NCBI GenBank assembly: GCA_037447655.1
Contig: JBBHKE010002682.1
Span: 113,034 to 177,033 of the forward strand
DNA from: Zygnema cylindricum
Taxonomy: Eukaryota > Streptophyta > Zygnematophyceae > Zygnematales > Zygnemataceae
Reading direction: 5' to 3'
DNA: 64,000 nt
Position numbers and translations under genes: made by a program. Positions 1-64,000 of the stretch are shown piece by piece. Within the stretch, counting starts at the first letter, position 1. Every line of letters starts with the position of its first letter. The notes below the pieces were generated by a model, which saw only the letters and a list, made by a program, of their open reading frames with translations, was not told the DNA's origin and searched no databases.

Positions 1-2
1 AC

Positions 3-893
3 GTGGTGGAAATGGATATGGATCTGTGGGACAAGGGAGAAGCTGTGGTGATTCGAAAGAATCCACGGATTCCGGCCACAGTTTTTGAGGGAGGAAGAAA
101 AAGCAGCAAAAGGCTTCAAGAGAAACAAGCTAACAACAAGGTAACTAAACTTTCTCACCCGGATGAACCTGAACCATATGGAGAGGCAATGAACTTCCCG
201 GAGAGAAACCGATGGAAGACGGCCATCAATGAAAAGATAGCTTTAATCATGGCGGCTGATACATGGGAACTGGTGGAATGTCCACCTCATCGCAAACCAA
301 TTGGATGTAAGTGGGTTTTCAAATTGAAACTGAATCGTGACAATACTATTGAGCGATATAAGGCCCGGTTAGTGGCCAAAGGTTTTACTCAGAAAGAGGG
401 AATAGATTACGAAGAAACCTTTGCTCCGGTCGTCAAATTCCCCTCGGTCCGGATACTTCTCAGTCTGGCAGCTGTAGAAGACAAGGAAGTACACCAGATG
501 GACATCAAATCTGCCTTCTTGCATGGAGAACTGGAGGAGGAGATCTTCATGCGACAGCCGGAAGGACTCGTGGAAAAAGGAGAAGAAAGTAAGGTATGTC
601 GACTGATCAAATCTCTCTATGGTTTGAAACAGGCACCCAGACAGTGGAACAAGAAACTTGATGAGTTCCTTACTGGTCTGGGATACATTCTGATCAGCTC
701 AGATCATTCAATTTATGTTTTTGAAGATGAGAAAGGTGTCATCTTTATTGCAATTTATGTTGATGATTTGCTTTTTCTGAGTAAGTCAGTGGAGAAAATC
801 AACAAACTAAAAACAGATCTGAAGGGAAGATTCAAGATGAAGGACATGGGGGAGGCGAGATATATTCTGGGAATACAAGTAGAGAGAGAATAG
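3..893 (+). pseudogene. Copia integrase tail and reverse transcriptase (K)
   Basis: The open frame of 296 codons begins in the integrase C-terminal tail (GGRKSSKRLQEKQ, typical of these elements). It continues through the copia [59 protein letters not shown] and the catalytic box IYVDDLLFLSK near residue 250. It stops at a TAG at 891 where related copies read on into the end of the RT domain, and the frame resumes shifted from about 900. The true start is upstream of the window, so the first ATG here is not a real initiation site. The protein would copy element RNA into cDNA inside virus-like particles. Confidence 0.9.
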
Positions 894-939
894 AGAAAAG
901 AGAATAATTAGACTAACTCAGAAAGAGGCAATTGGAAAC

Positions 940-1776
940 ATGCTGGAAAAATTTCAGATGGAAAAAGCCAACAGTTGTAAAAATCTCATGGATCTAAAGA
1001 AGGGAGGTGAGGGGAATGAGGAAGGAGACATCCTAATTCTAGATGATGAACAAGGTCCAGAAGAGAGGAAGTTCATGCAGACTATTCCATACAGACAAGT
1101 AGTGGGCAGTCTGATTTATTTCACGAATTGTACGAGACCGGATTTGGCAGCACCTGTAGGAGTGCTAAGTAGAAGTCTGAATGCTCCTACCAAAAGGGAT
1201 TGGGAAGTTGCTAAGAGGGTTCTCAGATATCTCATAGGAAGTAGGGATCTATGGTTGTATTTGGGTGGGGAAAATACTGACATCACCACTTGGAGTGATG
1301 CCAGCTATGGGGATGCTCCGATGCCAAGATGTACATCTGGATATGTGTTGTACGTGGGGAATGGTTCTTGTTGCTGGAGCAGTAAGCAGCAAAAGGTCAT
1401 TGCTCAGTCCACCATGGAGGCTGAGTATATGACATCTTGCTCTGCTGTGAAGGAATTGATGTGGGTCAAATCCTTACTTGGTGAATTGGGACATCTTAAG
1501 ATTAGAGCTTAGAAAATATTTTGTGATAATCAAGCAGCAATTGCAATTGCTGCTAATCCTAAACATCAGTTTAAAGCAAAGCACATGGATATCAGACTTA
1601 GCTTTGTTAGGGAAAAGGTGGAGAACAAAATAACAAGTCTAGAATATAGACCAGACAGTGAAATGGTAGCAGATATGATGACAAATGGTAGCAGATATGA
1701 TGACAAAGCCAGTGCCTTCACCTAAATTAATATGTTGCAGAGAGAAGTGTGGACTTAAACTAAAAGATGACTAGAA
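940..1776 (+). pseudogene. Copia RT C-terminus and RNase H (K)
   Basis: This continues the RT/RNase H of element K after a frameshift near 890-900. Visible motifs are YRQVVGSLIYF, TRPDLAAPVGVLSRSL, the RNase H motif WSDASYG, CCWSSKQQKV, STMEAEYM, then CDNQAAIAIA and HMDIRLSFVREKV. A TAG at 1510-1512 interrupts the frame just before the CDNQ motif. A 22-bp tandem duplication at 1663-1684 and 1685-1706 shifts the frame near the C-terminus (ADMMT region). RNase H normally removes the RNA strand during cDNA synthesis; this copy cannot make a full protein. Confidence 0.88.
1663..1706 (+). repeat. 22-bp tandem duplication in RNase H
   Basis: Two identical 22-bp units, ATGGTAGCAGATATGATGAC plus AA, lie head to tail. 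Because 22 is not a multiple of three, this shifts the RNase H frame, and it is absent from the other copia copies in the window. Confidence 0.9.
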
Positions 1777-1787
1777 AATAAGGGGAG

Positions 1788-2727
1788 TGTTGAAATTAAA
1801 AAGATTTCTTATGTATTTTCTAGGTTTTTTAAAAGTAATATAAAATGAGGAAGAAAAAGCAGAGGCAGCCTGCTTCTAACTTCTCTCTCTAGCCCCATAC
1901 TTGTCGTAGTCACTTGTGGCTGAAGAAGAAGCTAAAGCCATGGCTGCCTATGCTTCTCCTAAAGACAGAAGGCAGTCCTTTGTTAAACTTACCAAAAAGG
2001 TTAACAGACCCAGGATTTGATCCTGGTACCTATCGTTCGTCTGAATAGACCAGCGTCGTTATCATGTAGCCTAAAACGTGTGTCGAGATATATAGGGTAC
2101 GATAGCTACTTAAAGATGTACAAATAGGAAAGTTCATTTAACTGACAATCAGAATACAATCACATAGATATAGTTAGATATAATCACGTCTAAATGTACT
2201 GCTTGTATTTTAACGGCTATATATTACGGGCAATATCAATCGGACTGCAAAGGATGAAGCCGACATCACGGAATGGACGATTTGGCGGTTTGCGGTCTCA
2301 ACCACACCGGGTGACACGTAGCAACAAGACATTGGATGGCGGCATCTCCGGAACATACCATGGCGAACCCGGAAATGGCAAGCGTCATCTTCTTGGCCAT
2401 ATCGTACAATGGCCGTACAGAAAGAACTCTGGGCCAAGTACCTTTCTGTACTGTACACTGAATTGAATCGCTACGTACTTCAGTAGTAGAGGGATAAGAG
2501 AGGGGTTCATCTTTGACCATTGATAATTAACTGCTCAAGGGAGCAAATTCAACGATTTTTTTTGTGGCAGACTCAGGGGAGTCAGCTCCTCCAAGGGTGC
2601 AATTTGGTCAATCTGTATTTTGTCAAGGTGTCACCAATATTCAGACTAAGATCTAAGAACTAAGATTATCCTAGAGGTTTCTAGCAAGCTACCTTCTCTG
2701 AGTACCAATGGAGGTCTCAGAGTTGCA
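1788..2727 (+). repeat. 3' LTR of element K
   Basis: The LTR starts with TGTTGAAATT directly after the purine tract and ends GAGTTGCA. In order it holds the TATTTTCTAGG block, the conserved core around 1892-1950 (CATACTTGTCGTAGTCACT and GCCATGGCTGCC), an antisense tRNA-like module, and two hairpins. The hairpins are TGCTC/GAGCA at 2532-2545 and GACTC/GAGTC at 2570-2583. It ends with an in-LTR ATG (2709) that would start gag in a 5' copy. Confidence 0.88.
1994..2085 (-). other. Antisense tRNA-like module in LTR (K)
   Basis: Read on the minus strand, an A-box-like TTTTAGGCTACATGA is followed by a B-box-like GGATCAAATCC (2013-2023) and then TTTTT (1994-1998). That order and spacing match a type-2 Pol III promoter with terminator. 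No acceptor stem or CCA end forms, so it is tRNA-derived rather than a cellular tRNA gene. Transcription is not shown. Confidence 0.5.
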
Positions 2728-2868
2728 TTCCCTTCTTTTTCTCTCTCTCTCCTTCAATGACTACAACAAGCATGAGGGATAGAGAGGATAGGTGAAAGCA
2801 GGCTGCCTTATCTTTTTCTTTTAATTTTAGACTTGGAAAAAAACTTATAAATCTAGTGATTTTCAACA
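2728..2868 (-). repeat. Minus-strand LTR fragment
   Basis: This is the first part of a minus-oriented LTR. It carries the core AATGACTACAACAAGCATG, then CAGGCTGCC, and ends in TTTCAACA at 2868, the reverse complement of the LTR start TGTTGAAA. The rest of this LTR is not to its left, so it was either the target of element K or is truncated. Confidence 0.75.
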
Positions 2869-3180
2869 ACCTACATAGACATGCGTTGTCACTTAAAGCT
2901 CAGTACAAGTATTTTGGAAAGGCACGTACATCAACATACATATGTCAAACATCGAATGGGACAACGTAACTGCGACGCAGTTGGGACAACGCAGCTGTGA
3001 CATAGTTCAGAACAACGTAAATGCGATGTAGACAAAACAACGCAACTGGGGTTATGTTTGATATGGTCCGTACAGACAACGCAGCGGCGAAAATCATGAT
3101 ATGATCCAGTACATAATAACGCAGCCGCGGATAAAATGAATATGATTCTTTACAGTACAACGCACTGGGAATTGATACGG
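2869..3180. repeat. Degenerate CAACGCARC-motif repeats
   Basis: No gene is visible. From about 2960 to 3170 the motif ACAACGYARCTG, or close variants, recurs about eight times at irregular 20-40 bp spacing. This looks like an eroded minisatellite. Confidence 0.5.
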
Positions 3181-3717
3181 ATTTAATTAATGGAAGAGAT
3201 TTATGAAATGATCACAAGTGACTTAGCCGACAAGTGTTTATACAATCACTTAGTGTAGATTTTAGTAGTCCTGATTGTACTATGGTAGAATAGTTCGGCG
3301 GGATTGGGAATGTTTTGATCTTAGTGGTAGCTTAGTTTTTGACGTATTTCTTAGGTACAATTGCATCGGCGATACAACATAGAGTAGATACTCTCTGCGA
3401 CTATAAGACTTAGGACTTAGAACATTTTATGTATCCAGACTTCGAAGTAGTATAAGTGCAAACAGTTTATGGGAAACATTTGAGTATTATATCTTGAGTG
3501 TTGTCAAGTGAAGTGTATTAAAACTTTGGGAGTTGTCAGTGTTTATGCCGCTCTATATACTGATAGAGTTTTGTAAAGTTTGGATGCCTGTTTAAAATTT
3601 GGTGAACACTTGAAAACAGTTGTTTGGAAGGATTCTTAACAGCTTTTGAGAGTGTATCATGTCTACTTCTACTACTACTGGTGCTCCTCCATCTGCACCA
3701 GTGGCTGTAGAACAACA
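3181..3717 (+). repeat. LTR remnant of the B family, right end
   Basis: The right end reads ATGTCTACTTC at 3659 and finishes GAACAACA at 3717. This matches the in-LTR gag start and LTR terminus of element B (minus strand, 12746-12804). Upstream text such as GACTTAGGACTTAG resembles the B-family U3. Sequence after 3717 lacks the primer site, so this is a solo or truncated LTR. The left boundary is unclear. Confidence 0.55.
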
Positions 3718-3916
3718 TTATGATGCGTCGACGTCACTAATTTCAAAAAAACTCGCCATGGTTTCTTGATTTTGCTTTTTTGTCCTTTCTCACTATACTA
3801 TCTATCAAAATTTGCGTAAAGACATTACAAAGTAATATCTCTTATAGATATTTTATTTGATACTGTTGTTTCCGTTTTTTATTGCAAAAATTGTGAGATA
3901 CACGTGGTTGTGGGAG

Positions 3917-3918
<2 letters not shown>

Positions 3919-4000
<82 letters not shown>

Positions 4001-4109
4001 GAGAGAGAGTGGAGAGAGGGAGAGAGAGAGAGGAGGTGGAGAGAGGAGAGGAGGAGGAGAGAGAGGTGGAGAGAGGAGAGAGAGGGAGAGAAGGAGAGAG
4101 AGAGAGAGA

Positions 4110-4168
<59 letters not shown>

Positions 4169-4211
4169 AGAGAGAGAGAAAGAGACAGAGAGAGAGAGAG
4201 AAGGAGAGAGG
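3919..4211. repeat. (GA)n microsatellite
   Basis: About 290 bp of nearly pure GA dinucleotide with GGA and GTG interruptions. It produces long arginine-glutamate or serine-leucine open frames on both strands, which are composition artefacts and not genes. Confidence 0.97.
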
Positions 4212-4212
4212 C

Positions 4213-4640
4213 TTCTTCCTCTTTGTGAAATGGCATCCTTTGCTCAAGACCCTCCACAGCCCCGCACGGAAAATGTATGGCATGTGAAAATGGAAACTGG
4301 TTTGTACTCTGCGTCCTGCAATTGTTGTTTACAGAAAAACTCTTGGCGTGTGCGACAACGTCTCCATATTTGTTCACGTTATGAAACTTTAGTTAAAATC
4401 ACCTTGCGTGGTGATTCGAGTAGTAGTTTGAAGATGAGTATGAGGGACGCGAAAGTGGTTCGAAATGCGCTAGACGACAAAATACAATACATGTAAAGTT
4501 TCAAAGTGACGCAAATTGTATTGTTGTAATTTCATTTTGTTGGTTGGCCTGCTGATTTTCTCGTTGCGGGCTAAGTTCTAGAGGAAAACAACGAATAAAA
4601 AAACCCTTACTTTATCACAAGAGAAAGTGCCCTAAGTTTA
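4213..4640. other. No recognisable gene
   Basis: Mixed-composition DNA after the microsatellite. I see no copia motif, TIR or convincing coding signal. Confidence 0.5.
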
Positions 4641-4956
4641 GTGTAACACGTCGCAATTTGATTCCAATTTTGTGGCTAAAGTTAAATGCCAACATGTGCT
4701 CTCACATTGGAGCTCACGTAAGGTGAGAAATTGACTGCGCGTAACACTTTTATTTACATGCGGTAACTGCAGTTTTGTTACCAGCAGTCCTTGGGTTAGC
4801 TGTGTGAAATGTTGTTTTTTACAATGGGGGACATTCACAAGCGCGACACTTTTTAACCGGGTGTTAAAAAAATTCGCAAGTTAAATTTGTTCAACATATT
4901 GATCATCAAATCTAAACTCAAGTGTACGTAACTTCTAGTAATCTGTACTTCAAATG

Positions 4957-5930
4957 CGTCGAAAAAGTAATTATCAAGTCATTATTTGATTTGCTAGACT
5001 GTAGATAGGAGAGAGAGAGAGAGAGAGTTAGGCGGAGAGCCACCGTGGCTGCCTCCTTAGAATACAAAGTGCAACCTAAGGAAAGAGATAGAGAAACAAC
5101 ATAAATAATTTTCAAAAGGTTGGGCTAGAATTGGATTTAATATTAGGTTCTTCGGATTCTGGAATGGTTGTCGGCCTTAACCACTAAATAGTAAAAAAAT
5201 CAATTTATAAGCATGGTTCAATAATATAATAAATAATTCCCGCACAAATGCTTCATTTAACGGCGAACCGACGAAGATGTTGAACATGAAAAAAGTACGA
5301 CAGCCGCGAAGTACAAAGGGACGCAAAGAACATTTTGCGAGCCGCCAAAATTGGACGGACGACATCGATTGTAAAATTACGAGTGGACAGTCCGCGTGGG
5401 CGTCGGCACACCAGAATGGATCTTTTGGGGCCAAAGAGCTGACAAAGTGACACTTGGCAAGTCGCCAAAGGTTGGCGGAGGGAGGCGGGACAAAACCATG
5501 GCGTCGGATATGTAAAGTACATCGTCCTCATTGGTGTCGTTCACAATCTGTACAAACTGTACTAGCGCTAATGTACCTTCCCCTGTACAAATTGTAAGTT
5601 CCAGTAATGTTATTCGTAGATAATTTATAAGATAGGGATTGTGAGTAGGATTTAGGAACTTAAAAACTTTTATATTCCCTCTCTCTCAGAGGGCGTCTGA
5701 ATAAAGAGGTTGACTTTCAACAACCATATGAATCTGCTCGGGTGAGCGTTTTCTGTGATTCTTTTTGTAGCAAGTTCAAAAGAGTCTTGCCTTCACTAGG
5801 GTGTAATGGGTCATAATTTTTTCTTTCCTGGGTGGCTGCTATTCTTGTTCAAACTTAAGTTGGTTTGGCTATCCTAAAGGCTTAGGTTGAGATGTGCATT
5901 TTGGGAGGCTATGGAGCCCCCATAATTTCA
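4957..5930 (+). repeat. Solo LTR, AAATG target duplication
   Basis: The start CGTCGAAAA is the LTR start TGTTGAAAA with two T-to-C changes; the end is CATAATTTCA. AAATG flanks it at 4952-4956 and 5931-5935. It contains GTGGCTGCC core sequence, a degraded tRNA-like module, the hairpin TGCTCGGGTGAGCG near 5735, and an in-LTR ATG near 5911. The paralogous empty site at 55.8 kb supports both boundaries. No internal region remains, so it arose by LTR-LTR recombination. Confidence 0.82.
5114..5190 (-). other. Antisense tRNA-like module, degraded
   Basis: On the minus strand TTAGTGGTTAAGG (A box) is followed by a decayed B box ending TTAAATCC and then TTTT at 5114-5117. Its position in the LTR is the same as in the other copies. 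Confidence 0.4.
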
Positions 5931-6050
5931 AAATGTATAATTTTACAATTTTTGATTAGTTGACGCAAGTAAAATACTTGCGGATAGCAAAACTTGTCGA
6001 TGCAATTAGAAATTCCCTAAAATACACAAAAAAGACGACTAAGGGTGAAC

Positions 6051-6388
6051 TGCAATTCTAAGACCTCCATAGGTCCTCAGAATGGGGAGCTCACACGAAG
6101 CCTCTAAGATAACCCAGACCCCTTTGTGTTTCAACAAGAAAAACTGCCATCATAGTTGATAAAAACTCTGACCATATCCACCCCTATAATGACAAGACTC
6201 CTTTGAGTCTATAGCAAAAAGAATCTTTGAATTTGCTCCCTTGAGCAGTAAGTTATGGAGGGTCAAAGCTGCCATTTTGTACAGAAGCACTCACGTAGAG
6301 CGGCGGCTACCTACCGACTTTTCTAAGTCCTAAATCCCTCTCTAAACCCTCTACTACTAGTGTACAAAACCAATCAAAATGGTGTGTC
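6051..6388 (-). repeat. Minus-strand LTR fragment (R/U5 side)
   Basis: It begins TGCAATTCT (reverse complement of an LTR end). It continues through an inverted copy of the two hairpins, a TGTACA-type TATA region and the CTCTC block, and ends at the boundary of element B. The remainder of this LTR is not found beyond B (after 13753), which suggests a rearrangement. Confidence 0.65.
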
Positions 6389-7436
6389 TGTTGTTCTATA
6401 ACCACCGTTGCAAAGGGAGAACCAACACCGTTGCAGAGGGAGAACCAGCACTAGTAGTGGAAGTAGACATTTAAAATCAGCAGAAACTATCAACACAACT
6501 ACTCAATAACAAACTTTGAACTGACACAAAATATGACTCACTAATCCAATATGTCTCAAACTTGCTACAGTGATACAAAACACAGTAAACTCACAATTCC
6601 CAAAATCGAAGCCCAATTGAACATGTAAACTAAAAGATATGATGTTTGGAAGTTTCCCAAAAACTGCCCTTAGAAAATCATATTCCCAAAACTAGATACT
6701 ACAAAATTGGCTAAGTCCTAAGTTATATACTCACAATGTGTATCTACTGATCTACACTAATTCAGGTAACCTTTACTACGGTTATTATCTTGACTAACGA
6801 CAAAGCATCCTACTTGTACGTCACTGTACCTCAAAACCCTAATTATTACTTTCTAAAAACCTGATTAATGGAACACTATTTTTTTTCCACTAGACTACAA
6901 AACAATAATATTCATATATTTCCAGATATTAGACCGTGCACAAAACGTTCCAGCCGTACACAAAATGTTCCAAATGCTTAGTCAGCGGTAATCGCTAAAG
7001 TCCAGTCAAATGTGGTCGTGTAGTACGAAGCACTTGAGTGCTTTGTCACTAGTGGTCCCACGCGAATCACGCTTGTGGTCCCTCGTGAATCACGCTTGTG
7101 GTCCCAAGTGATTCGAGTCCGTTGAAACAAATTCAATCGACGATGGTACCGTCGAACTGTACCATATATTTCTGGAATACCCGATTCAAATCCCATACGT
7201 TCGATCCTGTAAATCAAATCGTCAACTGCGTGACACGTATGGCTAACTGTCGGCGCTACTCCAAAAAACCTGCATACGTTCTTTTGCCAACAAGTGTCCC
7301 TGCAAAAGTACAATACACTCTACTGTACTTTTTGCTACTGTAACGCTAATTAAGGCAAGTATTACAGTAGACTACTTAGAAAATATTCTAAGTTATTTGT
7401 ACCCCTATTTATTGAAATAAAAATTTATAAATTATA
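6389..7436 (-). repeat. 3' LTR of element B
   Basis: It starts TGTTGTTCTA and ends AAATTATA on the plus strand. It aligns throughout with 12746-13753, including the repeated block GTGGTCCC..CGTGAATCACG and the in-LTR gag start near 6472. A short internal duplication lies near 6412-6450. No tRNA-like module of the main-family type is evident. Confidence 0.85.
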
Positions 7437-7615
7437 AAACTCCCTTAAATATTTAGACTCAGTTACTCACTTAGTCCAATAGCATCTCTGCAAAAGTGTA
7501 ACGTAGGAACAGGAAGGGCTTTTGCTAACATGTCAGCCACCATCTTCTCATCCGGTAAATAACACAATTTAACCACTTTTGCAAGTATTTTTTCTCTAAC
7601 AAAGTGAATTCTAAC

Positions 7616-8784
7616 TGTTGATATTTGAGTATTTTCTAGGTCTATTAGGATAGAATTTGAGTATTTTCTAGGTCTATTAGGATAGAAAAAGAGCAGAGGC
7701 AGCTTGCCTCTAACTCCCTTCTCCAAGCCCCCACACTTGTCGTAGTCACTAAAGGCTGGATTGGGAGCTAGAGCCATGACTGCCTAAGCTCACTAGAGAA
7801 GACAGGGGTTGATTTAGGTAGATGTACCAAAAGGTACTTGACGGACCCAAGAATTGATCCTGGTACCTGCCGTCCGTCAAGTGACCCGTAGCCGGTAGCT
7901 ATGTCCGTTTAGTCTAGGACTAGTGCTAAGGTATATTGGGTTTGATATGTATATAAACATCTACACGTAGGATTTTCCATTTAACTAGATTACGGTTTAT
8001 CGGACATAGAAACAGTTGTACTATTAGTACTGGACAAAACAAATCGTACGGACATTTGTTTCGACGGTCCGTATTAAATACCGATATCAATCGGACGGCC
8101 GTGGTTAGCGTCGGCTTCGCGAAAAGGACAATTTGGCGGTTTGTAGACTTCGCCACTCCGGATGACACGTGGCAACATCATACAGGTTTACGGAATCTCC
8201 GGAACGAAAGACAACAAATCCAGATGTGACAAATGTCGCATAATGGCGACGTCGTACACTGTCCATACAAAAAGTACACCGTCATCTGTACTTTCTTGTA
8301 CGGTACAGTCCTGTGATTGGTCAGTACCTCAGTACTAGAATGTTTAGAGAGGGGTTTAGGACTTGGAATATTTTTGGGTAGGTAGCCGCCTCTCCGAGAG
8401 AGCATCTTGTATAAATGGCAAAATTTGGCCAGCAATAACTATTAACTCAGTTGACCAAATTCAGTGATTCTTTTTGCTGCGGACTCAAGGGAGTCCACGC
8501 TATACAGGGGTGTAGTCGGTCAAAGTGTTTGCCTGCTAGGGTGGCTGCACTTCTAAGGTAAAGTCAAAGTGGGTGAATGTGTCCAAATCTCATATTCTAA
8601 CTTTGCATTCTGTGGTGGAACTGAGCACACAGAAAGTCTTATTTCACAGTGGTGAAGCTGTAATGTGGTTCTGATTGTCAAAGGGTCAATCATTTGGGTT
8701 TATATAAACTTGGAGTCGACACTATCTAGATTAGCTTCTTTTGATCTGCGAATTCTGTTTGGCAATGGAGCCCATAGAATTTCA
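7616..8784 (+). repeat. Solo LTR inside RNase H, CTAAC duplication
   Basis: The main-family LTR starts TGTTGATATT and ends TAGAATTTCA. CTAAC occurs immediately on both sides (7611-7615 and 8785-8789), and the RNase H reading of element B continues across. A 33-bp tandem duplication (unit TTTGAGTATTTTCTAGG plus 16 bp) lies at about 7625-7690. The conserved core (CACTTGTCGTAGTCACT), an antisense tRNA-like module and the GACTCAAGGGAGTC hairpin are present. A TATAAA lies near 8411. Confidence 0.93.
7829..7920 (-). other. Antisense tRNA-like module in solo LTR
   Basis: On the minus strand an A-box-like AGACTAAACGGACATAG precedes a B-box-like GGATCAATTC and TTTT at 7829-7832. It is related to the modules in elements A, J and K. 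Confidence 0.42.
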
Positions 8785-10382
8785 CTAACATCAATGGGTT
8801 TGCTCTTAAAGTGATGGCTGGGGTTAGAGGCAATTGCAATGGCTGCCTGGTTGTCACACCAGATAGCTTGAGGACCATTTTGCATATACCCAAGTTCTTG
8901 TAAAATGGACTTGACCCATAGGAGCTCTTTGAGGGCGGAAGGTCCTGCCATATATTCTAACTCCATTGTGGATTGAGCTGTAACCTTTTGTAATTTGCTA
9001 CTCCAACAGCAGGTTCCATCTCTAATCTTCAGAACAAAGCCGGTCTTAGATTTCCGGCTTGGCATGGCTCCATAGCTAGCATCGCTCCATGTCTGTATTT
9101 TCACCTCTCCTCCTCCGAGTACAAGCTTGAGATTTCCAGTACCTGTAAGATATCTCTACACCCTTTTTGCTCTTTCCCAATCTGCCTTTTTAGGATTCTG
9201 CAGACTTCTACTCAAGACTTCTACAGCTTCTGCAATATCGGGTCTCGTACAGTTCATAAAATATATAAGACTTCCAACTACTTGTCTGTATGGCTTTGAA
9301 GCCATAAACTCTTCTTCCCCTGTCTCTTGATTCTCACAAACCATTATGCGTGAGTTTAACTCAATTCCTTCCAATTTATGCTTGAATTCCATGGGAGTTA
9401 TATATTCTTTCACATCTTTCATTTCAAATATTTCCAGCATGTTACCTATTGCTTCTTTCGGAGTCAACAATTTCAGCCTTTTGTTTCTGTCTCTTTCTAC
9501 CTGTATACCTAAGATATACTTGGCCTCTCTGAGGTCCTTCATCTCAAACCTAGACCTTAAAGCCGCTTTAATGCGGTTTATTTCATCCATTTACTTACTT
9601 ATTAATTATAGATCATCAACATATACAGCAATGTAAATTATCTCATCCTCCCTTTGTAGATCATATACAGGTTGATATGAGCTATATCTCTTAAAACTTA
9701 GCCCGATTAAAAACTCATCTAACTTCAAATTCCATTGTCTAAGGGCTTGTTTCAGCCCATACAAAGATTTTATCAGTTTACTTACCAATTCCTCCTCCCT
9801 TTTTCTACATACATATCAGGTTGTTTCATGGAAATGGTCTCTTCTAACTCTCCAAGCAAAAAAGCAGTTTTAACATCCATTTGATGTATTTCTATATTCT
9901 CTATAGACGGTAGACTTAGCAAAATTTTGACTGTAGGAAATCTAACAACTGGAAAGAAGGTTTCTTCAAAATCAATACCTTTTTTTGATTACACCCCTTG
10001 TCCACTAGCTTGGCCTTATACCTTTCAATAAAATTGTCTGGGTTCAACTTCTCCTTGAATACCCATTTGTTGCCAATGACATTTCTTCCTGAAGGAATAT
10101 CCACCTGCTCCCACGTTTATGCCTCCATAATAGATTTCATTTCATCGTTCGCCGCCTCGATCCAATTATTTCTCTCTAGTGATGAAAAGGCCTCCTGAAC
10201 TGTTAAAGGCTCCTCTGTAGCTGCAGAAAAAGCAAAGTGAGAGCTTGCTTGCAGACGGCTGCTATATCTCTTTTCCCTCGGAAATTTTGAGGCTATATCG
10301 TCGACAGTCTCGGATTTGAGTGCCTAGGCTGATCCGCAACCTGTGGTGAAGCCGTTTGTTCCGCCTGAGCTGGAACTTGTGG

Positions 10383-11310
10383 TTAAGCCTCTAATGAAGT
10401 CACTAACGGAACTGAAGGAAGAGTAGTCCCATTTGGCTGTGGAAAGTAAACTCGCTGCGTATGGTAAAAAATGACAAATTTTTGTTTTTCCTTTTCCAGT
10501 TTGACTGGCACTTGAAAAGAGTCAACCGAATCCATCTCATCTTTAATCTGGATATTTCTAGAGATAACCACCTTCTGTTTTTTAAATATAAAAACTTTAT
10601 AACCTTTTGCATTATCATCATACCCCATGAAACTTCCCGTTAAGCCTTTATCATCTATTTTCCATCTATCCTGTGAAGTATCTAGAATAAAACACTTGCT
10701 TCCAAAGATCTTAAAGTGACTAACATCAAGATTTTCTCCCGTCCAAAGCTCAAAAGGTGTATTGCTAACAGATCTACAAGCAATTCTATTTTTAATATAA
10801 ACAGAACAGTTAACTGCTTCAGCCCAGAATTTCAAATCTAGCCCTTTATTTGCAAGCATGGACCAAGCACTTTCTGTCACTGTCCTATTTAATCTTTCAG
10901 AAACACCATTTTGTTCCGGTGTATATGGAACTGTAAGATTATGACTGATACCTACCTGAAGGAGAAACTCTTCAAATTCCTTTGATGTATATTCTCCCCC
11001 ATTGTCCGATCTCACCGCCAAGATTAGAACTCCATGAAACTTTTCCACCCACGCTTTGTAGTGTTTCAAGTGAGTAAACACTTCACTTTTATGTTGCATG
11101 AAGTAAACTTTAGTTTATTTTATCTCAAATAGTCATCTGTAAATGTAACCATATAATGGACGCCTCCAGCCGAAGCCACTTATGAAGGACCAAAAACATC
11201 AGAATGTATTAGATGCATAACTTTCTCCGATCTCTGGTCTGTTTCTTGTATGGTAACTTGTGAATCTTGCTAAGTGAACAACCATCACATGATTTTATAG
11301 GATGGGAACT
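10383..11310 (-). pseudogene. Copia integrase core of element B
   Basis: The 238-codon frame at 10383-11099 holds the integrase catalytic core: VRSDNGGEYTSKEFEEFL with the second Asp, then TPEQNGVSERLNRTV with the catalytic Glu, KFWAEAVNCSVYIKNR and PFELWTGENLDVSHFKIFG. It continues to the conserved GSKCFILDTSQDRWKIDDKG tail. The first catalytic Asp and the HHCC zinc finger would lie toward 11300 in broken frames. Integrase would join cDNA to the chromosome. Confidence 0.83.
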
Positions 11311-11529
11311 GAGAGAAACCCCTTAAACTTTTCTCGGATTCACCATTTTCTTAAGGCTATTATAATTCATATGTCCTAATATTTTATGCCACAACTCAAT
11401 ATCAGATTAGACATTGGAGTACAGAACATCATTTTCTTTATATTCACCCATGTCCATCTGGTACATTTTGCTAGCATCTCTAGTTCCTGTTACTGCTACT
11501 TTCCCTTTCTTGCTAACTACCTGCCTAGC

Positions 11530-12060
11530 TCATTTCAGAATGACGTGAAAGCCTTTGCTCTCCACTAATGATGTAGAAAAAATATTTTTCTTAAAGTCTG
11601 GAACAAACAAAACATATTTAAAGGTTCTCTCTACCGACTTTCCCCCCACATCTACCATCAAAGATACATCACCCTGAGCAGAGGTTTGAACACTCATGCC
11701 ACAAGCATAGTAAACACTCTTTGGAGATGTTTGCTGCAGATTCGTGAAAGCCGCCTTGTTCCAACACATGTGGGCAGACGCTCCCGTGTCCATGATCCAT
11801 CCTGCATCCTTAGGACCCTCCATGGCTGCCGCCATAGCAAATAGCTCCGCATCCTCTTCCCGATTAAAGCTTAAAGACTCATCTGCATCAGTTGCAGAAG
11901 CTGAAAAAAGAGTATTTCCACGGGTAGGATTCCCACAGAAGCCTTTGTGATATTGGCTTTGTTGCCAGCCTGGCCTGTATAAACCTTTCTCATTAGCCTT
12001 TTTCAACTTAGGACAGTACTTGTATCCATGATCCTTCTCAAAACAATAAAAGCAAGTAGT
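11530..12060 (-). pseudogene. Zinc knuckle and protease of element B
   Basis: Reading minus, a CCHC knuckle CFYCFEKDHGYKYC (C-x2-C-x4-H-x4-C) lies at about 12012-12053. The protease follows with the active-site motif WIMDTGASAHMCWNK near 11790. The 158-codon frame 11530-12006 also carries YVLFVPDFKKNIFSTSLVES, the usual block before integrase. The knuckle binds element RNA and the protease cleaves the polyprotein. Confidence 0.82.
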
Positions 12061-12136
12061 AGAAGATGGCCTATTCTGACTCTGATTATACTGAATAAAT
12101 TGATTCTGATTTTGGTTAAACTGACTCTTGTTCTGA

Positions 12137-12804
12137 TTAATCTGATTTTTTTGTCAAAGTCTGTGGCAAATGCTTCAACCTTTTTTTTTTTTCAAGGATT
12201 TTGGTATTAGTCTCTTTCTTCGACATAAGATTATATGCTAACTGAAATAACCATGTAGCTTTATCATGACTTTTCAATTGAACAGACAATCCTTTCATGC
12301 TACTAGGGAGACCTCTAATAAGCAAAGTTGCCTGTTGAAAAAAAAGAAATGACCCCCCAGCAGAAGAGTGAGCATCAATGAGTGCACGAAAATTGTCACA
12401 ATACTCGACCATAGTACCCCCCGAGTATTTGTATCCTCAAATTTTTCCAGACACCAACATCTCCTCCTGAACATTTGCTTTCTCAAAAGCAGATTTCAGT
12501 GATGTCCGAATCTCGCTCGCCTTCTTCATTTTCAGTCCAGACATGACCAAATTTTCTGAAATAAAAAGAATTAGATTGTGTTTGCCATTGAATTCTTTTT
12601 CGCCCAAGTTGGATCTGTTTCATCAATGGAGCAATCCAAGACCCCCAATAAGTCAGCAGTTTCAAACGACGATTCAACCATCGCCGCCCTGTAATCATAC
12701 TTTTGGCCATTGAAGATAGGAATTCTTGACGAAAGGCCCATAACCTGTTGTTCTACAACCACCATTGCAGAGGGAGAACCAGCACTAGTAGTGGAAGTAG
12801 ACAT
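12137..12804 (-). pseudogene. Gag of element B, frameshifted
   Basis: Gag starts at the ATG at 12804 inside the LTR (MSTSTTSAGSPSAMVVVEQQ) and reads through LTR end and primer site into VMGLSSRIPIFNGQKYDYRA. Further frames give MVEYCDNFRALIDAHSSAGG and LLIRGLPSSMKGLSVQL, matching the copia gag (UBN2-like) region. Two or more frameshifts break it. Gag would form the particle shell. Confidence 0.78.
12735..12745 (-). promoter_or_regulatory. Primer-binding site of element B
   Basis: GGTTATGGGCC on the minus strand follows the LTR terminus GAACAACA without a gap. Known copia and Ty5 elements use this sequence to prime from the anticodon arm of a half-length initiator Met tRNA. Confidence 0.8.
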
Positions 12805-13753
12805 TTAAAAACAACAGAAACTATCAACGCAACTACTCAACAGCCAACTTTGAACTGACACAAAATATGACTCACTAATCCAATATGCCTCGAACTTGCT
12901 ATACTGATACAAAATATAGTAAAATGACAATTCCCAAACTTGCAGCCTAAATGACCTAGTAAACCATAAGATATGATGTTTGGAGGTTTCCCAAAAACTG
13001 CCTTTAGAAAATCATATTCCCAAAACTAGATACTACAAAATTGGCTAAGTCCTAAGTTTTAAACTCACAATGTGTATCTACTGATCTACATTAATTTGGG
13101 TAACCGTTACTAAGGTTATTATCCTGACTAACGACAAAGCATTCTACCTGTACGTCACTATACCTCAAAACCCTAATTATTACTTTCTAAAAACATGATT
13201 TATAACACACTATTTTTTATTCCACTAAACTAAAAAACAATGTTATTAAGATATTTCCAGATATTGGACCGTACACAAAACGTTCCAAATGCTTAGTCAA
13301 CGATAGTCGCTGAAGTCCATCCGAATGTGGTCGTGTAGTACGAAGCACCTGAGTGCTTCGTCACTTGTGGTCCCACGCGAATCACGCTTGTGGTCCCTCG
13401 TGAATCACACTTGTGGTCCCAAGTCAATCGCGTCCGTTGGAACAAATTCAATCGACGATGGTACCGTCAAACTGTACCATTTATTTTCGGAATACTCGGT
13501 TCAGATCCCGTTCGTCCGATCTTGTGAATTGAAACGTCAACTGCGTGACGCAAGTGGCTGACTGTCGACGCCACTCCAAAAAATCTGCATACGTTCTTTT
13601 GCCGACACGTGACCCTAAAAAAGTACAATACACTCTACTGTACTTTTTGTTACTGTAACGCTAATTAAGGTAAGTATAACAGTAGACTAATTAGAAAAAT
13701 ATTCTAAGTTATTTTTACCCGTATTTACTGAAAATAAAGATTTATAAATTACA
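12746..13753 (-). repeat. 5' LTR of element B
   Basis: Boundaries are TGTTGTTCTA (low side) and AAATTACA (high side), giving TG...CA on the minus strand. It matches the 3' LTR at 6389-7436 with scattered differences. The block GGGACCACAAGYGTGATTC is repeated in tandem near 13370-13430. Confidence 0.86.
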
Positions 13754-14590
13754 GCAGTCTTAACAAAGAGTACATAAGTTGTGTTGAACAATGACATGGT
13801 ACGCAAATGAAGATTTTTGGTTGGTGTGAACATTGATGATTTCAATATCCGATGTTAACTCATGGTACACTAAATTACGAAATCGTGGATTACAAACTTT
13901 GCGGAATGGAACTTCGTTCAAATTGGCATCTTGAATGTTGGCCGTACAATTACACAATGTTCTAATGGAACTTCACCCTAAGTAAATTGTACAGCGGTTT
14001 GTTTGTACTTTTAAAATTTGAATATACATAGCTTCTCCGCTTTCAAAGTACCTTCTCCTCTTTTCAAAATAATCGTTCAATAATGACAGTAGGATACTTT
14101 TGTACTCTCCACATATGATCCTCATTTCACGTAACATCCTAAAAAAAAGTTTCGCCCGCCAAAAGCAATATAACTAACTCTACTTTACATTTTTTGTTTT
14201 TAATGTTAGGTGAAGTGTTCACGTGACGCGTGGCTAATTTTTTTTTATGTTTTTGATGGCATAGATGGTTCTCACGTGACGTGCGGCTCTACTTGTTCCA
14301 CAGATTGAATGAAAGTGCTTAAAGTGTGAACTCTAGAAAAGTTACGTAGATATTTTGAGTGACGAACGCGATTCACATGTTATCATGCGACGCGCGTGAC
14401 GTTATTTGTAGTGAATGCTCTATATGAGAACCTTGTAAGTATGAACACTTTGTTTTCTTTTTGTTTTTTTTGTCCATATGGCGTAATCAACAAAGAGAAT
14501 CCTAAATAATAGTAGCGGGCGACCTGGTGTGTTGCTATTTGGTTTATGTATCGTTAAGGGTGTACGGTGTATGTTACACGACCAGAGTAA
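13754..14590. other. No recognisable gene
   Basis: AT-rich DNA without copia motifs. A direct repeat of TTCACGTGACG-type text occurs at about 14217 and 14269. Nothing coding is convincing. Confidence 0.5.
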
Positions 14591-14760
14591 CTTATTATTT
14601 TGTCGTTTAGTGGATTTGTCTTATGTTTGAGTGTAACGTTATTTCTGACGGCACTGACTTTAGATGTCCGCCTAACTTAATATTTTGTTGTTTTCTGGAT
14701 TATCTTTTGTTTGAGGGAAAGGTTCTTGTTGACGGCACTAGCTTAGGATGTCCGCCCTAG
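14590..14760 (+). repeat. Two-copy tandem repeat, about 87-bp unit
   Basis: Two diverged units each contain TTTTGT(C/T)GTTT, TTATGTTTGAG or TTTTGTTTGAGG, GACGGCACT and GATGTCCGCC. They start near 14590 and 14677. Confidence 0.65.
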
Positions 14761-14960
14761 GGTAGAATTCCATTAGGCGGTCCCAGTAAATGTACAAAAA
14801 TATCTACTACAGCGTTTACTGGAAGACTATTCCATTTTGTCGGGCTAGTAACAAACCTTCCTCAATTATGATTGGCGCCACGTAGGTTAGAGCCCTGATT
14901 TGAAAATCTTAAAGAACATCTTCAAACGGAAAGTCAATACGAAATATCTGTATGATAAAA
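14757..14960 (+). repeat. Dispersed repeat, copy 1
   Basis: It shares ATTCCATTAGGCGGTCCCAG, TAAATGTAC, TTTACTGGAAG, ACAAACCTTC and TTCAATTATGATTGG with 53976-54150 in the same orientation. A shorter inverted match (TTTACTGAGACCGCCTAGTG) lies near 56088. CAGTAAATG and CATTTACTG form an internal inverted pair. The family is unrecognised. Confidence 0.7.
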
Positions 14961-14987
14961 GATGTTTTAAGTGGCGAAAAAAACATC

Positions 14988-15012
14988 AACACTAATAACG
15001 ATTCACGGTGTA
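14988..15012. repeat. Lone terminus of TA-type TIR element
   Basis: CACTAATAACGATTCACGGTG followed by TA is the right terminus of the TIR family seen complete at 58082-58623. No matching left terminus is nearby. Confidence 0.6.
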
Positions 15013-15346
15013 CTGCACTCTAGGTTTCTTACAAGTTTTCTCGGTTGGTGAGTTTGGTGAGTCTCGTATTTTAGAGCAAAAAAAGGCGTTAGCCTCACCA
15101 TTTGCAAGATACTGTACCGCCCGGGTACCTTGCAAATTTTAGGGTTATACGTTTAGGGTTTTTTATTGGTTGTGTTTTTTTTATATGAAAAAACACTAAT
15201 TAGAAGAAAACCCTAAACATATTTATGCACACGGCGCGGCGCGGCGCGTTGTTAGACGAAATAAAAGGGGGGCGACGTGGACGCGTGCGCTGCCTCGCCT
15301 CACCAAACCCACCATTTTTCCGTAGCGCGAAAAATGCAAGGTTCAG

Positions 15347-15968
15347 TACACCTCGAATCGTAATTAGAGTAATGAAAAACTTAGAGTAAAAAAACAAAAA
15401 ACAAACAATTCGAGTTATGAACTCTAATTTATGTGATAGAACTTTTTCACAGAGGAAGTTTACTCTAATTTATTTAAGTACTCTATATTGGGTTATGTTG
15501 AAAATAATTATCCGCGTTGAAATTATGAACACTAAATTACGTAGATGTACAAAATCAATCAGTCCGTAAAGTTTTGACGTCATTATGACGTTAGTACTAT
15601 TTGTCGCGCTGAATATCAGTTATTGTTCACACTGACGACGACACTGTCGACGGACGAGAGTTATGCGAACGGCTTTTTTTTCGATGTGATTGATTTTTCG
15701 TTTAGTGTGATTTCACGTGCGAGCGCGATTCTATTAAATCACTATTTGTACATTTTTACTTCAAATAGTACAATTTTGCACGGTCGAACGTCATCCGTAC
15801 TCCACACTATTTAAAACGAACCTATATTAAAATGTGTTACGCTAGTTAAACCTTACCTAAATTAGAATAATGAAAAATTTAGAATCGTTTACTCTATTTG
15901 ATGTCATAGAGTCAAAATTTCGAGCGACCGAATTAGAGTAATTTACTCTAATTACGATTCGCGGTGTG
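15347..15968. mobile_element. TIR element, TA family (622 bp)
   Basis: The left end reads CACCTCGAATCGTAATTAG and the right end is the inverse CTAATTACGATTCGCGGTG. A TA precedes the left end; the right TA has become TG. The interior shares TTACTCTAATTTAT, GTTTTG(A/G)CG, TTTGTCGCGCT and ACTCTATTTGATGTCATAG with 18836-19429, so both are copies of one non-autonomous family. There is no transposase frame. TA targeting is typical of Tc1/mariner-like elements. Confidence 0.8.
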
Positions 15969-16508
15969 CTGTACTACACTATCCCTTAAAAAACGGCATG
16001 AATTGAATCTTGAATTGAAAATCAAATTCCACCTTTTATGCAGTTTCCGCTCGCACTGTACTTAAACAAACTATAGTTCAAAAGTAGGCGTTTTTTGGTA
16101 GGCCTTTTGTAGGCCGCCTTTAGCGTAAGTTGTGTTACGAGCTTTCCATGTGATATTCTTTGATCGCTACTTTCATTAGCGACCGTCCGATTGTCCGAAT
16201 CTGACGATAATCTTATCGTTAGTTGTGTTATGGGCTTTTCATGTGATCTTATTAGATCGTTACTTTCATCAACGACCGTCAGATTCCTCCAAATCTGACG
16301 GTTTAAATAAAAAGTCGCTCAAAACTCACAGAAAAAGATTTTTTTGTCCGATTTTTTTTTCAAATTTAGACATGACGTTTAATTCTCTATCGATCAATGT
16401 GCAGCTCAACCCTGTTACTATTTTATTTCACTAGTAAATCAACGCCCGTTACACGGGCATGTACCTTGTCTAGTTTATCATGCCCGTACTACAGACGCAC
16501 GGCAACGC

Positions 16509-17022
16509 TACACCGCGAATTGTTATTAGTGTCAAAGTTTAAATAGTGTTGACGAAAATTTAAGGTAATTGATGCTAAATAAGAATTTGATTTTTTTTTT
16601 CTAATTTGTAATAATGTATTCTAATTTCGGCATTATGCTAATTTGGGAACAGCAAAAATGGATTATTCACCGTACGATTATATACATTAATATATGTATC
16701 CGTACAAAATATTAGAAATCGTACGCCGTCGTGAAATTAAATATCCGTACATGTCAGACTAATTTACGTGTCAGAATAATCTCGTTTTTTGAGCGCACGT
16801 TCCCATGCGTGCGCGTCTGCTTTATTTCATTTTTTGTAAATCTTTCACTTGAAAAGGTACATTTATGTACGGTCTGACATAGAGCGTACACCACACTATT
16901 TAGATCTTATTGTACTTTCGTTCTTTACGCTATTTTTTACGGTACCTTAATTAAAGTAAAGGAAAAATTAAAATCATGTATCCTATTTAAGAAAAAAAAT
17001 CAAAATTTCAAGAACCCAAATT
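16509..17022. mobile_element. Truncated TA-family TIR element in Helitron
   Basis: The left terminus TACACCGCGAATTGTTATTAG and interior (TTTAAATAGTGTTGACG, TACATTAATATATG, GTACCTTAATTAA) match the complete copy at 58082-58623. The right TIR is missing: the match ends around ACCCAAATTA. Confidence 0.82.
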
Positions 17023-17030
17023 AATGATAC

Positions 17031-17654
17031 ATTACGCTATCCGTAATGAGGTCTGCACAGCGACCACGGCAATGTTACAATACCCCATCCGTACGGCGAT
17101 CTGCACAACGACGCTCGACAGTGTTACATTAGCCCATCCGTACGTCGATCTGCACAACGACGCTCGACAACGTTAAATTACGCCATCCGTACGGCGGTTT
17201 CCACAGCGACGCACGACAATGTTACATTACGCCATCTGTACGGCGATCTGCACAACGACGCACGGCAACGTTAAAATACGCCATCCATACGGCGGTCTGC
17301 ACACCGACGGTTGGCAATGTTAGATTATGCCATCCGTATGGCGGTCTGCACACCGACGGTTGGCAATGTAAGATTATGCCATCCGTACGCCGGTTTCCAA
17401 ACCGACGGGTGGCAATGTTAGGTTACGCCAACCATACGGCGGTCAACACACCGACGGTTGGCAATGTTAGAGTATGCCAGCCGTACGGTGGTCTGCACAC
17501 CGACAACTTGCAAAGTAAGATTACGCCATCCGTACGGATGTATGGGCAGCACCGTTACATTGTGCCAGCGGTACGGCGGTCCGTACTGCGGACGGTCGCA
17601 TGGCAGCGTATCATTGTGCCAGCCGTACTGCTGTCCGTAATGGGGACGGACAGA
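17031..17654 (+). repeat. 49-bp minisatellite, about 12 units
   Basis: Head-to-tail units approximate TTACATTACGCCATCCGTAC, GGCGGTCTGCACACCGACG, then CACGGCAATG, with 10-20% divergence and length changes in the last units. A further partial unit (GACGCACGGCAACG) sits left of the TIR insertion near 16500, so the array is older than that insertion. It lies wholly within the Helitron. Confidence 0.93.
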
Positions 17655-17846
17655 AAAAAAATCGAAGACAGACACACCGCCTACCGCCTATATAAGGTTT
17701 CGCAGAAGGGCGAACAAAGTTCCCTTATTTATATACTGATTTTGCGACCATTACAATACAGGTCTTAAGGCCATATTGTATGTTTTGCATACAATAGGCA
17801 TATTGTATGGGCGTACGGTCACCTACTTTTGAACTATGAAACAAAC

Positions 17847-18294
17847 TCTGCTGTTGTTCCCGCACTTTTTCGTCCGCCCTTTGTTAAAACTTGGCATCCA
17901 CCAATTGTTTCTGCCGCTACGCGGTACACAAAAGACAAAAGACACGCGCCAGCAAAAGGTTGGTTCAAGAACGATGACTCGAAAACGCTGTTCGTATCCG
18001 TCGCACCGTATTCAGATCAGCGAAACAGCATGTACAACATTCGATCAAATCAACCGCCCAAAGCCGACGAGAGAATATTCTCCATGTTGCAGGAAACATC
18101 GCGCGGCTGTGTTTCCAGCATGCTCGCCGCCCGCCAAATCGTGTGTGGCACGCGCAAAGGCGTGGAAAGAGGAAACCCTAGCAGAGAACGGTCTGAGACG
18201 CTCCAATAACGACCGTGTTTGATTGTATTTTAAAGTACGGTACAGTATTGTACATTACAGTACATTACAGTGCTGCACTGTGACTCTTTGAGCA
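17847..18294. other. No supported gene
   Basis: Two overlapping plus-strand open frames of about 126 codons span 17829-18222. They start inside the flanking transposon or its duplication and show no recognisable motif, so I do not call a gene. Confidence 0.5.
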
Positions 18295-18302
18295 CTTCAA
18301 AT

Positions 18303-18758
18303 CATAGTTCAAAAGTAGGCGTTTTTTGGTAGGCCTTTTATAGGCTGCCTTTAGCGTAAGTTGTGTTACGGGCTTTCTATGTGATCTTCTTAGATCGCTA
18401 CTTTCATCAGCGACCGTCCGATCGTCCGAATCTGACGATAGTCCTATCGTAAGTTGTGTTATGGGCTTTTCATGTGATCTCCTTAGATCGTTACTTTCAT
18501 CAAAGACCGTCAAATCTTCCGAATCTGACGGTTTAAATAAAAAGTCGCTCAAAACTCACAGAAAAATATTTTTTTGTCCGATTTTCTTTTCAAATTTAGA
18601 CATGACGTTTAATTCTCTATCGATCCATGTGCAACTCAACCCTGTTACTATTTTATTTCATTTTGCGGCCAATACAATATGGGTCTAAGGCCATATTGTA
18701 TGTTTTGCATACAATAGGCATATTGTATGGGCGTACGGTCACCTATTTTTGAACTATG
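18303..18758. mobile_element. TIR element, 8-bp duplication CTTCAAAT
   Basis: CATAGTTCAAAAGTAGG and CCTATTTTTGAACTATG bound a 456-bp element. CTTCAAAT is repeated exactly at 18295-18302 and 18759-18766. Inside are inverted GACCGTCC/CGTCAGATTC-type blocks and a nested palindrome around CATATTGTATG, giving strong foldback potential. There is no coding capacity. Confidence 0.93.
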
Positions 18759-18835
18759 CTTCAAATGAGTATGAGTCTTGTTATCGATAACCTTTTGGAA
18801 TATTAGTCATCAAGCTTGAGACTGTCAGATGAAAT

Positions 18836-19429
18836 TACACTAGCGAATCATTATTAGATTAATGAAAAAATTAGAGTAAAAACAAAAAAAAACAATTAGG
18901 TAATGAACTCTAATTTATGTGAAGAACTTTTCCTGAGGAAGTTTACTCTAATTTATTAAATTACTCTATATTGGGTTATGTCGACAAATAAATATCCGCT
19001 GAAATTATAAACACTAAATTACGTAGGCGTGCAAAGTCGATCCGTATAGTTTTGGCGTAATTATGGCGTTAGGACTATTTGTCGCGCTAAATGTCGTTAA
19101 TGTTCACGGCGGCGATCTGTCGACGGACGAGGTTATCTGACGGCTTTTTCGATGTGATTGATTTTTGCTTAGTCCGATTTCACGTCGCGAGGCGCGATGT
19201 ATTCATCGTTATTTGTACCTTTGCTTAAAAAGTACAGTTTTGCGGTCGAGCGTCGTCCGTGCTCACACTATTTAAAACGAACCTATATTACAATTCTGTT
19301 ACGCTAATTAAACTTACCTAAATTAGAATAATGAAAAAATTAGAATCATTTACTCTATTTGATGTCATAGAGTCGAAATTTCGATCGACCGAATTAGAGT
19401 AATTTACTCTAATTACGATTTGCGGTGTA
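18836..19429. mobile_element. TIR element, TA family (594 bp)
   Basis: TA flanks CACTAGCGAATCATTATTAG on the left and CGATTTGCGGTG on the right. The interior matches 15347-15968. Confidence 0.8.
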
Positions 19430-19959
19430 CTGTAGTCTCTGTACCTTCTGAGGTCTGACGAAGGACACTTCTGATTTCTCTAGTGACTCTCCAAGCTGAT
19501 GCATCATCACAATCTTTGTCCTGGACGAAAATTCCAAAATGCAGGCCACGTCGCAATTTCAAAAAAATCTAAGCACGTGAGAATGTACCCTGCGCGGATT
19601 TTCCCGAAGGATCCGACACCATCTCAGCCGCAAATTTGGACAGGACAAAACGACAAATATAAATTTGTCGCGCTGGAGAAGTCATAGCTTCTCGATCTTC
19701 GAAGATACCAAATATAGCTACAAGGTATTACCAGCTTTTTAAACTTTTTAGGTACGGAAATTCGGGAGGGAGAGTAAACGCCTTGTAAGCAACGGAGCCG
19801 CCAGATCATGCTGCATCTACGGCTTATATCTACTGAGATCTTTAAGAAATTTCTCCGTTGACTCAGGAAATCGACTGTGCTTTGTCTGTATCGCGTCTGA
19901 GTGTCAGATCCAGATCTTGGAATGGCAGCGTGGCATTAAATAGTGGGCATAAAACCGCG
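19430..19959. other. No recognisable gene
   Basis: No copia, TIR or Helitron signature and no convincing coding frame are visible here. Confidence 0.5.
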
Positions 19960-20540
19960 CTAAGTACACAACCCCAAATTCCGTACATTAGGGTGTGTGC
20001 CCATGTGTTCAAGTAAGGGTTTTTCCCCGTCGTTTTCACACATAGTTCAAAAGTAGGCGTTTTTATGGTCGGCCTTTGGTCGGCACCTTTATCGTAAGTT
20101 GTGTTATGGGCTTTTCATGTGATCTTCTTAGATCGCTACTTTGATCAGCGACCGTCCGATCGTCCGAATCTGACGGTGTAAATAATTTTTTTTGGTCCAA
20201 ATGTTTTAATTGGTCCAATTTTTGGTCCGAATGTTTTAATTGGTCCGAATAGGTCCAAATACAATATGGGTCTTAAGGTCATATTGTATGTTTTGCATAC
20301 AATAGGCACATTGTATGGACCTACTTTCACCTACTTTTGAACTATGCTTTCACAAAAAATGGGACTTGCAACGATTAAATCTTCCGCAGTACGAAAAATG
20401 GGCAAGAACCAAAGTACCTTTTGCGTCATCTTGGAATTTGGATAGTACGTCGATTTGGCGCTATTATCATCGCGACCCACTTCCACGTCACGCCAGCTCA
20501 TCTTCACACTTATACTGGAATCAAATCGTGACCTGATTTT
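19960..20540 (+). repeat. Older dispersed repeat, interrupted by a TIR element
   Basis: The flanks of the TIR element at 20041-20346 share AAGTACGGGTTTTT-like text, TTTTGCGTCATC and GACCCACT..CACGTCA with 21240-21460 in the same orientation. The family is unknown and divergence is high. Confidence 0.5.
20041..20346. mobile_element. TIR element, 8-bp duplication (306 bp)
   Basis: CATAGTTCAAAAGTAGGCG and CCTACTTTTGAACTATG are the termini. The flanking octamers TTTTCACA and CTTTCACA match at seven of eight positions. The interior has the repeated phrase AATTGGTCC and the CATATTGTATG palindrome. Confidence 0.88.
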
Positions 20541-21239
20541 AATTAAAATAATACCCTATTGACGAATAGCAAAACGTTATTGCACGTGTGAAACGTCATG
20601 GAAAAAATTTGAACGACGGAGTATACACGCTAATTTTTTACCTGCTCATCACAAGCATGTACACACGAAAATGATGAGCATGTACCGAAAAAAAAAACGT
20701 TGGGGTCTCGAACCTCCACTTTCATTCATGGGTCTTTTGCAAAAGTTTACGTTGTCCTCGTCTCTCTCCCTCTTTCTCACTTGACCTCTCCTCTCTCTTT
20801 CTTCTTTAAATGAAATGTGGCAATAATAATATCAAATGAAAGATTTTTCTTGTTTTTTTGAATATTTGTGGTCTTAGATTGATGGCATATCGAATGATAA
20901 AAGATAAGATATAGAAATCGAGAAGCCATGGCGGAAAATCTACGTATTGATGACGTCACAAGGTAGCATGACTTCGATATGTCACAAAACCCTAAACATC
21001 TACAATGTCACAAAAACCTCGACGTCTACAACCATCGCCGTTTTTGTAGATGACACCAATTTTAGGAAGTTTCGTAGTCGTCTACATTTTGTTTCGTACT
21101 CTGTTGCACATTTTGTAGAGGTCTACAACTGTCACATATTTGAAGTAATAAAGGCGCAAGTAAAGATAGACATAGGAACACTTTGAAAAGTACACCGTAA
21201 AATCTGCGCTAAAATCCAAAGTAACATTTCAAAGTTTCG
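20541..21239. other. No supported gene
   Basis: AT-rich DNA with a pyrimidine tract (TCTCTCTCCCTC, 20760-20810) and repeated GTCACAAAA(C/A)CC near 20980-21020. No motif is recognised. Confidence 0.5.
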
Positions 21240-21912
21240 GTTACATGGGCACACACACTTAGGGTACGGCCCCGTGTGGCTAAGTACGGGTTTTTTTCTG
21301 TCGTTTTTCCGTACTTTCTAAGTTGCAGCCGTACGAAAAAATCGCAATTTTGTAGAGTACAATTTGCGTCATCCTCGAGCTTAGGATGTACGAAAATTTG
21401 TTGTCTTGTGTTTTTTCGACCCACTGTCACGTCATTTTCAAACTTATCATAAACCACATTGGCAATGTGTTTTAAACAAAGTAGAACCGCTTCAACAAAT
21501 AGGAAAACATATTCCCACATGTGATAAGTTTTTGACGAAGAAAAAAATTAAAACGTTGTTTGTTTTTGTCCGTGTGCATGTTATACGCTTTTTTTTACAA
21601 GGGTCTCGATATTGCAATGTCATTTCACGCAAAGTTGAAAAATCTGCGAAAGTGAAAAATTTGCGAAGTCATGGCGGTCGGACAGGAGAGGTTTACGCAA
21701 AGGCATGTTGAACAGCCAGGGCTGCAAGGTTGTACGTCTACAATGTCACACAACAACATGCGACATACCGCATCGTTTCAAAAATTATGATGTGTCTTAC
21801 GATGTTTCAATTTTTTTCGAAAAAATACAGTGCGGCAAAGACAAATTGTGCACGGTGACAGCCGTCACGGGTATTGTTGACGTATACAATCGTCGCAAAC
21901 TTAAGTAACAAT

Positions 21913-22984
21913 TGTTTGAAAAGTAATTATCAGGTCACTAGTTTATTTCCTTAACTCCAGATAAAAGAGAGAGAGAGTAGACGCCACTCTATGTTTATAC
22001 ACTTGTTGCAGTTACTGAGGCTTACGCAGCCATGGTTGTCATGAGGCAGTCAAGGAGACACACTAAGGAAGAACACAGATGTGCCTTTAATAAAACCGAA
22101 TTTGTGACCCTAGTGATTTGAACCTAAATCATTAATATAGTCATTCGCCTTAACCACTAAGGCGTTGACGAAACGATACATATATTGAGTTTGAATTGTA
22201 TATAAACGCAGTACTAATCAACATACTCCATTTCACGGATTATGAAACGAAATGACGTCGAATTTCAACGGACGCGATTAATTGCGGATTTTAGATCGGA
22301 CGGCTAATAATGGAGCCGAAGCACCGGAGTGGACATTTGGCGGTTTTCAAGCTAAACGTCAGTGGATGACACGTAGCAAGCCATGAGTGGACAACGGATA
22401 TTACGGGGGGAGCAACTACGGGTAGGAGCAGACACAAGTCAGCGGAGCGGCCATGCCGTACTATGGCATTTAAGAAGTACAACGGTGCCTATACCTTCTT
22501 GTACCTTACAGTCCTTTGATTGGCTAGGTACACTAGTAGTAGGTTCAGAGAGGGAACTTAGGACTTGGACAAGATTTAGGTAACCGCCTCTCTCCCAAAG
22601 TGCATCTGTATTTATAGGCCATCTTTGGCGAGCAATAACTTAATGCTCAGGGGAGCAAATTCAGTGATTCTTTTTGTTGCCCACTCAAGGGAGTCTAGGC
22701 TACAGAGGTGTGTAGTCGGTCAAAGTGTTTGCTTGCCAGGGTGGCAATATTTCTAAAGGAAATTCAAATTGAGGAATGTTGTCCAAAACACATGTTGAAG
22801 TTTTGCATTTTGTGGTGGAATTGAGCACAAGAAAAGTATTCTTTCATAGGGGTGAAGCTTTATTGGTGTTCTGACTGTCTGGGTATCAGCCATTTGGGTT
22901 TGTATTAACTTGGAGTCGGCACTATCTAGATAAGCTTCTTTGAAGCTGCAATTTCTGTGGGGGAATGGAGCCTATAAAATTACA
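21913..22984 (+). repeat. Solo LTR, (A/G)CAAT duplication
   Basis: It starts TGTTTGAAAAGTAATTATC and ends AAAATTACA. The flanking pentamers are ACAAT and GCAAT. It carries the core variant ACTTGTTGCAGTTACTGAGG with CAGCCATGG, an antisense tRNA-like module, TGCTCAGGGGAGCA and GACTC/GAGTC-type hairpins near 22650-22700, and an in-LTR ATG near 22965. It is the same subfamily as the LTR at 4957. Confidence 0.86.
22091..22170 (-). other. Antisense tRNA-like module in solo LTR
   Basis: On the minus strand TTAGTGGTTAAGGCG (A box, near perfect) is followed by GGTTCAAATC (B box, 22115-22124) and TTTT (22092-22095). Confidence 0.55.
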
Positions 22985-23095
22985 GCAATTTCGAGTAAAC
23001 ACATAGTGACACCTGAAATGCGGGTCCACCAGATCGGCGCTAAAAGACAAAGTAAGTGCGCTGAGTTAAAAGTACTGGGGTTTTATGCAATTCTG

Positions 23096-24086
23096 TGTCC
23101 TCCATTGGACTACAGAATACAGGAAGCCTCTAGATAGTATTTAACTAACCCACTTTAAGCCACGACCACTTCTGCCCAAGAAGGCAAACTGACAATTTGA
23201 CTGCACCCCTGTGTAGCCTGGACTCCCCTGAGTCGGTATCAAAAAGAATCACTGAAAACGGCTAACCAGGCGATAAGTTATGAGCCGGCAAAAATGCCAA
23301 TTTATACAAAGCTCTCTTAGAGAGAGGTGTCTATCTACCAAATATTTCCTAAGTCCTAAATCCCTCTCACAACCCCTATCTACTAAAGTACGAACCAATC
23401 GTATTACTGTAAAGTACAGAAAGGTACTATGGCCGATGTACTTTCTGTACGGCCGGTGTACGACAAGGCTCTTGAGTGGACGTGTGTCATTTTTTCACTT
23501 GTCCGTATTTCCTCCGGAATTCCCGCGACCGAATGTCATCCTTCCACGCCGCGCCACGTCATGCCACGTCCATAAAATCCAAAGTGACCATTCCGCGATC
23601 TCGGCGACGACGTGCGCCGTCGGATTAAATCCGACATTAAATGTCGACCGTTCAAAGTGTCTGTTTCATTTGTTTCGTGCGAAATGACGTTCGCACTAAA
23701 CCTTAACAAGTTCTATGTCCGTTTCGTTTCATATTCCAGTTAGATCATTTCGGTACTATACAACAGTTTATATATAAATGAAACCCTACATCATCTAACA
23801 GACTTCTACGACAGACTGGTTAGAGCTAACGGCTACGCCGCGCTCTACCGGTCGGGGGTTCGAGTCTTGCCGGACTCAACCTTTTGTTGAGAGTGACTTA
23901 AGTCACTCTTTAGTCCTTCCTATGGAGCTGAGGCAGCCATGGCTCCATCGCTCTCTCTCTCCTTCAGTGACTACAACAAGTATGGGGGAGAGAGAGAAGA
24001 GATGGAGGCAGGCTGCCATCATTTCTTATATATGTTTCCGCTAATTTATTTTAAACTAGAAAATACAAAAACTACTTATTTCAACA
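23096..24086 (-). repeat. 3' LTR of element C
   Basis: Plus-strand boundaries are TGCAATTCTG and TTTCAACA. The purine tract follows at 24087-24100 (complement of AAATAAGGGGAG). Contained are a tRNA-like module on the plus strand and the core CAGTGACTACAACAAGTATG near 23965. Confidence 0.9.
23806..23886 (+). other. tRNA-like module (antisense to C)
   Basis: GACTGGTTAGAGCT (A box, 23814-23827), GGTTCGAGTC (B box, 23857-23866) and TTTT (23882-23885) have tRNA-gene spacing. The T-arm stem is only partly paired. Confidence 0.6.
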
Positions 24087-24099
24087 CTCCCCTTATTTT

Positions 24100-25558
24100 C
24101 TAGTCTATTTTTAATTTTTCTTTTAATCCACATTTTTCCCTGCAGTATTTTAATTTCGGCGAGGGTACAGGTTTGGTCATCATGTCCGCTACCATTTCCT
24201 CATCAGATCTATATACAAGATTCACTATTTTATTCTCAACTTTTTCTCTTACAAAACTTAATCTTATGTCCATATGTTTAGCCTTAAAATGATGTTTTGG
24301 ATTTGCTGCAATTGCTATGGCCGCTTGATTATCACAAAACACTTCATGCACTCCCTCCTTCATATACCCAAGTTCTTGCAGCAAGGACTTGACCCACATC
24401 AACTCTTTCACAGCAGAACAAGAGGCCATGTACTCAGCCTCCATGGTGGACTGTGCAACCACCTTTTGTTGCTTACTGCTCCAACAGCATGCACCTTCCC
24501 CAACATACAACACATACCCAGAAGTGCATCGTCTCATAGGTGCGTCCCCATAACTGGCATCACTCCAAGTAGTGATGTCAGTGTGCTCCCCTCCCAAATG
24601 CAACCATAACTCTCTGGTTCCAACCAGATATCTCATGACTCTCTTGGCTGCTCCCAATCCCTCTTCCTAGGATCATTCAGACTCCTACTGAGTACTCCAA
24701 CTGCTGCCGCTATGTCCGGCCTGGTACAATTCATAAAATAGATTAAACTTCCTACGACCTGTCTATAAGGGATAGTCTTCATAAACTCTCTCTCTTCTGT
24801 ACTCATTTGATCATCTAAGATCATTACTCCTCCTTCTACACTCCCATCACTTACTTTTTTCAAGTCCATGGGAGTGGTACAACTGTTAGCATTTTCCATC
24901 TGGAATTTCTCAAGCATATTACCTATTGCTTCTTTCTGAGTAAGTCTGATAATCTTCTTCCCCCTATCTCTCTCCATCTGAATCCCCAAAATATATTTTG
25001 CCTCCCCTAAATCCTTCATATCAAATCTGCCCCTAAGATCTTTCTTTAGCCTATTGATCTTCTCCAAAGACTTACTCAACATAAGCAGATCATCCACATA
25101 AATTGCAATAAAAATGACACCATTCTCATCTTCAAACATACAGATAGAATGGTCAGAGCTGATCGGGATATATCCCAGATCGATGAGAAACTCATCTAGT
25201 TTCTTATTCGAGTATCGGGGAGCCTGCTTCAGTCCATATAAAGACTTTATGAGCCTCCAGACTTTGCTCTCTTCTCCTTCTTCCACAAACCCCTCGGGTT
25301 GCCTCATAAAAATTTCCTCCTCTAACTCACCATTAAGAAAAGTAGTTTTAATGTTCATCACGTGAATTTCCATCTCTTCCGCTCCTGCTAGATTGAGGAG
25401 AATCCTTAATGATAGGAACTGAATAACTGGAACAAAGGTCTCTTCATAGTCAATCCCCTCCTTTTGGGTGAACCCCATCGCTACTAATCGAGCCTTATAT
25501 CTTTCAATGGTATTATCTGGGTTCAGTTTTTGTTTAAATACCCATTTACACCTAATAT
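24100..25558 (-). pseudogene. RT and RNase H of element C
   Basis: Two frames, 24633-25478 and 24100-24657, overlap by a frameshift. RT motifs are [68 protein letters not shown] and MKDLGEAKYILGIQMERDRG. RNase H motifs are TTWSDASYGDAPMRRCTSG, STMEAEYMASC, CDNQAAIAIAANPKHHFKAK and ADMMTKPVPSPKL. The catalytic residues YVDD, D, E and D are present. The frameshift near 24650 disables it. Confidence 0.9.
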
Positions 25559-25559
25559 G

Positions 25560-27116
25560 TTATTTGTCTCGAGGACAATCCGCTAGTTCCCAAGAATTTG
25601 CTTCCATGATGGAGGCCATCTTATCATTTATGGCTCTAATCCATCTTTCTTTCTCCAGACTATTTATTGCCTCCGAGTAAGACTGAGGCTCATCTGGGTG
25701 AGATAGCTTAGTTACCTTATGAGCGGCCAGTTTTTCTTGTATCCTTTTGCTGCTCCTTCTCCCTCCCTCAAAATCCGAAGCTGGAATGGATAGAAGTCTT
25801 AGATTTCTCCTCACTATCACATCGGCTCCCCTGTCCACGGAAGCCGGTTCTGGTCTCGCATCTTCTATCTCCTCGAGGTCCATAGAAGTATGTGAGGTTT
25901 CCGGTGAGTCTGCTGTATCTCGGATCTCCCCTGAATCTGCAATCACGATTTCAATCATGTCCCTTTCGGGTACGACCGAGTTCTCCTCACTTTCGAACTC
26001 GAATCTGATTTTTATCTTCTTTGTATATTTGAAGGGATCAAATGACTTTCCTTCATCCATGACAACTAGGTGTTTGACCGGGATGATATCCTTCTTTGCT
26101 AAGTCATAGACTCTATACCCCTTAACATCCTCATCATATCCCACAAAGTATCCAGGTTTTCTCTTAGCATCTAGTTTCCAGTTTTTCCTCTCCGTGTCAA
26201 GACTGTAAACTTGGCTACCCGACACTTTAAGGTGTGAAATATCTGGTTTCCTTCCAACCCATCTGTCATAAGGTGTCACTCCATTTAGAGTTGAGGTAAA
26301 GACTCTATTTTTTAAGTAGTTGGCACAGTTCATCGCCTCTACCCAAAATCTCTTTCCTATTTTCATGTCGGCCAACATATTGCATACACTATCTCCTACT
26401 GTTCGATTTAACCTCTCAGCTACCCCATTTTGTTCCGGGTTATATGGTAAAGTTTTCTGGTGCTGCACTCCCTTATATCTCAAATATTTCTCAAACTGGT
26501 TAGAGGTATATTCCCCCCCATTATCACTCCTTATCCTCTTAATGGGGGTTTCATGCAACTTCTCACTCCATGCTTTATATTCTTTGAAATAAGTTGATGC
26601 TTCAGACTTTGTTTTTCGAAAGTAGACTCTAGAGTATCTAGACCAGTCATCGGTTATTGTCATCATAAACCTTTTTCCTCCAACCGAAGGTACTTTTGTA
26701 TGTCCCCAAATATCTGTGTGGACCAAATCTAATACTTTCTCACCTCTATATTGTAGAAACTAATGGTTTTATTAGTGAAGTCTGTGAGCCTTACCTTGAG
26801 CACAACCACTACAATCATCCATCATTTCATTATCCCCAAACTAAATGCCTTCTCCTACCCGAAGCTTTTTCATTTCCCTCAACCTATCAAATTGTACATG
26901 CCCCGAACGCTTATGCCAAATCATCAACTTTCGAACACCAACATAGTAAGCATTCTTCTTTTCATTACTCAGGTTAAGCCTAAACATTCTTTGGCTACCC
27001 TTATCTGTTGTGAAGTAAACTTCATCCCCATACTTAGCTGTAAAGACTCCCTTTCTAGTGAAGGTATCAAAGTCTTTGTCATCTATCACAACCGTAGAGA
27101 CAATATTTTTACTCAA
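25560..27116 (-). pseudogene. Integrase of element C, largely open
   Basis: A 388-codon frame at 25560-26726 carries the DDE core: VHTDIWGH (Asp), IRSDNGGEYTS (Asp) and YNPEQNGVAERLNRTVGDS (Glu). It continues through KPDISHLKVSGSQVYSLD and GYDEDVKGYRVYDLAKKDII, then the acidic tail and SFEGGRRSS-like motif that leads into RT. The upstream zinc-finger part (HKRSGHVQFDRLREMKK) is at 26841-27116 in another frame, ending at the insertion of element D. One frameshift and a stop near 26750 separate the parts. Confidence 0.9.
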
Positions 27117-27284
27117 CTGAGGAATATAGTGTTAAATTTGTGTATTTTCTAGGTCTGAATTTATTCTGTGTGTTTGTCAGATGGTCTTGTCTAAGTCATC
27201 CATACTTGTCGTAGTCACTGGAAGAAAGAGATAGCCATGGCTGCCCCCATAGTCAAAAAGAAGAAACAGGCAAAAACAGGCAGG

Positions 27285-27385
27285 AAAACTTATAGTTGGC
27301 CAATATGCTGCTCTAAACCGGATTTGAACCTGGGTCTATGGTTTGCTATGTAGACGTAAGCCTTATCCAATAAGGCGTTACCGAA
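27285..27385 (-). other. Antisense tRNA-like module, D 5' LTR
   Basis: On the minus strand TATTGGATAAGG (27361-27372) precedes GGTTCAAATC (27321-27330), with TTTT at 27285-27288. The D 3' LTR has the same module. Confidence 0.5.
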
Positions 27386-27833
27386 ACGATACACATGAGG
27401 GATTTCAAAGATATATAAACATTAACGCAACAGCTACTTAACAGCAGACTAACCAAAAGGAGCAATTCATACATGTACGCGAATCTGAACCATGTAAAAT
27501 ATGTTTTGATCGGACGGCCGGCATTATAGCCGCCACGCGAAGTGAGCTTTTGGCGGCATACGGAGATAGCGTCACGCGGTGCCACGTGGCGCCACATTAT
27601 TTGATACCGGAGAAGATGGGAGGAGGAACCATGGCTTCCGATTTGACAGGTGTCACCTTGTAGACCTTGTCGTACAATGGACGTACAATAAGTACATCGC
27701 CCATTGTACCTTCTTGTACTTTATAGTGTTCCTATTGGACTAGGGTTTAGTAGTAGGTAGTCGTGAGTAGGCAGACCAAGACTTAGTGATATTTAGGTAC
27801 CTCTCTCTAAGAGAGCTTGTAACTATAAAGGTC

Positions 27834-27908
27834 ATCTTTGACCAGCCATAACTTACTGCTCGGGTGAGCAAATTCAGTGATTCTTTTTGCGTTTGACTCA
27901 GGGGAGTC
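27834..27908 (+). promoter_or_regulatory. TATA box and two leader hairpins (D, representative)
   Basis: TATAAA is followed within about 75 bp by hairpins TGCTC-GGGT-GAGCA and GACTC-AGGG-GAGTC, separated by AATTCAGTGATTCTTTTTGC. The order is the same in K, A, C, F, G, J and the solo LTRs. The predicted transcript start lies near the first hairpin. Confidence 0.65.
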
Positions 27909-28198
27909 TTGTCCTCACAGGGGTGAGAGTGGTCAGAATATTTTTGTGCCTGGGTGGCGCTTATTCAGTGGGAAAGTCAAATTGGGGAATATTGTCCAAA
28001 ACACATATTCAAGCTTTGCATTCTGTGGTGGAACTGAGCACACAGAAGGTCTTCTCTTCACACGGGTGAAGGTGTATTGGGGTTCTAATTGTCAAGGGAT
28101 CATTCATTTGGGTTTATATCAACTTGGAGTCGGCACTATCTAGATTAGCTTCTTTTGGATCTGCGAATTCTGTGGGCAATGGAGCCCATAGAATTTCA

Positions 28199-28211
28199 GG
28201 TTATGGGGCCC
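28199..28211 (+). promoter_or_regulatory. Primer-binding site of D, one extra G
   Basis: GGTTATGGGGCCC differs from GGTTATGGGCCC in the other elements by one inserted G. The insertion also shifts the frame between the LTR ATG (28179) and gag. Confidence 0.75.
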
Positions 28212-28227
28212 ACCATCTAGGGTGCCT

Positions 28228-30276
28228 ATGTTCGATGGAACAGACTTCACTTATTGGGAGTTTATTATGGAGGGATTGCTTTTCGAGAAGCACTTATGGG
28301 GAATTGTTTCGGGACAAGTGAGATGTCCGCCACCTGGCTTTGGAGGAGCTTACTGTGGAGAACCATCTGAGGCTGCCCAGAATATCAACCGGAGTTCAGA
28401 TGCAACGAAAGGTGAAGGGAAAAATATTGTGATGGAAAGGGGAAAAGGGGAGAAGGATAAAGGGACACTTATGGTGAGGGGAGCTATGCTCTCCGCCACA
28501 TCTTCACTTAGAGGGGTTATAAGTAAAACTGAAGAAAATGATAGTAAAATTTGGGAGTATAAAAACACTATAGCAAAACATCTTATACTTAGATATGTGT
28601 CTAAGTCCATAGCTATCACTCTTTTAAGTCTTACCAAGTCTTCGGAAATATGGGAAACACTAACGCAGATTTATAAGAGTGAGACTATTCAGAGGCAACA
28701 GTTAGTAAAACAGGAAATAGAGGCCTATGTTTATAAAGGCGGTAACATGATAGAGTTTTGCAATGATATTGCTGCGTTATATGTTGAGCTTGCTAGTGCG
28801 GGGTATGTAGAATCCGAGGAGAGAAAGATCAATACACTACTCATGAAACTCCTAGATGAGTACGAAAACATCATTAAACGTATGCAGGCAATGGATGGCT
28901 CCTCATGGACTTGGAGCTTTACCATGGGGATAATTCTTGTGAGGGAAAGCACTTTGGAGCTTCTTAGGGGAAGTGAGAGGGTAACTGCCTTTACAGCTGG
29001 TGGTGATTGGCGGAAGCGTGATGAGAGGAACGACGGTGACGAGCGGAAGCGTGATGAGAGGAAGAAAGACAAAGGTAAACCTTATCGGAACTTTGGTGAA
29101 AAGAGAGGGAGAGCAAAAGAAAGGGGAGCTTTGAAAAAGGGTGTTTGCTTCTTTTGTAGAGAACCAGGTCACTATATAGAGGAGTGTCCTTGCTTGGAAG
29201 AACTTAGAAGTTGGAATGTGAAAGAGGAGGAAGAAGGGGAAGAGGAGAAAGAGGATGAAGAAATATTGGAGCTTCTTCACATCGGTAGAATGGAGAAGAG
29301 AGAGAAGTACACAGAAATTACACGAAAGCAACGATGTGCTTTTGGAGGTATAAGGGAAGTAAAAGGAAGGGAGGTACTTGAGGGAGTTAGAAATGATGAA
29401 GATGTCAAGAAGTGTAAAAAGTATAACTTAGAGATGAGAAAGTCAGATCTAGAATCTATAATTGAAAAAAGGAAAAGTAAAAATAATGAGGATAATTTTA
29501 TAGATATTTTGGAAACAGAAAACTGGTCGCAAAGGGAGACTTCAACGGATTCCGAGGAAAGGGGAGAAGTAAATCTAGAGGGGGTTTTAAAAGATAGGGG
29601 AGAAGAGGAATATTTAATGAAAGGTTTAGGGGAGGAGAAATATTTATTGGGAATAAAAATAGAAAGTGATAGCGGAAAGAATTACTTGGGAGAGAGTGAG
29701 GAAAGTTCAAAAAATGGGATGAGTATCAAGGATAAAAATATGAGTACGGAAGACGTAGATCTTATGACGAACTTAGCAGGGATACTTGTTTTTTCGAAAA
29801 ATTTGGGGGGTAATGGACTTGACATCACTAATGGGAGTGATGCCATCTATGAAGGTGCGCCTGTAAAAGGGTTAGCATCGGGGTGTGTGTTGCAGATTGA
29901 GGATGTGCCTGGCTGTTTGAATTGCAAGAGGGAAATCGGATTTTGTGTGGATGGAAAAGTGATGAGGTGGATAAAATCTTTGCTAGGATTTACAAAAAGT
30001 GAGATGCTAAATAAAATGTGTGATCAGCAAGATGGAATGTTAATTTCAGCTCATCTAATAGACCTTTTAAAATATGAGGGTATATTCTTAAAGTTTAATA
30101 ATAGGAAAAGAACGAAAAAAAAAGGGATTTTGTTTTTGTTGTTTTTATTTAGTGGGAGTTGGCGCAATAGAAGACTAAAAAATAAGGGGAGTGTTAAATT
30201 TGTGTATTTTCTAGGTCTGAATTTATTCTGTGTGTTTGTCAGATGGTCTTGTCTAAGTCATCCATACTTGTCGTAG
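28228..30276 (+). CDS. Gag-like ORF with eroded RT/RNase H tail (D)
   Basis: The frame has 684 codons from a GTG at 28222; its first ATG is 28228. Residues below count from 28222. Residues 1-40 match copia gag (MFDGTDFTYWEF, FEKHLWGIVSGQ). Residues 108-250 are the UBN2-like gag core, and C309-x2-C312-x4-H317-x4-C322 is a zinc knuckle. A charged linker (330-450) replaces protease and integrase; the DSGA motif is gone. Residues 463-480 (YLMKGLGEEKYLLGIKIE) and 527-604 (LGGNGLDITNGSDAIYEGAP, MRWIKSLLGF, CDQQD) are remnants of RT and RNase H. YVDD is absent and the RNase H Glu motif is lost. The C-terminus has hydrophobic stretches and runs 85 bp into the 3' LTR. It should make particle protein but no enzyme. 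Confidence 0.82.
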   Translation: MFDGTDFTYWEFIMEGLLFEKHLWGIVSGQVRCPPPGFGGAYCGEPSEAAQNINRSSDATKGEGKNIVMERGKGEKDKGTLMVRGAMLSATSSLRGVISKTEENDSKIWEYKNTIAKHLILRYVSKSIAITLLSLTKSSEIWETLTQIYKSETIQRQQLVKQEIEAYVYKGGNMIEFCNDIAALYVELASAGYVESEERKINTLLMKLLDEYENIIKRMQAMDGSSWTWSFTMGIILVRESTLELLRGSERVTAFTAGGDWRKRDERNDGDERKRDERKKDKGKPYRNFGEKRGRAKERGALKKGVCFFCREPGHYIEECPCLEELRSWNVKEEEEGEEEKEDEEILELLHIGRMEKREKYTEITRKQRCAFGGIREVKGREVLEGVRNDEDVKKCKKYNLEMRKSDLESIIEKRKSKNNEDNFIDILETENWSQRETSTDSEERGEVNLEGVLKDRGEEEYLMKGLGEEKYLLGIKIESDSGKNYLGESEESSKNGMSIKDKNMSTEDVDLMTNLAGILVFSKNLGGNGLDITNGSDAIYEGAPVKGLASGCVLQIEDVPGCLNCKREIGFCVDGKVMRWIKSLLGFTKSEMLNKMCDQQDGMLISAHLIDLLKYEGIFLKFNNRKRTKKKGILFLLFLFSGSWRNRRLKNKGSVKFVYFLGLNLFCVFVRWSCLSHPYLS

Positions 30277-31259
30277 TCACTGGAAGACAGAGATAGCCAT
30301 GGCTGCCCCCATAGTCAAAAAGAAGAAACAGGCAAAAACAGGCAGGAAAACTGATAGTTGGCCAATATGCTGCTCTAAACCGGATTTGAACCTGGGTCTA
30401 TGGTTTGCTATGTAGACGTAAGCCTTATCCGATAAGGCGTTACCGAAACGATACACGTGAGGGGTTTCAAAGATATATAAACATTAACGCAACAGCTACT
30501 TAACAGCAGACTAACCAAAAGGAGCAATTCATGCATGTACGCGAATCTGAACCATGTAAAATATGTTTTGATCGGACGGCCGGCATTATAGCCGCCACGC
30601 GAAGTGAGCTTTTGGCGGCATACGGAGATAGCGTCACGCGGTGCCACGTGGCGCCACATTATTTGATACCGGAGAAGATGGGAGGAGGAACCATGGCTTC
30701 CGATTTGACAGGTGTCACCTTGTAGACCTTGTCGTACAATGGACGTACAATAAGTACATCGCCCATTGTACCTTCTTGTACTTTATAGTGTTCCTATTGG
30801 ACTAGGGTTTAGTAGTAGGTAGTCGTGAGTAGGCAGACCAAGACTTAGTGATATTTAGGTACCTCTCTCTAAGAGAGCTTGTAACTATAAGGTCATCTTT
30901 GACCAGCCATAACTTACTGCTCGGGTGAGCAAATTCAGTGATTCTTTTTGCGTTTGACTCAGGGGAGTCTTGTCCTCACAGGGGTGAGAGTGGTCAGAAT
31001 ATTTGTGTGCCTGGGTGGCGCTTATTCAGTGGGAAAGTCAAATTGGGGAATATTGTCCAAAACACATATTCAAGCTTTGCATTCTGTGGTGGAACTGAGC
31101 ACACAGAAGGTCTTCTCTTCACACGGGTGAAGGTGTATTGGGGTTCTAATTGTCAAGGGGTCATTCATTTGGGTTTATATCAACTTGGAGTCGGCACTAT
31201 CTAGATTAGCTTCTTTTGGATCTGCGAATTCTGTGGGCAATGGAGCCCATAGAATTTCA
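30192..31259 (+). repeat. 3' LTR of element D
   Basis: TGTTAAATTT to GAATTTCA, with few differences from the 5' LTR, for example one A deleted from the TATA region and ATACATG versus ATGCATG. It follows the purine tract AAATAAGGGGAG. Confidence 0.92.
30347..30447 (-). other. Antisense tRNA-like module, D 3' LTR
   Basis: The B box GGTTCAAATC is at 30383-30392 (minus), with an A-box-like ATCGGATAAGG and TTTT as in the 5' LTR. From here a Pol III transcript would run toward the D ORF end, antisense. Confidence 0.5.
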
Positions 31260-32373
31260 AGTACATTTGAGAATGTAAATATAGAAGTCTTACCCTCCAC
31301 TAAGACTTTCAGATCTATTGATCCCACTACATTTGTAGTAACCACTCTCCCATCCCCATAATCTATCTCTACAGTAGGGATCTTTCTTAGCTTAGTGAAG
31401 GGTTTCTTATCACGACACATATGCATGGATGCACCTGAGTCGATGATCCATCATTCCTGTGGAGCTTCCCTAATTTTCTCCAAAGGCACATTTTTGTCTC
31501 CGAGGGATCTCCTCCTCCTCCAGATTCTCGTCATGAAGAAGCTCCCCATCCTCCTCAAAAGACTCATCCTCGGTTTCTCATGTCACTTTTGTAACCACAA
31601 GTGCCTTTTTCTTCCCTCCGGAAGAACCCCCTCCACGGTTCTCTTGGAGCCTCAGCTCCGAAAGCTTGACACAATGTGCGATAAAGTGTTCCGGCTTTTT
31701 GCAAAAATGACAAGGACCCTTTGGGGGCCTCGATCTTCCAAAATGATCTCTTTCCCATTTGTATAGTTTCTTCGGGTCCTTCCCCCATCGATCCCCTCCT
31801 GCTGCTAGAGCTTGAATGTTATTTACTTCTCGCCTAATCTCCATTGTGTTTTCCTTCACAAGTATCATCCTGACCACTATGTTCCATTTCCATGAACTAT
31901 CAGCCATTTCGTGTACTCAGTACACTATGTTTTCGTACTCATATGGTAACTTCATGATAAGGGTGTTAACTTTCATTTTCATTGTACTTGTCCACCCGGC
32001 ACTTTCCATCTCCATATACAAACAAGAAAGATCATTATAGTAATCTAACATCTTTCCTCCTTTGTAAGTGTAACTCACTAGCTTTTGCTCATCCAACTGG
32101 AGCTCCTAAATAGTTCCTACTCTATAAATCTCCACCAAACTCACCCACAACTCCTCGGCCTTGTAAATGTGAAGATGAGGAGTGGTAAAAGCATGAGTGA
32201 GGTGCCCGAGAATACAGTTCTTAGCAGCCATGTTTACATCCTCCCACATTTGAGTATTGTTCTCCGCGGTCTTCACGGTCGGCGCTCCGGAGACTGTGGC
32301 AATAGGAGTGAGGGATGTCTCTTTCCCTTTCCCATTTTCGAACACATTGATGTCAACATCATCTGCCTCCTCC
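31260..32373 (-). pseudogene. Protease and gag of element C (middle piece)
   Basis: Minus-strand text gives the protease region (IDSGASMHMCRDKKPFTKLR with nearby stops, VEIDYGDGRVVTTNVVGSID), the knuckle CHFCKKPEHFIAHC and gag (SSWKWNIVVRMILVKENTME, NPTRAEELWV-like region near 32110-32160). Stops at the DSGA region and frameshifts disable it. It is bounded by D on the left and A on the right. Confidence 0.87.
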
Positions 32374-32374
32374 G

Positions 32375-33408
32375 TGTTGAAATTAATTGATTTCTAGAGT
32401 ATTTTCTAGGTTTGAATATGTTTGTATAAAAAGAAAAGAAAAGGACGGACAGCCTGCGTCCACCTCCTCTCTCTAGCCCCCATACTTGTTGTAGTCACTG
32501 AAGGATAGAGAGGGTGGTTGATCCATGGCTGCCTTAGTTCAACAAGCAGTTATTTTTAGTAGGTTATTAAAAATATACTTGATGGACCACGGATTTGATC
32601 CCGGTACCTACGGTTTGTTAAGTTGGCCGATAGCGGTCAGCTTTATCCTAATAGTCTAGCACCAATGCTAAATGCTATGGTATGTGATAAGTATATATTT
32701 ATTTCAGAAGGATTAAATCCATTTAACTACAACTATATACGGAATACATAGATACAGTTTTAGAAAGTACGTAGTACGATACTAATTCAAAACGGATACC
32801 ACGCATTTTGTTTAGACAGCGAAACAAATATCGCGCAAGTATTTATAACGGCTAAGATTGCATTTCGTGTATAATCCAACGGCGCACATCATCGCCGAAA
32901 TCGCGGAGTGGTCACTTTGGCATTATGTGACGTGGCATGACCTGGAGCCACGTGGAGAGATGACATTCGGTCATAGGAATTCCGATGAACGTACAGACGA
33001 GTGAAAAGCGGACACGCGTCCGCTTAAAGCCTTGTCGTACATAGGCCGTACAAAAGGTACACCGACAGTAGTAATTTTAAGTACGATACAGTAATCTGAT
33101 TGGTCCGTACTTCAATAGATAAAGTTATTAGAGAGAATCAGGACTTAGAAAATTTTGGTAGGTAGTCACCTCTCCCTTTGAGAGTTTGTACAAATTGGCA
33201 TTTTTACTGCCTCATAACTTATCGCCTGGTTGGGCGTTTTCAGAGATTTCTTTTCTACAGACTCAACGGAGTCTAAGCTGCAGAGGGGTGCAGTCTGATT
33301 GTGTGTTTGTCTGCTTGGGTAGCACTGGTTTCCATTCAAAGTGGGTTAGTTAATAACTATCTAGAGGCTTCATGTATTCTGTAGTCCAATGGAGGACACA
33401 CAATTGCA
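32375..33408 (+). repeat. 5' LTR of element A
   Basis: TGTTGAAATT to CAATTGCA. It contains the core CATACTTGTTGTAGTCACT, an antisense tRNA-like module, CTCTCC..GAGAG before TGTACAAA, the hairpin CGCC-TGGTTG-GGCG near 33226, GACTCAACGGAGTC near 33262, and the gag ATG at 33389. Confidence 0.93.
32569..32665 (-). other. Antisense tRNA-like module, A 5' LTR
   Basis: On the minus strand CTATTAGGATAAAGCTG precedes GGATCAAATCC (32591-32601), with TTTTT at 32569-32573. Confidence 0.52.
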
Positions 33409-34855
33409 GGTTATGGGCCCACCCTCTAGGGTGCCCACCTTCAATGGATATGGGTTCATCTACTGGGAAGCCATGATGATGGGAGCTTTGTGCGAAAAAC
33501 GATACTGGGGTATCGTCATTGGACAAGTCAAACGTCCACCTTCGAGAACTCCACCAGGATTTGGAGGAGTAAGGTTTTCTAAAGCAACGGTTGCCTCAGC
33601 GAAGGAGGCACATGATGGGGACTGCAGTGTGTCCGAAAAAGAAAAAGGGAAGGAGACACCCCTCACTCTTATTGCCACAGTATTGGGAGGGACGACCATG
33701 AAGACCGCGAAGAACGATACTCAAATGTGGGAGGATGTAAATATGGCTGCCAAAATCTTCATTCTGAGGCACCTCACTCAAGTGTTGGCCACCCCTCATC
33801 TTCACATTTACAAGGTCGAGGAGTTGTGGGTGAGTTTGGTGGAGATTTATAGAGGTGGAACTATTCAGGAGCTCCTGTTGGCTGAGCAAAAGCTAGTGAG
33901 TTACACTTACAAAGGAGGAAAGATGTTATATTACTGTAATGATATTTCTTCTTTGTATATGGAGATGGAAAGTGCCGGGTGGACAGGTACAATGAAAATG
34001 AAAGTTAACACACTTATCATGAAGTTACCAAATGAGTTTGAGAACATAGTGTACCAAGTACAGGAATTGCATGATAGTTCATGGAAAAAGAACACAGTGG
34101 TCAGGGTGATACTTGTGCAGGAAAACACAATGGAGATTAGGAGAGGAGGAAAGAGCATTCAATCTCTAGCAGCAGGAGGGGACAGATGGGGGAAGGACCC
34201 GAAGAAACCTTACAGAGGGGAAAAAGATCATTCTGGGGGACCGAGGCCCCCAAAGGGTCTTTGTCATTTTTGCAAAAAGCCGGGACACTTCATCGCATAT
34301 TGTGTCAAGCTGTCGGAGCTGAGGCTCCAAGAGAACGCTGGAGGGGGTTCTTCCAGAGGGAAGAAAAAGGCGCTTGTGGTTACAAAGGTGACAGGAGAAA
34401 GTGAGGATGAGTCCTTTGAGGAGGATGGGGAGCTTCTTCTTGACGAGAGTCTAGAGGAGAAGGAGATCCCTCGGAGACAGAAGTGTGCCCTTGGAGCAAT
34501 TCGGGAAGCTCCACAGGAACGATGGATCATCGACTCAGGTGCATCCATGCATATGTGTCGTGATAAAGAACTCTTCACTGAGCTAAGAAAGATCCCTACT
34601 GTAGAGATAGAGTATGGGGATGGGAGAGTGGTTATTACAAATCTAGTGGGATCAGTAGATCTGAAAGTCTTAGTGGAGGGTAAGACTTCTATACTTACAT
34701 TCTCAGATGTACTCTACATTCCTCAGTCGAGTAAAAATCTTGTCTCTACGGTTGTGCTTGGTTATAAAGAGTTTGATACCTTCACCAAAAAGGGAGTCTT
34801 TACAGCTAAGTATGGGGATGAAGTTTACAACACGGCAGATAAGGGTAACCAATGA
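33389..34855 (+). CDS. Gag-protease ORF of element A (488 aa)
   Basis: The ORF starts at the ATG 20 bp before the LTR end, so residues 1-7 are LTR-coded and residues 8-13 (VMGPPS) come from the primer site. The gag core (about 110-250) includes MWEDVNMAAKIFILRHLTQ, YKVEELWVSLVEIYRGG and VNTLIMKLPNEFENIVYQVQ. C292-x2-C295-x4-H300-x4-C305 is the RNA-binding knuckle, and D382-S-G is the protease active site (RWIIDSGASMHMC). It ends at a TGA replacing a Gly codon seen in relatives (KGSQGMF), so natural pol reading is cut here. Copia-type elements usually express gag and pol from one frame. Confidence 0.88.
   Translation: MEDTQLQVMGPPSRVPTFNGYGFIYWEAMMMGALCEKRYWGIVIGQVKRPPSRTPPGFGGVRFSKATVASAKEAHDGDCSVSEKEKGKETPLTLIATVLGGTTMKTAKNDTQMWEDVNMAAKIFILRHLTQVLATPHLHIYKVEELWVSLVEIYRGGTIQELLLAEQKLVSYTYKGGKMLYYCNDISSLYMEMESAGWTGTMKMKVNTLIMKLPNEFENIVYQVQELHDSSWKKNTVVRVILVQENTMEIRRGGKSIQSLAAGGDRWGKDPKKPYRGEKDHSGGPRPPKGLCHFCKKPGHFIAYCVKLSELRLQENAGGGSSRGKKKALVVTKVTGESEDESFEEDGELLLDESLEEKEIPRRQKCALGAIREAPQERWIIDSGASMHMCRDKELFTELRKIPTVEIEYGDGRVVITNLVGSVDLKVLVEGKTSILTFSDVLYIPQSSKNLVSTVVLGYKEFDTFTKKGVFTAKYGDEVYNTADKGNQ
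33409..33421 (+). promoter_or_regulatory. Primer-binding site of element A
   Basis: GGTTATGGGCCCA follows the LTR end CAATTGCA directly. It complements the anticodon arm of initiator Met tRNA as described for copia and Ty5, and is read in frame as part of gag. Confidence 0.82.
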
Positions 34856-37736
34856 ATGTTTAGGCTTAACCTGAGTAATGAAAAGAAGAATGCTTACTAT
34901 GTTGGTGTTTCTAAGTTGATGATTTGGCATAAGCGGTTGGGGCATGTGCATTTTGATAGGTTGAGGGAAATGAAAACGCTTGGGGTAGTAGAAGGCATTC
35001 AGTTTGTGAATAATGAAATGATGGATGATAGTAATGGTTGTGCTCAAGGTAAGGCTCACAGATTTCCCTTTCCCAAAGCCGCCACATATAGAGGTGAGAA
35101 AGTGTTAGATTTGGTCCACTTTGATATTTGGGGACCTGCAGAAGTACCTTCGGTTGGAGGAAAGAGGTTTATGATGACAATAACTGATGATTGGTCTAGA
35201 TACTCTAGAGTCTACTTTCCTAAAACATAGTCTAAAGCATCAACTTACTTCAAAGAATATAAAGCTTGGAGTGAGAAGTTGCATGAAACCCCCATTAAGA
35301 GGATAAAGGGTGATAATGGGGGGGAATATACCTCTAACCAGTTTGAGGAATATCTGAGAGTTGAAGGAGTGTAGCACCAAAAAACTGTACCATATAACGC
35401 GGAACAAAATGGGGTAGCTGAGAGATTGAATCGAACACTAGGAGATAGTGCATGCAGTATGTTGGCAGACAAGAAAATAGGAAAGAGATTTTGGGCAGAA
35501 GCAATGAACTACCAACTACATTAACAATAAAGTCCTTACCTCAGCTGTAAAGGGAGTGACACCTTATGAGAGATAGGTTGGAAGGAAACCAGATATCTCA
35601 CACCTTAAAGTATTCGGTAGCCAAGTTTACACTCTTGACACGGATAGGAAAAATTGGAAATTATATACTAAGGGAAAACCTGGATACTTTGTGGGATATG
35701 ATGAGGATGTTAAGGGATATAGACTCTATGACTTAGCAAAGAAAGATATCATTCTGGTCAAACACTTAGTTGTCATGGATGAAGGGAAGTCATTTGACCC
35801 CTTCAAATATACAAAGAAGATAAGAATCAGATTTGAGTCCGAAAGTGAGGAGAACTCGGTCGTTCCCGAAAGGGACATGGGTGAAACCGTGATTACACAT
35901 GCAAGGGAGATCCAAGTTACAAAGACTCACCGGAAACCTCACATACTCCTATGGACTTTGAGGAAATAGAAGAAGCGGGACAAGAACTGATTTCCATGAA
36001 CAGGCGAGCCGATGAGACAGTGAGAAGAAATCCAAGACTTCCATCCATTCCAGCTTCGGAGTTTGAGGGCGGAAGGAGGAGCAGCAAAAGATTACAAGAA
36101 AAACAAGCCGCTCATAAGGTAACTAAGCTATCTCACCCTGATGAGCCTCAGTCTTACTCGAAGGCAATGAAAAGTCCAGAAAAAAAAAGATGGAATAGAG
36201 CCATAAATGATGAGATGGCTTCTATCATGGAAGCAAATACTTGGGAACTAGCGGATTGTCCTCTAGACAGAAAACCTATTGGGTGTAAATGGGTAATTAA
36301 ACTAAAACTGAACCCAGATAATACCATTGAGAGATATAAGGCTCGATTGGTAGCGAAGGGGTTCACCTAAAAGGAGGGGATTGACTATGAGGAGACCTTT
36401 GCTCGAGTTGTTCGGTTCCCATCAGCAAGGATTCTCCTCAGTCTGGCAGCAGCGAAAGACATGGAGATACACCATATAGACATTAAGACTACTTTTCTTA
36501 ATAGTGAGTTAGAGGAAGAAATTTTAAGGAGACAACCCGAGGGGTTCGTGGAAGTAGGAGAAGAGAGCAAAGTCTGCAGGCTCATAAAGTCCTTATATGG
36601 ACTGAAGCAGTCTCCCCGACAGTGGAATAAGAAACTAGATGAGTTTCTTACCGGTCTGGGATATATCCGTATTAGCTCTGACGATTTTATATATATTTGT
36701 TTGAAGATGAGAATGGTGTTATTTGTATTGCAATTTATGTGGATGATTTGCTTGTGTTGATTAATTCTTTGGAAAAGATCAATAAGTTAAACAAAGATTT
36801 TAGAAGCAGATTTGATATGAAGGATTTAGGGGAGGCAAGATATATTTTGGGGATTCAAATGGAGAGAGATAGGGGGAAGAAGATTATCAAATTTACACAG
36901 AAAGAAGCAATAACTAATATGCTTGAGAAATTCCAGATGGAAAATGCTAACAGTTGTACCACTCCCATGGACTTGAAAAAGGTAAGTGATGGGAGTGTAG
37001 AATGAGGAGTGATGATGTTAGATGATTAGATGAATCTAGATAGAGAGAGTGTATGAAGTCTATCCCCTATAGACAGGTCGTAGGAAGTTTAATCTATTTT
37101 ATCCATTGTACTAGGCCAGACATAGCAGCAGCAGTTGGAGTACTCAGTAGGAGTCTTAATGATCCTAGGAAGAGAGACTGGGAGGCAGCCAAGAGAGTCA
37201 TGGGATATCTTGTAGGAACCATAGAGTTATGGTTGCATTTGGGAGGGGAGCACACTGACATCACTACTTGGAGTGATGCTAGTTATGGGAACGCACCTAT
37301 GAGAAGATGCACTTCTGGGTATGTGTTGTATGTTGGGGAAGGGGCTTGCTGTTGGAGCAGTAAGCAACAAAAGGTGGTTGCTCAGTCTACTATGGAGGCT
37401 GAGTATATGGCGTCTTGTTTTGTTGTGAAGGAGTTGATGTGGGTCAAGTCCTTGATGCAAGAACTGGGGTATATGAAGGAGGGTGTGCATGAAGTGTTTT
37501 GTGATAATCAAGCTGCCATTGCAATTGTAGCTAATCCAAAACATCATTTTAAAGCAAAGCATTTGGACATAAGATTGAGTTTTATGACGGAAAAAGTTGA
37601 GAATAAGATTGTGAATCTTGTATATAAATCTGATGAGGAAATGGAGGCTGATATGATGACCAAACATGTGCCCTCTCCTAAATTAAAATATTGTCGGGAA
37701 AAATGCGGGTTGAAAGAAAAATTAAAATTAGACTAG
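34856..37736 (+). pseudogene. Integrase, RT and RNase H of element A, broken
   Basis: The zinc-finger region (HKRLGHVHFDRLREMK) and the first catalytic Asp (VHFDIWGPAE) are in frame 34856-35230, which ends at a TAG. Later frames hold the integrase tail (35691-36370), RT with LARQ-like changes and KQSPRQWNKKLDEF (36461-36760), and YVDD in IAIYVDDLLVLINS (36697-37005). RNase H (37053-37736) has TWSDASYGNAPMRRC, STMEAEYMASC and CDNQAAIAI. Stops include 35228, 35372 and 36368. A frameshift lies near 36690. Confidence 0.9.
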
Positions 37737-37749
37737 AAAATAAGGGGAG

Positions 37750-38785
37750 TGTTGAAATTAATTGATTTCTAGAGTATTTTCTAGGTTTGAATATGTTTGT
37801 ATAAAAGGAAAAGAAAAGGACGGACAGCCTGCGTCCACCTCCTCTCTCTAGCCCCCATATTTGTTGTATTCATTGAAGGATAAAGAGGGTGGTTGATCCA
37901 TGGATGCCTTAGTTCAACAGGCAGCTATTTTTAGTAGGTTACTAAAAATATAATTGACGGACCAGGGATTTGATCCCGGTACCTACGGTTCGTCAAGTTG
38001 GCCGATAGCGGTCATCTTTAGCCTAATAGACTAGGACCAATGCTAAATGCTATGGTATGTGATAAGTATATATTTATTTCCGAAGGATTAAATCCATTTA
38101 ACTGCAACTGTATACGGAGTACATAGATACAATTTTGAAAAGTACGTAGTACGATACTAATTCGAAACGGATACCACGCATTTTGTTTAGACAGCGAAAC
38201 AAATATCGCCCAAGTATTTATAACGGCTAAGATTGCATTTCGCGTATAATCCAACGGCGCACATCATCGCCGAAATCGCGGAGTGGTCACTTTGGCGTTT
38301 TGTGACGTGGCATGACTTGGAGCCACTTGGAGAGATGACATTCGGTCATAGGAATTCCGAGGAACGTACAAACGAGTGAAAAGCGGACACGCGTCCGCTT
38401 AAAGCCTTGTCGTACATAGGTCGTACAAAAGGTACACCGGTAGTAGTACTTTTTGGTACGGTACAGTAATCTAATTGGTCCGTACTTTAGTAGATAGAAG
38501 TTATTAGAGAGAATTATGACTTAGAAAATTTTGGTAGGAAGTCACCTCTCCCTTTGAGAGTTTGTACAAATTGGCATTTTTATTGCCTCATAACTTATCG
38601 CCTGGTTGGGCGTTTTCAGAGATTTCTTTTTCTACAGACTCAAGGGAGTCCAGGTTGCACAAGGGTCTAGTCTGATTGTCTGCTTGTTTACTTCGGTAGC
38701 AGTGGTTTCCATTGAAAGTGGGTTAGTTAATAACTATCTAGAAGCTTCCTGTATTCAATAGTCCAATGGAGGACACAGAATTACA
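37750..38785 (+). repeat. 3' LTR of element A
   Basis: TGTTGAAATT to AGAATTACA, after the purine tract AAATAAGGGGAG (ends 37749). It carries the core variant CATATTTGTTGTATTCATT, a tRNA-like module and the two hairpins (38602-38650). Confidence 0.93.
37944..38040 (-). other. Antisense tRNA-like module, A 3' LTR
   Basis: The minus strand reads GTCTATTAGGCTAAAGATG (A-box region), GGATCAAATCC (B box) and TTTTT, as in the 5' LTR but with a better A box. Confidence 0.55.
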
Positions 38786-38790
38786 CTCCG

Positions 38791-38981
38791 CTGAGGCAGC
38801 CATTGCTGCAGGAAACCTTACTCCTCGAAATCCTGGTGGAGTTCCCGAAGGTGGACGTTTCACTTGTCCACTGACGATACCCTAGTATCGTTTTTCGCAC
38901 AAAGATCCCATCATCATGGCTTCCCAATAGATGAACCTAGATCCATTGAAGGTGGGCACCCTAGAGGGTGGGCCCATAACC
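38791..38981 (-). pseudogene. Gag N-terminus and primer site of element C
   Basis: This is the first part of C gag on the minus strand, from the LTR boundary through GGTTATGGGCCCACCCTCTA and the GVPTFNG-like block. A TAG replaces the Trp codon of the RYWGIV motif (near 38882). It ends at the CTCCG duplication of element A. Confidence 0.85.
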
Positions 38982-39987
38982 TGCAATTTTGTGTCCTACA
39001 TTGAACCACAGAATACAGGAAGCCTCTAGATAGTATTCAACTTACCCACTTTAAGCCACAACCACTGCTGTCCAAGAAGGCAAAATGACAGTTTGACAGC
39101 TTCCGTATGCAGCTTGGACTCCCCTGAGTCCGTAGGAAAAAGAATCACTAAAAAACGGCCATTCACCCGATAAGTTATGAGGCAGTAAAAATGCCAATTT
39201 GTACAAACTCTCAAAGGGAGAGGTGACTACCTACCAGAATTTTCTAAGTCCTGATTCCCTCTAATAACTTCTATCTACTGAATTACATACCAATCAAATT
39301 ACTGTACCATACCAAAAAGTACTACTGCCGGTGTACGTTTTGTACGGCATATGTACGACAAGGCTATTAAGTGGACGCGTGTCCGTTTTTCACTCGTCCG
39401 TACTTTCCTCGAAATTCCCATGACCGAATGTCATCTCTCCACGTGGCTCCAGGTCATGCCACATCACAAAACGCCAAAGTGACCATTCCGGAATCTCGGC
39501 GAAGACGTATGCCGTTGGATAAGAACCGCCATTAAATGTCGTCCGTTGAAACAAATGTTAGATTCATTTGTTTCGTGCGGGATTCAGTTCTCACTGAATT
39601 TAACCTGTTCTATGATGTTACATTTACATTTATGTTTAGCGGATTACGGGACGTAACATACTTTAAATATGAGTCACACCCTATATACGCTAGCGAACAT
39701 CTACGACAGACTGGTTAGAGCGGACGGCTACGCCACGCTCTACCGGTCGGGGGCTCGAGTCCTGTTGGACTCAACCTTTTTGTAGAGAGTGACTTAAGGT
39801 CACTCTCTAACCCCGTCTATGGAGCTGAGGCAGCCATGGCTCCATCACTCTCTCTCTCCTTCAGTGACTACAACAAGTATGGAGGTAAGAGAGAAGAGAT
39901 GAAGATAAGCTGCCTACATGTTCCTTTTTTCACAAATATATTAAGACCTAGAAAATAACAAAAAACTAAAAACTATTTATTTCAACA
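38982..39987 (-). repeat. 5' LTR of element C
   Basis: Plus-strand boundaries TGCAATTTTG and TTTCAACA. It matches the LTR at 23096-24086 along its length. The core CAGTGACTACAACAAGTATG is near 39863. Confidence 0.9.
39702..39781 (+). other. tRNA-like module, C 5' LTR
   Basis: ACTGGTTAGAGCG (A box), GGCTCGAGTCC (B box, 39752-39762) and TTTTT (39777-39781) occur with tRNA-like spacing. Confidence 0.58.
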
Positions 39988-40084
39988 ATACAAACTGTAT
40001 CTATGTCCACATATCGCGTTTAATGAAATAGCCTCCGTGTCAATCTTTATTTAACTATCAAACCCTACATCCTATAATCTTAAT

Positions 40085-40175
40085 CTTAGACTAATTGGCT
40101 AAGGCTGTCGACTACGGCGGCTCTGATGGTCGACAAGTACCAGGTTCAAATCCCGGGTCCGTCAATTACAATTTT
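40085..40175 (+). other. tRNA-like module in LTR remnant, unit 1
   Basis: ATTGGCTAAGG (A box), GGTTCAAATCC (B box, 40143-40153) and TTTT (40172-40175). GTCGAC repeats could pair as an arm. This is one of the best-preserved modules. Confidence 0.6.
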
Positions 40176-40286
40176 GGTAAATCTACCAATCTAATGTCTG
40201 TCCCTATCTGATAGCATAGGCGGCCATGGCTCTATCTCCCTCTCCAACTTTTAGTGACTGCGACAAGTGTGTTCAAATTTATCATT

Positions 40287-40370
40287 AATCTAGACTTGTA
40301 GGTTAAGGCTATCGACTAATTTGACGGGCGGCGGGAACCCGGATCAAATCCCGGGTCCGTCAAATATTTT
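40287..40370 (+). other. tRNA-like module in LTR remnant, unit 2
   Basis: TGTAGGTTAAGGCT (A box), GGATCAAATCC (B box, 40341-40351) and TTTT (40367-40370). Confidence 0.55.
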
Positions 40371-40543
40371 GGTTACTCTATCGAGATTTGCCTCCCTGTC
40401 CTCTTTTGACAGCCTAGGCAGCCATGGATCTAACTCCTCCTCAAGTCTTCAGTGACTGCGACAAGTGTGGGGACTTCAGTGAAGAGTTAGAAGCAAGCTG
40501 TCATTGTTTTGGCTTTTATTATAGAATTTCTAGACCGATAAAA

Positions 40544-41552
40544 TGTTAAAATTAGTAGTTTTATTTGGTATTTTCTAGGTCTGAATTTAGTACAAATAAG
40601 AAAAAGAAAAAGACGGACAGCCTGCCTCCGCCTCCTCTCCCTTCCCACCATACTTGTCGTAGTCACTGAGGGATAGAGAGGGTGGCTGAGCCATGGCTGT
40701 CCTAGCTTAAGCAAGCAGGGCTAAAGAGTGACTTATGTCACTCTCAACAAAAGGTTGAGTCCGGCAGGACTCGAACCTCCCACCGGCAGAGCACGGCTTA
40801 GCCGTTAGCTCTAACCAGTCTGTCGTAGGAGTTCGTTGAGATACATTAGGTTTGATTATTATTTATACAATGTTGCGTGTATGAATTCAATTAACGGAAT
40901 TACAAACGGACGAACATGGAACCAAGTATTATATAGTGCGAACATTATCTCGTACAAAAACAAATGAATCGGACATTTGTTTTGACGGCGGACATTTAAT
41001 ATTGAATCTGATCCGACAGCGTACATCAATGCCTCGATCGTGGAATGGTCACTTTTGACGTTTATGGACGTGGCGTGACGTGGCGCCACGCGGAGGGATG
41101 ACATTTGGTCGCAGGAATTCCGGCGAACATAAGAACAAGTGAAAAGTGGACACGCGTCCACATAATGGCGTTGCCGTACATGGGCCTTACAGAAAGTACA
41201 TCGGCCATAGTACTTTTTTGTACCCTAGAGTGATCTGATTGGTTCGTACTTCAATAGATAGGGGTTGTGAGAGGGATTTAGGACTTAGAGAATATTGGTA
41301 GATAGGAACCTCTCTCCCTTTGAGAGTTTGTATAAACTTGGCATTTTTGCCGACTCATAACTTATCGGCTGGTTGGCCGTTTTCACTGATTCTTTTTGCT
41401 ACAGACTCAGCGGAGTCCAGGCTACAGAAGGGTGCAGTCAAATTGTCAGTGTGACTTTTAGGGCAGCACTGGTTGTGGCTTGAACTGGGTTAGTTAAATA
41501 TTATCTAGAGGCTTCCTATATTCTGTAGTCCAATGGAGGACACAGAATTGCA
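40544..41552 (+). repeat. 5' LTR of element F
   Basis: TGTTAAAATT to GAATTGCA. It has the core CATACTTGTCGTAGTCACT, an antisense tRNA-like module, TATAAA near 41331, the hairpin CGGC-TGGTTG-GCCG (41366-41379), GACTCAGCGGAGTC (41404-41417) and the gag ATG at 41533. Confidence 0.92.
40749..40830 (-). other. Antisense tRNA-like module, F 5' LTR
   Basis: On the minus strand GACTGGTTAGAGCT, then GGTTCGAGTCC (perfect B box, 40767-40777) and TTTT (40749-40752). This is the clearest Pol III-like promoter in the set. Confidence 0.65.
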
Positions 41553-44500
41553 GGTTATGGGCCCACCCTCTAGGGTGCCCACCTTCAATGGATCTGGGTT
41601 CATCTATTGGGAAGCCATGATGATGGGAGCTTTGTGTGAAAAACGATACTGGGGTATCGTCCGAGGACAAGTGAAACATCCACCTTCGGGAACTCTACCA
41701 GGATTTGGTGGAGTAAGGTTTCCTGTAGCAACGGCTGCCTCAGCGGAGGAGGCAGATGATAGAGACAGCACTGTGTCCGAAAAAGGGGAAAGGGAAGGAG
41801 ACACCCCTCACTCTTATTGCCACAGTACCGGAGCGACGACTGTGAAGACCACGGAGAACGATACTCAAATGTGGGAGGACGTAAACATGGCTGCAAAGAA
41901 CTTGATTCTCAAGCACCTCACTCAAGCTTTGGCCACTTCGCATCTTCACATTTACAAGGCCGAGGAGTTGTGGGTGAGTTTGGTGGAGATTTATAGAGCT
42001 GGAACCATTCAGGAGCTCTAGTTGGCTGAGCAAAAGCTAGTGAGTTGCACTTACAAAGGAGGAAAGATGTTAGATTACTATAATGATCTTTCTTGTTTGT
42101 ATATGGAGATGGAAAGTGTCGGGTGGACAGGTACAATAAAAATGAAAGTTAACACTCTTATCATGAAGTTACCAGATGAGTTCGAGAACATAGTGTATCG
42201 AGTACAGGAAATGCCTGATAGTTCATGGAAATGGAACACAGTGGTCAGGATGATACTTGTGTAGGAAAACACAATAGAAATTAGGAGAGGAGGAAAAACA
42301 TTCAAGCTCTAGCAGCAGGAGGGGACCGAAGGAGGAAGGACCCGAAGAAACTGTATAAAGGGGAAAGAGATCAGCCTAGAGGACCGAGGCCCCCAAATGG
42401 TATTTGTCATTTTTGCAAAAAGCAGGGACACTTCATCGCAGATTGTGTCAAGCTATCGGAGCTGAGTCTCCAAGAGAACCGTGGAGGGGGTTCTTCCGGA
42501 GGGAAGAAAAAGGCACTTGTTGTTACAAAGGTGACACGAGAAACCGAGGATGAGTCTTTTGGGGGGATGGGGGGCTTCTTCTTGACGAGAATTTGGAGGA
42601 GGAGGAGATCCCTCGGAGAAAAAAAAGTGCCTTCAGAGAAATTCGGGAAGCTCCACAGGAATGATGGATCATCGACTCAAGTGCATCCATGCATATGTGT
42701 CGTGATAAGAAACTCTTCACTAAGCTAAGAAAGATCCCTACTGTAGCGATAGAGTGTGGGGATAGGAGAGTGGTTACTACAGATCTAGTGGGATCAGTCG
42801 ATCTAAAAGTCTTAGTGGAGGGTAAGACTTCTATATTTACATTCTCAAGTGTACTCTACATTTTTTAGTTGAGTAAAAATCTTGTTTTTACTTCTATGTT
42901 AGATGACAAAGAGTTTGATACCTTCACTAGAAAGGGAGTCTTTACAGCTAAGTATGGGGATGAAGTTTACTTCACAGCAGATAAGGGTAGCCTAGGAATG
43001 TTTAGGCTTAACCTGAGTAATGAAAAGAAGAATGCTTACTATGTAGGTGTTCGTAAGACATTGATGATTTGGCATAAGCGGTTGGGGCATGTACAATTTG
43101 ATAGGTTGAGGGAAATGAAAAAGCTTAGGGTAGGAGAAGGAATTCAGTATGGGGATAATGAAATAATGGATGATTGTAGTGGCTGTGCTCAAGGTAAGGC
43201 TCACAGACTTCCTTTTCCCAAAGCCGCCACATATAGAGGTGAGAAAGTATAATTTTTGGTCCACATAGATATTTGGGGACCTACAAAAGTACCTTCGGTT
43301 GGAGGAAAAAGGTTTATGATGACAATAACAGATGACTGGTCTAGATACTCTAGAGTTTACTTTCTAAAAACAAAGTTTGAAGCATCAACTTATTTCAAAG
43401 AATATAGAGCAAGGAGTGAGAAGTTGCATGAAACCCCCATTAAGACGATAAGGAGTGATAATGGGGTGGAATATACCTCTAACCAGTTTGAGGAATATTT
43501 GAGAGATGAGGGAGTGTAGCACCAGAAAACTGTACCATATAACCCGGAACAAAATGGGGTAGCTGAGAGGTTGAATCGAACACTAGGAGATAGTGTACGC
43601 AGTATGTTGGCCGACAAGAAAATAGGAAAGAGATTTTGGGCAGAAGCAATGAATTGTGCCAATTACATTAAGAATAGAGTCTTTACCTCAGCTGTAAAGG
43701 GAGTGACACCTTATAAGAGATGGGTTGGAAGGAAACCATATATCTCACACCTTAAAGTATTCGGTAGCCAAGTTTACAGTCTTGACACGGATAGGAAAAA
43801 ACTGGAAACTAGATGCTAAGGAAAAACCTGGATACTTTGTGGATATGACGAGGATGTTAAGGGATATAGAGTCTATGACTTAGCTAAGAAAGATATCATT
43901 CTGGTCAAACACTAAGTTGTCATGGATGAAGGGAAGTCATTTGACCCCTTCAAATATACAAAGAAGATAAGAATCAGATTTTTGTCCGAAAGTGAGGAGA
44001 ACGCGGTCGTTCCCAAAAGGGACATGAGTGAAACCGTGATTGCAGATTCAGGGGAGATCCAAGATACAGGGGACTCATCGGAAACCTCACATACTCCTAT
44101 GGAATTCGAGGAGATAGAAAAAGCGAGACAAGAACCGGCTTCCATGGAAAGGGGAGCCAATGAGACAGTGAGAAGAAATCCAAGACTTTCATCTATTCCA
44201 GCTTCAGAGTTTGAGGGAGGAAGGAGGAGCAACAAACACATACAAGAAAAACAAGCCGCTCATAAGGTAACTAAGCTATCTCACCCAGATGAGCTTCAGT
44301 CTTACTCGGAGGCAGTGAATAGTCCAGAGAAAGAAAGATGGAATAGAGCCATAAATGATGAGATAGCTTCTATCATGGAAGCAAATACTTGGGAACTAGC
44401 GGATTGCCCTCCAGACAAAAAACCTATTAGGTGTAAATGGGTATTTAAACTAAAACTGAACCCAGATAATACCATTGAGAGATATAAGGCTCGATTGGTA

Positions 44501-44880
44501 GCGAAGGGGTTTACCCAATAGGAGGGGATTGACTATGAGGAGACCTTTGCTCCAGTTGTTCGGTTCCCCTCAGTAAAGATTCTCCTCAGTCTGGCAGCAG
44601 GGGAAGACATAGAAATTCACCAGATGGACATTAAGAGTGCTTTTCTTAATGGTGAGTTAGAGGAGGAAATTTTTATGAGACAACCCAAAGGGTTCGTGGA
44701 AGAAAGAAAAGAGAGCAAAGTTTGCAGACTCATAAAGTCCTTATATGGACTAAAAGAGGCTCCCCGACAGTGGAATAACAAACTAGATGAGTTTCTTACA
44801 GGTCGGGGATATATCCGTATCAGCTCTGACCATTCTATCTATATGTTTGAAGATGAGAATGGTGTAATTTTTATTAATTT
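41533..44880 (+). pseudogene. Gag, protease, integrase and RT (5' part) of element F
   Basis: Gag starts at the in-LTR ATG (MEDTELQVMGPPSRVPTFNG) and stops at a TAG at 42019. Later frames show the knuckle CHFCKKQGHFIADC (42406-42450), the protease (IDSSASMHMCRDKKLF with the active-site Gly changed to Ser), and the integrase zinc finger (HKRLGHVQFDRLREMKKL). The integrase core has VHIDIWGPTK, IRSDNGVEYTS and PEQNGVAERLNRTLGDS. The tail and RT run to FEDENGVIFI (44624-44890). Many stops and shifts make it inactive. Confidence 0.9.
41553..41565 (+). promoter_or_regulatory. Primer-binding site of element F
   Basis: GGTTATGGGCCCA abuts the LTR end GAATTGCA and is read in frame within gag. Confidence 0.82.
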
Positions 44881-45486
44881 TTTCCATTGATTTACTTAAA
44901 ACAAGCAAATCATCAACATAAATTGCAATAAATATAAAACCTTCCTCATCTTCGAAACATAGATTGAGTGATCTGAGCTGATCCGAATATATCCTAGACC
45001 GGTAAGAAACTCATCAAGCTTCTTATTCCACTGTCGAGGCGCCTGTTTCAAACCATAAAGAGATTTAATCAGCCGACATACCTTACTCTCCTCTCCTTCC
45101 TCCACAAACCCTTCGGGTTGTCGCATGAAGATCTCCTCTTCCAATTCTCCATGCAAAAAGGCTGTTTTGATGTCCATCTGGTGCACTTCCATGTCTTCCG
45201 CTGCTGCTAAACTGAGAAGTATGCGGACGGAGGGAAATCTGACCACCGGGGCAAAGGTTTCCTCGTAGTCAATTCCTTCCTTTTGTGTAAATCCCTTTGC
45301 CACTAATCTGGCCTTGTAGCGCTCGATTGTGTTATCTGGGTTCAGTTTTAGTTTGAAAACCCACTTACAACCGATTGGTTTTCGGTTAGGTGGACAGTCC
45401 ACCAGCTCCCAAGTATCGGCTGCCATGATTGAAGCCATCTCCTCATTGATGGTTGTCTTCCACCGGTTTCTTTCTGGACAAGTCAT
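44881..45486 (-). pseudogene. Inverted RT fragment, K-like
   Basis: A 235-codon minus-strand frame (44896-45603, partly junction) encodes RT from TCPERNRWKTTINEEMASIM through [40 protein letters not shown] and [17 protein letters not shown]; the YVDD region follows after a frameshift. It is closest to element K (FPERNRWKT, MAADTWELV). It is bounded by F at 44880, where AATTTTTATTAA is shared by both sides, and by the truncated G LTR at 45487. The microhomology suggests template switching or repair. Confidence 0.85.
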
Positions 45487-46366
45487 CGCCATATTTAGAA
45501 AGTGGCAGTTTTTGCAGTTAAGGGTATTTTGGCTAAAATGATGCCAAGGACTAGATTTGTACCTGTAAACTCTAGATTCTTTGTAGCCTAACGCCTTAAC
45601 CATTAAGGCGTTACGAAATGATACACGTGACGGGTTTCATAAATATATAAACATTAACGAAACAGCTAATTAACAGCAGACTAACCAAAATGAGCAATTT
45701 CTGCATGTACGCGAATCTGAACCGTGTAAAATATGTTTTGATCGGACGGCCGGCATTATAGCCGCCACGCGAAGTGAGCTTTCGGCGGCATACGGATATA
45801 GCCTGCAAGAATGTCATCGTCTCTAAAACCTTGATAGTTAGGAAGCTCAAAGTCATCAGAATTTTTTTACTCAAATCTGATTTTTACTGACTTTGTATAT
45901 TTGAAGGGATCCACAGACTTTCCTTCATCTATAACTACTAGATGGCTTCCGATATGACAGGTGTCACTTTGTAGACCTTGTCGTACAATAGTTGTACAAT
46001 AAGTACATCGCCCATTGTACCTTCTTGTACTTTATAGTGTTCCTATTGGACTAGGGTTTAATAGTAGGTAGTCGTGAGTAGGCAGACCGAGACTTAGTAA
46101 TATTTAGGTACCTCTCTCTCTAAGAGAGCTTGTAACTATAAAGGTCATCTTTGACCAGCCATAACTTACTGCTCGGGTGAGCAAATTCAGTGATTCTTTT
46201 TGCGTTTGACTCAGGGGAGTCTTTTCCTCACAAGGGTGAGAGAGGTCAGAATATTTATGTGCCTGGGCGGCGCTTATTCAGCGGGAAAGTAGAAGGGGCA
46301 AATATTATCCTAGAGGCTTTACATAGGCTGCTCATTCTGTGGGTCAATGGAGACCACAGAATTTCA
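45487..46366 (+). repeat. 5' LTR of G, truncated, with integrase patch
   Basis: The LTR lacks its first part (it begins CGCCATATTTAGAAAG). At 45803-45951 about 60 bp of normal LTR, including two CACGTGG-type motifs still present at 51437-51495, are replaced by antisense integrase sequence (VVIDEGKSVDPFKYTK on the minus strand). TATAAAG near 46137, hairpin TGCTCGGGTGAGCA near 46170 and the gag ATG 46347 remain. Confidence 0.85.
45534..45615 (-). other. Antisense tRNA-like module, G 5' LTR
   Basis: On the minus strand TTAATGGTTAAGGCG (A box), then GGTACAAATC (decayed B box) and TTTT (45534-45537). Confidence 0.48.
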
Positions 46367-49300
46367 GGTTATGGGCCCACCCTCTAGGGTGCCCATATTT
46401 GATGGATCAGACTTTCTTTATTGGGAAATGATGATGGAGGGAGAACTATTTGAGAAGCATTTATGGGGCATAGTGTCTGGACAAATTCGATGCCCACCTC
46501 CACCTGGGTTTGGAGGGACACGTTTTTCTGGCATCTCCGCCTCTACAGTTGGTAGAACAGCTACCACCATCACCGAGGATGAAGATGAGGAAGGAGAAGA
46601 GATTGTCATGGAAGGAGAAAAGGAAGGAGTTGCAACTCAAGTAACACCATTGCCGAAGGCGATACCGGCAGCAGCACCACCAGCAACAACGACAAGGGTT
46701 CAGACCGAAAGATCAGAGTCTGAAGAGTGGAACTACAAAGACAAGGTTGCTAAGCTCTTAATTCTTAAAAGTGTAGCAAAGGGCATTGCCATTCCTCTTA
46801 TGCATGTCAAATCTTCATCTCAGATTTGGATATCACTAGTTAACAAATATAAAAGTGGATCATTGCAGCAGCAACAGTTGGCAGAAAATAAGATTGCAAC
46901 TTATACTTATAAGGGAGGAAGTATGGATAATTATTGCAATGATTTAGGAGCATTGTTTGGAGAGTTAGAGAGTGCAGGTAACTCATGGTCTGAGAGACAA
47001 AGAGTGAACACATTAATGATGAAACTACCTGAAGAGTATGAGAATATCATTAACCGATTGCAGGACATAGGAGATAGCAATTGGAATTGGGATGACACTG
47101 TGGGAATGATTTTAGTGAAAGAAAGCACCATATAGCTTAGGAGAGGGAGTCCAAGTGTTCAAGCATTGTCTGCAGGAGCTGATTGGCGGAAGCGTGATGA
47201 GGAGAGAGGGAAAGATCCTTATCGAAACTTTGGTGGAAGAGGACAAGGAGGTGGCAGATTTGATAGACAGGGGAGAGGAACTTCTCGAGGAGGATTATGT
47301 CACTTCTGCAAGAAACCGGGACACTATATGGCAGATTGTGTCAGACTTGCAGATCTTCGACTGAAAGATGGTCAAGGAACCTCAAAGGACGGAGGAAAGA
47401 AAAAGGCTTTCCTGACTCAAGTTCTTGATGAGGAAGTGGAAGAAAAAACTGAACGTGAAGAGGTGCTTGAGGAGCTTCTCCTTAATCCGAAAAACACTGA
47501 AAAGCATGTCGACATTCCACGGAGACAAAAGTGTGCTTTCGGAGGTAAGAGGGATCCACCCGAGGATGGGTGGATCATAGACTCAGGGGCTTCAATGCAT
47601 ATGTGCAAAGATAAGCGGTGGTTCACTAAACTGAGAAAGATCCCAACAGTTGAGATAGAGTACGGAGATGGTAGAGTAGAAACCACAAGTCTTGTTGGAA
47701 CTGTTGACTTGAAGGTTCTAGTTGATGGAAAGGCCTCAATTGTAACACTCTCAGACGTTCTTTACATTCCACAACTTAGCAAGAACCTAGTCTCAACAGC
47801 TGTCCTAGATGAAAAGGAGTTTGAAACAGGAACTAGGAAAGGAATCTTCACAGCAAGCTTTGATAATGAGGTTTATTTCATAGCTGAGAAGGGCAGTCAA
47901 GGAATGTTCAGAATTGTACTTTGCAATGAAAAGAGTGTTCTCTACTCGTGTGCAAGTGAGATGATGCTTTGGCATAAAAGGTTGGGGCATGTGCATCTAG
48001 ATAGATTAAAGAAAATGAAGAAAAATGGAATAGTGGAGGGTATTACTTTTGAAGATGATGAGACCTTTGATGATTGTAGTAGATGTGCCCAAGGGAAGAT
48101 TCATAGACTTCCATTTCCAAAGGCAACCACATTTAGGAGAGAGAAAGTATTAGATCTAGTTCACACTGATGTTTGGGGACCTGCTAGGTATGCCTCACAT
48201 GGGGGGAAAAGATGGATGTTAACTATCACAGATGATTGGTCTAGATACACGAAGGTATACTTTCTTAGACATAAGTCAGAGGTATTAAGATGTTTCAAAG
48301 AGTATAAAGTATGGAGTGAAAAGCTAGATGAAACCTCAATAAAAGAGATAAGAAGTGATAATGGGAAAGAATACACCTCAAGGGATTTTGAAGAATATCT
48401 TAAAGAATAAGGAATTCATCGTGAGAAAATTGTTCCCTATAATCCGGAACAAAATGGAGTAGCAGAAAGAGTGAATAGAACTTTAGGAGATATGTCCAGA
48501 AGTATGTTAAGTGATAAGAGGATAGGGCTGCAGTTTTGGGCTGAGTCTATAAACAATGCTAATTTCATCAAAAATAGAGTCCTAACTTCAGCAAATAAGG
48601 AGGAAACTCCGTATGAGAGGTGGACAGGAAGAAAGCCTGATTTGTCTAGTTTGAGAGTGTTCGGAAGTCAAGTCTACAGTTTGGATTCCGATAAGACTAA
48701 ATGGAAGTTAGAGGGAAGAGGGAAACCAGGATATCTTGTAGGATATGATGAGAGCACAAAAGGATACCGAGTGTATGACTTGAAAAAGAGAGATATAATT
48801 TTGGTAAAACACATAGTGGTGATGAATGAAGAGAAGTCCATTGATCCATTCAAATATAATAAGGAAGTCAAAATCAGATTTGAAACGGATCAGTTTTCTG
48901 ACTTTGACTTTGAAAATGAAGAGAAGGAAGAGGGAGAAAAAGAAAAATCTGCGGATCTACCAAAGGAGAAAGAGGAAAGGACAACATCCGAGGCAACGCC
49001 ACAATACGAAGTGGAAACCGATGAGGAACTTGATGAGACACCGGAATTGGAAGATAGGGAAGCTGAAAATTTCCCAAAACGAAACCCAAGGATGCCTTCC
49101 ATACCGGCGTCCGATTTTGAAGGGGGAAGAAGAAGTAGTAAACGACTTCAAGAAAGACAAGTAAATAATTTACTCACAAAGATGTCTCACCCAGATGAAC
49201 CTCAAACATACTTAGAGGCCATAAACACTCCAGAAAGTAGCCGGTGGATCACAGCTATAAATGAAGAAATGGCCTCTACATTGGAAGCGACTGCCTCGAC
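46347..49300 (+). pseudogene. Gag-protease-integrase of G, one frame with two stops
   Basis: One frame runs from the in-LTR ATG to about 49300. It is interrupted only by TAG 47133 (a Glu position in relatives) and TAA 48408. Gag has FDGSDFLYWEMMMEGELFEK, LFEKHLWGIVSGQIRCPP and VNTLMMKLPEEYENIINRLQ. The knuckle is CHFCKKPGHYMADC and the protease GWIIDSGASMHMC. The integrase HHCC part is HKRLGHVHLDRLKKMKK and CSRCAQGK. The DDE core is VHTDVWGPARYASHGGK, IRSDNGKEYTS and NPEQNGVAERVNRTLGDM. Its tail has SIPASDFEGGRRSSKRL. It is the most intact coding region here and a plausible helper type for D. Confidence 0.9.
46367..46379 (+). promoter_or_regulatory. Primer-binding site of element G
   Basis: GGTTATGGGCCCA follows the LTR end AATTTCA directly. 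Confidence 0.82.
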
Positions 49301-49584
49301 TTCTATATTTCTTTTCAGACCTAGAAAATACTAATAAAACCATTAGTTTCTACATCAGGTACATCCATGCATATGTGTCGTGATAAGAAATGCTTCACCA
49401 AGCTAAGAAAGATCCCTACTGTAGCGATAGAGTATGGGGATGGGAGAGTGGTTACTACTAATCTAGTGGGATCAGTAGATCTGAAAGTCTTAGTGGAGGG
49501 TAAGACTTATATATTTACATTCTCAAATGTACTCTACATTCCTTAGTTGAGTAAAAATCTGGTCTCTACGGTTAAGCTAGGTTA
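49290..49584. other. Foreign patch in G RT: LTR end plus protease piece
   Basis: After MASTLEATAS the expected RT start (about 36 codons up to the ARLVAKG motif) is missing. In its place are a minus-strand LTR start (49300-49354, ending TTTCTACA) and a plus-strand protease piece of the A/F type (SMHMCRDKKCFTKLRKIPT to LSKNLVSTV, 49355-49578). RT resumes at [10 protein letters not shown] near 49584. Confidence 0.85.
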
Positions 49585-50974
49585 GTTGCAAAAGGTTATA
49601 CACAGAAAGAGGGGATAGACTACGAAGAAACCTTTGCACCTGTAGTCAGATTTCCTTCTGTTAGAATCCTTTTAAGTATAGCCGCAGCGGAGGATATGGA
49701 AATCCACCAGATGGATATTAAAACTGCCTTTTTGCACGGAGAGTTGGAAGAAGAAATTTACATGAGGCAACCGGAAGGATTCGTGGAAAGTGGGGAAGAA
49801 AACAAAGTTTGCAAACTGATAAAATCACTCTATGGGCTTAAGCAAGCCCCGCGACAGTGGAATATAAAGCTCGACGAATTTCTGACCGGTTTGGGGTATA
49901 TCAGAATTAGTTCAGATCACTCTATATATTTAATGAAAAAGCTTAGGGTATGAGAATGGAGTGATATTTATTGCTATTTATGTGGATGATTTGTTGGTCT
50001 TAAGCAAGTCCTTAGATAAAATTAACAAACTAAAACGGGATCTTAGAAGCAGTTTTGATATGAAAGATCTTGGCGAAGCAAAGTACATTTTGGGAATTCA
50101 GATGGAGAGAGATAAAGGGAATAGAATTATAAGACTCACTCAAAAAGAAGCAATCGGTAATATGCTAGAAAAATTTCAAATGGAGAAAGCAAACGGATGT
50201 ACTACTCCCATGGATTTAAAGAAAGTGAGTGAGGGGAGTGAAGAGGGATGAATATTCATCATTAATGATGAGATGGACGAGATAGAAAGAAAATTTATGG
50301 AAAATATCCCTTATCGGCAGATTGTAGGCAGTTTAATATATTTTATGAACTGTACCCGTCCGGATATAGCTGCAGCTGTAGGTGTCCTTAGTAGAAATCT
50401 AAATGAACCAAGAAAGAGAGATTGGGAGGCTGCCAAAAGGGTGATGAGGTATCTGGTGGAGACAAGGGAATTATGGTTGCATTTGGGAGGGGAGCACACT
50501 CACATCACCACTTGGAGTGATGCTAGTTATGGAGATGTGCCTTTAAGGAGGTGTACGACTGGATATGTGTTGCAAATTGGATCCGGTGCATGTTGTTGGA
50601 GTAGCAAGCAACAAAAAGTAGTTGCTCAGTCCACTATGGAGGCTGAATACATGGCTTCCTGTGTTGCCACCAAAGAATTAATGTGGGTTAAATCTCTTCT
50701 TCAAGAACTTGGGTTCATGAAGTCTGGAACTCAAAATGTTTTTTGTGATAATCAAGCTGCTATCTCGATTGCAGCTAATCCGAAACATCACTTCAAAGCT
50801 AAGCATATGGATATTAGACTAAGCTTTGTCAGAGAGAAGGTAGAAAATAAAATTATTAAACTGGTTCATAAAACAGATAGAGAAATGATTGCAGACATGA
50901 TGACAAAAGCAGTGCCTTCCCCTAAGTTGATTTATTGCAGAGAAAACTGTGGATTAAAATTGAAAAGTGACTAG
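49584..50974 (+). pseudogene. RT and RNase H of element G
   Basis: [60 protein letters not shown], then a 19-bp foreign insert (49932-49950) and a shift, then IFIAIYVDDLLVLSKSLDK and MKDLGEAKYILGIQMERDKG. RNase H (50273-50974): YRQIVGSLIYFMNCTRPDIA, TWSDASYGDVPLRRCTTG, STMEAEYMASC, CDNQAAISIAANPKHHFKAK, ending NCGLKLKSD. The RNase H half is open and has all catalytic residues. A TGA at 50249 separates it from RT. Confidence 0.9.
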
Positions 50975-50987
50975 GAATTAAGGGGAG

Positions 50988-51921
50988 TGTTGAAAAGAGG
51001 TAATTAATAGTTCACTTCCCTATTTTAGTTGAGATAGAAAAAGCGAGACAAGAACCGGCTTCCATGGAAAGGGGAGCCAATGAGAAAGAGAGTGAGGATC
51101 AAAGGCGCGCCATGGCTGCCGCCATATTTAGAAAGTGGCAGTTTTTGCAGTTAAGGGTATTTTGGCTAAAATGATGCCAAGGACTAGATTTGAACCTGTA
51201 AACTCTAGATTCTTTGTAGCCTAACGCCTTAAACATTAAGGCGTTAAGAAACGATACACGTGATGGGTTTCATAAATATATAAACATTAACGAAACAGCT
51301 AATTAACAGCAGACTAACCAAAATGAGCAATTTCTGCATGTACGCGAATCTGAACCGTGTAAAATATGTTTTGATCGGACGGCCGGCATTATAGCCGCCA
51401 CGAGAAGTGAGCTTTTCGGCGGCATACGGATATAGCGTCACGCGGTGCCACGTGGCGCCACATTATTTGATACCGGAGAAGATGGGAGGAGGAACCATGG
51501 CTTCCGATATGACAGGTGTCACCTTGTAGACCTTGTCGTACAATAGTTGTACAATAAGTACATCGCCCATTGTACCTTCTTGTACTTTATAGTGTTCCTA
51601 TTGGACTAGGGTTTAATAGTAGGTAGTCGTGAGTAGGCAGACCAAGACTTAGTAATATTTAGGTACCTCTCTCTCTAAGAGAGCTTGTAACTATAAAGGT
51701 CATCTTTGACCAGCCATAACTTACTGCTCGGGTGAGCAAATTCAGTGATTCTTTTTGCGTTTGACTCAGGGGAGTCTTGTCCTCACAAGGGTGAGAGTGG
51801 TCAGAATATTTGTGTGCCTGGGCGGCGCTTATTCAGCGGGAAAGTAGAAGGGGCAAATATTATCCTAGAGGCTTTACATAGGCTGCTCATTCTGTGGGTC
51901 AATGGAGACCACAGAATTTCA
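50988..51921 (+). repeat. 3' LTR of G, with captured integrase piece
   Basis: TGTTGAAAAG to AGAATTTCA. Positions 51031-51085 are identical over 55 bp to the integrase tail of element F (44111-44165) and replace the usual core (CATACTTGTCGTAGTCACT is absent; CATGGCTGCC remains at 51111). Downstream features match the D LTR, with TATAAAG near 51693 and hairpins near 51725 and 51763. Confidence 0.9.
51168..51255 (-). other. Antisense tRNA-like module, G 3' LTR
   Basis: On the minus strand TTAATGTTTAAGGCG, GGTTCAAATC (51187-51196) and TTTT (51168-51171). The 5' copy has a better A box and this one a better B box. Confidence 0.5.
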
Positions 51922-52874
51922 AAGTTAAAGAAAGATTTTGGAAGCAAATTTGATATGAAGGATTTAGGGGAGGCGAGATATATTTTGGGGATTCAGATGG
52001 AGAGATATAGGGGGAAAAGATTATCAGACTCACTCAGAAAGAAGCAATAGGTAATATGCTTGAGAAATTCCAGATGGAAAATGCTAACAGTTGTACCACT
52101 CCCATGGACTTGAAAAAAATAAGTGATCGGAGTGCAGTAGGAGGAGTGATGATCTTAGATGATTAGATGAGTCCAAAAAAGAGAGAATTTATGAAGTCTA
52201 TCCCCTACAAACAGGTCGTAGGAAGTTTAATCTATTTTATAAATTTTACCAGACCGAACATAGCGGTAGCAGTTGGAGTATTTAGTAGGAGTCTTAATGA
52301 TCTTAGGAAGAGAGACAAGGAGGCAGCCAAGAGAGTCATGAGATATCTGGTAGGAACCAGAGAGTTAAGGTTGCATTTGGGAGGGGAGCACACTGATATC
52401 ACCACTTGGAGTAATGACAGTTATGGGGAGGCACTTATGACAAGATGCACTTCTGGGTATGTGTTGTATGTTGGGGAAGGTGTATGTTGTTGGAGTAGTA
52501 AGCAACAAAAGGTGGTTGCTCTGTCCACTATAGAGGCTGAGTACATGGCCTCTTGTTCTGTTGTGAAAGAGTTGATGTGGGTCAAGTCTTTGCTGCAAGA
52601 ACTGGGGTATATGAAGGAGGGAGTGCATGAAGTATTTTGTGATAATCAAGCTGCCATTGCAATTGCAGCTAATCCAAAACATCATTTTAAGGCTAAACAT
52701 ATGGACATAAGATTAAGTTTTGTAAGAGAAAAAGTTGAGAATAAAATCGTGAATCTTGTATATAGATCTCATGAGGAAATGGTAGCTGATATGATGACAA
52801 AACTAGTGCCTTCTCCCAAGTTAAAATATTGCAGGGAAAAGTGTGGATTAAAACTGAAATTTAAATTAGACTAG
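51922..52874 (+). pseudogene. RT C-terminus and RNase H of element F (resumed)
   Basis: It resumes at KLKKDFGSKFDMKDLGEARY and continues through LGIQMERYRG and, after a stop near 52164, KSIPYKQVVGSLIYFINF. RNase H follows: TTWSNDSYGEALMTRCTSG (the catalytic Asp of WSDAS is Asn), STIEAEYMASC, CDNQAAIAIAANPKHHFKAK. The 3' purine tract is AAATAAGGGGGG. Confidence 0.87.
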
Positions 52875-52887
52875 AAAATAAGGGGGG

Positions 52888-53895
52888 TGTTGAAATTAGT
52901 AGTTTTATTTGGTATTTTCTAGGTCTGAATTTAGTACAAATAAGAAAAAGAAAAAGAATGACAACCTGCTTCCGCCTCCTCTCCTTCCCACCATACTTGT
53001 CGTAGTCACTGAGGGATAGACAGGGTGGCTAAGCCATGGCTGTCCTAGCTTAAGCATGCAGGGCTAAAAAGTGACTTATGTCACTTTTAACAAAAGGTAA
53101 ATTCCGACAAGACTCGAACCTCTGACCGGCAGAGCACGGCTTAGCCGTTAGCTCTAACCAGTCTGTCGTAGGAGTCCGTTGAGATACATTAGGTTTGATT
53201 ATTATTTATACAATGTTACGTGTATGTATTCAATTAACGGAATTACAAACGGACGAATATGGAACCAAGTATTATATAGTGCGAAAATTATCTCGCACGA
53301 AAACAAATGAATCGGACATTTGTTTTGACGGCGGACATTTAATATCGAATCTGATCCGACGGCGTACATCAATGTCGCGATCGCGGAATGGTCACTTTTG
53401 ACGTTTAAGGACATGGCGTGACGTGGCGCCACGTGGAGGGATGACATTTGGTCGCCGGAATTTCGGCGAACATAAGGACAAGTGAAAAGTGGACACGCGT
53501 CCACTTAATGGCATTGCCGTACATGGGCCGTACAGAAAGTACATCACCCATAATACTTTTCTGTACCCTACATTGATCTGATTGGTTCGTACTTCAATAT
53601 ATAGGGGTTATGAGAGGGATTTAGGACTTAGAGAATATTGGTAGATATGAACCTCTCTCCCTTTTAGAGTTTGTATAAACTTGGCATTTTTGCCGACTCA
53701 TAACTTATCGGCTGGTTGGCCGTTTTCAATGATTTTTTTTGCTACGGACTCAAGGGAGTCCAGACTGCACAGGGATGCAGTGAAATTGTCAGTGTGACAT
53801 TTTTGGCAGCAGTGGTTGTGGCTTGAAGTGGGTTAGTTAAATACTATCTAGAGGCTTCATGTATTCTGTAGTTCAATGGAGGACACACAATTGCA
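52888..53895 (+). repeat. 3' LTR of element F
   Basis: TGTTGAAATT to ACAATTGCA, matching the F 5' LTR throughout. TAAAA duplication follows. Confidence 0.92.
53092..53172 (-). other. Antisense tRNA-like module, F 3' LTR
   Basis: On the minus strand GACTGGTTAGAGCT, GGTTCGAGTC (53111-53120) and TTTT (53092-53095). Confidence 0.62.
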
Positions 53896-53949
53896 TAAAA
53901 TACTTAAATTTCAACAGAAAATACTAAAAAAACCTTTAATTTCTACACA
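53896..53949 (-). repeat. Two nested minus-strand LTR starts
   Basis: TAAAATACTTAAATTTCAACA (to 53916) completes the LTR interrupted by F. GAAAATACTAA..TTTCTACA (to 53949) is the start of another minus-strand LTR beginning TGTAGAAA. So F hit an LTR that itself had inserted in an LTR. Confidence 0.7.
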
Positions 53950-53975
53950 ACTCTACGGGCCGGGTGGATTGAGGG

Positions 53976-54150
53976 TAATATTCCATTAGGCGGTCCCAGT
54001 AAATGTACGGACAAGTCTACTGACAGCATTTACTGGAAGTGCGCTCCATTATGTCAGGCCATAAACAAACCTTCTTCAATTATGATTGGAGCCACATAGG
54101 TTAGAGTTCAGATTCTAAAAATCTAAAAATATTATCTTCAAACAAAATAT
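53976..54150 (+). repeat. Dispersed repeat, copy 2
   Basis: Direct copy of the 14757-14960 repeat: ATTCCATTAGGCGGTCCCAG, TTTACTGGAAG and TTCAATTATGATTGGAGCC are shared. Confidence 0.7.
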
Positions 54151-54789
54151 CTGTACGACCGGTGGTAATTAATGATTCGTACATAAAGTTTTCGACCAAA
54201 TTTTGATTTTGAAAATGGAAATCTAAATTTTGAAACGGAATTACAAAAGGACGAGGCAAACTTTCAAGGTCGCGGCAAACTTTGAATGTCGGTGGATGTC
54301 AGACAGAGCGTGCGAGGATATTTTAAACCTAGCCTGCATTTAGCGTGGCAGGCGGCAGATGGCCTGTACGACATGCACGCCTGTGATCGCTTGTTCAAAG
54401 TAGATATTATTTTGCTTTTTCACGTGTACGAATGGCAATGAATGGCAATTTTCACTGGGCCCCTACTCTCCTTGCGAAGAGAGTTGGGGGCCACTGGATG
54501 ATGTGCGCGATTGCTTCGCGGATCTCAAAAAGTGAAACATCCAACGGTCAAGAATTACGCCTACATCATTGGAGCTTCTCGACAGCTTTCCAGTAATGAT
54601 GTTTTGTCTGAAAACAATATTTTTAGGGTACGGCTATGTACGGCACTGTACGAAAACGTACGGCGTCCAGTAACGAGCCCCACTTTTCGTCTAATGGAAT
54701 GTTACCTTGAGTCGATGTTCCATCACGAAGAGTCTATAAACCACGTGTTATACATTGAGTGGCACCACGTGGGTTTTGACCGTATATTT
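54151..54789. other. No supported gene
   Basis: The 96-codon plus-strand frame at 54511-54801 has no recognisable motif. GTACGGC-rich text around 54630-54670 resembles the older repeats. Confidence 0.45.
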
Positions 54790-55200
54790 AAAATTTCATA
54801 AAAATCTTCACACCGACAAATTTCACTTCAATTTTTCACTTGCGTACCATGTACCTCCGTACCAAGTCCTAATACGACATAACTTTTGTACTTTTTGCAA
54901 ACGCTAGCCCTTTACGCCAGCTCATTTTTTAGGGTTCATGTTTTCGAACATGATGAAAATCCTTTGCCGGAAATAGTGTGACGAAAGAGCGTTGCCAAAA
55001 ATAGTGCGTCGAAGGACAATTTCGAGATTACTTTTCTAATTTTCATTTGCATTTTGAAATGTACATACCATGTGCAAATTTCGTCAATTATCGTTAGTTT
55101 TACATTATGCCACGTAGCTTAATCGTCCAACCTGTCACGATTGTTTTTTTATGTATCTGCCAACCCACCTCCTAGAGGTAGGTTGACAGAGGTAGGTTGA
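54790..55200 (+). repeat. Dispersed repeat, copy 1 of pair
   Basis: Direct copy of 58895-59255. Shared text: CTTGCGTACCATGTAC, CTCATTTTTTAGGGTT, TGTTTTCGAACATGA, GAAATAGTGTGACGAA, CACGTAGCTTAATCGTCCAA and CAACCCACCTCCT. It ends with a partly duplicated inverted repeat (AGAGGTAGGTTGAC twice). Confidence 0.8.
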
Positions 55201-55529
55201 CGGTTACAAAGAAAAATGAAGTGAATGCCTCACAGATGAACAACAAACGGCCAGTATTACCTCCTAGACCTTCGGAGAGTATTGGCAAGATTCTCTATAA
55301 TGTTGTTTTTCGTATAAAAACACAAGAAGCGGTACGGTTAGGTACGGATAGTCACAAATTTCTTTAAACTACATCACTTTTCGGCTGATGGAACGTTAAC
55401 CTTAAGGGTGTCCGTTTTCTTATAATGTACGAAATTTATTTCATGTCGTGCGAGTAACTTTCATCCATATCACACCATCTTTTAATTTGCGTGTGAGTTC
55501 GACGTAAGGCCTCGCGATTAGATTTCAAT
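55201..55529. other. No recognisable gene
   Basis: Mixed-composition DNA between two older repeats. Nothing recognisable. Confidence 0.45.
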
Positions 55530-55880
55530 TTTCATAGTGGAGCTCACGTAAAGTGAGAAAATGACTGCGCGCAGAACTTTTATCTACATGTTGTTGCCGC
55601 AGTTTTGTTACTCGTAAACCTTAGCCGCCCGTGTGAGTTGTTGTTTTTTTATGACGGTTGACGTTCGAAAGCGCGACACAATTTTAACCGGTTTTTATAA
55701 TATTTCGCAAGTCAAAGATGTTCGACGGATTGACCCTCAAATATAAACTCAACGGTACGTAAGTTGTACTAAGGTGTAGTTAAAATGTACTTTTTTACAA
55801 GTTGACGTAAGTACCTGCGCGCAGCAAAAAATGTCACTGCGATTAGCAATTCCTAAAGTTTCCCTATGAAATTAAAGCGT
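55530..55880 (+). repeat. Older repeat, empty-site copy of 4640-6050
   Basis: It aligns with both flanks of the solo LTR at 4957-5930. The site around 55785 (GTTAAAATGTACTTTTT) is uninterrupted. Confidence 0.75.
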
Positions 55881-56318
55881 ACATTATAGCACACCTCTTA
55901 TGAGTTACCTTTCACCTCATATGTTAGAGATGTTACGTTCACGCTTTGCTTTCATAAATTCTTTGTAGATTTTCATAATCTTAACAATAACCTATATGGT
56001 ACCAACCAGAATGAGCCAAGCAAATAAAAAGTTGTTTACTGACCCGACACACTGGAGCCAACGGAATGTAGTAAATATATCTGTACTTTTACTGAGACCG
56101 CCTAGTGTAGCCCCAGCTTAAGTTATGGCTACATGGAAACACACCCGAATACACAATTTCCCCGAAAATGAATCGTGCTAAGTGTTACGCACGAAATAAC
56201 GTTTAGATGTACTAATGGAACTTAACACTCCATCATTACATAATGACGCGACTTCGGCCAATACGCCGGTTCAAACTTTGCACCCTAACGACCTAAATAA
56301 CATGTCGTTACTCGTGGG
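55881..56318. other. No recognisable gene
   Basis: It includes a short inverted match to the 14757 repeat near 56088 (TTTACTGAGACCGCCTAGTG). No coding signal. Confidence 0.5.
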
Positions 56319-56779
56319 CAGAGGTCGCAAACGGTTAACCGAAATTGTGATCGACCGTTAACCGACCGCCCCCGTCCGATTTGGAACGGTGTCGGGTGCT
56401 AAATTTGGGAGGTCGGGCGGATTCGGACCGGTGATTCGCGCAAAAAAAAAAATCAGTTACGGTCGAGTAAGCAAAATACGAACAAAATTGAAGTTTTTGT
56501 ACAGCCAATGCTATCCAACATTGTTGTACTTTGTACTCTTGGTATCGTTGAAGGTATAAGGGAGATGTACCACTAATTTTGTACTTATTCGGGTACGTGG
56601 GTACGGGTAGTCGCGAGAAATCGAGTTTCGGTTAACTTTTTTTTTCGTAAACGCGTTTCGGGTAACAGTTAACAATTTTGGAGCGTGACATAACCCGGTC
56701 GGACGTCGGGTACTCAGATATTGATAAAAAATAAACGGTCGGTTTCGGTTATCTGAAATTTTGACTTTTGCGACCTCTG
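56319..56779. mobile_element. hAT-like non-autonomous element (461 bp)
   Basis: The termini CAGAGGTCGCAAA and TTTGCGACCTCTG are perfect 13-bp inverted repeats beginning with the hAT-type CAGAG. The flanking octamers CTCGTGGG (56311-56318) and CCCGTGGG (56780-56787) match at seven of eight. Subterminal repeats of GGTTAACCG and GGTCGG occur on both sides. There is no transposase. Confidence 0.88.
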
Positions 56780-56787
56780 CCCGTGGG

Positions 56788-57539
56788 AAGCCCGGCGTAT
56801 TTTTTATTTTATATTTATTTTATTGCGGTTTGCAAGATGTACAGTACGGCAACGATGGCCAGTTTGGCAAGTAATTTTAGTTTTTTATGCCCCTGAATTG
56901 CCGCTGACAACTTGATCAAACTTCTAAAATTTTAACATCTCAAAACTAACATTCTCTTGTACGGTAGATCTTCATAACGGCCTGCCATTGGGTTACGCTC
57001 CTTTAGAGATGTTTTGTTGACGTGGTGGATTTGCAATGCGAGCATTTTGGAATCTGCTTCGCTGTCAAGACCAAAGCTAAAAGGTTTTCCGAATAAGTTA
57101 GGTCGTTTCTTGGACGCTTGCGAAAATGACAAAAAATATTTATGTATATATATATGACAGCTAAGCAGTTACGACGTTCTTTAATGGAACTCCGCCCAAA
57201 CCCTAATCGGCATCCAGCCAAAAAGTCCACCAGTGCCACGTCATCCCTGACCTCCATAGCAATGAAAAAAGGTTAAACTGTTCGTACGTTTCGTTTCCGT
57301 ACTTTTAGTTTTCGTACGTTTCGTATGAACAGAGAAGTGTATATTTGTTAAGAAGTTTTGCGGTAAAGTCCATGAGTTAATTTGCAATAATTGCTCTTCT
57401 GAATCGTTGACTCTAGTACTCATTGTCATCATCTCACGACTACGTTTCAGCATCTGACTTCATACCACCTTGACCACATAGCGACAAATAGCAAAACCAG
57501 ATCCTGCCAAAACATAGTAGCTCACCACTAATGTCTTAG
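56788..57539. other. No supported gene
   Basis: Minus-strand frames of 66-84 codons at 56932-57453 lack known motifs. TTTCGTACG recurs near 57280-57325. Confidence 0.45.
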
Positions 57540-58081
57540 GCTGCGGCCCCATGTAGTTGTAACTTAGCGTACTTACTTTGTATTGTAGCGCGGATCCGGC
57601 GGACCCGGATTTCAAGTGTCTCTATGTGTTCATTCGAAATTATTACTTAAGTTTGTGACAATTGTATACGTCGACAACGCCCGTGACGGCTGTCACCATG
57701 TACAATTTGTGATGACGCACCATATTTTCTTGAAACTTTTTGAAGCGTCGCAAGACACATCGTAATTTTTGAAACGATTTGCGGATTTGGTATGTCGCAT
57801 GTCTTTGCGAGACATCGTTGACGTACAGCCTTGCGCCCGTGGCTGTGCAAAATGCCTTGACGTGAACCTCTCCCGTCAGGCCGCCATTACTTCGCAGATT
57901 TTTCACGTTCGCAGACTTTTCAACTTTGCGTGAAATGACACTGCAGCGTCGAGACCCCTGCAAAAAAAAAACCGTACAACATGCAAGCCGACAAAAACAA
58001 ACAAACCCTGTACTTTTTTTCGTCGTCAAAACTTCTAAAATCTTTTCACACGTGGGAATATATTTTAAATTTTCCATGACG
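57540..58081 (-). repeat. Older repeat, empty-site copy of 21240-23075
   Basis: Inverted copy of 21290-23075 without the solo LTR. A 147-codon minus-strand frame (57643-58086) spans it. Its counterpart at 21406-21908 is split between frames, so I treat it as a repeat rather than a gene, though an old coding origin is possible. Confidence 0.75.
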
Positions 58082-58623
58082 TACACCGCGAATCGTTATT
58101 AGTGTCAAAGTTTAAATAGTGTTGAAGAAAATTTACCATAATTGATGCTAATTAAGAATTTGAAAATTTTCAAAAAAAAGGTGTATTCTAATTTCGGCGT
58201 TTATGCTAATTTGGGAACAGCAAAAATGGACGATTCACTGTACGATTATATACATTAATATATGTATCCGTACAAAATATTATAAATCGTACCCCGTCGC
58301 GATTTAAAATATCCGTACATGCTATACTAATATACGTGTCAGACTAATCCCGTTTTTTTAGCGCACGTTCCTATGCGTGCGCGTCTGATTTAATTCATTT
58401 TTTGTAAAATTTCACTTGAAAAGGTACAGTTATGTATGGTCAGATATCGACCGTACACCACACTATTTATATTTTATTGTACTTTCAGGCTTTACTTTTT
58501 TTTGTACGGTACCTTAATTAACGTCAAGGAAAAATTAAAATCATTTATCCTATTTGAAAAAAAAAATCAAAATTTTAAGAACCCAAATTAGTGACTTTGA
58601 CACTAATAACGATTCGCGGTGTA
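58082..58623. mobile_element. TIR element, TA family, complete (542 bp)
   Basis: TA, then CACCGCGAATCG with a further 16 bp of perfect inverted match (TTATTAGTGTCAAAG), to CGATTCGCGGTG and TA. It is non-coding and is the reference copy for the truncated one in the Helitron. Confidence 0.92.
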
Positions 58624-58689
58624 GTTTTTCGGTTTTGGCCATGCCACCCCTTTTGTACCCCGGACTCAGATGGCTTACCATCGTGCTTT

Positions 58690-58850
58690 TTAATTTATCT
58701 AGCCCAGTATTGACGTTAATTAAGGTACCGTACAAAATAAAGTAATGCCATAAAGTACAATAAAATATAAATAGTGTGGTGTACGGTCGATGTCACACCG
58801 TACATAACTGTACCTTTTCAAGTGAAAATTTACAAAAAATGAATTAAGGG
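58690..58850. repeat. Inverted partial copy of the adjacent TIR element
   Basis: TTAATTAAGGTACCGTAC..CTTTTCAAGTGAAA..AATGAATTAA is the reverse complement of about 58385-58520 inside the neighbouring element. The pair forms a long interrupted palindrome. Confidence 0.8.
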
Positions 58851-58894
58851 TGAAGTTCCAGTGGCGCCACGCAGATAGTTAATAACTTCAATTT

Positions 58895-59255
58895 TTTAGC
58901 ACCGACAAGCTTAACTTCAAATCTTCACTTGCGTACCATGTACATGCGTGAACTTTTATATTTTTTGCAGACGCCAGTTTGTACGCCAACTCATTTTTTA
59001 GGGTTTTTTGTTTTCGAACATGACGAAAGTCCTTTGAGAGAAATAGTGTGACGAACAAAAGTTACCGAAAATAGCTTGACGAAAGAATGTTACAAAATTT
59101 CCTTTTTATTTTCGGTTGTATTTTGGAAAGCGCGTGTCATGTGCAAATCTTAAGATTTTTCGTCGGTTTTCCATCATGACACGTAGCTTAATCGTCCAAC
59201 ATGTCACAAATTATTTTTTGTTGTATTTGCCAACCCACCTCCTCGAGGTGGGTTG
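58895..59255 (+). repeat. Dispersed repeat, copy 2 of pair
   Basis: Direct copy of 54790-55190, cut at the start of element J. It ends in a perfect hairpin CAACCCACCT-CCTCG-AGGTGGGTTG (59231-59255). Confidence 0.8.
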
Positions 59256-59542
59256 ACATTTGTACAAAAGGTCAACTTTGACCCTCCATAACTTACTGCT
59301 CAGGGGAGCAAATTCAGAGATTCTTTTTGCTATCGACTCAGGGGAGTCTTGCCTTCACAAGGGTGAAGGTGGTCAGAGTTTTTGTCTGCCAGGGTGGCAG
59401 TTATTTTTGCTTAAACACAAAGGGGTCAGGATTATCCTAGAGGCTTCTTAGAAGCTGTCCACTCTGAGGACTTATGGAGGTCTCAGAGTTTCATACTGCT
59501 GCTCCTCCACCTGCACCGGTGGTCATATAACAACAAGAGGGA

Positions 59543-59788
59543 GTGCATGGAGTATTTTGTGATAATCAAGCTGCCATTACAATCGCAGCTAATCCAAAAC
59601 ATCATTTCAAGGCTAAGCATATGGACATAAGATTGAGTTTTGTGAGACAAAAATTTGAGAATAAAATTGTGAATCATGTATATAAATATGATGAGGAAAT
59701 GGTGGTTGATATGATGACAAAACCAGTGCCTTCTCCCAACTTAAAATATTGCAGAGAAAAATGTGGACTAAAACTAAAGTTAAAGTGA
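59543..59788 (+). pseudogene. RNase H C-terminus of element J
   Basis: The 81-codon fragment contains VFCDNQAAITIAANPKHHFK, HMDIRLSFVRQKFENKIVN and DMMTKPVPSPNLKYCREKCG, the last part of copia RNase H. It has no upstream domain. Confidence 0.85.
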
Positions 59789-59807
59789 GACTAGAAAATA
59801 AGGGGAG

Positions 59808-60845
59808 TGTTGAAATTACTAGATTTATTGAGTATTTTCTAGGTCTAAATATATCAGTATTAAAAGGAAAAGAAAAGGGCGGACAGCCTGCCTCCACCTC
59901 ATCTCTCTAGCCGCCATACTTGTTGTAGTCACTGAAGGATAGAGAGAGTGGTTGAACCATGGCTGCCTTAGCTCAACATGCAGTTGTTTTCAGTAGGTTA
60001 CTAAAAATATACTTGACTGACCAAGGATTTAATCTTGGTACCTGTCGTCCGTCAAGTTGGCCGGTAACAGTCAGCTTTATCCTATTAGTCTAGGACCAAT
60101 GTTAAATGCTATAGGGTTTGATAAATATTTAATTACTTAGAAGTGAACTAATACATTTAACTAAAATTGTATACGACATGCATAGATACAGTTTTGTAAA
60201 GTACGGAGTACAGTACGGTTTCGAAACGGATGCTGCGCATTTTGTTTCGACAGCGAAACAAATATTGCGCAAGTATTTATAACGGCTGAGATTTCATTTT
60301 GGTTCTTATCCAACGGCGCACATCATCGTCGAGATCCCGGAGTGGTCACTTTGGCATTTTGTGACATGGCATGACCTGGCGCCACGTGGAGAGATCACAT
60401 TTGGTCGCTGGAATTCCGAAGAATATACGGACGAGTAAAACAAGCGCACGCGTCCACGTAACAATCTTGTCGTACATTGGTCGTACAAAAGGTACACGGG
60501 CAGTAGTATTTTCTGGTTCGGTACAATAACATGATTGGTCTGTACTTTAGTAGATAGGAGTTATTAGAGAGAATTCGGACTTGGTGTTTTTGAGATACAG
60601 TCACCTCTCCCCTTGAGGATTTGTATAAAATAGGCATCTTTGCCACCCCATAACTTATCGGTCGGTTGGCCGTTTTCAGTGAATCTGTTTGCTACGGACT
60701 CAGGGGAGTCCAGGCTACACAAAAGAGCAGTGAGACTGTCAGTTTGCCTTCTTAGAAAACAGTGGTTGTTGCTTGACGTGGGTTAGTTAAAAACTATCTA
60801 GAGGCTTCCTGAATTCTGTAGTCTATTGGAGGACACAGAATTGCA
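59808..60845 (+). repeat. 3' LTR of element J
   Basis: TGTTGAAATT to AGAATTGCA. It holds the core CATACTTGTTGTAGTCACT, a tRNA-like module, the hairpin CGGT..GCCG near 60659 and GACTCAGGGGAGTC near 60698. It is closest to the LTRs of element A. The right flank is ACGAG. Confidence 0.9.
60003..60100 (-). other. Antisense tRNA-like module, J LTR
   Basis: The minus strand has GACTAATAGGATAAAGCTG, a decayed B box (AAGATTAAATCC) and TTTTT (60003-60007). Confidence 0.42.
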
Positions 60846-61312
60846 ACGAGTGTTAGAAAAACAAACATCAACATCTGCCTTTTGTTGAAAGAAATATATT
60901 TTTAAATAGTCAATAGTTGCAATTATACATTTTGCACTCAAGTTGAGGATGTACTTCACTCATCAACACAACATCACACTATAAACGAAACAAACTCAAT
61001 CATTTTTCCAAACAAGACTACCGTGGCGATGAAATAGATTTACAAAATTTTTATCTATAATCATTCAAAACCTAAAACCTTAATTTTGTGGTCTCGAGAA
61101 AAATGTCATTATGTAAGTATGTTTGTAGGTACATATTTGACTGGGCTGTTGCAAACATATGCATAACTTTTTTTACAAAAAAATAAATAACGTACCCGAA
61201 GAAGTTACATACCATACCATCGTTGCGAAACCCTAATCTATAAAACAATGGTCAGTTTTATCTACCGACTTCTTCATTGATAGAACAAATAAACAACAAA
61301 CTGTCCCGGTGT
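60846..61312. other. No recognisable gene
   Basis: AT-rich, non-repetitive DNA to the right of J. If the candidate gene below is real, this is its 3' flank. Confidence 0.45.
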
Positions 61313-62624
61313 TTAACCTAAACTATATCGCGAAAAACAACAACCACAGCAAAAGAGCAAAAACTGTTCAAATAAATAAGCTCCAAAAGTTGAAGGTGTG
61401 ACATTTTTTCCCACAACTTGCATTTGAGTTACTTCGTCTATTTGTCTTTCATCTTTACTCCTCTTCATTGTTCTCTTTTCATCTTTCTCCTTACTTCCTG
61501 TAGACTTCTGGCTCAAGGCTCGTATACTTCTCAGATTTAGCTTATTCTAGACCGATGAAAGTAAAAAGAAAGAGAACGGTGTACACAAGGTAGTACTCGG
61601 GCTGTAATGCCAAAACATAGAAAATGATTCAGCATACTAGGAAAAAAAGGAGAGCCGAATGTTTGATCTCCATAAACACACAAAACAAAAAAAAACCTAA
61701 GTTACAAATATCACTCAGGTTTAATTAAATGAGCTACCTAAAAAGGTCATTAAACGAATGCGATTATTAGTGTTACTGGCCAGTGATCGCAATAATTTTT
61801 ACAAAAAACTTTGGAATAACGCCAATAATTGCATGTTTAATTACCATATAAGACAAATCAGGAGCGTTACTGAAGATCTTTAGTAGAAGCGTAATCATAA
61901 AATATTACAGTTTTCAAATCCCTCACTTAAGCCAATTCAAGGTATTGTAAAACAAACAACTATAGAGAACACATGGTCCTCAACAGTCGACTCAAACAGG
62001 GATCACCATTGCTACTCATTTATAATAATGAAAATAAGTTGGGGTCAATAGAACAGAACAAAAAAAAACTTCCGCAAAATTTATAATATCCTCAAAGATA
62101 ATGTTTCAGAGGGACTGATCAAACCTGTACATATTCAAACCGATATACTCTAACTGACTAAAACAACCGGAACGAATCGAAAGAAAATTTACCTCAACAC
62201 CGAATGCAACCATGACAAAAAAGTTGGGAAGAAATAGATATGAGATCCACTCTGCAAAAAAGAAATTTATTACCGGTAAAATACTCGAATATCTCAAAAG
62301 TGCAATATACAGTGCAATATATATGGGAAAATTAGAAAAGTGAGAGGTAAAAAAAATAAGGCAGTCCATTTTGAAAGGACTTGGGCTCAAAATTTAGATT
62401 CTTATTTTTGGTTTTAAATTGCGAATCTCACCTTTTTTATAATCTAAAAGGCGAAGTGGGAATCTATAAAAGTTGCCCCGAAAAATTCTACGAATATGCC
62501 ATGAAAAACGATGCAGCTTATTGAATACACATAATTTTATTACAAGAGAGACCAAAGGGACAGACGGTGTCGTATTATCGTTGTTTTGCAGCAGTGACGT
62601 TTTTGCGGTTAATAAATTAGCCAT
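61313..62624 (-). CDS. Candidate spliced host gene, function unknown
   Basis: This is the only region without visible repeat signatures that shows exon-like structure. A 64-codon exon (62432-62624, MANLLTAKTSLL to LLDYKK) ends at donor GTGAG. After a 180-bp gap a TTTCTTTTTTGCAG acceptor opens a 59-bp exon (62193-62251) coding EWISYLFLPNFFVMVAFGVE, a probable membrane segment, in matching phase and followed by GTAAAT. A possible terminal exon at about 61313-61555 encodes a charged stretch (KEKDEKRTMKRSKDERQ) and FGAYLFEQFLLFCC. Middle exons are not resolved. I recognise no family; it may be spurious. Confidence 0.27.
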
Positions 62625-62699
62625 GTGTAATTGTGGTCATCCAATAATATGTCGCGTTACGTCGATTTATCAAGATAATTGTAAATTGCGACAAAATTA

Positions 62700-62963
62700 G
62701 AATCATTTTTTACTGTATTACGTGTGCCTTCTGTAACTTACTCAACAGATCGCAACTTTATTAGAGCTAAGGCACCTTATTAAAGTGAAATGACTTTAAT
62801 AAAACCAACAACGTGCGACGATATTAGAGTTCAAAAGTAACTTTTTCATATCAAAATCAAACAATTTAACGGAAGTGCCGTTTACACTCGAATTAAAAGT
62901 GTAATACATTCGTCCATAAATGTGTATTTTGAATTATTTAACTGTGCACGATTTACATGTAAA
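62700..62963. other. No recognisable gene
   Basis: AT-rich DNA between the candidate gene and the TIR element. Nothing recognisable. Confidence 0.45.
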
Positions 62964-63469
62964 CATAGTTCAAAAGTTGGTGAAAGTAGGCCCATACAAT
63001 ATGCCTATTGTAGGCAAAACATACAATATGACCTTAAGACCCATATTGTATTCGGACCTATTCGGACCAATTAAAACATTCGGACCAAAAATTGGACCAA
63101 ATAAAACATTCTGACCAATTTTTTTTTTTTTACACCGTCAGCTTCGGACGATCGGACGGTCTCTGATCAAAGTACACCGCCAATCGCTATTAGAGTCAAG
63201 GATTAAATAGCGTCAAAAAACAATTAGCGTTATTGATTCTAATTTAGTACCTGAGACGTGGTAGATTATGGTCCACGTACTTAAATAGCGTTATTAATTG
63301 TATTTCAGGTTTTTTTTTTTGAAAAAAGGGCACCGAATTGGCGTTATATACTCTAATAGCGATTGGCGGTGTAGCGATCTAAGAAGATCACATGAAAAGC
63401 CCATAACACAACTTACGATAGAGGCGCCGACCAAAGGCCTACCATAAAAACGCCTACTTTTGAACTATG
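62964..63469. mobile_element. TIR element (8-bp family), reversed, with nested insert
   Basis: CATAGTTCAAAAGTTGG and CGCCTACTTTTGAACTATG are the ends. The body is in reverse orientation to the copy at 20041 and contains a TA-family element at 63173-63373. The flanking octamers CATGTAAA and AATTAGAG do not match, so one side has been rearranged. Confidence 0.85.
63173..63373. mobile_element. Short TA-family TIR element (201 bp)
   Basis: TA CACCGCCAATCGCTATTAG at left and CTAATAGCGATTGGCGGTG TA at right. It lies exactly at a TA of the host element: the copy at 20041-20346 reads on without it, so the TA duplication is confirmed by an empty site. Confidence 0.92.
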
Positions 63470-63507
63470 AATTAGAGTAATTTACTCTAATTACGATTCG
63501 CGGTGTA
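63470..63507. repeat. Lone right terminus of TA-family element
   Basis: TTACTCTAATTACGATTCG plus CGGTGTA is the terminus of the 15347/18836 type. It abuts the preceding TIR element, with no matching left end. Confidence 0.75.
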
Positions 63508-63600
63508 CCTGCGCGCACCAAAATTCGTCTCTGCGATTAGCAATTCTATAGGATTTTACATGGCAATCTTGCCACAAAATAGTGCCAAAATAGTGTAAAT

Positions 63601-63640
63601 CGGCGTATCCGGCGTATCTGGCGTATTCGGCGTATTCGGC
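63601..63640 (+). repeat. 9-bp tandem repeat
   Basis: Four units of (C/T)GGCGTAT(C/T). Confidence 0.85.
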
Positions 63641-64000
63641 CAACTTAAACGGAAATCCGCTCATACTTTTGTCAGCATCCAGCCTCGAGCGCCACGTCAT
63701 TATTGACATCGGAACGGCGGAAACAAACAGTAAAACCGTACCTTTCCGTACCTCTAGATGACCATTTTTTTTACGTGACCAGGAGCGCGTGACGTATTAG
63801 CGTACGAAATTTGAGGAAAGTTCCAAAGTCAATTTGAATGATCACTCTGTTGACGGTTTGAACAGCTGGCAGTTATCGTCAGTATTTTACCTTCCACGTG
63901 TCACCATCTGAATCATTTATTCAAACCGCCTTGACTTCAATTCGATATCACAGAAACTGTCCAGCCACAGTATTTCATACGCCTCCCAATGATTGCGTAT

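Follow-up and report, generated by a model that had tools for sequence, protein, structure and literature searches.

A candidate antisense Pol III-type unit with a conserved hairpin in the LTRs of an autonomous Copia element of Zygnema cylindricum

Helenus elements (TRIMp3) carry tRNA-like Pol III promoters within their LTRs (Kojima 2024, PMC10886601). In the available part of that source they are described as TRIMs of 311-1263 bp that contain no genes, are non-autonomous and are thought to be transcribed by Pol III themselves, and "not a few" Repbase LTRs are stated to resemble part of a tRNA. Cassandra, which is also non-autonomous, has an LTR derived from 5S rRNA that drives its own RNA (excerpts of PMC10853983 and PMC10886601), and in foamy viruses a non-coding part of the LTR U3 is described as the source of short stem-loop RNAs made under Pol III control (excerpt of PMC7693620).

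The DNA analysed here, termed the window, is a stretch of 64,000 nt from Zygnema cylindricum. A preliminary description had reported tRNA-like modules antisense to the elements at 17 positions (hereafter slots), and the sequence and the LTR orientations confirmed their presence in this orientation. Its statement that Cassandra is the nearest parallel is outdated in view of Helenus, whose LTRs do hold tRNA-like modules (PMC10886601, as excerpted). Shared with Helenus, as far as the excerpted text goes, are tRNA-like boxes in the LTR (here the B box by match and the A box by position and conservation), of which the boxes are conserved and the tRNA fold mostly is not, the 5-bp target duplications of its fungal and plant members, and the 3′-truncated initiator-Met tRNA named as primer type for its fungal members. 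The elements of the window differ from short gene-less TRIMs in being autonomous Copia elements of ~6.4 kb with LTRs of ~1 kb and gag-pol domains, and in possessing a covarying hairpin. Moreover, the Helenus promoter appears from PMC10886601 to be a sense promoter transcribing the element, whereas the seven exact B boxes found here are all antisense; the words "antisense" and "opposite" are absent from the Helenus text in the part available. With Cassandra, as excerpted, the window has in common that the LTRs contain a Pol III-type promoter as known from small-RNA genes; the unit described here is, however, tRNA-like (type 2) and antisense, and the Rfam scans of the window gave no 5S match. 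The likeness to foamy viruses, a Pol III-type stem-loop unit in the LTR U3, concerns layout, and these are animal retroviruses in which a miRNA function was studied (PMC7693620, in part).

The closest known systems are Helenus and the foamy-virus U3 Pol III miRNA cassettes, and the autonomous Copia host, the antisense orientation and the attached hairpin would be new. Foamy-virus cassettes lie in sense orientation. In the Pol III-made tRNA-miRNA RNAs of gammaherpesvirus 68, a tRNA-like head is followed by one or more stem-loops; these RNAs belong to a DNA virus and do not lie in LTRs.

Host element and anatomy of the antisense unit

One complete element was delimited by LTR alignments, its ends and a protein domain scan.

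32375..38785, + strand: whole Copia element
32375..33408: its 5′ LTR
37750..38785: its 3′ LTR
33409..33423, + strand: GGTTATGGGCCCACC, directly 3′ of the 5′ LTR, presumably where an internal segment of initiator-Met tRNA binds as primer

The LTR ends TG...CA and the 5-bp target duplication CTCCG on both sides, examined for this one element, agree with Copia, as do Retrotran_gag_2, Pol_BBD or RVT_2 domains above cutoffs in three of four scanned proteins.

The unit is set out here for one LTR of type I, located by pairwise LTR alignments and its ends.

40544..41552, + strand: Copia LTR, TG...CA, 1009 bp, bearing a type I antisense unit
40860..40867, - strand: TATA-like box TATAAATA, preceding the A box by 42 nt
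40850..40855, - strand: motif TCAAAC, preceding the A box by 30 nt
40815..40825, - strand: A-box position CGACAGACTGG, a poor match to TRGYNNARBGG that is conserved among copies
40767..40777, - strand: B box GGTTCGAGTCC, exact GGTTCRANYCY
40749..40752, - strand: first T-run TTTT, 14 nt past the B box
40725..40744, - strand: 20-nt inverted repeat AGAGTGACATAAGTCACTCT of type I with 8-bp arms, 3′ of the first T-run
40612..40704, - strand: conserved RNA hairpin with loop GTGACTACGACAAGTATGG, 101 bits with model R1
40601..40611, - strand: second T-run TTTTTCTTTTT, directly 3′ of the hairpin

An RNA reaching the first T-run would be ~88 nt long, as worked out for this LTR. The remaining slots were as follows, with strands in parentheses.

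1994: B box 2013..2023 (-), 1 mismatch; hairpin 1860..1951 (-)
5114: no recognisable B box, no TTTT, no match to the hairpin model
7829: B box 7850..7860 (-), 1 mismatch; hairpin 7694..7787 (-)
22091, type II: B box 22114..22124 (-), 1 mismatch; no match to the hairpin model
23806: B box 23857..23867 (+), exact; LTR 24086-23086 (minus); hairpin 23929..24021 (+), 104.5 bits
27285, type II: B box 27320..27330 (-), exact; shorter hairpin 27172..27248 (-), 33.8 bits
30347, type II: B box 30382..30392 (-), exact; shorter hairpin 30234..30310 (-), 33 bits
32569: B box 32591..32601 (-), 1 mismatch; hairpin 32444..32536 (-)
37944: B box 37966..37976 (-), 1 mismatch; hairpin 37819..37911 (-)
39702: B box 39752..39762 (+), 1 mismatch; LTR 39987-38982 (minus); hairpin 39826..39918 (+)
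40085, type III: B box 40143..40153 (+), exact; Rfam tRNA match 40087..40156 (+), 15 bits against a cutoff of 29; hairpin interrupted, partial match 40252..40271, 13.5 bits
40287: B box 40341..40351 (+), 1 mismatch; hairpin 40414..40506 (+)
45534, type II: B box 45553..45563 (-), 1 mismatch; no match to the hairpin model
51168, type II: B box 51186..51196 (-), exact; no match to the hairpin model
53092: B box 53110..53120 (-), exact; LTR 52888-53895; hairpin 52956..53047 (-)
60003: B box with 2 mismatches; LTR 59808-60845; hairpin 59878..59970 (-), 91 bits
Outside the slots, 2718..2811 (+): extra hairpin copy, 45.2 bits, with degraded left arm, in a minus-oriented LTR fragment

Promoter-like boxes, spacing and head types

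The published Pol III consensus sequences GGTTCRANYCY (B box) and TRGYNNARBGG (A box) were used to examine the claim that each slot holds an A box, a B box and a T run in excess of shuffled sequence. For the B box and the T-run this mostly held. Searching both strands of the window, seven exact B boxes were found, all inside slots, against 0.86 expected, and none of 100 shuffles reached seven. The excess depends on exact matches, since with one mismatch allowed the total of 33 is little above the 24.5 expected (8 of 100 shuffles reached 33). Within the slots, B boxes with at most one mismatch occurred in 15 of 17, and TTTT followed 14-18 nt 3′ of the B box in 14 of 17, being absent at the usual place in slots 27285 and 30347.

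The A box fits by position and conservation, and its string match is weak and only modestly beyond chance: best matches had at most two mismatches in 13 of 17 slots versus about 45% of random stretches, and at most one mismatch in 5 of 17 versus 7%, counts in which the slots are related copies and several best matches lie off the A-box position used here. A generic weight-matrix scan for A box, B box and T-run gave 20 matches scoring at least 15 (40 shuffles: mean 9.2, maximum 19), 11 of which fall in slots by our own reading. In a looser test, a B-like match with at most two substitutions lay near 38 of 39 loop matches of the hairpin described below, and TTTT followed in 31 of these 38 units versus 16% of control windows.

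In published type-2 Pol III genes the A box starts at +11, a TATA-like box occupies -31/-24 and the B box follows the A box by 30-40 nt (PMC10137851). The TATA-like spacing found here agrees with this geometry: in 23 of the 35 units with an A-box match the TATA-like box preceded the start of the A box by 41-42 nt, in two the distance was 40 or 37 nt, and ten had no such box. The layout is that of a type-2 gene, with an inter-box length partly beyond the range: 36-37 nt in types I and II, 29 nt in one type II copy, and 38-46 nt, mostly above the quoted 30-40 nt, in type III. The near-palindromic TATA-like box may instead serve the sense Pol II promoter.

Among 12 type I copies, identity was 0.93 at the A box, 0.82 at the B box and 0.92-0.93 across the head end and inverted repeat, compared with 0.54-0.74 just upstream; outer LTR parts were also 0.73-0.87 identical. 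For type III, identity in the A-box and B-box windows was only 0.71-0.73, compared with 0.45-0.77 in the other parts not covered by the hairpin. Support for the proposed antisense Pol III-type unit comes from the B box, the spacing of the terminator, the fixed spacing of the TATA-like box and the conservation peaks.

At least three sequence types had been said to occupy the same slot. As text they do, yet they are not unrelated: in letter-shuffle tests the inter-box text aligned at z up to 8.0 between types I and III and up to 5.4 between types II and III, and types I and II gave no alignment. Because I-III and II-III are related, separate captures are unlikely, and on this sequence comparison divergence of one ancestral module appears likelier. 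ARAGORN found no tRNA genes in the window and 20 other stretches. The Rfam tRNA model (RF00005) scored 15 bits against its cutoff of 29 in the single stretch with a listed match, and was not among the matches listed for the stretch L009:6250-6530. A functional tRNA gene is ruled out by the ARAGORN result and this score.

The downstream hairpin

The module as first described is real but incomplete, since the TATA-like box, a covarying hairpin and a second T-run were not part of it. The hairpin, of ~90 nt, lies downstream of the head on the same strand and shows a conserved loop and compensatory stem changes. Covariation was analysed in 19 copies, all from outside the window. Among the 31 stem pairs of a structure derived on the antisense strand from these same copies, 11 were changed on both sides, compared with 3-7 in slid controls and a mean of 6.9 in shuffles (8 of 500 reached 11). 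Double-change cells, which are not independent because the copies are related, numbered 41 against 15.0 in shuffles, with none of 500 reaching 41. One of five measures, further pair types, was flat (30 versus 29.9).

Model R1, trained outside the window, recognised 13 hairpins within it below E=1e-5, the highest-scoring at 104.5 bits, and 12 of the 17 slots have such a match. The consensus fold is -30.8 antisense versus -12.0 sense, the antisense strand being the stabler in 18 of 19 copies. A pair choice restricted to Watson-Crick pairs gave 65 G-U versus 42 A-C (p 0.03 by single rows, 0.10-0.31 by cluster); this excess being weak by cluster, the strand claim leans on the energy comparison and the T-runs. 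A second T-run follows the hairpin in 28 of 39 loop copies and an A-run in 7 of 39, so that a stem-loop after a putative promoter is closed by a T-run as in pri-miRNA cassettes.

A/B boxes, a degenerate tRNA head, a body and a T-run also characterise tRNA-headed SINEs. A captured SINE head, as had been suggested, is possible as origin, but an LTR-start motif follows within 150 nt of 30 of the 39 hairpin copies; at least those 30 are hence parts of LTRs and not free SINEs.

Interpretation and genome-wide occurrence

We hold with moderate confidence that the U3 of the autonomous Copia LTR contains a compact antisense type-2 Pol III unit with an RNA-structured hairpin, which would give rise to a regulatory RNA. 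From the observed sequence anatomy, conservation and hairpin covariation we infer Pol III transcription, termination, read-through and any function. Read antisense, the unit opens with the TATA-like box, and transcription is predicted to start ~31 nt further on; then come the A-box position, the B box, the first T-run and a small inverted repeat, followed by the ~90-nt hairpin with its conserved loop and the second T-run. The role proposed for the tRNA-like head is that of a promoter rather than of a tRNA: TFIIIC on the boxes would place TFIIIB at the TATA-like box, and Pol III would produce an RNA of ~88 nt stopping at the first T-run. The RNA of ~80-110 nt ending at the first T-run that had been predicted is therefore plausible, and conservation of the hairpin points to the importance of a longer product as well, an RNA of ~230 nt that read-through would yield and that would end just 3′ of the hairpin. 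Each LTR copy, with what looks like a tRNA-style gene and a hairpin on its opposite strand, may express a short antisense RNA of its own. The hairpin, probably maintained as RNA structure, would most likely be the element's regulatory RNA, bound by protein, cut to a small RNA or paired with U3 at the 3′ end of the genomic RNA of the same element. Efficient termination at the first TTTT would yield an RNA that stops ahead of the hairpin; slots 27285 and 30347 lack this TTTT.

The module might instead be a fossil passenger, a tRNA-headed SINE inserted antisense in an ancestral LTR and copied along with no present role. The order of head, body and T-run is SINE-like, the head has lost its tRNA fold, and SINE insertion into LTRs is the origin Kojima proposed for Helenus (PMC10886601, as excerpted). 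This is unlikely, since decay would not be expected to leave conservation peaks at the A box, inverted repeat and loop, the TATA-like spacing is fixed across diverged types, and the compensatory stem changes already disfavour it. Integration of the Ty1/Ty3 type close to Pol III genes is known. It provides a precedent for a role of the DNA itself, in which TFIIIC/TFIIIB sites serve as boundary, modulator of the sense promoter or integration landing pad and the RNA is irrelevant. The B box is the best-matching part, and by our reading one window LTR sits inside another LTR's U3, upstream of that LTR's antisense unit. However, among 18 presumed LTR flanks, which include at least one internal stretch, a match to any of the seven reference LTRs was seen in four, and for one of these four the match was just to its own reference stretch, too small a number to claim targeting; with RNA-level covariation of the hairpin and the second T-run left unexplained as well, such a role seems rather improbable.

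Very unlikely is a hairpin acting in the sense genomic RNA, at the U3 start and transcript 3′ end, for instance in packaging, with incidental antisense boxes. The stem exists on both strands and the Watson-Crick-only test fails to separate them by cluster, but the sense fold is far weaker, T-runs follow the hairpin in antisense direction, and the B boxes are antisense. A sub-case of the preferred antisense Pol III unit, a pri-miRNA-like gene yielding RNAs of ~21-24 nt against host or element transcripts, is improbable. The unit resembles gammaherpesvirus 68 tRNA-miRNA RNAs, and the best sub-cutoff Rfam match was a miRNA precursor (30.1 bits versus 76). The layout is also like that of the foamy-virus U3 cassettes (PMC7693620, in part). 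Against it, the loop is better conserved than the arms in type III, the reverse of the usual miRNA pattern, and the arms are low-complexity CT/GA.

If the antisense Pol III unit is real, the range of Pol III promoters in LTRs would reach beyond tiny parasites such as Helenus and Cassandra and include complete autonomous retrotransposons, with the promoter reversed to make a separate antisense RNA, a cellular parallel of the foamy-virus cassettes. It would offer a direct handle on the copy-number control or silencing evasion of a Copia family, and the loop and stem yield exact, testable predictions. More tentatively, a Copia lineage may encode its own structured ncRNA, made by Pol III antisense to gag-pol, present in thousands of copies and maintained by selection acting on the boxes, their spacing, the loop and the pairing of the stem. 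A single TATA-like box would then serve this RNA and the sense promoter alike, through which sense and antisense transcripts could exclude each other. Genome-wide, the loop motif occurred 2,934 times versus 5 for the reversed pattern and the head motif 978 times versus 1. On contigs C4-C80, 36 head sites were listed; for 13 of them an exact loop was also listed no more than 1 kb away, in every case on the same strand and at a distance of 151-162 nt.

Promoter-like boxes and their spacing

An A box, a B box and a T-run antisense to the Copia elements had been claimed for 17 LTR slots. As an exact match, the published B box GGTTCRANYCY was found seven times in the 64 kb and each time in a slot (7/7; 0.86 expected; 0 of 100 shuffles). 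With up to one mismatch it was present in 15 of the 17 slots, but the window total of 33 barely exceeds the expectation of 24.5 and is reached by 8 of 100 shuffles, so that the excess holds for the exact B box and not for the relaxed one. TTTT was located 14-18 nt past the B box in 14 of the 17 slots. The A box, searched as a string with up to two mismatches, was matched in 13 of the 17 slots, which are not independent, vs 45% of random stretches, and is modestly above chance. Slot 5114 is decayed, the B box of slot 60003 contains two mismatches, and TTTT is missing from slots 27285 and 30347; the preliminary description is thereby confirmed for the B box and most T-runs, and less so for the A box. 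In the LTR at 40544-41552 the B box, TTTT and A-box-like text are found in antisense reading at LTR positions ~205-280, and the unit, whose tRNA-like head (the part with the A and B boxes) belongs to sequence class I, contains the following feature:

40725-40744, minus strand, inverted repeat of the type I unit, read from the sequence

A TTTAWATA-like box (up to one substitution) starts exactly 41 or 42 nt before the A box in 23 of the 35 units with an A-box match; in the other 12 it is placed at 40 and 37 nt in two and is absent from ten. In the unit placement, 10 of 42 units were left unplaced. The spacing is 42 nt in types I and II and 41 nt in type III, where the A box has one extra base. 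According to a passage of PMC10137851, box A of a type-2 Pol III gene is 11 bp from the start and its TATA-like box is located at -31/-24, which places the two ~42 nt apart. It is this fixed TATA-like geometry that makes the A-box position credible. Most units additionally contain a TCAAAC, TCACA or TGAAAC motif, 29-30 nt ahead of the A box. The upstream TATA motifs (22-32%) and CAA motifs (78-82%) of plant tRNA genes, as stated in a passage of PMC11700998, match the upstream motifs of the Copia LTR units only loosely.

Identity profiles were based on 12 of 13 type I rows and on 13 type III rows, with two more type III rows too short and four excluded beforehand. Within the 12 type I copies, identity was 0.93 in the A box, 0.82 in the B box and 0.92-0.93 in the head end and inverted repeat, compared with 0.54-0.74 just upstream and 0.73-0.87 in the outer LTR. 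The contrast is weaker in type III (A box 0.71, B box 0.73, loop of the downstream hairpin 0.86, mean 0.64; 13 copies).

The downstream hairpin and its strand

A hairpin of ~90 nt with the loop GTGACTRCRACAAGTRTGG, missing from the preliminary description, is located ~100 nt past the B box and shares its strand. The loop form GTGACTACRACAAGTATGG has 14 matches in the window with up to three mismatches, vs 0.05 expected. The 41 loop matches collected were reduced to 39 by dropping one in L019, a sampled 10-kb stretch, which was taken as chance, and by merging one exact duplicate; a further 10 were excluded because their arms were broken, short or divergent, so that the hairpin alignment comprised 29 rows. 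The consensus from the 19 non-window copies has 31 pairs, 11 of them with changes on both sides, vs 3-7 with a slid partner and 6.9 in shuffles (8/500), and 41 double-change cells vs 15.0 in shuffles (0/500); the number of further pair types in these 19 copies was not above shuffles. The covariance model R1, trained on the 19 non-window rows only, retrieved 13 window hairpins at E<1e-5, 12 of them inside the 17 slots and all antisense wherever LTR orientation was assigned. Eight weaker matches consisted of seven cases of the same stems on the opposite strand and one interrupted copy at 40252. Directly past the hairpin there is a T-run of at least four T in 28 of 39 cases and an A-run in 7 of 39, the controls in the upstream LTR being 16% and 21% of windows.

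The consensus energy of the hairpin is -30.8 antisense vs -12.0 sense, and the antisense form was the stabler one in 18 of 19 copies and in 18 of the first 24 copies. Counts of wobble pairs in the antisense-derived structure (29 aligned hairpins; G-U 77, A-C 14) were dropped as strand evidence, since a strand-neutral choice of pairs on Watson-Crick columns only gives 65:42, not significant by cluster. Likewise, the type I stems were set aside as evidence due to equal consensus energies on both strands (-31.1 and -31.3) and hardly any variation. What the LTRs carry is a strand-consistent unit in which correctly spaced promoter-like boxes are combined with a constrained, base-paired element. That the loop is conserved suggests protein binding or a tertiary contact.

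In the type II slots 22091, 45534, 51168, 27285 and 30347 the B box and the TATA-like box are kept, and the hairpin is matched by the model only at 27285 and 30347, in a shorter form. In another sampled stretch (L014:6400-6700) the hairpin region is doubled around a poly-C tract.

Genome-wide occurrence and origin of the head types

In the 352.8-Mb assembly that contains the window, the 21-nt loop has 1,475+1,459 exact copies vs 4+1 for the reversed pattern, and the head GACTGGTTAGAGCT has 476+502 vs 0+1. The pairing of head and loop was sampled from the first 100 places per search, among the matches listed: 13 of the 36 head sites listed (contigs C4-C80) have one of the 100 loop sites listed (C1-C85) within 1 kb, 13/13 on the same strand and at 151-162 nt, and 23 have none within 1 kb when an exact match is required for head and loop alike. 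A loop search of 20 arbitrary 10-kb stretches gave 17 matches, including the one taken as chance. The LTR unit is a real, conserved, genome-wide feature. In IMG/VR the loop motif occurs in three records, all one identical sequence without the hairpin.

For the origin of the three head types, separate captures of three tRNAs were weighed against divergence of a single module. The inter-box text of types I and II does not align (0 of 60 pairs at p<0.05), but alignments of types I and III reach z = 8.0 (p<0.05 in 60% of 168 pairs) and those of types II and III z = 5.4 (29% of 70 pairs), which disfavours separate captures. One old module that diverged into types while boxes and spacing held would be the simplest reading of these alignments. 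The nearest RNA family of the slot 40085 head is tRNA, at 15 bits far below the cutoff of 29, with a match over model positions 8-63, from the A box to the T arm and without the acceptor stem. A type III cloverleaf was set aside as evidence: the B-box minihelix has a few compensatory pairs (19 copies; 7 of 26 excluded from the core alignment), but the consensus energy is small on both strands (-1.9 antisense, -4.0 sense). In the sampled stretch L023 (~550-762, minus strand) the B-box/minihelix part of the head is present in two tandem copies within one LTR.

Proposed transcription, known systems and host elements

A Pol III reading of the unit is likely and a function as non-coding RNA is plausible. 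TFIIIC and TFIIIB would recruit Pol III to the antisense unit, and an antisense RNA of ~88 nt would end at the first T-run (in the LTR 40544-41552 with a predicted start near 40836 and TTTT at 40749-40752), while read-through to the second T-run at 40601-40611 would give an antisense RNA of ~230 nt. With U3 at its 3' end, the genomic RNA would be complementary to either of these antisense products. The near-palindromic TATA-like box could double as a sense TATA box, and if so the two directions would be coupled.

Helenus elements, described in a passage of PMC10886601 as TRIMs with tRNA-like LTR promoters, have the boxes in common with the Copia LTR units, which are nevertheless not filed as Helenus because the TRIM definition and the orientation fail. 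According to a passage of PMC7693620, Pol III-directed stem-loop RNAs are produced by both bovine and simian foamy viruses, and those of the bovine virus come from the non-coding U3 portion; the likeness to the Copia LTR units is one of proposed working and not of membership. Among the titles and abstract openings of the matches listed, in the library and for the terms used, none was of an LTR retrotransposon that is autonomous and carries a tRNA-like unit in antisense.

Copia elements crowd the window, with Retrotran_gag_2, Pol_BBD and RVT_2 in three of four scanned proteins. The pol relatives are mostly at 43-48% among the 120 of 7,934 matches listed, with plant and oomycete names where given; for the RT piece no relatives were found in IMG/VR, and a search with a host-like protein yielded no match. 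LTRs whose ends were read (e.g. 40544-41552, 37750-38785) are ~1,000-1,040 bp long, start with TGTT and end with TTGCA or TTACA. The element at 32375-38785 has CTCCG on either side, and GGTTATGGGCCCACC directly after its 5' LTR, which we take to be a putative primer-binding site for an internal part of initiator-Met tRNA; a primer encoded by the element itself was unsupported. The references of PMC10886601 include work on internal priming of the initiator-Met type in Drosophila copia and Ty5. The gag frame apparently opens at an ATG in the final LTR bases and continues past the end of the LTR and across the putative primer-binding site (41533-41567, 33389-33423), and the frames from 33389 and 46347 both contain MEDT/METT..QVMGPPSRVP.

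The junctions are too few to support self-targeted integration. At 38982-41552 a crowded LTR-in-LTR cluster contains LTRs in both orientations and four modules in ~1.1 kb. Outside the LTR units, nine 147-nt copies form an array at 17016-17554 with 49-bp spacing. The sampled stretch L022, which covers the initial 10 kb of a contig of 118.6 kb, has 24% GC, although about a quarter of it is N; it contains simple repeats and may have a different origin.
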